Source: Anastrepha obliqua (Eukaryota; Arthropoda; Insecta; Diptera; Tephritidae). From it: a DNA stretch of 64,000 nucleotides. This document shows positions 1 to 64,000 of this stretch, piece after piece. Below the pieces are notes generated by a model, which did not search any database, was not told the origin of the DNA, and was given only the letters and a program-made list of their open reading frames with translations. Made by a program: the position numbers and the translations under genes. Each line of letters begins with the position of its first letter. Position 1 is the stretch's first letter. The DNA lies in the NCBI RefSeq assembly GCF_027943255.1, contig NC_072894.1:81941601-82005600 (forward strand). Reading direction: 5' to 3'.

Positions 1-436
1 GATAATAAAAGGTAGACCAAACTGTTCATATAGGGTCTCACTCACTGGAGAACTCACTGAGGTTATTTGCTCGGTGTTCCGCACAACATTTTTTTCAGGA
101 GCTATAAATATGTACTTCAGATTTCGGGAAAGCACTTCTTCAAAGAACTGTTGCAGTCTACTTCAGCCGGTAGCAGGTACTTCAGCCGGTTTAATCTAGC
201 TTGACTTACCTTAATACAAAATAAAAAAGGGCTTATGGCAAGCTATTGACGAACACTTATGCAGAATTTTTCCAAAGGTATGGTACATGCCAATTTTGAG
301 AGTATTTTCAAGTAGCATAAATTTCTGGTGATCTCTTGGCAAAAGGCTGTGTTTATAGATTAATGAAAGCACTAGTTTCCAACAAGTATTTGACTCATTT
401 TAACCAAGTTTACTTTAATCCTCCATTTCTCCCCAG

Positions 437-3400
437 AATGCGACGAAAATCAAAAATTGGAACAAGCTTCACACTCTAAAATTACCGTTATTGTGCTGTG
501 CATCTTTTTTGCTAGTCTCCTGAGCTCCGGTATTGGACAGACGGCCGTGGCAACACTGGGCATACCGTACATAGACGATAATGTGGCTAGCAAACAATCA
601 CCAATGTATATGGCCATAACGATTGGTGTGCGCATTTTGGGACCTGCTTCTGGTTTTATAGTGGGTTCGTTCTGCACACGATGGTACGTAAATTTTTCAA
701 ATCCGGGTTTCGACCCAAGCGATCCGCGTTGGATTGGTGCTTGGTGGCTGGGTCCAGTTGTAATTGGTAGCTTAATGATGCTATCATCCATCGCAATGTT
801 CTCATTCCCAAAGCAACTGCGCGGTAAAAGAAAAACCAATGCAGGCGAGGCCAAAGAAGAAGGTGCCGAAGAGGCTGTAGCAACTACAGAGGTAGATGAA
901 AAACCAAAATTGAGAGGTCAGCCATTTCCATTTGAAGTAATAATAAATATTCATGATTTAAAATTATTATCTCCCATTTTCTATCAAAGATTTCCCAAAA
1001 ACGGTACGCCGTCAACTAAGCAACGACATTCTAATGTTCCGTACCGCTTCGTGCGTCTTCCATCTACTGCCGATTGCAGGGCTCTATACTTTTCTACCAA
1101 AATACCTCGAAACACAGTTCCGTTTGACCTCCTACGATGCCAACATGATTGCCGCCTTTTGTGGCATACTTGTCATGGGTGTGGGCATTGTTATATCCGG
1201 CTTGGTTATATTAAAATTAAAGCCGTCGGCGCGAGCAGTAGCCGCTTGGATTGCATTTACAGCGCTCTTTTATGCAGCAGGCATGGTCGTACTGATGTTT
1301 GTAGGATGTAGCATGAGCGACTTTGCCGGATACAAGACTGGCACGAGCAATAAGTGAGTACTAAGCAATATAAGCCTTGAAATTTACGAGTTTGCCTAAA
1401 ATATTTAACCAAATTACAGCTCGGCCATGATCGAAGCAGCATGTGACCTCAATTGTTCTTGTGATAAAGAGAATTTCGCGCCCATTTGTGGTGCGGATGG
1501 ACGTATATACATATCCACCTGTCATGCTGGATGTGGAGCAACTTCGATGCGTGAAAGCGATAATCGCACCGTATTCAGTAACTGTACATGCATTCCAGAT
1601 TGTAAGTTTGAATATGTTATTTATTCACTCAATTTACACAGACGTTCTACCTGACTGCCCATAGCGCATTGTAGACTACAAATGTAGATACCAATAACAT
1701 TTTAGTATCATAATCGCCTTTAATATAATATATAATATAAGAGATGTCATAGCATATATTTGTAAGAAGTACTATCATTATAACTATATATGTACATCGA
1801 ACCTACATTGACATGCATACACATGTATCTAACATTTTAAAACAACCCACTCAGTTACACTCGTGAACAAATGCAAAAATTTGATGTTACATGGAATTTA
1901 TCTACTTTTAGGTACATAAAACAAAAATTAGAAAACTAACTAAAATTTTGCTCTTGTCATCCCGACAAAAAAGCCTGTTTTACTAGCTACTTATATGTAA
2001 ATATATTTACTAGGCTGGTCCAAAAAACATTTTTTTCTTGATGCTACCCACAAAATTTGTTCTATGGTGAAAAAAATGAGACCCCTATTTTAACTTGTTT
2101 TCTTTTTATTATTATTCATCCGTAATGGTTTGAAGATTATAATTGAATTCCCATAGGAAAAATGCATTTCTTCATAAATTTGATATAAAATATAATATAT
2201 ACAGATCGATATTATTTAATCTTCCTTTTAATTTCCCTTCACAATTTCCCTACCCTATGATCTGGTTAAAGTAGTTTAAACTTTTTTTATTACGACGCTA
2301 AAAAAATAAAATTTCGACGAAAAATAATAAAACTAAGTTTTTAAGTGTCAACAATAAATAATTTAAACAATTATTAAAAATTTCTTGAGCCAAAAATAAA
2401 ACAAACATATTGCTTAGATTTAGGGAAAGTGGAGGAACCGAGGAGTAGGAGTTGAGTTCTGAGTGAACTCATTTACGTGTTTATTTATTTGAGCTGTATA
2501 GCTCACAAGGTTTGTCAGCACACATCTGTGTGGTATGGCTAAGCACCTTTTTGTAAATGTATTGGAAGAGCTTGTTGATGCGACGCGTTGGAGCACTTGG
2601 TATGCCTGTAGTATGCACAGAGTGTACGCTTTAAGCATTGAGTAGGTAATTACTTATGTTATCTTAAGTTATTACTTACTAAATGCTTTAAGTTTACCAT
2701 TTAATAAGTTGCGATCTGCTCGGGAAATGAAATGATAAACAAAAACGCAACTTGCTGCATACTTACAGGCGGTAACAGGCGGTTAAACGCAAGGTAACAC
2801 ATGTTTATACATTTAAATTTTTTCTTTATTTTTTACCATTTTTTAAACTTTGCAATTTTTCATAGTCTCTATCAAAAATAGTTCAAATTATTATATAAGT
2901 TGTTTTTTTTTAATAAAATATGGGTATCATTTTTTAGACAATTATGAAGAAAAATTTAAAGAGGATAACCAAATTTACGAAGAAGTGTGTTTTTCAAAGC
3001 GTTGGTTATACGGGTAAATATAGTATTAAAAAAAGAAATAATGCAAAATTCGTGTCTCCTTTTTTTACTATAGAACAAATTTAGAGGATAGCATTAACAA
3101 AACAAAAAACTGTTTGGACCAACCTAATATATGCATGCATACATTTATACATATTATTAAAAAGAATAAGAGTTCCCACTATCCGTATAATACGATTTCT
3201 CATTTCATCTTACGAATGATGTGATTTTCACACACAACAAAAAGGAGGTCATACAACTCCAAGAAGACTAAACAGTTGAATTGTTTCCTGGTTTGTGTAC
3301 TAAGGTGCACTATCCTGCTGAAACATAGCTTTAAATGGCAAAACAGTTGGTACCATAGCCCTGTAGCATTTATTGTTGATCAAAATAGCACTTCCCGCTG

Positions 3401-6400
3401 AAATTTCGAAAAAAAATTATCCAATGATGCCACCGACCAAAGATCTGTTTCTGTGTAAATGCATTTGCTTCACAGCAATCACATGCCGGTTTTCTGATCC
3501 ATAGATGTAATTTTTTAATTGACCTAGCTGCTGATAGACAACACTCATTAGAAAACAGAGTTTTTCGCTAAATTTGATATCTACTTCGGACTTCTCGGAG
3601 GCGATAACGAAGCAGGGAAGGTTTGAAGTATTTAAAAAAGTTCGACATGTATTGCATGTAACAGTATACTAATTATAAATTCGTTTACTTATTTACAACC
3701 ATTCAACAATATACGGAAGCACATTCTTATACATAGAAACATCCACACTTTTACTTGCATTGCTTTACATGTATTTCATTAACTTTTGCATTTCATTTGT
3801 TTTTTCATATAAATTATTTATTTGCCCATTTCCTCGAGTCACTGTCACATAACCTACCCCATTTTTCTTCTCTTCTCTTCTTTCTTCTCCCCCTCCCCCA
3901 AACCAACTTTCTGTTGCGTGCGCGTGTTTATCTGTACTTACAGCTTTAAGGGACCCTCAACCGTACCAAGCGGTCAACGGATACTGTGATAGCAATTGCA
4001 AGAATTTCGTGTTCTTCATTTTAATATTTGCCGTTTGTGTGTTTATGCATTCGACGCAAGAGGTGGGCAGCATGTTACTGGTGATGCGATGCACCCATCC
4101 AAAAGGTTTGTGGAAAAAATTTATACAAATGTATTTCATAGATTATTCAATCTAAAGCAATTTTACTTTACTATTCTATTTTTTTTTTAACATGTTTATT
4201 TCCCGTACTCTTCATTCATTTTGTAGTTATCGAGCAAGTGTTCAACCACAACTTCGATTAGGGCATTGATTTTTTCTGCGTGCATTCAATATTGTGGAAA
4301 AACAGTACTTTCTTCCTTCAATTTTTTTGTGAAAGTAGTCCAATAACTCACTTTAGTAGTGTCCAGTGATCGTTCTTCCTTTTTCTAAAAAATCCATGAG
4401 AATGACGCCGTTCCCAAAGAATCATCGCCAAGACCTTGTCGATCGATGGCATTGTCTTCGCCTTCTTTGCAGCAGATTCACCGGAAGAAATTCATTGTTT
4501 TGATTGTTGCTTAGTTTCTGGTGTGTAATAATGAATCCAGGTTGCATCAACGGTAACAACACGGCGCAAATATACCTTCGGATCTCGCTTAAATTGCTCC
4601 AAACACTACTTCGAAGTTAAACACCGCATCCGCTTGTTGTCCACCGTGAGCAATCGCGACACCCATCGTGCCGACAAATTTTTCATTGCCAAATTATCAT
4701 GTAAAATATTAATTACAGTTCCGGTCGACACACCTATGACCTCTATTCCTTCGCGCATTTTCGTTCGTCGATCAGCGAGAATCTTGTCGTTGACTTTTTG
4801 AATGATTTCCTCTATAACCCCCACCTGCCGGTCGCTCCTCATCAAAAACGGTTGTTCGCCCACGTTTAAATTCGTTGAACCAATATCTAATTGCGGTCAT
4901 AAATTGCGAGCCGTCCCCATTGGCAGCATCCTACTTTGCTTTTATCTCCTAGAATTTTTTCCCATCTAAAAACAAAAAACCAATTACCGAACGATACTGT
5001 TTTTTTTTCATCTTAGTGAAAATCACGAAACACGTCTTACTCGAATAGCTGCCAAATCCAAACTAGCCTATCAATCAGTCTGAAATTTGTTTTGCCGTCG
5101 TTTGATAGATGGCAACACACGATGCTATCACCAACTTCCCTCAGGAACAGGTCTTTATTGAACCACCCTCATATATTTTACCTTAGTCATTGTCAAGTTA
5201 GAGTCGTATTTTTTGCTTAGAGCCAGCTCTAAAGTTGAAGTGACGCAAAACTCTAACTAAAACTGCAACCAAAACTGTCAAATTAAAGGAAATTTCAATT
5301 CCTGTGTGTGTTCGGTACGTTCATTGGGAAAAAGTAGTCCAAAGTTGGACTGATCGAATGAACCATGTAACTCATAGCCGCGGAGGACATAAAATATAAT
5401 AAAATAAATAATTCCAACAATACCCAAGCTCTTAAAAAACACGCGACACATGACTATGTCACTTTGAATTTGATCCGATTGCTTGCTGAAGCTTTTACAT
5501 TCGCGCCTTATGGACACCTTCAGTAAATTCATATTTTACAGAGGCGGGTATAAGCGAGCATAATCCCTACATCAATACACATAAAGCTATTTATTCTCCC
5601 ATATCCTGTTTTTTAATAATTTGTCGTCAACTCAGCATCTATTATTTAAAAATAAAATTACAAAATCAGCGTAATAATTTTAACCTTATGCATCATTTCA
5701 GAATTGTACCAATTCTCACTTCACAATAAACTGGAAAACAAAAGAAGGGCACTTTAAAAATGTATTATTATTATTTTTATTATTAAATAAAATTATTGCT
5801 GTTGTTATTATTATTATTTATTGGCCTCGTACCTATTAGCCTTTTACTCGTATATTAGAGTACAATATGAAAACTAATTGGAAATGATGCGGCACTAGCT
5901 GCTTGTGTTTTTAGCTTTCATTGTTATTTAAATTAAATGTGTATGTTAACACATGAGCTAAAAAGTCACAATTTTCCCCTACCAAATATTAATCCACAAA
6001 CTCTCTCACTTTCACCCAGTCCAAAGTACTTAGGGGTAATTCTGGACTCTTAGGGGCAGCTGAAAATTAAATATTGAAACGTATGCTAGGAAGAAGATGG
6101 GTCCTTCAAACTAAGTATACATTATTGATAAACATGAAATGACGGGACGCTTAGAGACTCACGGCAGTCATAACTGGCATAACATGCGGCCAAAATAGAC
6201 ATCCCTCACAACACACACTGTCACAGTTGGAAATAACCAGAAAAAAGGAAACGGTTTTGCATATCTTCTGTGAATGCTCTGCCTTATGGAAGGGAGTCTC
6301 GAACAACTTGCTGGTTTAGAAGTCAACAACCTATTAAGGTTCTTCAACAGCACAGACTGATTATAGTCAAGCTGTAAATAACATTAAACAAGTTGGTAGC

Positions 6401-7768
6401 GAGGATGTGGCAACAAAATGGGGCTAAAGCGCTAGTTGGATTCTGGATGAATCACCACTTCAACCCACCAACGAAGCCGGGTCTAACAAAGAAAGCACAT
6501 TTTTTGTTCAAAATTAGCTTTATTCATCAACGTACAATAATTTTCATCAAGAACAGCGAAATTTCTTACCAGTAAGCATTTTTTTTTTTTTGTAGGTCTG
6601 CGAACTGCCAGTAGTCGCTGGGAGCCAAATCTGGCGAATACGGTGGATGTGGGAGCAAATCGATGTTCAATTCATGTAGTTTTGCCATTGTTTTGATTGA
6701 CTTGTGACACGGTGAGCTGCCTTGGTTTTCGGTCAACAGTGAGCGAACGCGGCACCCACTTTGAACAGAGCTTTCTCATAGTCAACTGCTCATGCAATAT
6801 AAAGCCAACGCGTTCTTTGGATATCTTTACGATGTCAGCTAACTCACGCAACTTCACTTTTCGATCATTCAAAACGATTTTGTGGGGTTTTTTTATGTTT
6901 TCTGGTGTTACTGCCTCATTTGCCTCCAATACGTTGTGCATCATCGGTGCTGCTACGACCACGTTTGAAGTCAGCAAAGCATCGTTTAATGGTTGTTTCT
7001 GATAGAGCGGAGTCTCCATAACACTTTTCTAGTCATTGCTTCACTTGAACGGTATTTTTCTCCATAAAGCAGCAGTGTACAATTAAAACACAAAATTCTT
7101 GTTGATGTTATTTGGTTTTGAAAATGACAAAAATAGCGTCACTCTTAGCGCAATAACTCACGAACTAATGAATAGAATATCATGATATTTTAACAGCTGT
7201 CTCTTTAAGGCTAGTACTAACTGAAAAGGAGGTGAATGCAATAAAACTAGTGCCATCTATGTGTTGGCCCGGGACTTTTCAGCCCATATGTTATATCGAC
7301 TTAATGCTCAATTAAATATAACAAAATTTATTTTATTTGAATACACAGATAAAGCCATGGCTATGGGCATCATACAATCAGCTATTGGTCTATTCGGTAA
7401 TGTTCCTTGTCCGATTATTTATGGCGCCGTTGTCGATTCGGCGTGTCTCATTTGGAAGACGGTGTGCGGCAAGCATGGAGCCTGTTCCCTGTACGATGCT
7501 GATACGTTTAGACATTACTTTTTGGGTAAGAATATGTTTGGATTTACTCTTATGTATGTAATTATAAATATATATATATATATTTTTTTTTTTTGCAGGC
7601 ATAACCGCCGGCATAATGTTTTTAGCATTCATAATGGACTTGGTTGTGTGGAGTAAAGCACATCGTATTGATATCACACCAGAGGACAACGATGAATCGC
7701 ACGGTAAACAGACCGCCGCTGAAACGGAGTGCAAAACGTCGATGGTAGCGCCAGATACAAGCGTTTGA
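437..7768 (+). CDS. Oatp-family organic anion transporter, 3' part of gene (5' exons outside window)
   Basis: Six coding exons: 437-916, 990-1353, 1420-1601, 3944-4105, 7349-7525 and 7599-7768. All have GT-AG borders and matching phases, giving the last 510 residues. The family mediates sodium-independent uptake of amphipathic organic anions and steroid conjugates across the plasma membrane. Exon 437-916 carries membrane segments and the family signature DPRWIGAWWLG. Exon 990-1353 adds further membrane helices. Exon 1420-1601 encodes the cysteine-rich Kazal-like extracellular loop (CSCDKENFAPICGADG). Exons 3944-4105 and 7349-7525 give the last helices (VGSMLLVMRC; NVPCPIIYGAVVDSACLIW), and the final exon a short cytoplasmic tail ending ...DTSV. 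The first two bases of the window's first exon complete an upstream codon, so the N-terminal part lies off the left edge. Introns 3 and 4 are expanded by Tc1/mariner and LINE insertions. No coding defect is seen. I cannot tell which dipteran Oatp paralogue this is; the ecdysone importer Oatp74D is one candidate. Confidence 0.93.
2013..3123. mobile_element. Non-autonomous DNA transposon with TA target duplication (Oatp intron 3)
   Basis: The ends are an imperfect inverted repeat: GGCTGGTCCAAA on the left, and its complement TTTGGACCAACC on the right. TA flanks both sides. The similarity of the arms runs inward for about 70 bases (a 'tgttctatggt/actatagaaca' block and a 'gagacc/gtgtctc' block pair up). 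The interior is AT-rich with no intact ORF. TA flanks suggest the Tc1/mariner superfamily, but no transposase was recognised. Confidence 0.6.
3170..3640 (-). pseudogene. Decayed Tc1/mariner-superfamily transposase fragment
   Basis: Conceptual translation of the minus strand in broken frames shows DDE-transposase landmarks: a GGIIG...FFFE segment, then a FQQDSAP motif around the second catalytic aspartate. Several stops and frameshifts interrupt it. It lies inside Oatp intron 3 and cannot be active. The extent is approximate. Confidence 0.5.
4240..5170 (-). mobile_element. Decayed mariner element (Oatp intron 4)
   Basis: Minus-strand translation gives mariner transposase pieces in order: an N-terminal helix-turn-helix region with KVNDKILADRRTKMRE and VSTGTVINILHDNLAMKN (4606-4863), then DATWIHYYTPETKQQSK around the first catalytic aspartate (about 4500-4560), followed by broken downstream sequence. 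The right end carries a mariner-like terminus reading GAGGGTGGTTCAATAAAG on the minus strand. No matching left terminus was found, so the 3' end looks truncated. Several frameshifts are present. Confidence 0.75.
5278..5532 (-). CDS. Possible 84-codon membrane-anchored ORF in Oatp intron 4 (doubtful)
   Basis: An open frame starts MNLLKVSIRRECKSF. It has a basic N-terminus followed by one strongly hydrophobic stretch (SLGIVGIIYFIIFYVL, about residues 35-50). That resembles a type II membrane anchor, such as the N-terminus of a Golgi enzyme, but nothing downstream extends it and I recognise no family. It lies between two transposon remnants inside an intron on the opposite strand of the host gene. 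It could be a chance ORF or a truncated retrocopy. Confidence 0.15.
   Translation of the reverse strand: MNLLKVSIRRECKSFSKQSDQIQSDIVMCRVFFKSLGIVGIIYFIIFYVLRGYELHGSFDQSNFGLLFPNERTEHTQELKFPLI
5955..6465 (+). mobile_element. LINE remnant (end of RT and RNase H-like region)
   Basis: Broken plus-strand frames resemble the 3' coding end of an R1/I-type non-LTR retrotransposon: a GVILDS motif, then an RLLGRRW-like segment, then a cysteine-rich ETVLHIFCECSALW stretch typical of the C-terminal part of such polyproteins. Multiple stops make it a fossil. It lies in Oatp intron 4 and abuts the deleted mariner element on its right. Confidence 0.5.
6470..7288 (-). mobile_element. Internally deleted mariner element
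   Basis: The right end (minus strand TGGGCTGAAAAGTCCCGG) and a degraded left end near 6470 (AGCCGGGTCTAAC) form an imperfect inverted repeat. The minus strand encodes the N-terminal half of a mariner transposase (6672-7019: EAVTPENIKKPHKIVLNDRKV...LTMRKLCSKWVPRSLTVD). It then jumps directly to the end of the catalytic domain (LNIDLLPHPPYSPDLAPSDY), so the central catalytic part is missing. It is non-autonomous and lies just upstream of Oatp exon 7349-7525. Confidence 0.75.
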
Positions 7769-10700
7769 ACGGCATTTTCTCAAGAAGGGTCGTCATTAGT
7801 AGCTGGAAAGAACAAAATCAAAATTTAAAAACAGTGCGAACCCTTGTTTGAATGTTAAGTTGGCCATGTTTGTTTTTTTCTTTTGCTTTAACACAATGCT
7901 ATAGCGGTAGTTAGATGACACACGCCTAATGGAACGGATACATGTGGAATTGAAGAAAAACAAACGTACACAAATGCTTTGATGGATTTTAGCGAAGGAA
8001 TGCGATCTAGCATTCATTGTTGATAGTTGATTTATTGGTTAGTTTAGTTAAAGTTTAGTTAATGAAATCATAGTTTTAGACAGCAAAAAGAGCGTGACGG
8101 TGGAATACTAACGAAATGCACAAGGATTGCACGCATGATAATTGTGGATAAATTAAAACAGAAAAATGTGCGAATTCTAGAATAAAAAAAATTATATTAA
8201 ATATTTACATATATATGTATATACATTTGAAATAAGTCCGTATATATTCATTCATAAGTATATATACATATGTACATGTACGTATGTACGTGTACGCCAA
8301 TGGCAGATTAATGAAAAGGACATTGGTGGTAATTTTACAGAAGTCCTGGTTATGTGGTACAATTAACCACGTAATACTTATGACAGTAAGTTTTTTTCAA
8401 CAAATACTTCAAATTAACAAATTTTGTTACCGATTTTCGCCATAAAGGATACCTGCTAAAATTATCAATTATATTTTTAGCTAAAGAAGATCGATGGCAT
8501 CATTTTAGGGAAAACCATAAATAATGCTAGAATGTCAAGAATTCTTTAGAAATACTCATCTTCCAACCAATTTTCCAAATTTTCAAACACAAAAAAACCC
8601 ACAAAAGTCGTTTACTTCTTCAAAACTTCCATACGTTTTTGCAATTTGCTACTTATTAAGAGAATTCTCTAAGCGTTGCATAATTAAAGAATAGGAAGAA
8701 ATCCAAAATTCAACTACTAACGTGAGGAAAAGCGCGAGTGCATATTTGCCGAACTGAAGAAACCTTAAAAAAATACAATAAAAAACTGGCACAGACTCGC
8801 ACATTTCATGCTTCGTTGCAAGAAAATATGTATGTATACCTATATTTACAGGAGTAGCAATTTTTGCAGGTATTAAGCAGGAGGAGAAATTTCCCTACAT
8901 GCGTTTTGTAGTTGCGCGTGTTGGAAAACTTTCCAATTCTTTAACGTTGCAAGGGTTTTGCAAGACATAGTGAATCCTACTGTCGTTTTCAAAATCTCAT
9001 AGCAAAGAACATACAATAGTAAGTGCAACTTCCGACCCGTTCTGCTCGGCTAGAAAACTAATTTGAATCTAATTGAAACTGCACCTCTTGTCTCTATACA
9101 TACATATATTCTTTGCACATAGCAGCTCACTCTTTATTCGACTTTATATTTCTTGATTTTTCTGGTTTTATGAAGCTCAGTTCATAAACTGCGTCCCAAC
9201 ATCTATAAAATTGCGAGAAATATTCTACATATAAATATCTATAGATGACGAGTGCAGTGACATGGGCACTTTGTATTTTTCGCGTTCGCAAATTTGAGTA
9301 CATGAGTTGCACTTTCTCTGTTTTGATTGTTCTCTGGAGACATCGCTTCAATAACGTTTGCACACATGCATACATATTTACAATATGCGCATGGGCAAGT
9401 GTGTATCTAACTTTAAATGTTTGTACCTTTGTATTTCTTAATGTGTTTTTATTTTTATTTGTAATATAATTCTTTTTTGGAATTCGTCTACTTTTAACAA
9501 CAAATATTAAAAGCTTAAAACACATATTTCAAACTACTTGTGTGTATGTTCTTCTACACCCTGTATATGTTTAGTAATATAAAATATATGTATATATAAA
9601 ATACACTTATTAACAATTGTCAACATTTTAACAAAATAAATCTCAGTTATAGTCTAATTATGATAGAATCAAAACATTAGCACATCATTTGTGCAAAAAT
9701 AGATCGAGCACTAGAAAAGGTGCAGATATATAAAATAAAAACAAACAATATACAGCTATGAACATGAAAATAGCAGTACCGATAAAAAATTACTTTGTTT
9801 TTATTTTTGTTTTTGTTTTTGTTTTTCTATATAAATCACGACGGGTTGTTAAATAATTTTTTTGTAAACTTGCGTTACTTGTATGAAAACTGCTACTTTA
9901 TTTTTGATTTATACATACATATATGTGTTTAGTTAAAGAATATAATAATATTTCAAAATAATAGTAAAAAATTTCTACTCACATCATAGATTAAAAATTT
10001 TGTTTAAATTTAATATTTTTTTGGTAGTGCTATTTTCGTGTTCGCAACTGTTTGTATATTATATTTACATATACAAAACTACAGATTTATTAACAGATAT
10101 ACTTATCTGTATGGAAAAATTCACACGAATTAAACATATGTAAGGACATTGCCTCAAAAGTCATTGTTATTCTTCCTTTTTTCTGTGCTTTTTTTTGTAA
10201 AGTAACATCTTACACATAAGTACAATAACTTCCTTACTTATTGTGTAAAAAAATTACTAAGAGCAAATCTTACCTTTAATTGCCTAATAAAACAAGTTTT
10301 TAGATTACACTTTCTCTGGTAGGTATGGTAAGCCATCTTAAAGTGTTAGCTGAAGCGATGATTTATTGTAAAGAAACATTTTCACATGACTTATAAGTAC
10401 GTATACTATCCTATATACTTACTTCAATTATACATACATGCATACATACACACACAAATTATAATTCATACGATTTTAATATCTAGTAATATTGAATGTA
10501 TAGAAATTTGATGTAATTGCAACCTATCTGTGGTAGTTAAATTTTAGTTACAATTTAATATACATATACACATACATACATACATATATACACATATATA
10601 ATTATAAATGTAAGTCAAAAATAAAAATAAAGAAAGAAGATAGAATGTTTATTATTTTCATGAAAAGGTAAGCAACCAACACTTTACGGAACTGTGCACA

Positions 10701-11492
10701 TACATATCTACATGCACTGCGTTAAATAACTGTGCATAGCTCAGGGGCTAGAACACAGGGACGTTTTAGCAATTTATTTATTTTTTATTAACTTTTAATA
10801 ATTTTTTTTATAAAAATATGGATACTTTTCCTTCAAAGACCATTGAGTTCGGTTCACTTGATTAGAGGCAATCACTTTTATTGAGGTAATTGGTTATTAA
10901 AGCAACCGTAATCCAATCTAGTAATCCAAGGTTTTCTGATAATTCAAGTGAAAACTGTATTTTGCTCGAAAATAAAAATCCATCAAAATATTAAACAATC
11001 AAACGGTATTTCGCAGCAGTAAAACTTCAGCAGTGGTAATACTCCGCTTGATTTAATAGTGCGCATGAATAGAGGCGCTAACTAAATAAGAAAAAATAGT
11101 AATATTGTACATATAGGAGATTCGGTTATATTTACATTCCCTGTTTATAGTAATAATAATATTTAATGTAATAGTTTGTGCTGCCACCTTGTTTATAAAT
11201 TACTTCTTAACTACGTACAAATTCTCCAGATAGGCTAATGAAATATCAGACCATAGTGAACGAGTGTGTTAATACTTGTGAAATGATTGTGCGGAAACCG
11301 GCTGACGAGTCCCCTGTGACGTAGCAGCCGAAGTTCCCCTCATCATTTTCTTTTACTTTTCACCAAAGTTAATGATCGCTCCTTGCAAATCTATCATCCT
11401 TGCATTTTACCTAAGTATAAAAGAAATGTCATTATAAAATATTACTTTTTCAGTTATAGGAAGTTATTACATGTTTTCTTCACTACTAATTA
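7769..11492. other. Oatp 3' flank and intergenic AT-rich DNA, no gene seen
   Basis: The stretch follows the Oatp stop codon. AATAAA at 8181-8186 is a plausible polyadenylation signal. The remainder is AT-rich with short CATA/TATG microsatellites (for example around 8200-8290, 10430-10450 and 10560-10600). Open frames here, such as the one around 9127-9525, have no recognisable motif and biased low-complexity composition. Confidence 0.6.
9794..9828. repeat. (TTTTTG)n microsatellite
   Basis: A short array of five to six TTTTTG units interrupted by one TTTTTA. No function is evident. Confidence 0.85.
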
Positions 11493-12798
11493 CAGGGTCC
11501 GGCACTCGAAGTGTAATCAACTTCAGATCGCTCGCGCAGCTCATGCATGGGTATCAGCTGTCTCTCAGTTGGCTAAGTGACAGTCCAGAGTATTGTTTTC
11601 AAGCGCGCGGAAACATTTTGCCGAGAGTAAACGCGAAAAAAGAAAATCAGTAATGGATTTCAAACGTAATAATGCAATTGATGCACTATATTTGGCTGGA
11701 AAATCACAACCAGCGATTGTTCGTGAGCTCGACCACCTTAAAGTAAATCAAGTTTTTGTTTATCGCACCATTACTCGTTACAATGATACTAATAGCATCG
11801 CGAAACGTCATGGAGGTGGTCATCAAAAGATTGCAACGGCACGTGAAATGGTTCAAAAAGAGAAGAGGTGACTTGAGTGAAATGCCCGACGAAGTGCCAA
11901 TAAAATAGCGAAAGAACTGAAAATATCTAACCGCAGCATCTGCGCATACTGAAACATTATCTCAAAGCCAAACCTTACAAGATCCAAAAGGGGCTTGAGC
12001 TCGCAGCACAGCAGCAATAAGTCAGACTTGGCTGAACGAAGGAGTTGCTTCGCTTAGCCGAAAGCAATCAATTTCCGAACATTGTATTTTCTGACGAGAA
12101 AATTTCTCAAATTGAACAATTCGTAAACTCCCAAAACTATAGGGTTTATTTGACCGACCGTTCATACGAGAATTTGAGTCATCGATTGGCCACCAGGAGT
12201 TAGCACACGCCACAGGCAATGGTTTGCGCAGCTACAACCGCAAATGGGCGCTCTCCAATCGATTTCATGCGTAAAGCTAAATGCGGAATATTATCGAGAA
12301 ACTATTCTGGAGATTGCTTTGAAGCCATGGGCAGACAAACATTCCGGTGGCAGACCATGGACGTTTCAGCAGGACTCGGCACCGTCTCACAAAGCTCGAG
12401 TGAACCAAGAATGGTTAAAACACAACGTTCCGGACATCATAACGTCCACACAATGGCTCTCAAATTCACCAGATGCCTATCCGATGAACTATTCTCTTTG
12501 AGCCATTTTGGAAAGAAAGGTACGAACTAAAGATTCACCAGTCTCGAGGCGCTGAAAAAAGCCATTGTTCACGAGTGGGCCAAAATGCCTGCAAATCACT
12601 TTCAGGCAGCTTGCGACTCGTTTCGACACCATCTCAAGCTCATAGTTAAGGCAAAATGTGGTCATATCGAGCAAAAGTAAATTGATTCATAATTTTTTAT
12701 TAATTTCACACATTCTATACTTTGAATTAAATAAAAGTAATTTTCCAAACTAAATGTATGGCCTTTTTAATTGGTTACACTTCGAGTGCCGGACCCTG
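11493..12798 (+). mobile_element. Near full-length Tc1/mariner-type element with about 28-bp inverted repeats
   Basis: The element starts CAGGGTCCGGCACTCG and ends with its reverse complement. The two ends match at 27 of 28 positions, with TA on both sides as target duplication. Length is 1306 bp, normal for this superfamily. It holds a broken transposase gene (separate entry). The well-kept termini against a broken gene suggest a fairly recent insertion, or mobilisation in trans. Confidence 0.93.
11653..12680 (+). pseudogene. Tc1/mariner-type (possibly rosa/DD41D-like) transposase, frameshifted
   Basis: Starts MDFKRNNAIDALYLAGKSQP and runs 73 codons through a paired helix-turn-helix region with a YNDTNSIAKRHGGGH linker before a stop. 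Later pieces continue in other frames: a catalytic FSDEKISQ segment near 12090, a second-aspartate block FQQDSAPSHKARV near 12363 and a NSPDAYPMNYSL block near 12470, then a C-terminus ending at a TAA at 12680. At least three frameshifts or stops separate these, so no active enzyme is made. The motif style recalls the rosa group first described in a tephritid, but that family call is tentative. Confidence 0.8.
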
Positions 12799-13855
12799 TA
12801 TATCAATCATCAGCCGCTTTCTTTCGGTACGAATTTATATTTTTTCTCTGAATTGTGTCTTGTCAGAATTTAGAGTTGTCGAGGTCTTACCTTGGCGGGA
12901 TATTGTCTTAACTGTTTTGTCTGGTCCGGATTTTATTATGCCTGTTTTAAATCCTGCGCAGATGATTCATTGACTGGATTTCCAAAAATTGTCTCGATTA
13001 CGTCTTTTTTGGGGTTTTCAAAGTCGGGATAATGGAGTGCTCTCGTTTTTACATATAAAAAATGTCGAGCATTCGTTATATGAGGAAAAAGCACAAGAAA
13101 GCCACCACAAAACAAAAAAGTAAAAAAGCAACGCAATTTTCGAGCTGATTGAAACTTGCACTTTATTAACCCTCCGTTGGGCACCCAGGTCGGGTCAGAC
13201 GTTTTCCAACTTTGGAGGTGAATTTAACATATTTCTATTCTAGCTAACGATTTGAGCTTCATAAAATATAATTTGCTATCGATTTATATATATAACCTTT
13301 TAAAAAAGACGAAAGAAAATATTTCAAAAGTTACACCTTCGGCTGGGCCACGCGGCTCTGACTGCGCCTATATATTTGAACGCATTTGTATGGGAATATG
13401 TAGCGAATGCGCCACATTTACTTTACTTTACTTTAAATAATAAATACATAAATAAAGGTTGAAAAAAGTTAAGTTTTTTCTCACAGGGTTACAAGAATGT
13501 AATTTACCTGTAACTAAAGCAGATATACACCATGAGTGTTCCGAGGTTTTGAGAACTGGTGTTGTAGAAATTTGTAAACGTGATTTTCCGATCTTCACAA
13601 AAAACACTATGAAGTGGCTTGGCCCGATTCAAATTGAAGGAAACTCTGCAATATCAAAAGTAAATTTCTTTCCATTTCTTTGAATATTCAACAAAATCTA
13701 CAATACAATTAAGCAAAATAACGAATCCTTTTCAGAATGTCCTTAATTATTCAGCTAAAATCCTCGTCATAAGCTGGTCTTGATTGTTAGTCTGCTTTTC
13801 TGTTTAAATCATTAGTGTACCCATGTTGTTGAATAAATCGTTTATCATTGGGCGT
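12799..13855. other. Intergenic, no gene recognised
   Basis: Unassigned sequence between two mobile elements. Short open frames (for example 13459-13683) show no known motif. A TTAACCCTCCGTTGGG string at 13167 looks like a TTAA-type transposon end, but no partner was found. Confidence 0.5.
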
Positions 13856-14254
13856 TGTTGTTGTTGTTGTAGCAGCATAAACATCCCCCATACTTGAATA
13901 CGGGGAATGCTGCTGGAGTGGCAGTCCTTGGGCGTCTTTGCAGTTGATTGGAAATTAGCTTTCATCTTACCCACTTTCAAGAAAGGTACTAAAAACGATC
14001 TACATTTTCTGCCATGTCAAAATTTTTTGAAGCCATCATCCAAAATAAACTTTTATCTGCTGTTAGGAATTTTATTTCTGGAGCAGCACCACTTTATGCC
14101 AAGCCGCTCCGCGGTATCTAATTTAGAAGTATTTTCAGACGGTAATATAGCCGCTTCCCCATTAAGATTTCACGGGGCTAATGCTTTCCGACTTTTCTAA
14201 TGCTTTCGATAGGGTTTCCCATGTTATTCTGTTAAAAAAAATTTGCTCACATTG

Positions 14255-16125
14255 CACAGTGGTCCGACCAGAAGGCGTTGGCGGACAAAATTCAAAAGCT
14301 CAATTAAGCTGAAAATATATATTTAGGGGTTTTAAGGGGGTAGTATGGTTAATTCGGTGTAAAACAAGCATATTTTTCGACATTTTTTTTGTCGACACAG
14401 TTGATTTATTCAAAATTTTAAAATTACTTCATTATAAAGTCATATTTAAAGAATATTGTGTGAAATTTTCATTGATTTTTATGAAGAAATGAGTTGGTGG
14501 CAGCGAATCTTCGCGGACGTCTCATAAAAAAGTTTTATTGCGGTGTCCCTCAGAACTCATTACTGGATCAACTAAAATCAAAAAACCAAATTGATTTCAT
14601 CAGCTAATAAAGTTTCGCAGGTAACAACGTCGAATTTTTTTTTTTTTTTTTAATTTTTTAAAGCGCTTTGAAGTCAAAACACCGATTTTTCATAAAAAAA
14701 ACTTGAAAACTTTGTTGTTTTAAAATATGACAAAATTTAAAAAAAAAAAACTCGACGTCATTACCTCGTGAATAAAGTAAAGAAACAAAAAAACCAAATT
14801 TGAAAAGAATCGGTGCAGTAGATATGAATCTACAGTGGACACCGACCGTAAAAAAGGCAAGTGTGAGAAAAACGCGTTTAAAGATTAGGTAGCTATTTTC
14901 GGCAGCGTGAAATCCGGTTGGAGAGGTAGATACTTAATCCTTTGTGTCTTTGTCAATTTTACTCTAATGCATTTCAAACTTTCACACAATAATCTTAAGA
15001 TGTTATAGAATAATTAAAAAAAAAAAAAAAAAAATGAAAAAAAAAATACCATACTACCCCCTTAAGGATCAGTGATGACGAATCTGACCTTAGTTTTAGC
15101 AAATTTTAAATTCATTGAATACTATAAATACATTTTTACTCCCGTAGTTAGCTGGTGAGTTCATTTTTACATTTTTCACGACCCCAGAGAGTACCACGTG
15201 GAGGTTTACGGTAAGGTTATTCTCTCCTCATTTTTGTTTTTTGTTTTTAGATTTTTTTTATTTTTTATTTTTTTTTTTTTATTTTTTTTTTATTTTTAAT
15301 TTTTAATTTTTTTTTTATTTTTAATTTTTAAATTTTTTTTGTTTTAGTTTTTAAATTTTTTTTTTTTGATATTTAGTTGTTTTTTTGTTTTCCATTTTTA
15401 ATTTTTTTTTATGATTCAGAATCCTCTGTATCTTGTAATTCTAACTTCTTTGACTCAAAACTTTTTTTTTCTGAAGAACGCAAAAAAATAAATAAAAAAA
15501 TTTTGTTTTTTAATAAAATTTTTTTTTTAGTTGTCTCTTAATGCTGATGGGGTCTGTGATGTCTTTTTCTGTCTTTTACACAAAATTGCATAAGCCATAT
15601 GTAACGTTTTGCCTGTGGGTAAATGCACAAAAGCTACATTATTTTTAATTTGCGCAACTTTGCGCAACAGGTTTCAGTTTGAGATCATAGTTGAAATATG
15701 TTTCTACATCACTCAGGTTGATTTCAAGTGGACCGGTGTGGACCACTCGAAAAAATGATCTTTAAAAAAAAAAATTTACGAAAAATTTTGAAATTTCAAA
15801 AAAAAAAAATTGGATTTTGTACCACAACTTAAGAGAATTATTACTGTTTCCGTTAATATATTCAATTATCTTCTTTTTTTTCAATATTTGGTTAACAATC
15901 AAATGGTAATATTTATTTGCAGACATGAAAATGAAACTCTTGTATGAAGTAAGATTTGCATACAATTTAATGTTTAAAGTCAAAAAACTACAATGAAAAA
16001 TGTTTTAAATTAAGTAATATTTTCAGGAAATCTGCCTTGAATATTTAAGAAAACATCTTCATTATCAAATTTTTATTTCAAAAATGTTGAAAAATTGAAT
16101 TTTGTCCGGCCGCCGGACCACTGTG
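14255..16125. mobile_element. Transib-like non-autonomous element inserted in the LINE
   Basis: The ends read CACAGTGGTCCG on both strands, with a second matching block GGACAAAATTCAA further in. The flanking 5-mers are cattg (14250-14254) and catcg (16126-16130), which differ at one position. Heptamer-like CACAGTG ends with a 5-bp duplication are typical of Transib. No transposase is present. The interior has long T-rich tracts (15225-15420), a nested TTAA MITE, and two short blocks shared with the element at 52309-54576. Confidence 0.7.
14336..15061. mobile_element. TTAA-flanked MITE nested in the Transib-like element
   Basis: The inverted repeat GGGGGTAGTATGGT is perfect over 14 bp at both ends. 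TTAA lies at 14332-14335 and 15062-15065. This is the signature of piggyBac-type TTAA integration. No ORF is present. Removing it rejoins a 'tatttaggggttttaaggatc' block that matches the repeat unit near 52757. Confidence 0.8.
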
Positions 16126-16230
16126 CATCGGTTTCCACTCAGTTTTTGCGAGTTGAATTGGATTTACACAATCGTCACTACATGGTTGTCGACAATGTTA
16201 GGTGTCTGCCTTTTGTCTTGTTTATTAAAG

Positions 16231-16532
16231 GTTAGGTTAGGTTGACCTGGCTGGCTGATAACCATCACATAGACCTATTGGCCCTTAGTGGTACCAGATG
16301 GGGCTTGAGCCTTACGTTTCCTTGTAGTAGGCTTCTTGTAATAAGCCTGCGTCTTTTGCGAATCTAAGTAAACTCTGAAGCTCTAACCCCGACAGACATT
16401 CTTGCCTCTCATATTGTAGAGCTCCTAAACATTTCATTCGGTTTCTAGCTAATGCAGAGCAAGAACATAGAAGGTGTTCAAGAGTTTTCTTCTCTTCTAG
16501 TTCATTGCAAAATCTGCAGCTTTAATTGTTTG
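16231..16532 (-). mobile_element. 302-bp retroposon-like insert with a 14-bp target duplication
   Basis: CTTGTTTATTAAAG occurs at 16217-16230 and again at 16533-16546, exactly bordering the insert. The insert begins GTTAGGTTAGGTTGACC. On the minus strand this is a 3' simple-repeat tail, as expected for a 5'-truncated LINE or SINE copy. No coding capacity was recognised. Confidence 0.8.
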
Positions 16533-16861
16533 CTTGTTTATTAAAGATATCGGTACAGTTTCCTCCTTTTCAAATTTTCTACTATACACTAATGGTCTTC
16601 AACGCTCGTAACCTCTCTTTATTCTCAATTGATACAATTAGATATCAATAATACTAACAACTGGTGCATTAAAAATCGTCTTTCTTTAAATATAAATAAA
16701 TGTTTTCATGTTACCTATTCTAAACGCTGTAAAATCACTCAGAGTTCTTATCATATATCCATGTCGGCTCCACAGCGTTCAAATGAAATCAAAGACCTGG
16801 GAGTATTTTTTTACCTAAAGTTTACATTCGCTAATCATATTCACTTATTATTACAAAACCG

Positions 16862-17010
16862 TTTGTTTGTTTGTTTGTTTGTTAACAGTAATAGTAGCCC
16901 CGACAGTGTCGGGCAGATCACCGGTCGTCTTCGTCTAGCTCATCTAGGGGTAGGCCCAGGAAACATGCTGTTTCGACGGGATGGGTCCAGAGGGAGACTC
17001 TTTAGTGTTT
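16862..17010. repeat. (GTTT)n tract plus dispersed-repeat fragment
   Basis: A GTTT microsatellite is followed by a segment ('ggtcgtcttcgtctagctca', 'ggtaggcccaggaaac') that has a diverged counterpart at about 21650-21710, next to the gypsy-like fossil. It is probably an LTR-retroelement fragment inserted in the LINE. Confidence 0.5.
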
Positions 17011-17160
17011 TCAAATCTCTATACGCTTTACAATTTCTTTGAATTTCTTTTTATAAGTAGCTTTATTTATTCTAATCATTATTAATTTTAAACTGTGTTC
17101 TACTTAGCCTACAATAATTTTTATTGTATTCATTCACTAAAAGCTAAATAAATTTTGAAC

Positions 17161-17856
17161 CACCCCGCGTAGTCATTTTGTAATTAAGTTACGCAATTTA
17201 GATATTTTCATCTAATGTGGCTTAAAATCAAAGGCGTTGATGTTTTGAATTTATGCATTTTTGAACTCGTTCCTACTTTGTCAGATAATTGCATACAAAA
17301 AAACTTATGAATAAATATCTTTAAGTGTATTACTGGGTTTCGCGATACCATGGTAATCTACGTCTTGCAGGCAGTTTTCTTACAGTAACTTTTCATCCCC
17401 TTTCGAGCTAGTTCTTTGAAAATTTATTTAAAAATTTTTCTGTATCTTAATGCATACAATAACGTAACTTAGCATTTATTTTAATGCATAACAAATCACT
17501 TTTATTTTATATTTAATTACATTATTCTTCTCATTCAAATACAAAGTGGATGTTTGCTCAGCGTATATTTAATTAATCTTTTTTACCTAAAGATCTTTGC
17601 GCAATACGTTTTAGAGTTGCTTATTCAATGAAATTTTCGATCGTTGGTACATTACTGTAAGAAACATTAAAGATATGTTAAATCCTCGTTCCGTTCTATG
17701 GAAAAAATAAGTGGTCTAACATTTCAACATTAGCATATTTAACAATACAAAAATAAACTATGTAACTTCGCAGTGAATTTTAATGATAAGTAATAATAAT
17801 AATCAAAACCAAGAATAAGGCATCCACATGAAGATGAAAAATGCTGTCCATTAGCA
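17161..17856. other. Prp4 3' flank, no gene seen
   Basis: AT-rich stretch between the LINE tail and the Prp4 stop codon. It probably contains the Prp4 3'UTR (minus strand). No ORF or repeat was recognised. Confidence 0.5.
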
Positions 17857-19544
17857 TCAGCTTTCCGGAGCCCAGAGCTTAAAGGTACGATCGAATGAAG
17901 CCGTTACAATATGTTGCGAATTCGGCGAGATGTCCACGGCCATTATTTTTCCATCATGTCCTAATAACGTTTTTAATGGCTGCCATGTTTTGTTTGACCA
18001 TATTTTTGTAGAACAATCGTAAGACGAAGTAACAAGAAAATTACCACCATCACGTTGGTATTTCACGTCCGATATTAAATTTGTATGCGCAGGCATAGTG
18101 TAAACAGGCTGGCGTCGACGTAAATCCCAAATTTTACAAGTATTATCCTGAGAACCTGTGGCAATATGGAAGCCATTGGGTGAAAAATCCACTCCGAAAA
18201 TAGATCCTAAATGGCCTTCTAGAAACATTACGCATCGACCTGAATTAATTATTATAAAATGAATGATGTCGCATTTCTAATTTTTCAAGTCACATGCTTC
18301 CTACCTGTTCTGAGATCCCACACGCGCCCGAATGAATCAAGTCCACCGGTTACAATAACACTGCCATCGGTTTGGAAGCTCAGACAATGTACGGATTTGG
18401 CATGCCCTTCTTGATGCAAAACTTCTGTTTTCTGTTCTAAATCCCAAAGGCGCCATGAAGAATCATAGCATGCCGTAGCGAGAAATCGACTCGATGGATG
18501 AAATGCTAACTTAGAAACACGATGCGGCATATGACCAGTTATATCAGCTAACGATTCTTCAGAATTGAAGCCCCACAATTTAACAGCACCATCATGTCCT
18601 CCAGAAGCCATTGTCACAACATTACCATCCTCTTGTGACACCCCGGGTCGAAATGCAACACCACCAACGTAACTGGCGTGGCCACGCAGTGTCAGCAATA
18701 ACTTGCAATCTGGTACTGTCCAAACTTTGCATAGCCCTGACCATGATGATGTAAGGAGCAATTTAGAATCTTCACTAAAAGCCACTCCACTAACTGGACG
18801 TGTGTCGCCCACTTGACTGCATTGCGGTGCAAGTGAATGCAGCCTCTTTTGAAGTTCCACCATGCGTCCTGCACGAGTCGCACTTGGTATATCCAGTTGG
18901 CAGCGCGCATGCTCTAGGCGCTCTTTTGCTCGCGGTAATGAATAATCAGCAAGCCAAATTCTTGCAACACGTAAAGCTTCAGGTCCTTCGTGATACCATG
19001 TTGACTCTTGTTCTTTCTGAAGTTGCTTTCGCTCTTCTTCTTCCGTCTGCTTTTGTTTGATCGCATTCTCTCCCAAGCTAGCCAACAATTCTTTTAATCG
19101 ACGTCGCCTCTCAGCAGGTCCTTCGCCAAAATAGCATATTGGTTCATTGAGTTGCCGCAAGTTGGCTTTTATTTCAGCGTCGTCTGTGGAAACATTTATT
19201 TGCCGTGCGCGCTTTTTTCGTTCAAATTCTTTGAGAAGCGCTTCCTTGTCCTTTGCTACTTCAGTTTCCAAGTCGAAATAATCATCATCGATCTTATTTG
19301 CCAATGCACCCGATGTAGGAGGCAAGGAAGGCGCGGAAGGTTTCTTTACTTCTTCATAATCTTCATCGGAGTCGATATCCTCAAGTTGATTCGTTACTCC
19401 ACCACTTGAAGTACAAGTTATTGCTGCAGGATTACCGCTTGAAACAATAGCTGCAGCTTGACGCTTTCTTTCTACTTCCTCAAGTGAACCATAATGAAGC
19501 GTTCGTTGCCTTTTAACATATTGGAGGTCCTCATCGTCGGACAT
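17857..19544 (-). CDS. Prp4: U4/U6 small nuclear ribonucleoprotein Prp4 (60K WD-repeat protein)
   Basis: Two coding exons, 19544-18305 and 18239-17857 (minus strand), are joined across a 65-bp intron with GT-AG borders. They give 540 residues, close to the usual 520-550. The protein is a core component of the U4/U6 and U4/U6.U5 tri-snRNP and acts in spliceosome assembly in the nucleus. The N-terminus is acidic and charged ([15 protein letters not shown]). It leads into a PRP4-type region around residues 110-160 ([20 protein letters not shown]), then a charged helix, then seven C-terminal WD40 repeats visible as GH...WD-type units (for example [60 protein letters not shown]). The start follows an AT-rich leader, and the frame is open throughout. 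It is the only minus-strand cellular gene in the window and appears intact and single-copy. Confidence 0.97.
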
Positions 19545-19671
19545 ATTTTTTTAATTATCAAATAAAAGAACTTAATAAACAAAATTTAAACTTAATTTGT
19601 GCCGAAAGTGAACAAAAACCACAAAAAATTTCAGAAAGCTACCCGGCATCTGAAACAACTTTGTTCATAAC

Positions 19672-19710
19672 TCATCGATAGTCTATCAATGCTTTTGTGC
19701 TATCGATAGA
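19672..19710. promoter_or_regulatory. DRE-type (TATCGATA) promoter motifs upstream of Prp4
   Basis: TATCGATA lies at 19701-19708, with a second ATCGATAG at 19673-19680. They lie about 130-165 bp upstream of the Prp4 start codon. The DRE/DREF motif marks broadly expressed genes in flies, which suits a splicing factor. The two sites face each other across about 20 bp. Confidence 0.65.
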
Positions 19711-20047
19711 TAGAAGTCGGCGCCTTTACATCACATCTCCACAGGCAAATGTTTATGCTGTGTTCCCACGACACCTAATTCGCTCTCTAAATAATTCGCG
19801 AATTACCCTGTTCCCACGCGTATTCGTATTGTTATTTATTCTTTATCACTATTATATGCTATTAATAATTAACTAAAATTTTACATTATTTCATGCGGAA
19901 GATTATATTAATTTGTATCTTCTACCTTCCAGCAATAAGAAAAGGTGTTAGGAAAAAGCAGCATGCCGGTGAAATAGAGAAAAAAGGAGCTGTAACGTTA
20001 GGCTCCGAGAATATACAAACCAAAGAAATGAGGATTAATCGTCTGTG

Positions 20048-20345
20048 AAGACTTAAGTAGGAGAAACCAATAGAAACTACCAATCATAAGAAATTATACT
20101 TACACACACATACTTTCTTGTTACGACATCATCTGCATAAAAATGCAAAACAACTACATTTAGAGGCTTAATAATCATTTCTGCCTTCAAAATTTCACAC
20201 ACGGCACTCCGATTTTATTAGTTTGTTTAGTTGAAATCTCTCAAATCACACACAATACTAGCAAGCATTTACTGAAGTTTTGCTTTGGATTATTAAGGTA
20301 CCTGACATCAACTTGTCAAAATCGCGAAAAATGAAGTAACTGTCA
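20048..20345. repeat. Dispersed repeat family R, copy 1
   Basis: It shares a colinear series of blocks with 21003-21262 and 44206-44580: 'caatrgaaac', 'ataagaaattata', 'cacacacactttcttg', 'gcataaaaatgc', 'attagtttgtttagtt', 'gtcaaaatcgcgaaaaat'. Non-coding and of unknown class. No terminal repeats were resolved. Confidence 0.6.
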
Positions 20346-21002
20346 CGTTCTTTATCCACCTTCACCTTGGCGTTGTTAGAGAAATGTGACGAACAAATTA
20401 ACGAATAGCGCGACTGCCGTAAAAATCGCCGCATATTTTTAGAAATCGTGAAAAAGTGAAGGAACTAAGGATTTTTTCTTGCTGTTGGTTTTGGTTTACT
20501 TTTTATTTTGATTTGAGGCTTAATTTCTATGAATTTCCGATAAAAACCAGGAAAAAACAACGATTGGTTCGTAATTCGCAAGCCAATTGAGACAAAATTA
20601 CTTACAAATGAGCTAATTCGTTCTTAAAATTTTGTATGGCAAACTATGCAAGATTTACCATGTATGGTCATTCACTATGTGGAAAACAAAATTATACTAG
20701 CAAATTCGGCTGCCACGCCGCACTAGGACTAGAAGTAGTAGGAGACGAATTCTGCCCGCTCATTTCACACATATGTATATTCAAAAACCCGTCTAATCAG
20801 TCGTTGCTCAGACGACAACGAAGCAGCATTGATGGAGATTGAGTGAATTTTTTTTCCGAATATCACCAACACAATTTCTTTGTGTGCAAGAATAAACTCC
20901 TGTTACGTCAGCCCATTAGCTGATCCTTTTCACCATGGGAAAATGAATTGCAGATTACAAATGGGAAAGCAAACTACGTGTATGGAAAGGTAGTATTATA
21001 TC
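20346..21002. other. Intergenic, no gene seen
   Basis: Sequence between two copies of repeat family R. No motif was recognised. The 68-codon frame at 20636-20842 has no support. Confidence 0.4.
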
Positions 21003-21262
21003 TCGGTACATGGCAGAATCAAGGTTGAAGAATACAAGGTTACGCCTTCCAAATTCGCTGTGGCGTCAGGTTCCACGAGTAAACAAACAAAAAAGGAAGA
21101 GTAGGCGGAAGCAATGGAAACTACGAAACACAAGAAATTATACACACATGCGACACATGCCACGACACATGCCACGGCGTTATCCGCAAAAACTGCATTT
21201 GAAGGTTTTATATTAATTTGCTCCTTTTCGCACTTTGTTTTGTTTAAACCTTTTAAGTGCAA
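21003..21262. repeat. Dispersed repeat family R, copy 2
   Basis: Second copy of the repeat seen at 20048-20345 and 44206-44580. It carries the 'gaagagtaggcggaagcaatg' block and a local CGACACATGCCA triplication. Open frames here are low-complexity and were not called genes. Confidence 0.6.
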
Positions 21263-21319
21263 TATAAAATATTATTTATTATTTAAATACGTTAAACGTA
21301 GTTTAACTTAGAAACGATG

Positions 21320-21600
21320 TTAGTATATTGTTAATTCAAATAAATCTCTTATAATAACTACTCTGAGTTCGATCACTAGATTGTCAAATAAAATCACAAA
21401 TTAATGGTAACACACTTGCTTTACTTAATTTCCAACACTTTACTTTAAATGTACACAGCTTAAGACTGAATCACTCTATTACTTTTCGTTTATTCGCTTA
21501 CAAGCTCAATTTCCAATGAACACTCTAAGCGCATGCATCTCTGCTTGTATACTACATGTGCTGAATAACTATCGTAATTTCTAGATCTGACAGCTCATAT
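21320..21600 (-). repeat. Probable LTR of the gypsy-like fossil
   Basis: The segment 'ctctgagttcgatcac...caaataaaatcac...cttaagactgaat' is a diverged relative of the solo LTRs at 30512-30765 and 44904-45125. It sits where the 3' LTR of the minus-strand Pol fossil would be expected. Confidence 0.5.
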
Positions 21601-21639
21601 CTTCTGGCGAGTTCTGTTGTTATAGCAGCAAACTTAACT

Positions 21640-24620
21640 CCGTCTTTGCGATGTAGTCCCCTATCGTCTTCGCCTAACTTATTTAACGGTAAACCCAGAA
21701 AACGTCATGTGTCTCACTATCTGCTGTCGCCATCAAGGCTAATTCCTGTTTTTGTTTTGGTTTCGTTCGCTATTACTGCCAGTTCGTTCGCGAAACTTAA
21801 CTATGGAACATTGCCCTCCGCTTTCGATCTAAATGGAGCCAATATTTCCAGATGCACTACTTTGACCTTTCCTTGTCCAGTTTTGCCTTGCTGTATACAA
21901 TACTTCACATCATTTAATCTTTGAATCACCCTGCATGGGCCTTCTCAGTATGCTTGCAGTTTTGGAGAAATCCCTTTCTTTCTTTGCGGATTATAAAGAA
22001 CTACCAAACCACCTTCGCTGAATTCTTCGGAGTTCACAGCACAGTGTTCACAGTAAGGTGTCGAGAAACTCCCATTGCGCCGCAGCCCGTACCGGGCTGT
22101 TAACAGCCACACCTAACCTGGTGAACACACGGTGACCAGGAAACCGACTATTCTGGGGTCGACGCGCCTGGACTTTTTGTATAACTCCTTATACCCACAC
22201 ATGATGAGTGGAACACATATTCTAAGAGACGGTGGTTTTTCGCCGCTGTCATAGGAACTTCATCATATCTGTGCTAGTTTTGTACCGCATCCTCTGTTCC
22301 TGATCGCTTAATTTTCGGGGACTGCTTATTCGTATAGACTTATTTCGCAACTGCCCTGCTACTACAGGCTTTCCGGCTATCCGCAACCCCACGGTAGCTT
22401 AGAATACAGCTTAGTCGTCCGATCCCCAGGGAGCGTAGACTCCTTGGGATGACACCATAGTATGAAAGTATGTATGAGTATAATTTCTTTTATTTGGTTG
22501 TTTTTGTTCACTATGGGCAGCATAAGCATTTTCCATAAATATACGGAAAATGCTGCTGAAGTGACAGTCCTTGGACGAATAGTTGGCACTTATATTTGTG
22601 TTTCAGGATTTCCTTCGCTTGGTATTGCCAGTAGTTTCGCGAATATTCACAATTTTCCACACTGTTCTCCGCTCAAGTTTGGTCGTTCCGAGTATTTGAA
22701 CTACTTTAACATTCCCCGGTACAGTTTTAATTTGCTGTATACGAAACACCACATCATTTAATCTTTTAATCACCTTATATGGACGTTCCCAGGATGCTTG
22801 TAGTTTTGGCGAAACCAAACGTAATGGTAATTATTTCCGTCCCGCTTTATGGATATAGAGCTCCATCTATACCTTTAAAGCTAATCCAATGCACCCAATA
22901 TGCCATAGGACTTTTTATCGCAATTTCGGTTTCCATGATCTTTTCCAGGTGGGCCTCATTCAGTTGACTACTTATCGCACCGGGCTCCCACTCATCATCG
23001 GGTTGCAACATTAGTTAATTAAATAGTCTGATGTCCTCTTATTCTGTATGCGCTAGCGTTTATATCCACAACGAACTTAGGGGCAATACAAAGAAGTTCT
23101 TTCGAGTGCTGAACGGTTCCTCTTATTATTTGTGCCCCGCAAAGGCGCAAATCTTTTTAGTGAGATTCTTCTGATTATGAGATTATGTAGACTCCGAGCA
23201 ACATTTGCGAATCCTGAAGAAAACGACGGTAATACGCACAAGCAGGAAACTGTGCACTTAGTGCACATTTCTTGGTCGTGGCTAACTTTCAACTGACTTT
23301 ATTTTTTCCTTGTCTGCCTCGACGCCTTCGCCTGTCTAAGATACGCGACTTCAGTCGTATCGTATCGTTCAATCGTAGTCCCACAGAAGCAATACGCTGA
23401 ATAACTTCTCCCAATTTTTCAGATGGTCGCTAAAATTTTTACTCATAATGATGATGACATCCAAATAGGCTAAAAACGTTTCCCAAAGGATTCCCCTCAG
23501 TGCCTGCTCCATCATAAGCTCAAAGGCTCCTAGCGCGTTGCATAATCTGAATGGCATCACAGAAAACTAACACAACGCGTCTCCTATGCTGGAGGCTGTC
23601 TTCTCACGATCGTAATCCACAATTTCCGCCTGAGAGTAACCACTTTCCATTTTTTCGCGATAATGGGTGGTTGTCCTTTTTGGTGACTTCTTTCAGCTTT
23701 CTATAATCAACACAAAACCGGGTGCTACAATCTTTCTTTCTAATCAGTACAACCGATCGACCAGCTTATTGATGGATCAATTACTCCACTTCGCTGCATA
23801 TCTTAGAATATCCGATTTGCTTCCTCGCGTTTTGCTAGTTGAACTTGGCGAATAGGCTTTTTATCTGTTGTATTTATTCGACGTTTCACAATGCCATTTC
23901 TAACAAATTTTCCAAAACCACCGTCGATTATATATTTGTATTTCTATAGCAATTTTTTATGAAGTCGGGATTTTTTTTCTTGCTTCCTGGAACTATTCGC
24001 TTTCCTGTTGAGTTCTGTCGTTCATTTTCCAATTATAGCTCCTTCATTCAAAATGAATGCTGACTTTAAATCACACACGCGTTTTTCCCTCTCTTTACCA
24101 GTGTTATTCCTATAATTATATTTGCCGTCTCTTTAGCAGCTTCTATGATCCACTTTTTACCTGTCGCGCAGCCATCTTCCATATTGGGGAATATGACTGC
24201 TTCAAATCTTGGCGGAATCCATTGATGGTGACCTAGGGCCACCTTTCTGCACTGTACCTCATACCTGGAAATCAGAGGTACATCCTTATTCTAAAGCGAT
24301 AGAAACCGCTTACCCACATTCAAAGTAAAACCGGGCAGCAGCATGAAATCAACACCAATTATTCCTTCACCTATGATTTCAGCTAACAAAAATGTTAGAG
24401 CTGGTACCTTTTAGCTTAACGGCTGTTGTGTATCGGGAGCGCAATTGTCAGTCCCAGCGCTTCGATTCTTCTACCTGAGTTCGAGTTCAGTTTGCTGCGT
24501 GGTATACTAGAATTCCGCGCAATATTCTCAGTCTTACCGCAGTTGTAACACTTATATGCGAACTGCTGGGTCGTATCATTTGAGAAAAGACTGTGTTATC
24601 ACTCTCCTAATGGGTTCCTC
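21640..24620 (-). pseudogene. Ty3/gypsy-type gag-pol fossil
   Basis: The minus strand contains, in order, a CCHC zinc-knuckle-like CYNCGKTENIARN near 24545 (last cysteine lost), diverged protease/RT sequence, and an RT block at 23369-23560 (FRLCNALGAFELMMEQALRG, with the YLDD catalytic box changed to YLDV). It then has an integrase C-terminal block at 22603-22818 (PKLQASWERPYKVIKRLND). A second, more diverged copy of the integrase tail lies at about 21790-21960, so the 3' end is duplicated or two copies are nested. RNase H and the integrase core are missing. Many stops; inactive. Confidence 0.75.
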
Positions 24621-24804
24621 CATCAAGGCAGTCTCTCCAACTTCAACCCGATGGACTTTGTGTACTGATTTGCTCAGGAGAACTTTTATTTTTGTTATAC
24701 CAAAAATCGCCCATAATGTTGCTCGAATACAGTGATTCTTTCGGGATTTAGATTCTTAATGCAAAAAATATTTAGATAGAGAATTTTGTATTGATAAATG
24801 TATA

Positions 24805-25484
24805 CGAGGGGTGTTCAAAAAATAAGGTGAAGGTTTCAAATTTCGCGGGCTATGGAAATTCAACTTTCGATTTTTTTTTAATGTTAGTACACTCGTCTCG
24901 AAGATATGTTCACGGTTTTAGCAATATAGCATAATTAGTTTGTTTGTAAGAGACATAAATAAGACAAGTGTTTTGCGAGTTCGGCGATTTTCTGCTATCG
25001 AAAAAAGAGAAGTACCATCAAATTTTGTATAAAAATGGAATTAAGTGCTCAAAAACACTTGAAATGTTGGCAGTGGCATACGGCAAGAGTACTTTGAGCC
25101 AAAAAAATGTTTACAAGTGGTACAAGCTTTTCACAGAAGGTCGGGAAGATGGGAATGACGACGCTCGATGACGTTAGCGATGATGCAGATTTGCTTAAAA
25201 GGGTCATACCTGGTGGCGAATCATGGGTATAAGGTTATGACATCGAAACCAAAGCTAACTCGTCCCAATAGAAGAGTCCAAGGGAGCCAAGAGTCGAGAC
25301 CAGAAAATCGCCGAACACGCACACACTTGTCTTATTTATGCCTCTCACAAACAAACTTAACATACTATATTGCTAAAACCGTGAACATATCTTCGAGACG
25401 AGTGTACCAACATATAAAAAATATTAATCGAGAATCGAATGTACATAGCCCGCGACCTTCACCCTATTTTTTGAACACACCTCG
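24805..25484 (+). mobile_element. Fold-back mariner derivative with about 185-bp inverted arms
   Basis: Starts CGAGGGGTGTTCAAAA and ends with its complement, with TA on both sides. The arms (24805 to about 24990, and about 25300 to 25484) stay complementary well into the transposase start: 'acttgtcttatttatg' on the right mirrors 'cataaataagacaagt' on the left. Between them lie a mariner N-terminal helix-turn-helix (24968-25171: YHQILYKNGIKCSKTLEMLA, VYKWYKLFTEGREDG) and a short VIPGGESWVYGYDIETKA block around the first catalytic residue. The rest of the gene is replaced by an inverted copy of the 5' end. Confidence 0.85.
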
Positions 25485-27299
25485 TATTTTGAAATGCATA
25501 CGTTTAACTAAATCAGTTTGTACATATATACCTGAACGATAATTGTGAATTTAACGCAAATCTACGCGTAACAAAATGTTCGTACCTGCACACATTTATG
25601 TAATATATATACAAATAAACATATACGCATCAGAGCGGCATACATATGTATGTACGTACATACATATATTCCATCTATGTAAATGAAGACACTACAATCT
25701 GAACGAAGAAAAATATCATATGTGAAGCTTTTTATTGGAAGGTGTCCTCGCTGAGTTTAGAGTATTTATTTATAAAAATCAGACTTAACAGAAAAATAAA
25801 TTATAAGCGCATTAAATGGAGAAACGATGAAAATTGCATACCTACCTATAAAAAAATTAAGAGTAAATAGACAAAAATATGCAAACAAATTCCTTGCATA
25901 TGCAAAAAAAAACTCATCTAAACTGTATGCGTCTACGTATGTATATGTATGTATGCACATATGTGTGAATACATATGTTTGGACAATATATGTATGTACG
26001 TAGATGTTTCTGTTCTGAGCAAAACAACGCATATTCGCATATACATATAACCACACACACTCACTTTAGGCCTGTACAGGCGTGCTTTTCCAAAACTAAA
26101 ATTCTAAGCCTAGCGACTACAAGAACAAAATACATTCAAAGGCGCAGTCGTAGCGGCCATCACCACAACAAAACAAACCAATTCATTGATAACCTCGAGC
26201 TCATATTTCTATGAGCAAAGTACTTTCATTCATAAAACGAGCCGCCCTTATGACAATTTTTCTCAATGATGACAAAAATTTGCTTTTAAGATTGAAAAAA
26301 TCAAATCAAAATAGTCAATATGGAATATTTATAACGAAATATTTGCCAATATTGGTGAATCGTGAATGTTTATCATGTCGAATGGTCGCGGCTCCGTATA
26401 TGTATGTAAATATGTTTTCTAAATGCTCGACGACTGCAGCTGCTGTTCGTCTAGTGCGCGCATGAGCGTACAGTAAAATGCAGAAGACAGCAACAAGTAG
26501 CTTATAAAAAAGTTCTGTCCCGGCCATTTCGATACTAAAGAAAGTTTCTAAACATTTATTTTTTGTTCTCTGATAATATGAAATTATTAATTAGTACGTT
26601 ACTTTACGGATGTACTTCTCTAATTTATAAAAAGTGCACCAAAACTTATGTATACACTGCAAAGTTAGAAACTTACTCTGAAATCAGAATGCGGCTTATT
26701 TGAAGGTTACTGTACATTGTATGTATGTATATATTTAGCCTTCGGATGAAGCCCAAAGTGCCAAATATTTAATATTGAAGCGTATGTGAGCTGTGCAGCG
26801 CTGTGCATAACAACGGGGACCAAAGCCGCAAATTGTTGATTTAATATTATTCAGTTGATATGCATTTTTTATTTCTAAAATTTATTACATACTTATCCTC
26901 TTAAACATTAAAATTGACTACATAATAATGTACTACTTCATAGTATAGACCTATAAAAATGTTTAAGTAAATTATGAAGCAATTTTGTTGACGCTTCATA
27001 ATTCATAATTTTTGACACAATGCTGTGCCTATGAATGAATGTGCGCTGAATTTCTTAAGAATTTTTATCGAACCGTATTATGTACGCAAGCAAATGTAAG
27101 CTAATGTAAACTACAATTTTTCACACTTGCGTGTCACTCTCTCCCCCTCATTTCTCTCCGGCAGCCATATTAATTAATTTCCTACTGTTAACTTGTGGTG
27201 AAGTAATTTCTGAGTTGAATTTCTTACCCTTGTTTTGTTACTGCCCAAAATGAGGAACGGGCCGATGAACCTTATCTACGTTCTCCGAATCATCAACAA
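25485..27299. other. Intergenic AT-rich DNA containing duplicated block D1
   Basis: Microsatellite-rich (TATG/CATA) DNA without a recognised gene. The block at about 26085-26400 ('ctaagcctagcgactacaag', 'gtcgaatggtcgcggctccg') recurs at 28728-28946 plus 30106-30190, where it is split by two transposons. Confidence 0.6.
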
Positions 27300-27902
27300 A
27301 TAACTGCAGGTAGGTGCGTAAAAACTCCCCAAAAGGACGAAGGTTTCAGTACATGTGTTCTGTTTTTGTGAGAATATAAACAAACAAACACGCAGGCCAA
27401 CAACTCAGAAGCAGGCAACTTTAACAATAGAGACAGAAAATCACAAAATCAGCTGAAGCCTTTAAACAAGATATTATCAGTAAAGTCAAACTTTGTTTAC
27501 CTTTTATTTTGTTATTATCCTATTGTCTAGAGCAGCATACTCAGAGAGCGTTCATGAGCAATGTCCTGACGATCACTGGCCAAGAGAATTCAAGCAACAA
27601 CAAAATACACGCTATTTTTGTCTTTGCTCTACTGCTGCCTCCTTGTAGATGTTCCTTGGCTCGAGCCACGAATGATAGAAAACTATTCTCTATCTATTAT
27701 TCTTGAGCTTGTACGCACAACGAGCAGTAGCCCTGACCACTGAAAAAAATACGTTTAAAAATTCCATATAAAAATTTAATCAACACAGTGAAAGGGAGAA
27801 ATTTAGTGAAATAATACTTTAACTACAGAAAAACTACAAGTTCCAATTCCATCATCAAATTAAAGACTTAAATGTAATCTATTTTTATTGTGTTTATCAA
27901 AG
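27300..27902 (+). promoter_or_regulatory. Duplicated promoter/5'UTR-exon unit of Transportin copy 1
   Basis: The unit runs from 'gcaggtaggtgcgtaaaaa' to a splice donor (tatcaaag|gtaagt, exon end 27902). The last 120 or so bases match the presumed 5'UTR exon of copy 3 (ending 54930) and two units upstream of copy 2 (ending 40719 and 42209). It lies about 2.4 kb upstream of the coding start, so a large first intron is expected. Assignment as transcribed leader is inferred from the conserved donor and its place before each gene. Confidence 0.55.
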
Positions 27903-28679
27903 GTAAGTTTGTGTTTTTTTATAAATAATGCTAAATTTGTTCTTGAAATATGTATAAGTATGTATATCTAAATACAGTAGGAGAGTAATAGTGGAATAAG
28001 TGGAGAACGTAAACCCGAGTCAACTGACAGAGCACCATGTACACAAACATTCTGAATATTTTTTTTTCAGTATAAGTAGATAACGTAAATTTATAGAGAA
28101 GGCTCAGGAACGAATAGGCAGGTTAAATTTCAAATGCTAACAAAACGCGGCTAAGAAATTTTTAATATTTCACCACGACTGGGGAATAATTTACATAGGA
28201 AAGTTAAATAGCTAAGCGTAGTCAACAGAATTAAATATAGCGTTTGCATTGAAATGTAAAATGCCATGATTTGGTGTTAGGCAAAGTAAAATAACAGCCG
28301 ACTTGTGAATAAATATGTATTTCTTTCACGCTTATGTGCCGTCGTCATTTTGCATCCGCAAATGGATTATTTATTGTATGATTAATAAATTATTTCTATG
28401 TACATATGTATGTATATAAGTTTGCATGCATGAATGTGAAATTTTAAGTATATATTTAGCTAAATTGTATTGATATGAAGTGTTTTATCAAAATTCGAAA
28501 TATCCACACAAAAAAATTTATTTAAATAACTTGCACATATACATGCAATAATTAGGTAATAAATACCCGAATGATCGAATACCTGCCTAGCATATGCCAA
28601 TGCATATACTATGTAATATATGGTATACAGCAAAACAAAGCTTATTAGTATACACAGATGCATGTACAAATAACCGCAC

Positions 28680-28946
28680 ACACAGGACACTCATTTTATT
28701 CCTCTAATGCGTATGTCGCCCAAAGCTAAAATTCTAAGCCTAGCGACTACAAAGAACAAAATACATTCATAGGCGCAGTCGTAGCGGCCATCATTCTAGT
28801 TGCCATGGCGCTGAACAGTTTCAAATATTGTACAGCAAAACAAAAATATAGAAATACTTTCATTCTAAAACGAGCCCCCCATATGGCAATTTTTCTTAAT
28901 GATGACAAAAATTTACATCTAAAATTCAACATACCAAATTAAAATA
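28680..28946. repeat. Duplicated block D1, second copy (5' part)
   Basis: Matches about 26085-26310. The remainder of the copy resumes at 30106-30190, beyond a pogo-like element and a Helitron. It lies within the presumed first intron of Transportin copy 1. Confidence 0.7.
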
Positions 28947-29545
28947 CAGTAGGTTCTGTTTTTATGCTGCTTTTTTTATGCGGTTTTGAAATAGTGCGGT
29001 TTTTTAAGTTAAATGCATGTCGACCTATCGGGAATTATAAATATAAACAAGATTCTAAGCCAGCTAAGCAAAAACTCATCACAGATTACATCAGAAATGC
29101 TGACCTTACAAGTATGGAACCGCCTGCATAATCATCTAGATCAGACGTGTACATTTCCTCAAGCGACGAAAGTGATTTTACACCAAATCCTAAACGAATG
29201 CGCAACATGTGGGTATTGTCTGATTCTATTTCTGACGTAAATTTATTTTTCGATTCTGACGTTTCTTAAATAAAGATATAATTTTCAAAAATACAATATT
29301 TTGTTTGTGCGATTTTATTTAATTATTTCAGATTCATGCGGTCTATGGAATGTATCTATAGTAATAATATGGGACTAGTGCCCTTTTTTATGCGATTTTA
29401 TTACAGTATTTCAGATTTATGCGTTTCTTAGCACTTTAGAAACGTATCTATAGTTTTACTATAGAACTGGTAGCTTTTTTTATGCTGTTTTTTTTTATGC
29501 TGTTTCTTGAAGAACGTATCTACCGCATAAAAACAGAATCTACTG
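28947..29545 (+). mobile_element. Pogo/Tigger-like non-autonomous element, copy 1
   Basis: The terminal inverted repeat is CAGTAGRTTCTGTTTTTATG, with TA target duplications at 28945-28946 and 29546-29547. It contains a 75-codon frame (29013-29240) that looks like the tail of a transposase gene, but the catalytic part is gone. The copy at 42280-42880 is the same deletion derivative in the opposite orientation. Confidence 0.85.
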
Positions 29546-29551
29546 TAGTCA

Positions 29552-30105
29552 TCTTCTGTACTATAAAGGTGAATGTCTGTACGTTGTCCGCGTATCACTA
29601 CGAAACGACAACACCAAATGACGTAAAAATTTGTATACATTCATAATTTCACCCAAAGAAGGTTATACGCATGTTTTTATGATAGAACTCCCTTCCCACA
29701 GCCCCCAGGCCGCGCCACCACTCTCATTCGTCACTAATAATCGAATATTTGCTTAAATTTAATCTCAAAAATCTTAGTTTTTCCTATTTCCCACTATTTA
29801 TAGCACACTCTAGACTTCATAATCCGCATAAGCTGCTCAACTATGACCCAAATGCAAAATTCAAAAACGGTTAGAGATAAAAAATTAATAAAAATAATTT
29901 TGCTTGATATTTTTCTGATTGGTTGTTTTGAATTTATTCAACGACGCATAGCAACGGATGCCGGGTATTGTAATATTATGGTTATTAATAAAAAAATATT
30001 TTCTATGAAATTATTGTTTGTAATTCTTTTATATACATACATACATACATATCCTAAATCCCTCAAAACTACTCCTGCGCGAGCGGGGCCGCGGGTTAAA
30101 GCTAG
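29552..30105 (+). mobile_element. Non-autonomous Helitron
   Basis: Begins TCTTCTGTACTATAAAGG and ends GCGGGTTAAAGCTAG, preceded by a GC-rich hairpin-prone segment (gcgcgagcggggccgcg). It is inserted between A (29551) and T (30106), as is standard for Helitrons, with no target duplication. 554 bp, no replicase. Confidence 0.85.
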
Positions 30106-30341
30106 TATTGAAATATTTATAACGAAATTTTTGCCAATATTTGGTGAATCGTGAATTTTTATCATGTCGAATGGTCGCGGCTCCGTATATATGTATGTAC
30201 ATTTGTTTGCATCCATATATGTATGTAAATAATATATAATATAAATATATTAATATACATATATCTAAGTATCATATGTAACACAAGTGTGAAATTTTTG
30301 CAGATAATCACCCCCAAATAATTGAATAAAAGCCAGATAAG

Positions 30342-33300
30342 ATGATGTGGAAACCACAAGCCGAAGACTTAAAAGAAATAATTACAGTCCTCAAACAGGC
30401 TCAGTCGCTGGATAAGGCCACTCAAATAGCTGTTAAACAGGTAAGTAAAAAAATACTGTCCGAAAACTGTTAAAAGTCCGTTCAAATTACACTATCTTAT
30501 ATACATATATAATATATTGTTACGAATTTGTTACATTTTTATCCAACTAAAACGTGTAGCAATAATTCCTCTCAGGTCGATCACAGGAATGTTAAATAAA
30601 AGTCACGAGCTAATGAAAACACAACTTGCTTGCTTTATTGTATCAGTTTATTGCGTTATTATACGTGTACACGTTCACCTTAAGACTGAATACCCTATTC
30701 GGATGTACCTCTGATTATATAAATAAATAAATAATTAGCGTGCACACTCCTTTCTAAAAAAAGCGCAAGACAGATGGAGGTCCGTCTCATCGTGTGCTAT
30801 TTCGAAAATACATAATAATGAGAAAAGTGTTTTTTTGTTCGCCCGAAAAACAATTTTTTCAAGATTTATCGGCAATTTTGTTTTTCGGCTCAAAATCTAT
30901 TTTTTTTAATTTTTTTTTTTAATTGTTTCTTAGTCAAAAATGAAACGATTTTAATGATTCTGATTTTTATATTGCAAAAAAACAAAAACTGCGAAATTTT
31001 TTCGAAGTTCAATATTTCAAAAAGAGTATTTTTTTCAACTTTTTCCAAACCAAGAGGACACCTCAAACTTCAATTGAGCTGAATGCCCAGTAGCTAAAAT
31101 CAGTTGTTTTTGAATAATGAATTTTTGAGTAAAAACCTGTTTCATACTTTTTGTTTTTTGGAAAATAAAAAATGTTCAACTACTTTTTTGCAATTGTTTC
31201 TACATGAAGTCGCTCGTGGAAGTAATGATGATCATTTTGAACCCAGAATCATTAAAATCGGTTCATTTTTGACTAAGTTATGAGCAATAAAAAAAAAAAA
31301 ATTCTTATATAATTAAAAAAATCGATTTTGAGCCGAAAAACTAAATTGCCGATAAATCTTGAAAAAAAATTTTTTGGGCGAACAAAAAAATACGTGTCTC
31401 GTTATTTTGACCAGAGAGCAACATATTTGAGTTACATCGAAATCGAAGAACATGACCCGAATAACCCGGTTGAATTGAAATAGAAAGCATCTATACGATT
31501 ATATATATTGTTGATGACAGTACATCATCTTGTTCCACTCCCATCTTAATTGAAAATTTTTCGGATGTCTCCTCTTGCATGTATACTAATTCTGTGTTTT
31601 GTGTTCTTTACCGTCATCATCAGACTAATTATCTTTTCTGGCATATCATAACTTGAGTGTGTACTCATAACATCTATTAGGTCAGAAACCGTAAACTGTA
31701 TTGGTAACCAGGTAGTACTCTCGTAGCGTGTTGCGTCATCTTATTGCTCAATATTTTAGCGAATATTTTGTACGTCACATTTAGCCAGGATATCTTTGTA
31801 TAATGAAACAATGACAGAGTTACACCTTTTGTGCCTTTATCCCTCCAATATTTCAGTCATCTCGCACTGCTATTCCACACCACTTTTATTAGTTTGTACA
31901 ATCTTCTTAAAAATTCGGCACTGGCATTCATTATTATTACAATTGGTAAGTTATGTGGTCGTTATATCATGGAGAGTTTCTTTCATCACCATTTGTATCG
32001 CTCAAAGTTATTTCACAGTCCTTACTAACATTTATAATGCCTACATTTAACAGCTCGTAAAAATACTCTATCCTTCTTGTCATTTTTTGTACCTTTCGAC
32101 CAGAATTATTCGTCTTTACAATGATTTAGTCGGCTTGAAACTGTAGGAAATCATTTTATAGAGGATCTTCGACGTATTATAAGCACTAGAAAAACTGTAT
32201 GAAAAGATCATACTTGCCTCTAGTATATTCTTATGTAGGAACATTGTGCTCAGACGCACTCATAAGAATGTTTTTATGTTTATTAAAACAAATAGTAAAT
32301 AAATTTGGCTATATTTCTATTCGCAGAAACTAGAGGAACTAAATCAATATCCCGAGTTCAATAACTACCTGATTTATGTACTGATAAAATTAAAAACCGA
32401 GGATGAGCCAACACGTACTGTAAGCGGTATCATTTTGAAAAATAACATCCGAATTCATAGAAATGTTCTACCGCCTGAGATTATTGAATATATCAAGCAT
32501 GAATGTTTGCAAGCTATCGGAGATCCCTCACCTCTGATAAGAGCTACTGTTGGTGTATTGATCACTACTGTCACCAGCAATGGCGGTTTACAAAATTGGC
32601 CCCAATTACTTCCCTCTTTGTACGACATGTTGGACTCGCAAGACTATAATGTATGTGAAGGTTCGTTCAGTGCTTTACAAAAGATATGCGAAGATTCAGC
32701 AGAGATGCCTGACTCGGGTGTAATCAATCGGTCTCTAAATATGATGATTCCAAAACTCCTTCAATACTTCAGCCACAATAGCCCGAAGATACGTTCACAT
32801 GCCATAGCTTGTATCAACCAATTCATTGTGAACCGATCACAGGTTCTGATGATATACATTGACGTATTCGTTAAAAGTTTATTTAACCGATCGTCCGATG
32901 AAGATCATGAAGTAATAAAGAATGTATGTCGCGGGTTTGTGATGCTGTTAGACGTTCATATGGATCGTTTGTTCCCGTATATACTAGAAATTATTGAGGT
33001 AAGTTATTAAAGCATGAATTGGTCAATGGTAAAATATTTAATTTATTAATTTATAAAACATAACAATTTTGTTATAGTACTCAATTGAGTTCAAATTAAT
33101 CACTGTCAAAAAGTATTTTATAAAATACTAATCAATTCTTTGTGTAGTATATGCTCATACACACCCAAAACCCAGATCTAACTGTAGCATTAAAAGCGTC
33201 AGAATTCTGGGTATCTCTCGGTGAACAGGGTATTTGCAGGGACGTATTAGCGCCCTATTTAGCACAGCTGATTCCAGTATTAGTGAGAGGAATGCGATAC

Positions 33301-35427
33301 TCTGAAGTTGATATTAAACTGCTAAACGGCAATGTTGAGGAGGGCGACATGGTGCCTGACCGTGAGGAGCACATACGTCCTCGATTCCACAAATCTTATA
33401 CGCACAAGTCGAAATCTGACGAAAACAATGTTGATGATGTGATAGATGATGACAGTTCACTATCAAAATGGGATTTGCGCAAATGTAGCATCGTTGCACT
33501 GATTGTATTAGCAAGAGCTTTTCAGGAAGAATGTGTACCTATTTTTCTGCCCATTATTAAAGATACTCTGTTTCATCGAGAATGGTATATCAAAGAGATT
33601 GGAATTGGTATACTGGGTGCTATTGCCGAAGGCTGCATACACAATTTGAGATCATATCTGCCCGAAGTCATGCCCTACTTGATCAGTTGTTTGTCGGACC
33701 AGATGGCATTCGTTCGCTCCATAACCTGCTGGACATTATCGCGCTATGCTAACTGGGTAGTAAACCAGCGACATGATCAATATTTGAAACCATTAATTAA
33801 AAAATTGCTAAAACGCATATTAGATTCTAATAAACGTGTACAAGAGGTAGCTTGCTTTGCATTCGCTACTCTGGAAGAAGAAGCCTGCACCGAATTGGTT
33901 CCATATTTGGAAGATATATTAAAAACACTTATATTCGCCTTCTCAAAATATCAACATAAAAATTTGCCTGGACTATATGACGCAGTTGGAACTCTAGCCG
34001 ACTCTGTGGGTCACCATCTTAACAAACCACAATACATCGATATTTTGATGCCCCCACTAATTAAAAAGTGGAATTTGCTAAAGGATGACGACAAAGACCT
34101 ATTTCCTCTTTTGGAGTGCTTGTCAAGCATCGCAACAGCTTTAAAGTCGGGATTTTTACCATACTGCGATCTATTTTATCCGCGTTGCATTTCACTTATC
34201 GAACAGACGCTGAATCAAGATATGGTATAATTCAAATATAAAGTATATTAAATCAAAAGTATAATAATTGAGTTAATTAAAGGCATGCAAAACTAATCCT
34301 GATCTCGAGTATCCAGATAAAGTAAGAATGATTGGTGCATTAGATTTATTGACAGGCCTGGCAGAAGGTTTGGCGGGACATATTGCGCCACTAGTCGCCA
34401 ACAGCAATATCACACATTTAGTTCACCACTGCATGAAGGATACAAATATAGACGTAAGTATTAACTCCAAAGTTATAGAATAGTTTCTTCTATTGGAATG
34501 TAAATTTTTTAAAATTTGTTCATTCACAATTTCAGGTGCAAGAATCGTCGATCGAATTGTTGGGAGAATTAGTTAAATCCTGTTTTCAACATGTGTATCC
34601 ATTCTTTGGAAAATTGGTACCAACTTTACTTAAACATATGAGTGGCCCTAACGAATTGACCGCTTACTTCGCTTATAGCGAAATTCGCGACAGAGTGACG
34701 GGTAAATAAAAATACATGCATATACAGGGTCCGCCATATAACTTTACGGAATTAAAAATGCTATAAAAAAGAAACTACTCAATATTTTTCAAACTGTTTT
34801 TTTTTTTTATTTTGAAGTACAATCCTTCCGGTTAATGATGGAACACAACTTCATTCATATGACTGCCTCGGCTAGCCATGCACCATCCCATACGATCGGT
34901 CCAATTTTTCAACACATTTTTGATTGTATGCGGCTGTATTTTAGCTATGACATCGCGTATGTTGGTCTTCAGAGCATCAATTGTTGCTGGTTTGTTGGCA
35001 TAACACTGGTCTTTGACGGCACCCCAAAGATAATAATCCAACGGCGTCAAATCGCAGTTTCTCTTACTTTTTTCGCAAAGTAACGCACATACGCTTCATT
35101 CGGTGCTTTTCTCCTTCCCATTGCCGTACGTAATTTTCGTACACATTCTGCAACATTACCATGATTTTCAAAGAAATGTCGCAATATTTGCCAGCGTTCT
35201 TTGAGCGTATACACAACCATTTTCGTTCAGCGGAAGAATAAAACTAATTTTCTGTCAAGTCAGATGACAGCTAAGTGTTACCATTCTTCAAATAATACCT
35301 AGTTCAAATCCGTAACGATAGATGGCGGGCCCTATATATGTATATGCATTCATTTTTTCTATAAAGTGATTAATACTTAATATAACTATTTGCAGTCGAA
35401 GAACTTGAAAAGTACCCACGTAAATGA
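30342..35427 (+). CDS. Transportin (karyopherin beta-2) paralogue, copy 1, C-terminally truncated
   Basis: Coding exons are 30342-30440, 32327-32998, 33148-34224, 34283-34453, 34536-34701 and 35396-35427. All junctions are GT-AG and the frame is open, giving 738 residues against 888 in copy 3. The N-terminal HEAT repeats that bind RanGTP are present ([21 protein letters not shown] loop, [16 protein letters not shown]). The acidic H8 loop is seven residues shorter than in copy 3. In exon 5 the conserved ATWAIGEI block reads AYFAYSEI, so the cargo-site tryptophan is lost. Exon 6 codes only [10 protein letters not shown] before a TGA shared in position with copy 2. The last HEAT repeats are absent. 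Intron 1 holds a solo LTR and a hairpin MITE, and intron 5 a mariner MITE. Intact splicing and frame argue against a simple pseudogene. Expression is unknown; a Ran-binding, cargo-poor or dominant-negative role is inference. Confidence 0.85.
30512..30765. repeat. Solo LTR remnant in intron 1 of copy 1
   Basis: The block 'tgttacgaatttgttac...cctctcaggtcgatcac...caccttaagactgaatac' has a counterpart at the same intron position in copy 2 (44904-45125) but none in copy 3. It is related to the LTR at 21320-21600. Confidence 0.7.
30814..31406. mobile_element. Hairpin MITE with about 150-bp inverted arms
   Basis: The left arm (aataatgag...ttgttcgcccgaaaaacaat...gccgaaaaacaaaat-type sequence) pairs with the right arm ending ctcgttatt at 31406. 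Complementarity includes 'agatttatcggcaat' against 'attgccgataaatct' and 'gaatcattaaaatcg' against 'cgattttaatgattc'. No ORF. The target duplication was not resolved. Confidence 0.75.
34725..35334 (-). mobile_element. Internally deleted mariner-type element in intron 5 of copy 1
   Basis: The ends read CAGGGTCCGCCAT and, inverted, TAGGGCCCGCCAT, with matching TTACGGA blocks inside and TA on both sides. The minus strand encodes a transposase N-terminus ([20 protein letters not shown]) that runs straight into a C-terminus ([20 protein letters not shown]...[13 protein letters not shown]), so the catalytic core is deleted. It is absent from the same intron of copy 2. Confidence 0.85.
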
Positions 35428-35842
35428 ACGTCACTTCACTATGGAACATCATTACACCCGAGTACAAGACGATTTCACCCAAGGTGACATCGCTATAGAA
35501 ACTGATTTTCTTTTTTTCTTACGATTTGGTGATTTAAATGTCGAAGTGCCCTACTACTTTATTTGTTTACATTCCCAGGGAAATTTTGACATCCAGACAA
35601 CCAAATGTAAATGTTGTTGCTGTACCGCAGTCTTCTTCTTTGATTCCCTCGCATGAGAAAGCTTGGCAGATAATGCTCATTCGTAATTCACTTCCGAGCG
35701 AATTTCAATGCAATTGCCAGAATATTTCAATGAAATCCACTCTGAAGTGAATTACAGAACCTGCCCGATTGCAGAGAACGGCTGACTTCCTCAAGGTAAA
35801 TTGCGCGGCATAAGTACAAAGTCAAATGATCCTAAACAAGCT
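35428..35842 (+). other. Unexplained sequence replacing Transportin exons 6-9 in copy 1
   Basis: After the shared stop codon the sequence loses similarity to copy 3 but stays similar to 49078-49364 of copy 2. Copy 1 has about 125 bp extra here (about 35535-35660). Open stretches look codon-like, but I recognise no protein. Homology between the copies ends at 'atgatcctaaacaa'. It may be a 3'UTR or a fused fragment of another gene. Confidence 0.5.
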
Positions 35843-36148
35843 CGTAAAGAAAATGTGAGTGCAGAAATAACTGGATTTGGAACTATGATTTGTTCAGCTA
35901 TTGCCAAATTAAAAACGAAGGCGCAAGCCTCGGTTATGCAATGGTGCACGGAAATAGTGATGCGAGCTACTTAAAGACTTGGAAGATAGTTAAGGACTTG
36001 CTTGACTTTGGAAAAAATTAATTTTTTTGTATTTAATTTTAGGGTAGTTCTTATCACTTATGTTAATACTGGACTGAGTGCCAACATATACTGGACTGAG
36101 TGCCAACATATTTGACAGTCGTATTTATACTTATTCCTCATCTTACTG
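35843..36148. other. Intergenic, no gene recognised
   Basis: Starts with a codon-like stretch (EITGFGTMICSAIAKLK in one frame, to about 35975) of unknown origin. A 23-bp unit 'atactggactgagtgccaacat' is tandemly duplicated near 36065-36112. Confidence 0.4.
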
Positions 36149-37825
36149 TTTTAGGTACACGACTTGTATATTAGTTTATTTGTTTGCTGTTTAGGAAAAA
36201 CATGTTTATCTTTTGTCATTTTTAAAATATTATACATATGTTTATCTTTTGGTATTCTCAAAATATGTTTGGATTGCATGATTATACTTAGAATTTACTT
36301 AACTATTTTTATTTATTATTCGTGAATGAAATCATTCCTTAACTCTCCCCTTCCTAAATTAAATCGTCCCGATTTATACCGAATTAATGTTTGTTCCTTG
36401 TTCTTGCCTAAATAATTTTTACAGTTATTCACTCTAGTGTAAATATTGTTGCAAAGGACAATTTCCTTATCGGTGAAAATCTTTACATGCTTAGTTCTAA
36501 GTGGTGTGAATTTAAATAGTTTACAATGATTATTTATGATAGGATATTTGTAAATAGCAATGATAGGATTTTTAGTGCTTTTAATAAATATTTGTTCGTA
36601 TGATGTGGTAATTTTTTAGGAATTAGTTACGTAGAATAAAAATGTGAATTCGTCAAATAAATTTGCATCGTCGGTTCTAGTTAGAATATATTTCCTGTTA
36701 GTTATGGTTGTTATTTTGGTGTCTCCTTCTGCTTGAATTGCGATTATGATGACCATGGCTAGTTATATCAGGTAACTCATTGTCGTCTCCTGTAACTGTG
36801 TAATTTTTTACGTTGTTGCTGAGTTGGTTGCCTGAATATTGTGTTTCCGTTGTGTCCATGGATTCTGGTTTTGGTAATTGTGATGGTGGCTGATTATAGT
36901 TGTATTTCTGCTGATACATGGGACCTCTCTGGTGATGTTCTTTCTCATAGTAGTGTTTATTGTTGGTTGGATGAATATTCTGTTGTGCATAGCCTAGACA
37001 TAACTTTCGATATTCGTCATCGTACTCTATGGTACGGGCTACTGCAAATGCATGCTCTAAATTCCTTATAGGATTTCCGTCTAGGGTGGATCGAATATAT
37101 GAGTTATTTATTCCATCCTTAAACCGCTTCTTGTGTTGCCTCATCAGTCATTACTTTGGTCACTTCTTGGCTTTGATAGATATTTTTGACGTGATTAGCG
37201 TCAGGGCTCTATTCACGTTGTCATGGAATTCACTTAAATTGTGTTTACCTTGTGTGAGTCTCTTCATCCCGTCCTGCGACACATATAAAGGTCGTTGATC
37301 AGCATAGGTATAGTCCAATCTGTTCCTGATTGCATCAAAATTAAATATTGTGTTATGGTTGATCAACACGTCAGATGCTGCACCTTGTATTTTAGTTTTT
37401 ATAATTGATAGAGCTTCTACGTATCTTTTGGAATTCCTATGATTACTAATTCCATCCATAGGTCTAGAGACATCTTCCCTCCATACGCGGTATTTGGAAA
37501 CGTTGCCGTCAAATACCGATAGTGCTTTAAAAACGACCAGATTGATATGGGTTGGATTGGTATAAGTTATGTTGACTAGTTCCAATAGTTCTAGGTAGTT
37601 AGGTACACGACTTGTATATTAGTTTCTTTGATTGCTGTTTAGGGAAAACATGTTAACATCTTGTTATTCTTAAGATACATATGTTTATCTTTTGTTTTTC
37701 TTAAAATATGTTAATCTTTTGGTATTCTTAAAATATGTTTGGATTTGTTCAGCCCTGCATGATTATACTTAGAATTTACTTAACCAATTTTATTTATTAT
37801 TTGTGAATGAAATCATTCCTTAAAT
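36149..37825 (-). mobile_element. Internally deleted errantivirus/gypsy-type LTR element
   Basis: Two direct LTR copies (36149-36344 and 37597-37825) share the 'ggtacacgacttgtatatta' and 'gaatgaaatcattcctt' ends. Read on the minus strand, the combined termini are AGTTA...TAACT, as in gypsy/errantivirus LTRs. The right LTR is the 5' one. Only a broken gag lies between them; pol and env are deleted. Confidence 0.75.
36698..37585 (-). pseudogene. Broken retroelement gag
   Basis: Two open pieces on the minus strand (37585-37160 and 37144-36698) are separated by stops and a local shift of frame. The first has a YRVWREDVSRPMDGI segment and a KISIKAKK end. The second has a RTIEYDDEYRKLCLGY segment and a Q/N/H-rich tail. 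Composition and position suit a gypsy-type Gag. No zinc knuckle was seen. Confidence 0.65.
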
Positions 37826-37937
37826 AGCTCTGGCAGAAGACCAATAATAATTCTTTTCTAAATACCAAAGGGAATTTATATATGTATATTTTTAATGATC
37901 AAGTTGAGAGCCGGAAAAGTCATGTGATATATATATA

Positions 37938-38290
37938 AAGGGTGGTTAAATTTCAAGGACCCATATTGAATGTGATCCACACCTAAACGTCAACGATACC
38001 GTTGGACTTCTTTCTTTGGGGTTATTTGAAAGAAAAGGTATACGTCGATAAGCCAGCAACAATTCGGGAGCTAAAGGATGAGATAATTCGGCACATTAAC
38101 GGCATAGAACCTCAATTATGCTTCAGCGTCATCGAAAATTTGGACCATCGGCGCAATTTGGCCGATATTTTGTTCCATACGTAATTGAGTCATACCAATA
38201 TTATCATAATGAAGAGAAATGACAATGATTTCCTAAAAAAATTGTATTTTATTTAAAATCAACACCGGCCCTTTAAACTTAACCATCCTT
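37938..38290 (+). mobile_element. Short deleted mariner-type element
   Basis: The ends AAGGGTGGTTAAATTT and, inverted, AAGGATGGTTAAGTTT are flanked by TA. The plus strand encodes only the transposase C-terminus (38002-38184: DFFLWGYLKEKVYVDKPATI). 353 bp. Confidence 0.85.
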
Positions 38291-40140
38291 TACTTTCATA
38301 AAAAATGAAATTAACTGTGTAATGAAACATTTTTACTTTGGAATAGACTATAATACTATTAAGAAGTTATGTATAAACAAATTTGATAACCATCCAGTTG
38401 GAACTCAAGTTTCTCTGGCCTGCAACGAACAGCAAATGAAATAAAATGAAATAAAACAATTATAACACTTTCAATGTGATTTACTCTTTATTATCTTGGA
38501 AGGCTACTGCTCCTTCGTTAATAAAGTAGTTAGTTAAGTATAATCTGTGTTCATATGCACTATTCAGACCTCTGCGTATAAAAGTTCAAGCGAACCGCAG
38601 TGTCCCGCATTCGAATTGAGTTCATTTCTCCATTCTCCCTTGTTTCCTTCGGCACCTGTGTAGTTGTCTGGGCAATACCACTTTTGCGTGTCGTTTAGCA
38701 TTATAAAATTGTGGAGGAATGTAGTTTTTCCTAATTGGTATATCGGGGGCCAAGTCTCTGACAAGTATTGTAATTATAATACTCAACTATAAATATAAAA
38801 AAGTACAAAACCTACAGCAGGGTTAGTGACAGACGTTCCTCAGCATATATTTGCTCCTTATATTATATTTCATTAGATTCGGCGTCATTAAGTTTAACAA
38901 ACAGTCAAACAATTGGCGAGTCATTCTTGTGAGGCAAAAAATTTTTCCTAGCTTAATTGTTTAATTTTGTGGTATGTTCTCGATAGTATCCATTTTTCGC
39001 CCAATCCACGTTAATAGGATGCACTCGTCACCTCCTTCTCTGTTTCAATTTTTTTCTTTTAGCGTATAATGCAATTATACTTAAAAACATTAAATTAATT
39101 CTTCATCACTGTCCATTTTCTTATTTTTTTGATTTCTCACCCTCTCTTCGTTAGTGCTGTTATCAGTAATTCTACTTCAAAATCAACTGTTTATGGTTGC
39201 GGCATGACTAATCGAAGAAGCGTTCCACTCCTAAAGGATATTACAGGATTCTAAGGCAATGTCTGCATTACCCACGATTTTATTTCGAATAACATTCAAT
39301 ATTCTCATACTAATTCCATAGTATTCAGGTGTTCTTCTTGAGGTTTGTGGGTCTGAAGGACCCGATTTACGCTCTTTTCCAGGAACTTAACTTTCCTGGT
39401 TGTCCTGAAAATTCTCATATACATGGAATCTTGTCGATATTGATTGCCAGATATTGCTTATAAATCCAAGTCACATCCAAAAATTTGAGTTGGGATTTAA
39501 AGAGGCCTGTACAATACTTCTGTCTTCTCTTTCAAATATGTTGCGGACTACACTGGTAAATACTTCTGTCAGCTGAACCATATTGGTTTAGGAATTATTT
39601 AGGATGCAGTGCACCAACGTTACCACTAGTGGCCTGACTAAGTTACTAGGATTAGACATTTTTTACTTTCCGATTTGTTTTTCGCATCAATTTTATGTTT
39701 ATTTAACTGGATCTATTTTCTAAATTTTCTGCTTCTTTGTTTTCTTTAAGCTTTTCCTTCCTTTCCTTAGTTTCGATATTTCCTTCCTTTGAAACTTTAA
39801 AATTCACTGTTCTTGCGTTTTTCTATTCTTTTAAAATTCTATATTTTATTTCCTAGCACTTTCTTCGTAGTCCGTGAAATGGTGCTGCCCGGTGAAACGG
39901 CTGACACGCTGTGTCGTCCTTTTTGTCTGCCGGTACAGTTACTCCCGGACCTCCTTCTTCACTCCTGCGGGTGTTACTTGCATTGCCAGATGATGCCTGC
40001 CTTGCTGCCTGATATCCTTCTTGGAATTTTTTTTGGTAAAAAAGTTCGCACGTACAATGCAGACAGAGTGTCTGCATAATTATTTGAAGAGAATACGCGT
40101 ATAGCGATCCCCTTGTAGCGACTACCAAACTGTAGCACTA
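38291..40140. other. Intergenic with possible retroelement debris, no gene called
   Basis: The minus strand at about 39230-39600 has weakly Gag-like broken frames, and 38420-38770 resembles a diverged LTR with an AATAAA. Neither can be placed with confidence. Confidence 0.35.
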
Positions 40141-40719
40141 GTTGCAGGTAAGTACGTAAAAATTCCCCAAAAGGGTGAAGATGATAGTACATGTGTTCTG
40201 GTTTTGAGGCAGGCCACTTTGACAATCAAGACATAAAATCGCAAAATCAATAAAGCAGCTGCTTTGACCTTTTTATAATTTAATCTGTCCTCTAAATTGT
40301 CAAACTTTGTTTACCTTTTACTTTGTTATTGTCCTATTGTCTAGAGCAGCATACTCAGAGAGCGTTCATGAGCAGTATCCTGGTGATCACTGGTCAAGAG
40401 AATTCAAGCAGCAACAAAATACACGCCATTGTTGTTTTTGCTCTACTGCTGCCACCTTGTAGATGTGCCTTGGCTCGAACCAAGAATGATGAAAAACTAT
40501 TTTCTATCTATCATTCTTAAACTTGTACGCACAACGAGCAGTAGCTCTGAGCACTTAAAAAATACGTTTAAAAATTGCGTCTAGAAATTTAATGAACACA
40601 GTGAAAGGAGGAAGTTTAGTGAAATAATACTTCAATCACCGAAAAATTACAAGATCCAATTCCATCATCCATTAAAGACCACGATTAAGTGTAATCTATT
40701 TTTAGTGTGTACATCAAAG
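40141..40719 (+). promoter_or_regulatory. Promoter/5'UTR-exon unit upstream of Transportin copy 2 (first of two)
   Basis: Colinear with 27300-27902: 'gcaggtaagtacgtaaaaat', 'gagcagcatactcagagagc', 'cttgtagatgtgccttggct', and a final exon-like stretch ending acatcaaag|gtaagt at 40719. Downstream intron sequence is also shared (to about 40920). Confidence 0.55.
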
Positions 40720-40920
40720 GTAAGTTTGTGTTTTTTTATAAATATTGCTAAATTTATTCTTGAAATAGGTAATTATCTTCTTCTTACATATCTAAATACA
40801 ATAATAGTGATTAGTGGAGAACGTAAACCCGATAGTACGTAAACTCGAGTCAACTGGCACGATCTATCTTACCAGAACACCATCTAAAAAAATACGTTAA
40901 TTTTTTTTTTCAGTTAAAGT

Positions 40921-41600
40921 ACAGATATACAATAGTATTCAAAAGATACAGCTAATATGAAAGTCAAAGCGAAACTCGTACGCCCAATTGAAGGGAGTAG
41001 TCATTTTTTATTTAAATTAGATTTGACATACCGCTGACAAATTATTCATAAATTAACTTTCTTTCAATTCTTTCTGCAAAACTTACTTCAACTGAGTTTT
41101 TGAGCTGTTTTTTTCATGATTTGTTTAACACTGTTTTGTTCATATTTTCTTCACTATAATATAATAACAATATCCCCCGGTCCCGAACTTCGTCAGCATC
41201 GTGTAATGTTTTCACGTAGAGTAGCAGCACCGTAGCTAAAGGGCAAGCAAATAATAGGCCTCTTCTAATGCCACTTCTCTGCTGGACTAACTTTATGAAA
41301 CATTTGCGTGTGAAAGCAACAACAAAGTTGTGGAGTAAGATTTGCCGCTAGCGAGTATGGCTATAACTCATTAGACTGGTATAACTCACTGTCATACAAA
41401 CACATGTAATTTAAGGCACCTCTATTACCGCGTTGCCAACATATGTATGTATATTTATACCAGTTGCTTCATCTGTTCGCCACTTGCTAAGTCTTGGCGA
41501 AAAAAGAGGCCCATTCTTAAATAAATAGAAATGCAATTGTAACGAATGATTATTCGCACCAGCATATCAGAGGACCGAAAAAAAATCCAAACCTACCAAA
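40921..41600. other. Spacer between the two promoter units, contains one arm of an inverted repeat
   Basis: No gene. The segment 41401-41512 ('ggcacctctattaccgcgtt'...'gcgaaaaaagaggccc') is repeated in inverted orientation at 43943-44078. Confidence 0.6.
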
Positions 41601-41611
41601 TAGTAGCATTA

Positions 41612-42209
41612 GCTGCAGGTAGGCACGTAAAAACTCCCCAAAAGGACGAAGGTTTCAGTACATGTGTTTTGTTTTTGTGAGAATATAAACAAACAAGCAC
41701 GCAGGCCCCTTTGACAATCGAGACATAAAATCGCAAAGTCAGCTGAAGGCCGTAAACAAGACATTATCAGAAAAGCAGCTGCTTTGACCTTTATACAATT
41801 CAATTCTAGATTGTCAAACTTTGTTTACCTTTTACTTTGTTATTGCCCTATTGTCTAGAACAGCATACTCAGAGAGCGTTCATGAGCAATGTCCTGACGA
41901 TCACTGGTCAAGAGAATTCAAGCAACAACAAAATACACGCCATTGTTGTTTTTACTCTACTGCTGCCACCTTGTAAATGAGCTATTGTTGTTTTTGCTCT
42001 ACTGCTGCCTCCTTGTAGATGTGCCTTGGCTCGAACCAAGAATGATAAAAAACTATTTTCTATCTATCATTCTTAAACTTGTACGGACAACGAGCAGTAG
42101 CTCTGAGCACTTTAAAAAATATGTTTAAAAATTGCGTCTAGAAATTTAATTAACATAGTGAAAGGCGGAAGTTTAGTGAAATAATACTTTGATTACATGT
42201 AAATCAAAG
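41612..42209 (+). promoter_or_regulatory. Second promoter/5'UTR-exon unit upstream of copy 2
   Basis: Closer to the copy 1 unit than to its neighbour in the 'gacgaaggtttcagtacatg' part. It has an internal partial duplication of the 'tgttgtttttactctactgc' block (41945-42015) and a shorter final exon ending aaatcaaag|gtaagt at 42209. A pogo-like element sits 70 bp downstream. Confidence 0.55.
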
Positions 42210-42279
42210 GTAAGTTTGTGTTTTTTATAAATATTGCTAAATTTGTTCATGAAATCTTCTTCTTACATATGTATAAGTA

Positions 42280-42880
42280 CAGTAGGTTCTGTTTTTATGC
42301 GGTAGATACGTTCCGCAAGAAACAGCATAAAAAAACAGCATAAAAAAAGCTACTAGTTCTATAGTAAAACTATAGATACGTTTCAAAAGTGCTAAAACCG
42401 CATAAATCTGAAATAATGTAATAAAATCGCATAAAAAAGGGCACTAGTCCCATATTATAACTATAGATACGTTCCATAGACCGCATGAATCTGAAATAAT
42501 TAAATAAAATCGCACAAACAAAATATTGTATTTTTGAAAATTATATCTTTATTTAAGAAACGTCAGAATCGAAAAATAAATTTAATTCAGAAATAGAATC
42601 AGGCTATACCCAAATATTGCGCGTTCGTTTAGGATTTGGCGTAAAATCACTTTCGTCACTTGACGAAATGTACACGTCTGATCAGGATGGTGATGCAGGC
42701 GGTTCCAAACTTGTAGGGTTAGCATTTCTGATGTAATCTGTGATGAGTTTTTGCTTAGCTGGCTTAGAATCTTGTTTATATGTACAATTCCCGATAGGTC
42801 GACATGCATTTTGTAATTAAAAAAAAACCGCACTATTTCAAAACCGCATAAAAAAAGCCGCATAAAAACAGAACCTACTG
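42280..42880 (-). mobile_element. Pogo/Tigger-like non-autonomous element, copy 2
   Basis: Same family and same internal deletion as 28947-29545, in reverse orientation. Ends CAGTAGGTTCTGTTTTTATG with TA on both sides. The equivalent empty sites in the other promoter units (near 27965 and 40790) confirm the borders. Confidence 0.88.
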
Positions 42881-43035
42881 TATATCTAAATATAATAATA
42901 GTGAAATTAGTGGAGAACGTAAACTCGCTAGTACGTAAACCCGGGTCAGTTGGCACGATCTATCTTACCAGAACACCGTCTAAACAAATATGTTAATTTT
43001 TTTTTCAATTAAAGCACAGATATATGTACATAGTA

Positions 43036-43520
43036 TCATGTCAGTCCATAAGTTCGTGCGTTTTTTAAAGGTGGTTTTAAAATTAATAAAAAAAATATTT
43101 AAAGTATTTATTAATCAATAAAATATTTTCGTTCATTATTTACAATGTCTTCTCAAACTTTAGGCAAATTTTTGATTCCCTGCTCAAAAATATGTTTGTC
43201 CTTGGAGCCAAAATACGCATCGATATCCCTTTTTATAGCTTCTTTTGAGGAGTAGTTCTTGTTACACATATGGAAAGGTGATAATCACAAGGTGCAATAT
43301 CCGGAGAGTATGGTGGATGTGGCATTAGCTCCCATCCGAGCTCGTTCAGCTTGCTTAATGTTTGCCTTGCGGTATGAGATCTTGCGTTGTCGTGGTGAAA
43401 CAAAACTTTGCGTCCGACTTTGGGTCGGTTCTGGTGTTTCATCTTTATCTAACCATTGGCGTTTGCGAACAGGATTATTGTAAAGGACCCATATTTTCTC
43501 AACATTGCTTTTTTTCAAAG
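43036..43520 (-). mobile_element. Truncated mariner element
   Basis: One terminus, TCAGTCCATAAGTTCGTGCG, is kept at the left. The minus strand shows the C-terminal half of a mariner transposase: VLFHHDNARSHTARQT around the second catalytic aspartate and LMPHPPYSPDIAPCDYHL around the third, with an upstream VLYNNPVRKRQWLDKD piece in another frame. The other end is missing. Confidence 0.8.
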
Positions 43521-43942
43521 CAAAGTTAAAAGTTAAACGAAATCAACAAAACTATATCTTTTCGGGTAATTGAACACGTGTTGCCGAGTAAATTGTAATT
43601 GTACGATTTTTGCTTACGCGTTGAAAAGAATTGCACTTTTCCCCATTGCGCTTGCATTTTACAAATTATGGTAATATACAGAATTTGTTTTATTGGCAAA
43701 ATAAAATAATAATGAATTAATTTTGTTGTACCCTGATTTGTTTTGAAGTTACATATGTAGGTATATAAAATGAGAATATACTTGGCATGTTGTACAAGTT
43801 TCGCCTTGACCTACCGCATGCAGTGCTGATAAATTTGTTCGTGAAATAAGTCATATAACAAGGATGATAGAATACAAGACGCCACCTTCAGTATTCAATT
43901 CACCTTGGTCATATATGCATATGTACCTATTTATCTATATAT

Positions 43943-44078
43943 AGGGCCTCTTCTTTTCGCCAAGCGTTAACAAGTGGTCAATAGATGAAGCAACTGGTAT
44001 AAATGGACATATATTGGCAACGTGGGAATAGAAGTGCCTTATATAACATGCTAAAAGGCAGTTGCTTAAAATTACATG
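43943..44078. repeat. Inverted copy of the 41401-41512 block
   Basis: Reverse complement matches 41401-41512 over about 100 bp with roughly 80-85% identity by eye, about 2.4 kb apart. The class is unknown. Confidence 0.7.
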
Positions 44079-44205
44079 AGACATGTTACATTGCTCAATA
44101 ACTTTGTTTTTGCTTTCGCATGCAAATTTCTCATTAAGTTAATCGAGCATGAAGATAGCGAGCGTGGAAATGGCGAATAGAAGATACCTATAGTATACAA
44201 GAATG

Positions 44206-44580
44206 ATAGAATACCAGGTTGCGCCTTCCGAATTCGCTATGTCGTCAGAGCCCATGAATAAAAATAAGGAAGGGGAATTACTTGTTTGTGAATAGGAAGA
44301 GTAGGCGAAAGCAATGGAAACAACCAAGCATAAGATATTATACGCATACACACACACTTTCTTGCCACGGCGTCTTCCGACATAAAAACTGCATTTGGAG
44401 GCATTATAATCATTTGTGCTTTCACAATTTAACACGCGGCACTTCGTTTTCATTAGTTTGTTTAGTTTAAATCTCACAAATTACCAAGCCATTCACTGAA
44501 TTTTCACAAACATGTAATTTCCCGTCGTTTTGACATCAGACGTGTCAAAATCGCGAAAAATAAAGTAACAGGTTTAGGAA
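44206..44580. repeat. Dispersed repeat family R, copy 3
   Basis: Longest copy of the family also at 20048 and 21003. Just outside, a direct repeat 'gacgccacc...agtattcaattc' occurs at 43877 and again at 44582. Confidence 0.6.
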
Positions 44581-44731
44581 GACGCCACCTATAGTACTCA
44601 ATTCGTCTCTTATATATTAGTATTTATAATATATAATATATTAATATACATATATCTAAGTATCATATGTAATACAAGTGTGAAATTTTTGCAGATAATC
44701 ACCCCAAATAATTGAATTAAATCAAGATAAG

Positions 44732-47700
44732 ATGACGTGGGAACCGCAAGCCGAAGACTTAAAAGAACTAATTACAGTCCTCAAACAGGCTCAGTCGCTG
44801 GATAAAGCCGCTCAAATAGCTGTTAAACAGGTAAGTGAAAAAATACTGTCCGAAAACTGTTAAAAGTCCATTCAAATTACACTATCTTATATATATAATA
44901 TATTGTTACGAATTTGTTACGTTTTTATCCAACTAAAACGTCTAACAATAATTCCTCTCAGGCCGATCACAGGATTGTTAAATAAAAGTCACCAGCTAAT
45001 GACAACACAACTGTTTGCATTATTGAATTAATTTATTGCTTTAGTATACGTGTACACGTTCACCTTAAGACTGAATACCCTACTCGGATGCACCTCTGAT
45101 TAGATAAATAAATAAATAATTGGCGCGTACACCCTGTTAAGTGTTTGGCCGAGCTCCTCCTCCTATTTGCGGCGTGTGCCTCGATGTCATTCTTCAAATG
45201 GAGGAACCTACAGTTTTAAGCCGACTCCGAACGGCAAATGAGTTTTTATGAGGAGTTTTTTCATAACAGAAAGACACTTTGTATCATTGCGTTCATACAT
45301 CTCGGCGGCGAGTGGAATTGTCAATCGGCATAAAGTAGTTTTACTTTTTAATTTATTTTACAAGTTCGCCTGTTCAGCTGACGTATTTACCCCCGCTACG
45401 GCGCAGCTGACCATTTTTTTTTATTCTACTAAATGTCAACAATACACAAAAAAAGTTCAGCCGGTATTAAATGAGTTGGTAAAAATTTTTTTCGACACGT
45501 TTCGCATCCCACGCACGTTCCCACCATTACTGGACCAGCTGACGGTTGGTTTCGTTGAATGCCGTCTGCCTTCAGTATTAAAATCAGTCGGCATGAAATG
45601 AAAGGGTCAAAATGACCCCTGGCTCCCGAACTAAAAATGATGTAAAGTACATCGGCAAAAAGTACATAGTTTCACTTTTCAATTTTTTTTACAAGTTCAC
45701 CTGTTCAGCTGACGTGTTTTCCCCCCTCTACCGCGCAGCTGACTATTTTTTTTATTCTACTAAATTTCAACAATACACGAACAAAATTGCAGCCGGTATA
45801 AAATGAGTTGGTAGGAGTTTTTTTTTTTCGACACAATCCCACAATCACACCCACCGCGGATGCGCCAGCTGACGTTCACTTTGGCGTCTGCCTTCAGTAT
45901 TAAAATCAGTCGGCATAAAGTTATGAGGTCAAAATGACCCCTTGCTCCCGGATTATTATGTGGTCGTTATATCATGGAGAGTTTCTTTCATCACCATTTG
46001 TATCGTTCAAAGTTATTTCACAGGGCTTACTAAAATTTATAATGCCTACATTTAACAGCTCGTAAAAATACTCCATCCTTCTTGTCATTTTTTGTACCTT
46101 TCTACCAGAATTATTCGTCCCCTTAGTATAACAATAGCCTATGTGCTCATAGGCTATTATTTTTTTATTGAATTTTTGGATTCTCCATCGTCGATTTTAT
46201 ATGTGGTCAAAATTTTGTCAAATTCTAGTTCCACAAAGTGGGTCAAAACGTCAGTCAAAAAATAATAAATATTTATAGACATAGCGAAATTTGAGTGAGA
46301 GCTACTTTCGACGAAAAGTTTGAAATTCATTTTCTCAAAACATCAAAAAATTTATAGGCTATTTTAATACTAAGGGGACGTATTATTCCAAATCTGTCTT
46401 TACAATGATTTAGTCGGCTTAAAACTTTAGGAAATCATTTAATAGAGGATCTTCGACGTATTATAAGCACTAGAAAAACTGTATGAAAATTTCATACTTG
46501 CCTCTAGTATATTCTTATGTAGGAACATTGTGCTCAGACGCACTCATAAGAATGTTTTTATGTTTATTAAAGCAAATAGTAAATAAATTCGGCTATATTT
46601 CTATTCGCAGAAACTAGAGGAATTGAATCAACATCCCGATTTTAATAATTACCTGATGTATGTACTGACGAAACTAAAAACTGAGGATGAGCAAACACGT
46701 TCTCTAAGTGGTCTAATTTTAAAAAATAGCATCTGGATTCATAGAAATACTCTACCGCCAGAGACTATTGAATATATCAAGCATGAATGTTTGCAAGCTA
46801 TCGGAGATCCGTCACCTCTGATAAGAGCCACTGTTGGTATATTGATCACTACTATCACCAGCAATGGCCGTTTACAAAATTGGCCCCAATTACTTCCCTC
46901 TTTGTGTGACATGTTGGACTCGCAGGACTATAATGTATGTGAAGGTTCTTTCAGTACTTTACAAAAGATATGTAAAGATGACTTGGGTGTAATCAATCGG
47001 TCTCTAAACGTGATGATTCCGAAATTTCTTCAATACTTCAACCACAATAGCCCGAAGATACGTTCACATGCCATAGCTTGTATCAACCAATTCATTGTGA
47101 ACCGATCACAGGCTCTGATGCTACACATCGACGCATTCATTGAAAGCTTATTTAACCTAACGTCCGATGAAGATTATGAGGTAAAAAAGAATGTATGTCG
47201 CGGGTTGGTGATGCTGTTAGACGTTCATATGGATCGTTTGCTGCCGCATATGTCACAAATTATTGAGGTAAGTTATTAAAACATGAATTGGTCAACGCTA
47301 AAATATTTAATTTATTAATTTATAAAATATAACAATTTTGTTATAGTACTCAATTGAGATCAAATTAATCACTGTCTAAAAGTATTTTATAAAATACTAT
47401 ATTAATCAATTCTTTGTGTAGTATATGCTCATACGCACCCAAGACTCAGATCTAAGTGTAGCATTAGAAGCGTCAGAATTCTGGTTATCTCTCGCTGAAC
47501 AGAATATTTGCAGAGAAGTGTTGGCACCCTATTTATGGCAGCTGGCTCCAATATTAGTACGTGGAATGCGATGCTCTGAAATTGATATTAACCTGCTATA
47601 CGGCAATGTTGAGGAGAGCGTCTTAATGCCTGACCTTGACGAGGACATACGTCCTGAACTCCACAGATCTTGTACGCACAAGTCGAAATCTGACGAAAAC

Positions 47701-49077
47701 AATGTTGATGATGTGCTAGATGATGACAGTTCACTACCAAAATGGGATTTGCGCAAATGTAGCATCGTTACACTGACTGCGTTAGCAAATGTTTTTCGGG
47801 AAGAATGTCTACCTATTTTTCTGCCCATTATCAAGGATACTCTGTTTCCTCAGGAATGGAATATCAAAGAGATTGGAATTGGTACACTGGGTGCTATTGC
47901 CGAGGGCTGCATGCAGGGTATGATCCCATATCTCCCCGAAATCATACACTACTTGATCAGTTGTTTGTCGGACCAGAAAGCATTGGTTCGCTCTATAACT
48001 TGCTGGACATTATCGCGCTATGCTAACTGGGTAGTAAACCAGCCACATGACCAATATTTGAAACAGTTCATGGAAGAACTACTAAAACGCATATTAGATT
48101 CTAATAAGCGTGTTCAAGAGGCAGCTTGCTTCGCACTCGATACCCTTATGGAGGAGGCTAGCACCGAATTGGTGCCATATTTAGAAGATATATTAAAAGC
48201 TTTATCATTGGCCCTCTTAAAATATCGAGATACAAATTTGCTTATACTATATGACACAGTTAGAACTCTAGCCGACTCTGTGGGTCATCATCTCAACAAA
48301 CCACAATACATCGATATTTTAATGCCTCCATTAATTGAAAAGTGGAATTTCACAAAGGATGACGACAAAGACCTATTTCTTCTTTTGGAGTGCTTGTCAA
48401 GCATCGCAACAGTTTTACAATCAGGATTTTTACCTTACTGCGATCTAGTTTATCCGCGTTGTATTTCACTTATCGAACAGACGCTGAATCAAGACATGGT
48501 ATAATTCAAATATAAAGTATATTAAATCAAAAGTATAATAATTGAGTTATTTAAAGGCATGTAAAACTAATCCTGATCTCGACCATCCAGATAAAGTGAG
48601 AATGATTGGTGCTTTAGACTTATTGACAGGCGTGACAGAAGGTTTGGCGGGACATATTGCGCCACTAGTCGCCAACAGCAATATCACACATTTAGTGCAC
48701 CACTGCATGAAGGATACAAATATAGACGTAAGTATTAACTCCAACGTTATAAAATAGCTTCTTCTATTCGAATGTAAATTTTTAAAAATTTGTTCATCCA
48801 CAATTTCAGGTGCGAGATTCGTCGATCGGATTGTTGGGAGCATTAATTAAAACCTGTTTCCAGCATGTGTATCCATTCTTTGGAAAATTGGTACCAATTT
48901 TATTTAAAAATATGTGTGGCCCTAACGGGTTGGCCGCTTGCCTCGCTTATGGCGAAATTTGCGAGAGAGTGACGGGTAAATAAAAATACAAATATGCATA
49001 CGATTTTTCTATAAAGTGATTAATGCTTAATATAACTATTTGCAGTCGAAGAACTTGAGAAGTACCCACGTGAATGA
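44732..49077 (+). CDS. Transportin (karyopherin beta-2) paralogue, copy 2, C-terminally truncated
   Basis: Coding exons are 44732-44830, 46611-47267, 47422-48498, 48557-48727, 48810-48975 and 49046-49077, giving 733 residues with all frames and splice sites intact. Same architecture and same stop position as copy 1 ([10 protein letters not shown] then TGA). Exon 2 has an extra in-frame 15-bp deletion removing part of the [10 protein letters not shown] segment. The acidic loop is shortened as in copy 1. The exon 5 block reads ACLAYGEI where copy 3 has ATWAIGEI, so the cargo-site tryptophan is a leucine. Intron 1 holds the shared solo LTR, a duplicated 300-bp repeat and a MITE. Relative to copy 1 it differs at many residues (about 16 of the first 58 of exon 3), while intron 2 differs at only about 4% of positions. 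Likely a functional but altered import receptor, or a Ran-binding decoy. The function is inference. Confidence 0.85.
44904..45125. repeat. Solo LTR remnant in intron 1 of copy 2
   Basis: Positional and sequence match to the remnant in copy 1 (30512-30765), at the same point after 'actatcttatat...aatatat'. It was therefore present before these two copies separated. Confidence 0.7.
45130..45955. repeat. Dispersed fly repeat plus two tandem units of about 300 bp
   Basis: It starts with a 'gtttggccgagctcctcctc' unit that I associate with tephritid genomes. Two tandem copies follow (about 45327-45629 and 45653-45951), each with 'acaagttc.cctgttcagctg' near its start and 'cagtcggcat...gggtcaaaatgaccc' near its end. 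No coding. Confidence 0.7.
46116..46380. mobile_element. 265-bp MITE in intron 1 of copy 2
   Basis: The inverted ends CGTCCCCTTAGTAT match the complement at 46380, and an ATAGCCTAT block follows on both arms. ATTATT-type sequence flanks both sides. Copy 1 has the uninterrupted site ('gaattattcgtctttac' near 32105). Confidence 0.85.
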
Positions 49078-49364
49078 ACATCGCTTCACTATTGAACATC
49101 ATTACACCCGCATACAAGACGATTTCACCCAAGGTGACATCGCTATAGAAACTGATTTTCTTTTTTTCTTGCGATTTGGTGATTTGTTCAGCAGAGAATG
49201 CTTATTCGTAGTCCACTTCCGAGCGAATTTCAATGGAATTGCCAGAAACTTTCAATGAAATTCACTCTGAAGCGAATTACAGAACCTGCCCGATTGCAGA
49301 GAACGGCTGACTTCCTCAACGCAAATTGCGCGGCATAAGTACAAAGTCAAATGATCCTAAACAA

Positions 49365-49785
49365 AAAAGGTCGATAAAGCGTAATCGTGTGAAGTTCTTA
49401 AATGCATGCATCAAGTAATTGATACGCATCACAACCGCAAACGATTCATCACAGATTTTTGTGACATAAAGCATCGCAGTGATAAACTGCAAAACGACGT
49501 TTAGGAAGTCAGCCAACGTTGATTTATTAGAGCTACTTGTATAAAAGTTTTTAATTTAAAATAAAAATAAAATAAAACGTGAAACATTGAAATGAAAATT
49601 CATATTCTTATATTAACGTAAATACAATATATTTCGGTGATCAAATCGATCATGAAATGTATGCATAAAATTTGGTATGAATATAAGAAGTCTATCTAGT
49701 TAAGCTTATCTAAAAATTTAAATATGATCTGCTTATACATTTTAAACTAATTTTCTATCCGTAAGTAAAATTTTTCATTAACATA
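49365..49785. other. Intergenic, no gene seen
   Basis: AT-rich flank after the end of the copy 1/copy 2 homology. A short inverted repeat around 'ggctgacttcct' links 49307 with 49505. Confidence 0.4.
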
Positions 49786-49865
49786 TTGTTATGAATTTAT
49801 TATGTTTAAATAATTCCTCTGAGCTCGATCGCTGGAATGTTAAATAAAAGTCACAAGCTGTTTTA
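49786..49865. repeat. Truncated LTR fragment
   Basis: 'tgttatgaatttattatg...cctctgagctcgatcgctggaatgttaaataaaagtcac' matches the 5' part of the LTR family at 30512 and 44904, then breaks off. Confidence 0.6.
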
Positions 49866-50039
49866 CTTGAAATTTGAAAAAGACGGGCCAAGAAGCGCCG
49901 AGAGATTTGGTAACTCCTAAAACACTCAGGCTAAAAAGCCCATTGCATTTAAAGCTTTGGAAAGTAAAAGGCTAGATAGTAAAGGAGAAAAGGAGAGAAG
50001 TAACAGAACATTGAAAATAAAAGTCTGATTCCCGTTCGC

Positions 50040-50450
50040 CAATTAGGTTTCAGAAAACATCATTGAACCATTGGTCAAATAGACAGAGTCGTAGGCATTG
50101 TAGAGATCCATAAGTAAAAACACCCTCTGCTGGTCGCCATAAACGCCGGGATCACCTGATTCCAAACCGCTCTTTTCTCTAACATGGTTGCATAAAAAAT
50201 TAGAGAATTTCATAGAAAATCTTATGAAAAAGTGTAAAAAATGTCGTACAAACTCGGATATTTCTCTTTCAAAAGCTCAAGTCCAAGCTGCGCACATATT
50301 ACTGCGTGGTACTCTTGCCATACCTTTATGATAGGTACTTTTACGTAAAACACGAAACTGCATATTTTTCTTTAAAAACGACAAACGAAGGCGTTCCGAA
50401 AGGAATCATTTTAGGTCCTCTGTTATATTTTCTGTATACCCACAACTGAC
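50040..50450 (+). mobile_element. Jockey-like LINE reverse-transcriptase fragment
   Basis: Broken frames read FGFRKHH..IDQVDRVVGIVE, then YDRYFYVKHETAYFSLKTTNEGVPKGIILGPLLYFLYT in pieces. These match conserved RT blocks of Jockey-type LINEs (GVPKGIILGPLLY). Stops and frameshifts throughout. Confidence 0.65.
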
Positions 50451-50519
50451 TCTCCTCTCCTCTCGGAGGCAATCACCAGGCCCCTGAATAGACAACGGAT
50501 TTGAACTGACCTTATTAGA

Positions 50520-50870
50520 CTAACCCTCAAAATGCTTAGCGATAGAACGGTCGTGGCAGAGTGGGGCGGCGCCTCTCTCCGCCAGCACTCCGCAAGGCAG
50601 CGCTCTCTCCGGCATGGCAGTTATTGCCAGAGGGAAGTTTTTAGATACTCTGTTGGAACTGAAGCAGGGTTATCTAAATCTATATAGTTGTGACATGTAT
50701 CGCAAATTGCGGCCTATCGATAAACCCTGTGAAGACGGAGATCGTCTTATTTACGAGGAAACATAAAATACCTAGAGTCTTTTTCCCCTCAATAGCGAGC
50801 GCCCCGTTGGTGCTCTCTGGCAGTGTGAAATACCTGGACTACTCAAACATTTGAAAAATCAGTGTCTAGA
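50520..50870 (+). mobile_element. R1-like LINE fragment
   Basis: A NPVKTEIVLFTRKHKIP-like stretch followed by SGSVKYLDYS (50720-50850) resembles the RT thumb region of R1/I-clade LINEs. It is shifted in frame and truncated. Confidence 0.55.
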
Positions 50871-51195
50871 TGTGAGAATTCAGCATAAAGATTTGCAGTT
50901 GCTGAAATTGAGTTAGTTTTCTATCATTATTTAACACGGACGTGGGGATATTAGAAACTTATTTTGTAATTTTATGAAGGGCCAAACATTTTTCGGGATT
51001 TCAAGATTTCTGAAGTAATTCGTATACTGCAAATTATAATACGTTCACATATATGTAGATTATCTACTTTTTCGAGCTTATTCCCCAATCCGTAATTAAG
51101 AAGCGAAATTACCCATACAAAATTTCTCTCCCGAAATCTGAGATTATAAAATCATCCTAGATTAATACTATATTTTTTTACATACAACCCTGCGC
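50871..51195. other. Intergenic, no gene seen
   Basis: AT-rich spacer between the R1-like LINE fragment and the TATCGATA motif at 51196. No ORF, repeat or gene was recognised. Confidence 0.4.
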
Positions 51196-51203
51196 TATCG
51201 ATA
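51196..51203. promoter_or_regulatory. DRE-type motif TATCGATA
   Basis: A perfect palindromic TATCGATA, 26 bp before the ATG of the 51229 ORF. It may mark a broadly active promoter, but the downstream gene is uncertain. Confidence 0.35.
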
Positions 51204-51228
51204 ATTATATTTACGAATGTAAGGAGAA

Positions 51229-51633
51229 ATGTCAAAGAAAAAAGTAAATAAAATGGACGCTGCCAAAGAAAACAGGTTTGTAGACATAATTCTAATATTT
51301 TTTCTTTTAAATATTAATTATGCATGCATATTACAGAAAAAAGCGTATGTTCATAAACACTTTGTCCTCTTATTACTTATTATAAAATATAATTACGAAT
51401 TTCGCATGTGTATTGCTGCTATAATTTTCTATAACGTCAGTAAATGTCGTTTAGAGATTTCCTCCAACTGTTTATTACTAGCAGCCAATTTCTCAATTAA
51501 TTTAACTATTCATTCCCCTTGTATTTTCTTCATATCGTTAGCAAAAAAAACCAAAAAATTCCACCAAAGCAATTTCTATGAAGAAAAACCTTTCAAAACA
51601 GTATTGGCAGCTGATTATCAATTTTGCAGGTAA
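51229..51633 (+). CDS. Uncertain ORF of 134 codons, perhaps a first exon
   Basis: Begins MSKKKVNKMDAAKENR, lysine-rich and unlike the hydrophobic remainder. A splice donor-like AACAG|GTTTGT follows codon 16, so the real coding exon may be only 47 bp (51229-51275), with the rest being intron. I could not find a convincing second exon. The Transib-like element at 52309 may interrupt the gene. No family recognised. Confidence 0.2.
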   Translation: MSKKKVNKMDAAKENRFVDIILIFFLLNINYACILQKKAYVHKHFVLLLLIIKYNYEFRMCIAAIIFYNVSKCRLEISSNCLLLAANFSINLTIHSPCIFFISLAKKTKKFHQSNFYEEKPFKTVLAADYQFCR

Positions 51634-52303
51634 TCTGCCATATGTAAACAGTTAGATTAATTTCGTGGACTTATTGCTAATTATTGCATATGTGAACGTT
51701 AACTTATAAAATTTACATTTATAGGTAGAGTAAAAGTTCGGATATTTTGATAAGTTAGATTTAGTTTTAAGCTTAAATTTGTATTTTATATTTATTTATA
51801 TACAAGAAGAAAATAGTATCATATTTACCTTATGCAACATGTAAATGGCTTAAGGTCTTTATTACTTAACGTGTCGACACTACATTTTTGATGTTTTCAG
51901 CGATAAGTTTCAATCAAATTGCCAACAAAGACAACAAATAAAATCAAGTTCGCAAATCATGTTTTGAATTATTTTAAGTCTAATGAACCGTCATTTTGAA
52001 CGCTTAATGGCCATTTGGTATTTTTTTGTGGCTCTGTATATGTGACATTTGGTATATTTTTAGTAGGTTGTGCTCGAGTTCTTGATTGTTTGAAAGCATT
52101 GTTTATTTATACAATAAAGAGGACGAAGGTCGCCGAGATTCATTTTTTGCAAAGAAAGGAAATACACAGTCTGGAAAACTAAAATATCAAATATCCTGCC
52201 AACATTAGCGTTATAAAAAAATTCCAAATGGCTGTCAAACATGCAAAGTAATAGATGTTGGCAATGTTTGACTGAAATTATTTCGTAGCTTGTTTGCTGT
52301 TAC
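51634..52303. other. Intergenic, no gene seen
   Basis: AT-rich spacer between the doubtful ORF at 51229 and the Transib-like element. No ORF with recognisable motifs. The minus-strand frame at 52060-52242 has no support. Confidence 0.4.
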
Positions 52304-52395
52304 GACCGCACTATGGGCCAGGAGACCCTTATAAGTGGCCAAAATTCATAATTCCCAAAACACCAACAATTTATAACTTTTAATACCGCTATGTA

Positions 52396-52960
52396 CAGGT
52401 TTTGGGGTCTCTGATTACGAATATGAAGTCAGATTTCAATAATTCAAAATGGCGGATCCAATATGGCGGACATGAAATTTAAAAAATTGGATTTTTTTCA
52501 CCAAATTTGGTATTTAGGGGTTTTGATGGTCTCTGATTACGAATATGAAGTCAGATTTAACATATTCAAAATGGCGGATCCAATATGGCGGACATGAAAT
52601 TTAAAAAATTGGATTTTTTTCACCAAATTTGGTATTTAGGGGTTTTGATGGTCTCTGATTACGAATATGAAGGCAGATTTCAACAATTCAAAATGGCGGA
52701 TCCAATATGGCGGACATAACTTTTTTAAAATTAATTATTTTTTACCAAACTTAGTATTTAGGGGTTTTTGGGGGCGCTGATTACGAATCTGCTGCCAGAT
52801 TTTAGAAATTAAAAATGTCGAATCCCTTATGCGGACCTTTTTTTTAATTTTATCTGATTAATTTGAAACTTGTTACTCGGGCTTTTTTGTATCGCTGTTG
52901 ACAAATCTGCAGTTAGATTTAAACAATTGAAAATGGTGGATCCAATATGTCAGAGACACG
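52396..52960. repeat. 122-bp tandem repeat inside the Transib-like element
   Basis: Three well-kept units and two diverged ones, each with 'aaaatggcggatccaatatg' (52446, 52568, 52690 and a weaker one near 52930) and 'ctctgattacgaatatgaag'. A related block occurs at 14319-14335 plus 15066-15110 in the other Transib-like element. Confidence 0.9.
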
Positions 52961-53124
52961 CCTGCAGTTAGCCTACATAATAAGTTGTAGTTTCCGGAAT
53001 CTACCACGTGGAGGTTACAGTGGAGGAGGATTTTCATCTGTAGGAGTCTGTTTCTCATTGACACTATCATAACCTTGTTTGTAAGGCGAATGCCCACTAC
53101 TCCCATCAAATCCCCAAGAACACA

Positions 53125-53964
53125 TCAGAACAGTTTTGAGCTCAGTAATTTTATTTTTTTGAATAAGACAGAAACTTCTCTTTGTAGTTCTATTATTCTA
53201 TTCACCGTGTGGTTTAAAAGTTCTTGAAGTGATACTTCAGCTAACGTTTCAGAAGTTTTAATTGACTCTTTCGACGGTCTTAACTTTCCTTTGGCTTCTC
53301 TAATCGCATTATACGCAGGCCAAATGTCTGCTCCACTAGATTTGGTCGCTAATCGCATATTCTGATAGACTTGTTTAGACATAGAATTATCGAAAAGAAA
53401 TGCTAAAGCCACTTCTGGGCTTTTCTTTTCTATTGTAGGAAAAGGTGTTGTCATTATTTTTCTAATTTTCTTAGCCTGTTCCTCGTTTTTTGAAAGTTCG
53501 TTAAGTACCGATCGCAAATCTGCTTCCCCTGAAACTCGTGCCGCATGACTAGTAGCCATTAATAGTTTCTGACGATCATTATCATGTTCTTCACTGATTT
53601 TAGACACTTCTCGTCTTTTCGATCTAGTAGATTTTTCTGCAAAATCGAGCGATGGACGACCTCTTTTAAGTATTTCAGTCTTACTTATTTTAGCTGTGAG
53701 GTCTAAGTCAGGAATAGTAAATTCAGAATCTAACCACTCTGAATTTTGTGACTCAAAGACAGCTATTTTCCTACTGCAATGCTGATATTTTGCATTTCTT
53801 TTTGACTTTAAACTATTTAAAGCATTTTTCAAGCGTTCCAATCCTTTACAACCTACATCTGATTTATTGATACCAATTTTAGTTAAAATTGAATCAGCGG
53901 TTATATTCATGTCATTATTACCTAACATAATTTGAAGAACCTCTTTTTTCTTCAATGAAGTCAT
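53125..53964 (-). CDS. Uncharacterised 279-residue protein encoded by the Transib-like element
   Basis: A single intact open frame, lysine- and serine-rich, predicted soluble. The N-terminal region (residues 1-60) may form a helical domain (LERLKNALNSLKSKRNAKYQ). It is followed by a basic linker with a GRPSLDF...RSKRR motif (about residues 98-115, nuclear-signal-like) and a helical segment (MATSHAARVSGEADLRSVLNELS). The C-terminal block has SPEVALAFLFDNSMSKQVYQN...ADIWPAYNAIREAKGK and AEVSLQELLNHTVNRI. No DDE catalytic arrangement, zinc finger or RAG1-like core was seen. From memory, similar unnamed proteins recur in many invertebrate genomes, which suits a mobile-element origin. The absence of stops suggests recent activity or selection. 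Function unknown. Confidence 0.75.
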   Translation of the reverse strand: MTSLKKKEVLQIMLGNNDMNITADSILTKIGINKSDVGCKGLERLKNALNSLKSKRNAKYQHCSRKIAVFESQNSEWLDSEFTIPDLDLTAKISKTEILKRGRPSLDFAEKSTRSKRREVSKISEEHDNDRQKLLMATSHAARVSGEADLRSVLNELSKNEEQAKKIRKIMTTPFPTIEKKSPEVALAFLFDNSMSKQVYQNMRLATKSSGADIWPAYNAIREAKGKLRPSKESIKTSETLAEVSLQELLNHTVNRIIELQREVSVLFKKIKLLSSKLF

Positions 53965-54581
53965 TATGAATTAAATGAGTTAAAATTGTGTGACTCTTAA
54001 TACTTGGTTAACTTTTTACACCCTATTGGCAAATGATTGATATACAGTCAACACGCGCATAGATCAGTAAAACTTCATTTTTTTTAAAAAGAAAATGAAA
54101 AACCGCAGCAAACCGCACCTTTAGCTTGTTACACATGAACTACTGAAGACGTTAATGTAAAGAAATTGTTAATAGCTTCTGGAGTTTTGCGCAAGGCTCA
54201 ATCGGCGTATTAACAAGTAGTAAAAAAAAACAAAATTTTTCACAATTATTCTCAATATTTCTAACATCAGATTTATTTTTTCAGCTATTGACTATTTTCA
54301 CATACTACATGATTGCAACTAATGAGAAAATGCAATATAATTAATGACAAATACTACATTTCAGTAAAACAGTGACAGTTTAGAACAATAGCTATATGGT
54401 GATCATTTAAGCCTTACACTTATATTAACTTATTATACAAGCTTAAATATTTCATTAAAACTTATAACATTTACAAAATAACTACTTCCACTTATCTATA
54501 TGATGATACTATATTGCATTTTGAAAAATCTTTCAATGACTTTTGGCCAAATTTTTTGGTCTTCTGGCCCACAGTGGACCG

Positions 54582-54930
54582 GCAATTTCATTGAAATCGA
54601 CCATTACAAAATCAAAAATTGAATGCCGAGACGTTAAATAATGCATACATCCAATGAAATGCTGGCAACCCCATGAGACTCGCACACCCTCACGCTGACT
54701 CGTTCGCACATTTATTTTTTCGAACACGTTAGAAAGGGAGAGCGTGTAGGCCATGAAAGTTGAAACTTCATTTTAAGTTTTTTGTTCCCAGAAAAAATTG
54801 TACTAGACAAGAAAGAAAAAGAGGAAAGTTAGTGAAAGAATATTTTAATTGCGAAAAAATAACCAATTCCAGTTTAAAAGTCACCAAATTAAAGACTTAA
54901 GTGTAATATATTTTTAGTGCGTTTATCAAG
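54582..54930 (+). promoter_or_regulatory. Promoter and presumed 5'UTR exon of Transportin copy 3
   Basis: The stretch 'agaggaaagttagtgaaaga' through 'cgtttatcaag|gtaagt' (exon end 54930) matches the final part of the units upstream of copies 1 and 2. The coding exon begins 357 bp further on. The Transib-like element lies immediately upstream, so this promoter is only about 200-350 bp deep unless control elements lie elsewhere. Confidence 0.6.
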
Positions 54931-55286
54931 GTAAGTTTCTTTGTGGATATTTTAAAAGACTAATAGTGAATTTGCTAGAAATCGAAAAGCGTGCGAAAGG
55001 AAAACTTAGAAAAATATCGAAAGGCATTAGAATGTTAAGCATATATCAAATTAATATTTTTTGGTTACAAACGTTAGAAAACAGCTACAAAAGTAATATT
55101 GATACTTTTTTATATAAAAATTAAAACAAATTTTGACCGTGTCTGCATTTCCTTTTTCGCGCATGTCACCGTCTAGCACCCTTTGACAAACCTTCAAATT
55201 TTTGCTCATATGTATAAGTACTGCCTTCAAATGTGGAATTTTTGCAGGTAATTCACCCCCAAGTAAGAGAATAAAAGGAAAATAAA

Positions 55287-58200
55287 ATGACGTGGGAACC
55301 GCAAGCCGAAGGTTTACAACAAATAATTACAATCCTCAAGCAGTCTCAGTCGCCGGATACCGCCACTCAAATGGCTGTTCAACTGGTAAGTGAAAAGCAT
55401 CTATATGTAATTATACCTATACAATTATAACTGTCCAAAATAGGCATTTTCAAAAGCCGTTAAAAAGAAACTATCTTATATGAAAAATATATGTATATGT
55501 ACCTATATATATACCTATATCCTATATGTCTTTTGTGCTTATAAAAGCTAATACTAAAATATTAAATAAATCCGGCTATACTTCAATTCGCAGAAACTAG
55601 AGGAATTGAATCAATATCCCGATTTTAATAATTACCTGATTTATGTACTGACGAAACTAAAAACTGAGGATGAGCCAACACGTTCTCTAAGTGGTCTAAT
55701 TTTGAAAAATAACATCCGGATTCATGGAAATAATTTACAGCCAGAGATTATAGAATATATCAAGCATGAATGTTTGCAAGCTATCGGAGATCCTTCGCCT
55801 CTAATAAGAGCTACTGTTGGTATATTGATCACTACTATCGCCAGCAATGGCGGTTTACAAAATTGGCCCCAATTACTTCCCTCTTTGTGCGACATGTTGG
55901 ACTCGCAAGACTATAATGTATGTGAAGGTTCGTTCAGTGCTTTACAAAAGATATGCGAGGATTCAGCAGAGATACTTGACTCGGGTGTACTCAATCGGCC
56001 TCTAAACGTGATGATTCCGAAATTCCTTCAATATTTCAGCCACAATAGCCCGAAAATACGTTCCCATGCCATAGCTTGTATCAACCAATTCATTGTGAAC
56101 CGATCACAGGCTCTGATGCTACACATCGACGCATTCATTGAAAGTTTATTTAACCTATCGTCTGATGAAGATCATGAGGTAAGAAAGAATGTATGCCACG
56201 GGTTGGTGATGCTGTTAGAAGTTCGTATGGATCGTTTGTTGCCGCATATGTCACAAATTATAGAGGTAAGTTATTAAAACATGAATTGGTCAATGGTAAA
56301 ATATTTAATTTATTAATTTATAAAATATAACAATTTTGTTATAGTACTCAATTGAGTTCAAATTAATCACTGTCAAAAAGTATTTTAATCAATTCTTGTT
56401 TTTATAGTATATGCTCATACGCACCCAAGACCCCGATCAAGGTGTAGCATTAGAAGCGTCAGAATTCTGGCTATCTCTCGCTGAGCAGAGTATTTGCAAA
56501 GAAGTGTTGGCGCCCTATTTAGGGCAGCTAGCTCCAGTATTAGTCCGTGGAATGCGATACTCTGAAATTGATATTATCCTGCTAAAAGGCAATGTTGAGG
56601 AGGACGACATGGTGCCTGACCGTGAGGAGGACATACGTCCTCGATTCCACAAATCTCGTACGCACACCCTTAAATCCGGCGAAAGCGGTGTTGATGATGA
56701 TGATGATGATTTTGATGATGTGTTAGATGATGACAGTTCTCTATCAGAATGGAATTTGAGGAAATGTAGTGCCGCCGCACTGGACGTGTTAGCAAATGTC
56801 TTTCGCGAAGAATGTCTACCTATTGTATTGCCCATTCTCAAGGATACTCTGTTTCATCAGGAGTGGGTTATCAAAGAGAGTGGAGTGTTGGCACTGGGTG
56901 CTATTGCCGAGGGCTGCATGCAGGGTATGATTCCACATCTACCCGAACTCATACCCTATTTGATCAGTTGTTTGTCGGACAAGAAAGCATTGGTTCGCTC
57001 TATAACTTGCTGGACATTATCGCGCTATGCTAACTGGGTAGTAAACCAACCACATGATCAATATTTGAAACCATTAATGGAAGAACTACTAAAACGCATA
57101 TTAGATTCTAATAAGCGTGTTCAAGAGGCAGCTTGCTCCGCATTCGCTACTCTGGAAGAAGAAGCTTGCACCGAATTGGTGCCATATTTGGAGTATATAT
57201 TAAAAACTCTTGTATTTGCTTTCTCAAAATATCAACATAAAAATTTGCTTATACTGTATGATGCAGTTGGCACCCTAGCCGACTCTGTGGGTCACCATCT
57301 TAACAAACCACAATATATCGATATTTTGATGCCTCCACTAATTGAAAAGTGGAATTTGCTAAAGGATGACGACAAAGACCTATTTCCTCTTCTGGAATGC
57401 CTGTCAAGCATCGCGACAGCTTTACAGTCGGGATTTTTACCATACTGCGATCCAGTTTATCAGCGCTGCATCTCACTTATCGAGCAAACTCTGAATCAAG
57501 ACATGGTATATTTCAAATATAAAGTATATGAAATCAATAAGTTTAATAAATGAGTTGTTATTTAAAGGCATGTAAAACTAATCCTGGCTTCGAGCATCCA
57601 GATAAAGAGCGAATGATTGTTGCATTAGACTTGTTATCAGGCCTCGCAGAAGGTTTAGACGGACATATTGAATCACTAGTCGCCAACAGCAATATTATGC
57701 AATTACTTTATCAATGTATGCAAGATGTATTACCAGAGGTAACTATTAATTTCAGCTTAACAAAATGATATCTTTCATTCAAATCTCTTTATTGATAATT
57801 TTTTATTCACAGGTGCGACAATCATCGTTCGCATTGTTGGGAGACTTAACTAAAGCTTGTTTTCAACATGTACATCCATTCATGTCGGAATTCTTCCCAA
57901 TTTTGGGGCAAAATTTGAATCCTGATTACATTTCCGTATGCAACAATGCTACTTGGGCTATTGGTGAAATTTGCATGAAGCTGGGTAAATAAAAATATAT
58001 ATTTTTTAACAGTGTGATTAATGCTTAATATAACATTTTCAGGCGAAGAAACTCGGCAGTACATACATCTTGTACTCAATGAACTCTTCGTTATAATAAA
58101 CAGACCGAACACTCCTAAAACACTGCTGGAAAATACAGGTATGTAATTAATATTTATGCAAATAACTTGAACTGATGGTTAATTTTCCGTTAATTCAACT

Positions 58201-60215
58201 GTAACTATCTGCTGTCATGCTAGAGAGTGCATGCCTGTTTCATGTCTGTATGCAATTTCGATAAGAACTGCGCTCTTAAACCACTTTTTTTAACAATTAA
58301 TCATTTTGAAGCTTGAAATATGCTGAAACTTCCTCAAGCCGGGATCGACATTAAAATACAATTTAGACAAGTCGTAGAAAATAGTTGTTACTAATAATCC
58401 AGTAAAAGCCAAAAAGTATTTTTCTCACAATGTCGCGTATATCCAGATTCTCGAAATCGAACCTAAATGAACATGTTTTAGCTGATGTATTGCATGGAGT
58501 AAGCCTTATCTTTACTATTTATAGGGTTTTATAGTTATCGGTTATATTTTTACATATTTTATATGTGAGATGTGAATGATATCGAACAAGGATGAAAAAT
58601 CTCTAGGATCGTTTGATAGAATTAATCAGCGTAAGATCTATGATCCTCATCACGTGGACGAGGGGATGATATGTAAATACGAACTCCATGAGATTTTTAT
58701 TAACATGTACGTTTATAAAACGTATTGATTAACAGCGAATATGTCTGATTTGTCTTGGCTATATTAAACGAATAATGGCATCGGCACCCATGAGTGTACA
58801 ACGACCGTCCACAGTCGTGATGGAAAGGGAAATTTCGAGTTAGAGGAGAACTTTATATCAAATGTAAGAGGGAATGTATTTTGTAACAGGAACGTCAAAT
58901 GGAGTAAGAAGTGGGATCGGGGGTGTTTCTGAAAAACGTCAGCTTATCTGTAAATTACCAAAAAAAATCCCGTGTAATAGTCAAATTAAAGATTTTTCTG
59001 TATTCTAATAAACATTTCACCTCTTTTTAATTAATCAGAAATTGATAAAAAGTGTTTTGCTTTGGTAATTATTTTATGTTGGACGAATAGTTTTTTGGCT
59101 GTTTATCAGTTGCACCTAATTGCATAATAATAAACACCTAAAGTGTACGCCATTTGATATAATTTCCTTCATTGTTAAGTTTATTGAATCTTAATACTTG
59201 TAAAATGCAGTTGTCTTCCGAAGTGTATATATGTAAGGTAGCAATCATTGCATACATTAAGAATTGATGGTTTCAGTTGGATAACAAATTTCATACTTAT
59301 ACATACATTTGATTAACCATTGCATTGATTAATACATTTATGCAACTTATTTGTATTATTGTGAAACGCATATGTACTATAATTTATGATTTTCATTTAT
59401 TTCTGTTTTTTTTCTGTTTTTTAGCAATAACAATCGGTCGTCTAGGTTATGTGTGCCCAGTTGAAGTGGCTCCTTATTTGCCAGAATTTGTACGACAGTG
59501 GTGTGTAACACTTTATATATGATTTCTATATGTTTATTACTTTTAACCGAAACAGGCCCTCTAATTTCATCTCACTAATACTCAAGCTTTTTCTATCCTA
59601 CTACCATCTAAACTCAATTTGCTTTTTAAAAATAGCAAAGCAATCTACACCTCGCATTCATATAAATTTTCGTGTAATATGTTAAACAAATTAAATTTCG
59701 TACTTGTTTATTATTTGCAAATACAAGTAAGTGTTTTTCGTTGGACTTTTGTATAAAATAATTTAATATGGCTGCGACGTTGGTAGTTATATTCATAATT
59801 CAATTGATTATGAAAATGCTTAGTAATTTACATTCGTATATTCACTGCTTTATTCATACAGGTGTACATCTCTGCGTCATATAAGAGATAATGACGAAAA
59901 GGATTCGGCTTTCCGCGGAATGTGTCACATGATAACCGTAAATCCAGGTGGCGTCGTGCCCGACTTTATATTCTTCTGCGATGCTGTGGCTTCATGGGTA
60001 AATCCGCCACAAGATTTGCATCAAATGATTCAGAAGGTAAATGAAATTTGAAAAATACTAATGACAGTAAAGTAACTCAACATCTTAAATCTACTCACGT
60101 TTTTTAGATTCTGCATGGCTTCAAAACACAGGTAGGGGAAGAAAACTGGCGTCGTTTTGTCGATCAGTTCCCACAAAATCTCTCGGAGCGCCTGGTTGCT
60201 ATGTACAACATTTAA
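55287..60215 (+). CDS. Tnpo: Transportin-1 (karyopherin beta-2), full-length copy
   Basis: Nine coding exons: 55287-55385, 55594-56265, 56408-57505, 57568-57738, 57813-57984, 58043-58138, 59425-59500, 59862-60036 and 60108-60215. All junctions are GT-AG in phase; total 888 residues, close to the usual 890-900. It imports PY-NLS cargoes such as hnRNP proteins through the nuclear pore under RanGTP control. Landmarks: [20 protein letters not shown] and [12 protein letters not shown] in the N-terminal HEAT repeats, the acidic H8 loop ([14 protein letters not shown]), [16 protein letters not shown] (PY-site tryptophan), [12 protein letters not shown] (second cargo-site tryptophan), a [19 protein letters not shown] block and a C-terminal [10 protein letters not shown]. 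The ATG follows a short leader exon part. AATAAA at 60593 is a likely polyadenylation signal. It is the closest of the three to the human protein, so it is taken as the ancestral gene. Confidence 0.97.
58139..59424. other. Large intron 6 of Transportin copy 3, nothing recognised
   Basis: At 1286 bp it is by far the longest coding-region intron of copy 3. No transposon ends or coding motifs were identified. Confidence 0.5.
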
Positions 60216-62800
60216 AGCATCAATATTGCGCACTGGGGGAATTAAAACTTGGGTGTAACGTTAAAGCTACTATGATAGTAGAAAGCGGGGGACAAAAGCA
60301 AATCAAGTAGACAAAAGGAAAAAATTAAAGTAATATGTTAATCGGCAAACAAGCTTGGGATCACTATAGTCGCATTGTCTATCAAAAGGCATCCTGAGCG
60401 AACTCGTTTGAAAAACGTTTGCTTGTTATTCAGCAACAATAGTCCGATTAAAATATATCAGTCGTAAGTTCTTTATCTCTATGTATGCAAATGTGGAAAT
60501 TGAGGTGTTAAGGTACTATTATGAGTACGCAAGTCCTTTATTATAATTGTATGAACTAACAGCCATAATCCGAAATATATATACATTTCAACAATAAATA
60601 CGTTGGAAATATAAGAGAAACGGAGAAAAAAGAAAAATTTTAAATTTGAAACAAAGGACACAAGAATACAATATTAAAAAGCTATAATTAAATTTATTAA
60701 TATAAATCTCATTCTAATCATGATTAATTGTATAGGACACAAACATTTTTTGAAGAACAAACAATTTGTTAGCATAACCAATTTCATATGAATACTAACA
60801 TTTACATTCATTATTATAGTATTATCCTTTTCCACAATATAAATACAAAACCAACTCCTAAACTACATGGCGCATAATCATAGTCGAAAGTAAGCCTGTT
60901 GTATTTTTGTTAAACAGAGGTTTAAGGAAAACTTTAGTTTATTTTAATCGTAGTCGAATTAGTACCTGGTTTTTAGCTTAAAACCGGGTTTAAATTTAAA
61001 CCCACCACAAGCAGGCTTTAAGCAGATTAAAATCAAATTAAATTTACGAATGTCTGTGCAACTAATACAAATTTTTAATTTTCAAGATATTGAATAGATT
61101 TTAATATAAACGATGAAAGATTGTTAAGATACTCTAATCCGTTTGAGTCGGATGAAATAGATAAAAAAAAATATATCTATCAAAAATCAACACGAATTTC
61201 GAGTTACTATATTATACCAAAATTCAATAGAATAAGAAACTGCATACTTAAAATTTTTCTGAAAATTCTGATTAAACAGTTTGAAATTTTGATGCAAATT
61301 CTTTTCATGCTTATACATTTTATAGAATGTATGAAACTTTACGTTATACGGTATACGGATCTTCGGCTGTTTTAGTAGAGGAAAAATATTTGATGTAAAT
61401 CTATAAATATACATTTGTCAGATCACATTAGAATATAATGGATTTGTGTCAAAGCTGATTCTTAATAACAGATAATATTAAATTGACTATGGTAGTAAAG
61501 AAAATAAACCCCGTTCTAAATATTTAGTTTAACTAAACCTGAGTTCAACGCGCGACTATGATTATGCTACCATGTGAACAAATCATTCACATAAACCACA
61601 ATCCAATAAACAAATTAAAATTCCCAAATTTAATTTATATTGTATTGTAATTTATAGGAATGTTATTCTCACGATAAAGTTGTATATTTTAAGTACGAAC
61701 TAACAATGACATTTAAATCCATCAAAGCATTGAATCGTACTTAAATGTACTTACTAAGGTATCGTAACCATTAAAATTTAATATGCAAAGTTGTGTGTGC
61801 GTATATTTTACTTTAAATTATATAATTGCTTATTACAAGGAACTTATAAATAGGCACAAACTATACAACAAGAATACAGGCTAGCCTTGACTATTTTCAT
61901 ATTTTCTGTATAATGTTTTTGCTCTTTATTAGTTGCGTTTTCTTAGGATTTTAGAATCTTTATATGCTTGAGAATCATAGCAAAATAATATAGATATATT
62001 TATTAATCGACTTATATATTATCCGTTCGTTTGTCCGGGTCATCGTGTCGTCGCGTCGCGTATCATATACAAAACACTGTCGTGATATACTTAATTATTA
62101 TATAATTACTATATAAATCATTAAATGAAAGGGTTAAGCCATTTGTGAAAATTGAATCTAATGGAAATATGTATATCAAGAGCCCAAACCTGGTTTACAT
62201 TGAACAAAAGACTGAACACGAAAATAACTTCGAATTAAAAACATTCGTACATATTTGAGCACTTTGAAACTTATCATCATAAACGATATTTGTTGCTACT
62301 TCTCAACTCATATTAGCCACCTTCAAATGCATTCTCGATAAATATAAGTTTTTGTAGATGTCGTCTGCTGTACCTGGGCTGTAACAAATGTGCCGCTACA
62401 ACACGCATACATGCAGTGAATGATAGCGATATTACGTCGCAATTGTGATGGTTTCATGTGCTCACAGGTTTATATTTTTGGAGAACTACTATTTCAGATA
62501 AAAAAGCTGTTATAACTTGGGGCTCTTGCTAAGCTTTTCCTCAACCTAAAAAAAAACGACGATCAATATTTCTTACAATGTTCAAGTTAATATATATAAA
62601 GTACTCTTATATGGCAGAAATATATTTATATAATATAAACATTGCAAAAAAATGCAAATACAAACAAACAATTAACAATCAGAATATGTCGTAGTACAAG
62701 TTTATTGATTTTCATTTAATTTTTATTTGAATCAAATAAGTCTAAAAGAAATATTTTTCGTTTAAATTATTATTTTCGTTAATATACAATAGGTTTTCAC
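60216..62800. other. Transportin 3'UTR and intergenic DNA, no gene seen
   Basis: AATAAA occurs at 60593-60598. The rest is AT-rich with short frames lacking motifs (for example 61121-61375). Confidence 0.55.
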
Positions 62801-62819
62801 AAATGTCTTTCATACTCTT

Positions 62820-63015
62820 TCCATCGAAATACAAATTTTCGTCGCGCGCGTTTCGGGTTTTATCGGTTTCGCGTTTCGCGTAATATTCGTCGTTCGTTCG
62901 TTCTGTAGTTCACTCGGTTACTAACTCTTCATCCAGAGGGTATGCACGTGCATGCTCCAAATCGTCGGTTCGTCGCGTATCGGTTTAGCAGTAAATAAAA
63001 TTAGGCTCTAACAGG
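62820..63015 (+). promoter_or_regulatory. CpG-rich candidate promoter/5'UTR exon of a downstream gene
   Basis: A locally GC- and CpG-rich patch in AT-rich surroundings ('gtcgcgcgcgtttcgggttt', repeated 'cgttcgttcg'). It includes an initiator-like 'tagttcactcgg' and a splice donor-like 'ctaacag|gtatgttcag' at about 63014. No ATG-led ORF. Confidence 0.4.
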
Positions 63016-63879
63016 TATGTTCAGTAAATTCTACTATTTGAAATCAGTGCGACATGCCACCAAAAATATTGTAATTAAAGTACTAAATTAAGAAGAAAAA
63101 AAAAAACGACTGGAAACATAATTTACGTCATATCCAATGATTTAGTGCCAAATTCTTGCATGCTTGTTAAGAAATCTCCGGGATAGGTTTTGCAAATCGA
63201 CGCTGATTGCAAATCGTACGAATTGCGGAACATGACTGTGAAAGACTTAACTAACGGTGCGCATTAAAAAAATGCATGTATCAATAAAAACGTATAACTA
63301 AAATAATGAAATATATAATGGCAATAGTATTATTAAAAATATTTTATTTAGTTTATTTAGTAAATTTATTAGTTGTGAAAAATTATATTATTAAATCGAA
63401 TCCAGTTATAACTTATTTTTGTTTACATTAAATTATTATAAGTTATAACTCAAACTTAATTCGCAATCTTCAATTTTTTTTATCAAATTTCTATTAATTT
63501 TTATTTTGTTTTATACCAGAAAATTGTTTTAATAACTTCTTTTATATTAGTTTTTTTTAAACTGCACTTAACTCTTTAGTGAAGAAATGTAATAATTCTT
63601 AAATTGAAAAAATCTCAACCTACCTGTTAAATGTACATTACAAAATTTATCTTTTGAAGACTTTTTAGTGATTAGATTTTTATGGGTATATTAACTTAAA
63701 ACTCAAATGCAAACAGACTTAAATATATACATATATTTGTTGTGGAATTAAAGTTAACGGAATAACTGCACCATGTAAAACATAAAACTAAAACAGTGTA
63801 ATATAAAATCTAATAAATAGTATCGTTTGAAAAAGGGGATAAAAATATAAATAAAAATCTAATAAGTCGCGTGATAAAT

Positions 63880-64000
63880 CACTACTCGTTCGTCGTACGG
63901 TAATCAATCGGTCGGTGTATTCATTCGTTCGTGGTCGCTTGCGTTGTCGCGTTAATACGTATATTATTCGCTGATATTTATGGATCTTCGCCCCGGATTC
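63880..64000 (+). promoter_or_regulatory. Second CpG-rich candidate leader exon at the window edge
   Basis: 'tcgttcgtcgtacggtaatc', 'ggtcgcttgcgttgtcgcg' and 'cttcgccccggattc' run off the window. Same compositional style as 62820-63015, so it may be an alternative first exon of the same gene. Confidence 0.35.

Follow-up and report, generated by a model that had tools for sequence, protein, structure and literature searches.

Two shortened copies of the nuclear-transport gene Transportin (Kap-β2) lie beside a full-length one in Anastrepha obliqua, and the locus raises the question of whether such truncated genes are remnants on their way to decay or have been kept for a purpose of their own. 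All three copies lie in tandem on one strand (+) of a 64-kb stretch of genomic DNA (64,000 nucleotides, hereafter the window). As laid out below, copies 1 and 2 appear to be functional genes whose task has shifted, not dead duplicates.

Three Transportin genes in tandem

Copy 1 occupies positions 30342–35427 (six coding exons, 2217 bp, 738 aa), with its exons placed by a splice-checked model at 30342–30440, 32327–32998, 33148–34224, 34283–34453, 34536–34701 and 35396–35427. Copy 2 follows at 44732–49077 (six exons, 2202 bp, 733 aa; 44732–44830, 46611–47267, 47422–48498, 48557–48727, 48810–48975 and 49046–49077), and its translation is identical across 733 residues to P0001, transportin-1-like [Anastrepha obliqua]. 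Copy 3 (55287–60215) has nine exons, 2667 bp and 888 aa (exons 1–3, 55287–55385, 55594–56265, 56408–57505; exons 4–6, 57568–57738, 57813–57984, 58043–58138; exons 7–9, 59425–59500, 59862–60036, 60108–60215). The exon numbers and coding lengths that a first-pass annotation had given for the two truncated copies are reproduced exactly by these models, and so are the GT-AG junctions and open frames it described: internal stops are absent and every intron is GT…AG in all three modelled copies. Copy 3 shares 828 of 888 residues (93%) with Lucilia Tnpo and can be aligned to human Transportin-1 across residues 2–888; judged from these alignments, it is an ordinary, canonical Transportin. Tandem repeats are prone to misassembly, yet the introns and insertions are distinct in each copy and a protein matching copy 1 stems from another species' record (Anastrepha ludens, see below), which makes an assembly artefact extremely unlikely.

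Copies 1 and 2 share their 3′ end. In exon 6, both carry an 8-bp gap relative to copy 3, immediately followed by a common TGA. They span approximately HEAT 1–16, keep about five sixths of the length of Transportin and stop near HEAT 16, short of a complete C-terminal arch to HEAT 20. The earlier statement that all indels relative to copy 3 are multiples of three holds for exons 1–5 (15 bp in exon 2 of copy 2, 21 bp in the HEAT-8 loop, and a net −6 bp in exon 5 spread over two or three gaps according to the alignment used) and breaks down at the exon 6 gap. Exons 7–9 were unrecognisable 3′ of copies 1 and 2 in tblastn searches with the C-terminal part of the protein, the best match of which outside copy 3 was exon 5 of copy 2 (E = 0.10). 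When exon 6 of copy 3 is read through into intron 6, a stop is met at the third codon, after 771 residues, and a duplicate cut in intron 6 would therefore have been truncated from birth. Transportin was duplicated in tandem in Anastrepha, copies 1 and 2 are without the last three exons, and the duplicate was probably cut inside intron 6 at its origin.

Upstream, a 5′ leader is common to the three copies. In copy 3, a segment at 54824–54930 (approximate start) is homologous to copies 1 and 2 and ends in a GTAAGT donor, suggesting a leader exon. Copies 1 and 2 additionally possess an upstream module that is absent from copy 3: in copy 1, module and leader cover 27300–27902 and end in a GTAAGT donor; in copy 2 the module is doubled, with module a and a leader recognised by homology at 40122–40719 and a second module copy, b, at 41590–42209, the leader of which is mostly lost. 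With this additional module, the regulation of copies 1 and 2 may differ from that of copy 3. A search of Rfam returned zero matches.

Open frames, gene conversion and near-neutral protein change

Neutral pseudogenes of this divergence should carry stops, as the first-pass annotation had argued. We scored a residue as derived if it departed from copy 3 and the copy 3 state was found in one or more of four further dipteran Transportins, dropping columns gapped in any copy. By this measure, copies 1 and 2 have changed in 165 and 154 columns, respectively, 75 of them common to both (six columns unpolarised); this amounts to 244 distinct missense events, without a single stop. Mutation models give 0.058–0.079 nonsense per missense changes; with the values used (0.058, 0.060 and 0.0766), 14.2, 14.6 and 18.7 stops are expected, and the probability of finding none is 7e-7, 4e-7 and 8e-9, respectively. 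Indels tell the same story. The coding sequences of copies 1 and 2 differ by 240 substitutions over 2193 sites and by a single indel, the 15-bp in-frame deletion; nine aligned noncoding segments differ by 70 substitutions and five indels over 1356 sites, an indel count that is low because unalignable, transposon-sized parts are excluded, and no noncoding indel is a multiple of three. Scaled by the noncoding indel-to-substitution ratio, ~17 coding indels would be expected (P = 7e-7), and scaled by the rate per base, ~8 (P = 0.003), the latter being the fairer figure since gene conversion inflates the coding differences. These counts argue against neutral debris and for selection on the reading frame of both copies.

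The copies also bear signs of conversion. Exons 1, 4 and 5 and intron 4 are 88–95% identical between copies 1 and 2, and either is 63–85% identical to copy 3 (exon 4: 94.7% between copies 1 and 2, 77.2% between copies 1 and 3). Across exons 2 and 3 and also intron 2, the distance from copy 3 to either copy is about that between copies 1 and 2. Heterogeneity of site patterns along the gene is significant by permutation (P = 0.0002): there are runs where copy 1 matches copy 3 (P = 0.0004) and others where copy 2 does (P = 0.01); the longest stretch without copy-2-only sites was non-significant (P = 0.11). Gene conversion with copy 3 is the best explanation of the patchwork in exons 2–3 of copies 1 and 2, and it probably ran from copy 3 into copies 1 and 2. 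As a consequence of conversion, these two diverge more in coding than in noncoding sequence.

Such conversion, together with luck, is also what would have kept the frames open if copies 1 and 2 were decaying pseudogenes, an explanation that agrees with the absence of exons 7–9 and with the near-neutral amino-acid rate described below. However, conversion spares stops no more than missense changes, and the stop deficit is left intact by it, since the count is confined to changes that persist today. Combined with the lone in-frame indel between the copies and an A. ludens orthologue of equal length, the 244 missense changes without a stop render decay improbable. Alternatively, the copies might act via RNA, for example through small RNAs directed against Tnpo, rather than as proteins, and exons 2–3 are indeed highly similar to copy 3; but preservation of the frame is not expected from an RNA function and the three copies lie on one strand, so that we regard this as very unlikely.

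At the level of the protein, the copies evolve quickly. Between copies 1 and 2, dS is 0.190 and dN 0.0998, and a three-branch codon model returned ω values of 0.66 for copy 1, 0.81 for copy 2 and 0.56 for the branch linking both to copy 3. Fixing ω at 1 for copies 1 and 2 cost 2.4 log units, which is non-significant, and likelihood-ratio tests for ω < 1 gave P ~0.06 (copy 1), ~0.4 (copy 2) and 0.09 (jointly). Since ω is not significantly below 1, amino-acid constraint on the two copies is weak; amino-acid change in them is near-neutral. Positive selection between copies 1 and 2 was considered and rejected, as a 60-codon scan gave P = 0.15 against neutrality after scan correction. The scan peaked at codons 300–359, covering HEAT 7–8 and the HEAT-8 loop (P = 0.03 by column permutation), and codons 301–360 hold 18.5 nonsynonymous versus 0.5 synonymous differences. 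For a deficit of nonsynonymous differences, P was 0.10 in a scan and 0.06 overall.

The A. ludens protein is 738 aa long, shares 710 of these residues with copy 1 (96%) and has the same C-terminus. At a Ks of 0.046, 28 missense differences are seen against 79 expected (ω ~0.35), the yardstick being that of another species pair, A. fraterculus–A. obliqua, whose column in the available part of PMC6139333 was averaged over its first 20 rows (row 21, in which a gene name recurs, was excluded). At a Ks of 0.02, the comparison is compatible with neutrality (P = 0.16). The records for the A. ludens protein and for A. obliqua copy 2 are annotated proteins; among the database matches listed, there was no separate record for A. 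obliqua copy 1.

Fold and cargo contacts of the truncated proteins

The two proteins scanned, those of copy 2 and of A. ludens copy 1, possess an importin-β N-terminal domain, with Pfam IBN_N scores of 52.4 and 45.9 bits, respectively (cut-off 21). Copy 2 is predicted to fold into a confident HEAT solenoid except for the HEAT-8 loop (residues 309–325 and 327–358, pLDDT <50), and the best PDB matches of the model are Kap-β2 structures. This long acidic loop is present in copies 1 and 2, 7 residues shorter than that of copy 3. RanGTP contacts HEAT 1–4, HEAT 7–8 and the HEAT-8 loop (PMC7930572, in excerpt). Near-invariant positions are altered at 16/124 (copy 1) and 12/124 (copy 2) in HEAT 1–8, at 17/153 and 28/153 in HEAT 9–13, and at 20/67 and 19/67 in the remainder after HEAT 13. 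Only the contrast between HEAT 1–8 and the remainder is significant (Fisher P = 0.006 for copy 1, 0.002 for copy 2), and it could be due to recent conversion. The truncated end is the most altered part, but HEAT 1–8 is no better kept than HEAT 9–13; copies 1 and 2 may plausibly still form the N-terminal RanGTP-binding arch.

Cargo contacts have fared differently from site to site. The residues of Transportin-1 that contact the FUS NLS are listed in PMC3466232 (in excerpt), and 22 human PY-NLS contacts taken from there were mapped onto the copies. Copy 1 retains 11 and copy 2 retains 12: in the PY pocket three of seven and four of seven, respectively, in the central patch (epitope 2) all eight, and in the third site none of seven. 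Within the pocket, K377, I457 and W460 are retained in both copies, with A381 changed to V and L419 to G in both, D384 to I/T, and A499 to V in copy 1. In the third site, D693 has become E/A and W730 F/L (copies 1/2), and the remaining five residues are missing. All 22 contacts are present in 123 of 131 full-length relatives, a set in which conserved proteins are over-represented because it was drawn from best-match lists, and even five divergent Drosophila '-like' proteins within the 131 keep 18–21 of them. Measured against chance, P is 0.04 for the PY-pocket excess and 0.11 for the intact central patch (8/8).

Since the third site is lost altogether, along with much of the PY pocket, while the central acidic patch is intact, PY-NLS reading is likely altered, and copies 1 and 2 would not recognise PY-NLS cargo as Transportin usually does. 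They would then serve as cargo-altered Ran-binding karyopherins or chaperones, not as general importers, perhaps holding basic or Arg-rich clients. If this holds, the locus offers a natural and directly testable uncoupling of Ran binding and cargo reading. The copies could instead still be PY-NLS importers that add redundant Transportin dosage under relaxed selection, in line with the length they retain, with W460 and the eight epitope-2 residues, and with the Kap-β2 fold predicted for copy 2. A PY pocket reduced to three or four of seven contacts and an empty third site argue against it, as does the failure of human H8–H16 and H9-E, in which few contacts are missing, against FUS toxicity in yeast (PMC9860449, in excerpt); we deem it unlikely. 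Human Transportin-1 truncations from that source, such as H1–H13 and H8–H16, resemble copies 1 and 2 in losing some or all epitope-1 contacts, and differ from them in having been made in the laboratory and in keeping the PY pocket intact.

Distribution and related nuclear-transport duplicates

A tree of 20 rows unites copies 1 and 2 with the A. ludens protein (support 100/100) in a clade sister to copy 3 (100/99); Lucilia stands next to the Anastrepha group (83/81), and the Drosophila paralogs lie apart. Among the best 120 matches listed for each of copies 1 and 2, only two records, both from Anastrepha, exceed 73% identity, although database clusters at 90% identity may conceal members, and more divergent copies may exist in other tephritids. 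To this extent a cluster of truncated receptors is unusual, as first proposed. The accompanying premise that Transportin is normally single in insects needs correction: the available text of PMC8645118 describes a Tnpo duplicate, the testis-enriched CG8219, that arose by a single DNA-mediated event and is found in seven Drosophila species and in none of 29 non-Drosophila insects surveyed. According to the same text, copies shortened by at least 10 residues were classed as pseudogenes, a rule by which genes like copies 1 and 2 would be set aside.

A literature search in a limited collection returned nothing on Anastrepha transportin-1 or fruit fly transportin-1-like. The main text of an A. ludens stage transcriptome (PMC12426010), consulted for expression, contained no matching term, and a report that Wolbachia CidB targets Kap-α and Moleskin (PMC6881146) does not mention Tnpo or transportin. 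Y-linked importin-4 fragments (PMC3049792, PMC7747380, both in excerpt) were rejected as precedents, as they concern a different importin. Gene conversion, the near-neutral amino-acid rate, the A. ludens orthologue and the loss of PY-NLS contacts had not featured in the first-pass annotation.

With a probability of roughly 0.6, we favor the interpretation that copies 1 and 2 encode truncated, cargo-altered Ran-binding karyopherins that are maintained by selection and probably act in the germline. Germline-biased expression, most likely in the testis, is suggested by analogy with CG8219 and with Apollo (PMC10520872, in excerpt). Like copies 1 and 2, CG8219 is a DNA-mediated Tnpo duplicate, and the Drosophila '-like' proteins, presumably its orthologues, are likewise long-branched. 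It stems, however, from a separate duplication event, the tree joining the Anastrepha copies to copy 3. The five '-like' proteins are 877–891 aa long and retain 21, 21, 18, 21 and 21 of the 22 contacts, whereas the Anastrepha copies are tandem, truncated and left with 11–12. Apollo and Artemis are, similarly, a tandem pair of the importin-β family (importin-4 of D. melanogaster), ~98% identical, with sex-specific expression and germline roles, Apollo being testis-specific; the Anastrepha copies, in contrast, are truncated and divergent. If the favored interpretation is correct, Anastrepha would provide an independent lineage in which to examine whether recruitment of nuclear-transport duplicates to the germline is a recurrent event in flies.

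A bolder proposal takes its cue from Segregation Distorter (SD). Cargo-blind Ran-binding copies might tune or sabotage Tnpo/Ran traffic in spermatogenesis, as driver or suppressor, the truncated proteins rivaling Tnpo or upsetting the Ran cycle of the male germline much as Sd-RanGAP does. A fast-evolving, truncated tandem duplicate of a nuclear-transport gene next to its parent would suit a selfish or anti-selfish element, and falls into the SD class of architecture described in the available part of PMC8645118. On the other hand, the A. ludens orthologue suggests fixation rather than a segregating driver, and the scan for positive selection did not depart significantly from neutrality (P = 0.15), leaving this proposal doubtful. 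Sd-RanGAP itself, like copies 1 and 2, arose by tandem duplication of a gene in the Ran pathway and has lost its C-terminal part; it differs in being an enzyme that lacks its export signal and for which drive is known.

Insertions in the truncated copies

In both truncated Transportin genes (copies 1 and 2), an element of ~605 bp with terminal inverted repeats lies between coding exon 1 and the leader, i.e., the 5′ segment homologous in all three copies. The two elements, whose limits were set by eye, are located at 28944-29547 on the forward strand (copy 1) and at 42278-42883 on the reverse strand (copy 2), and share 94% identity. Given their opposite orientations, they probably represent a single DNA-transposon family that inserted independently into each of the two copies. 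Intron 5 measures 694 bp in copy 1 as compared to 70 bp in copy 2; the copy 1 intron carries an insertion (34720-35340) with short inverted ends, as judged by eye, which is likely a transposon remnant.

Exon 6 and the HEAT-8 loop

At exon 6, the last coding exon of copies 1 and 2, another frame (frame 0) is uninterrupted at 35396-35500 and 49046-49150, respectively, over the 105 bases that were translated. Within the long acidic HEAT-8 loop of Transportin, a conserved 16-letter stretch is mostly retained in copy 1, in contrast to copy 2, where it is changed at several positions (residues ~318-336).

Intergenic frames, repeat and flanking genes

Pfam searches returned no match for two neighbouring reverse-strand open frames at 36698-37618, gag-like by eye, nor for a reverse-strand frame of 281 aa, running from stop to stop (53125-53970), in the interval that separates copy 2 from copy 3. 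The same interval holds a 122-bp tandem repeat (3.6 copies; 52398-52836). Flanking genes comprise pieces of an OATP transporter (394-7653, forward strand) and a PRP4-type WD40 splicing factor (17857-19550, reverse strand).
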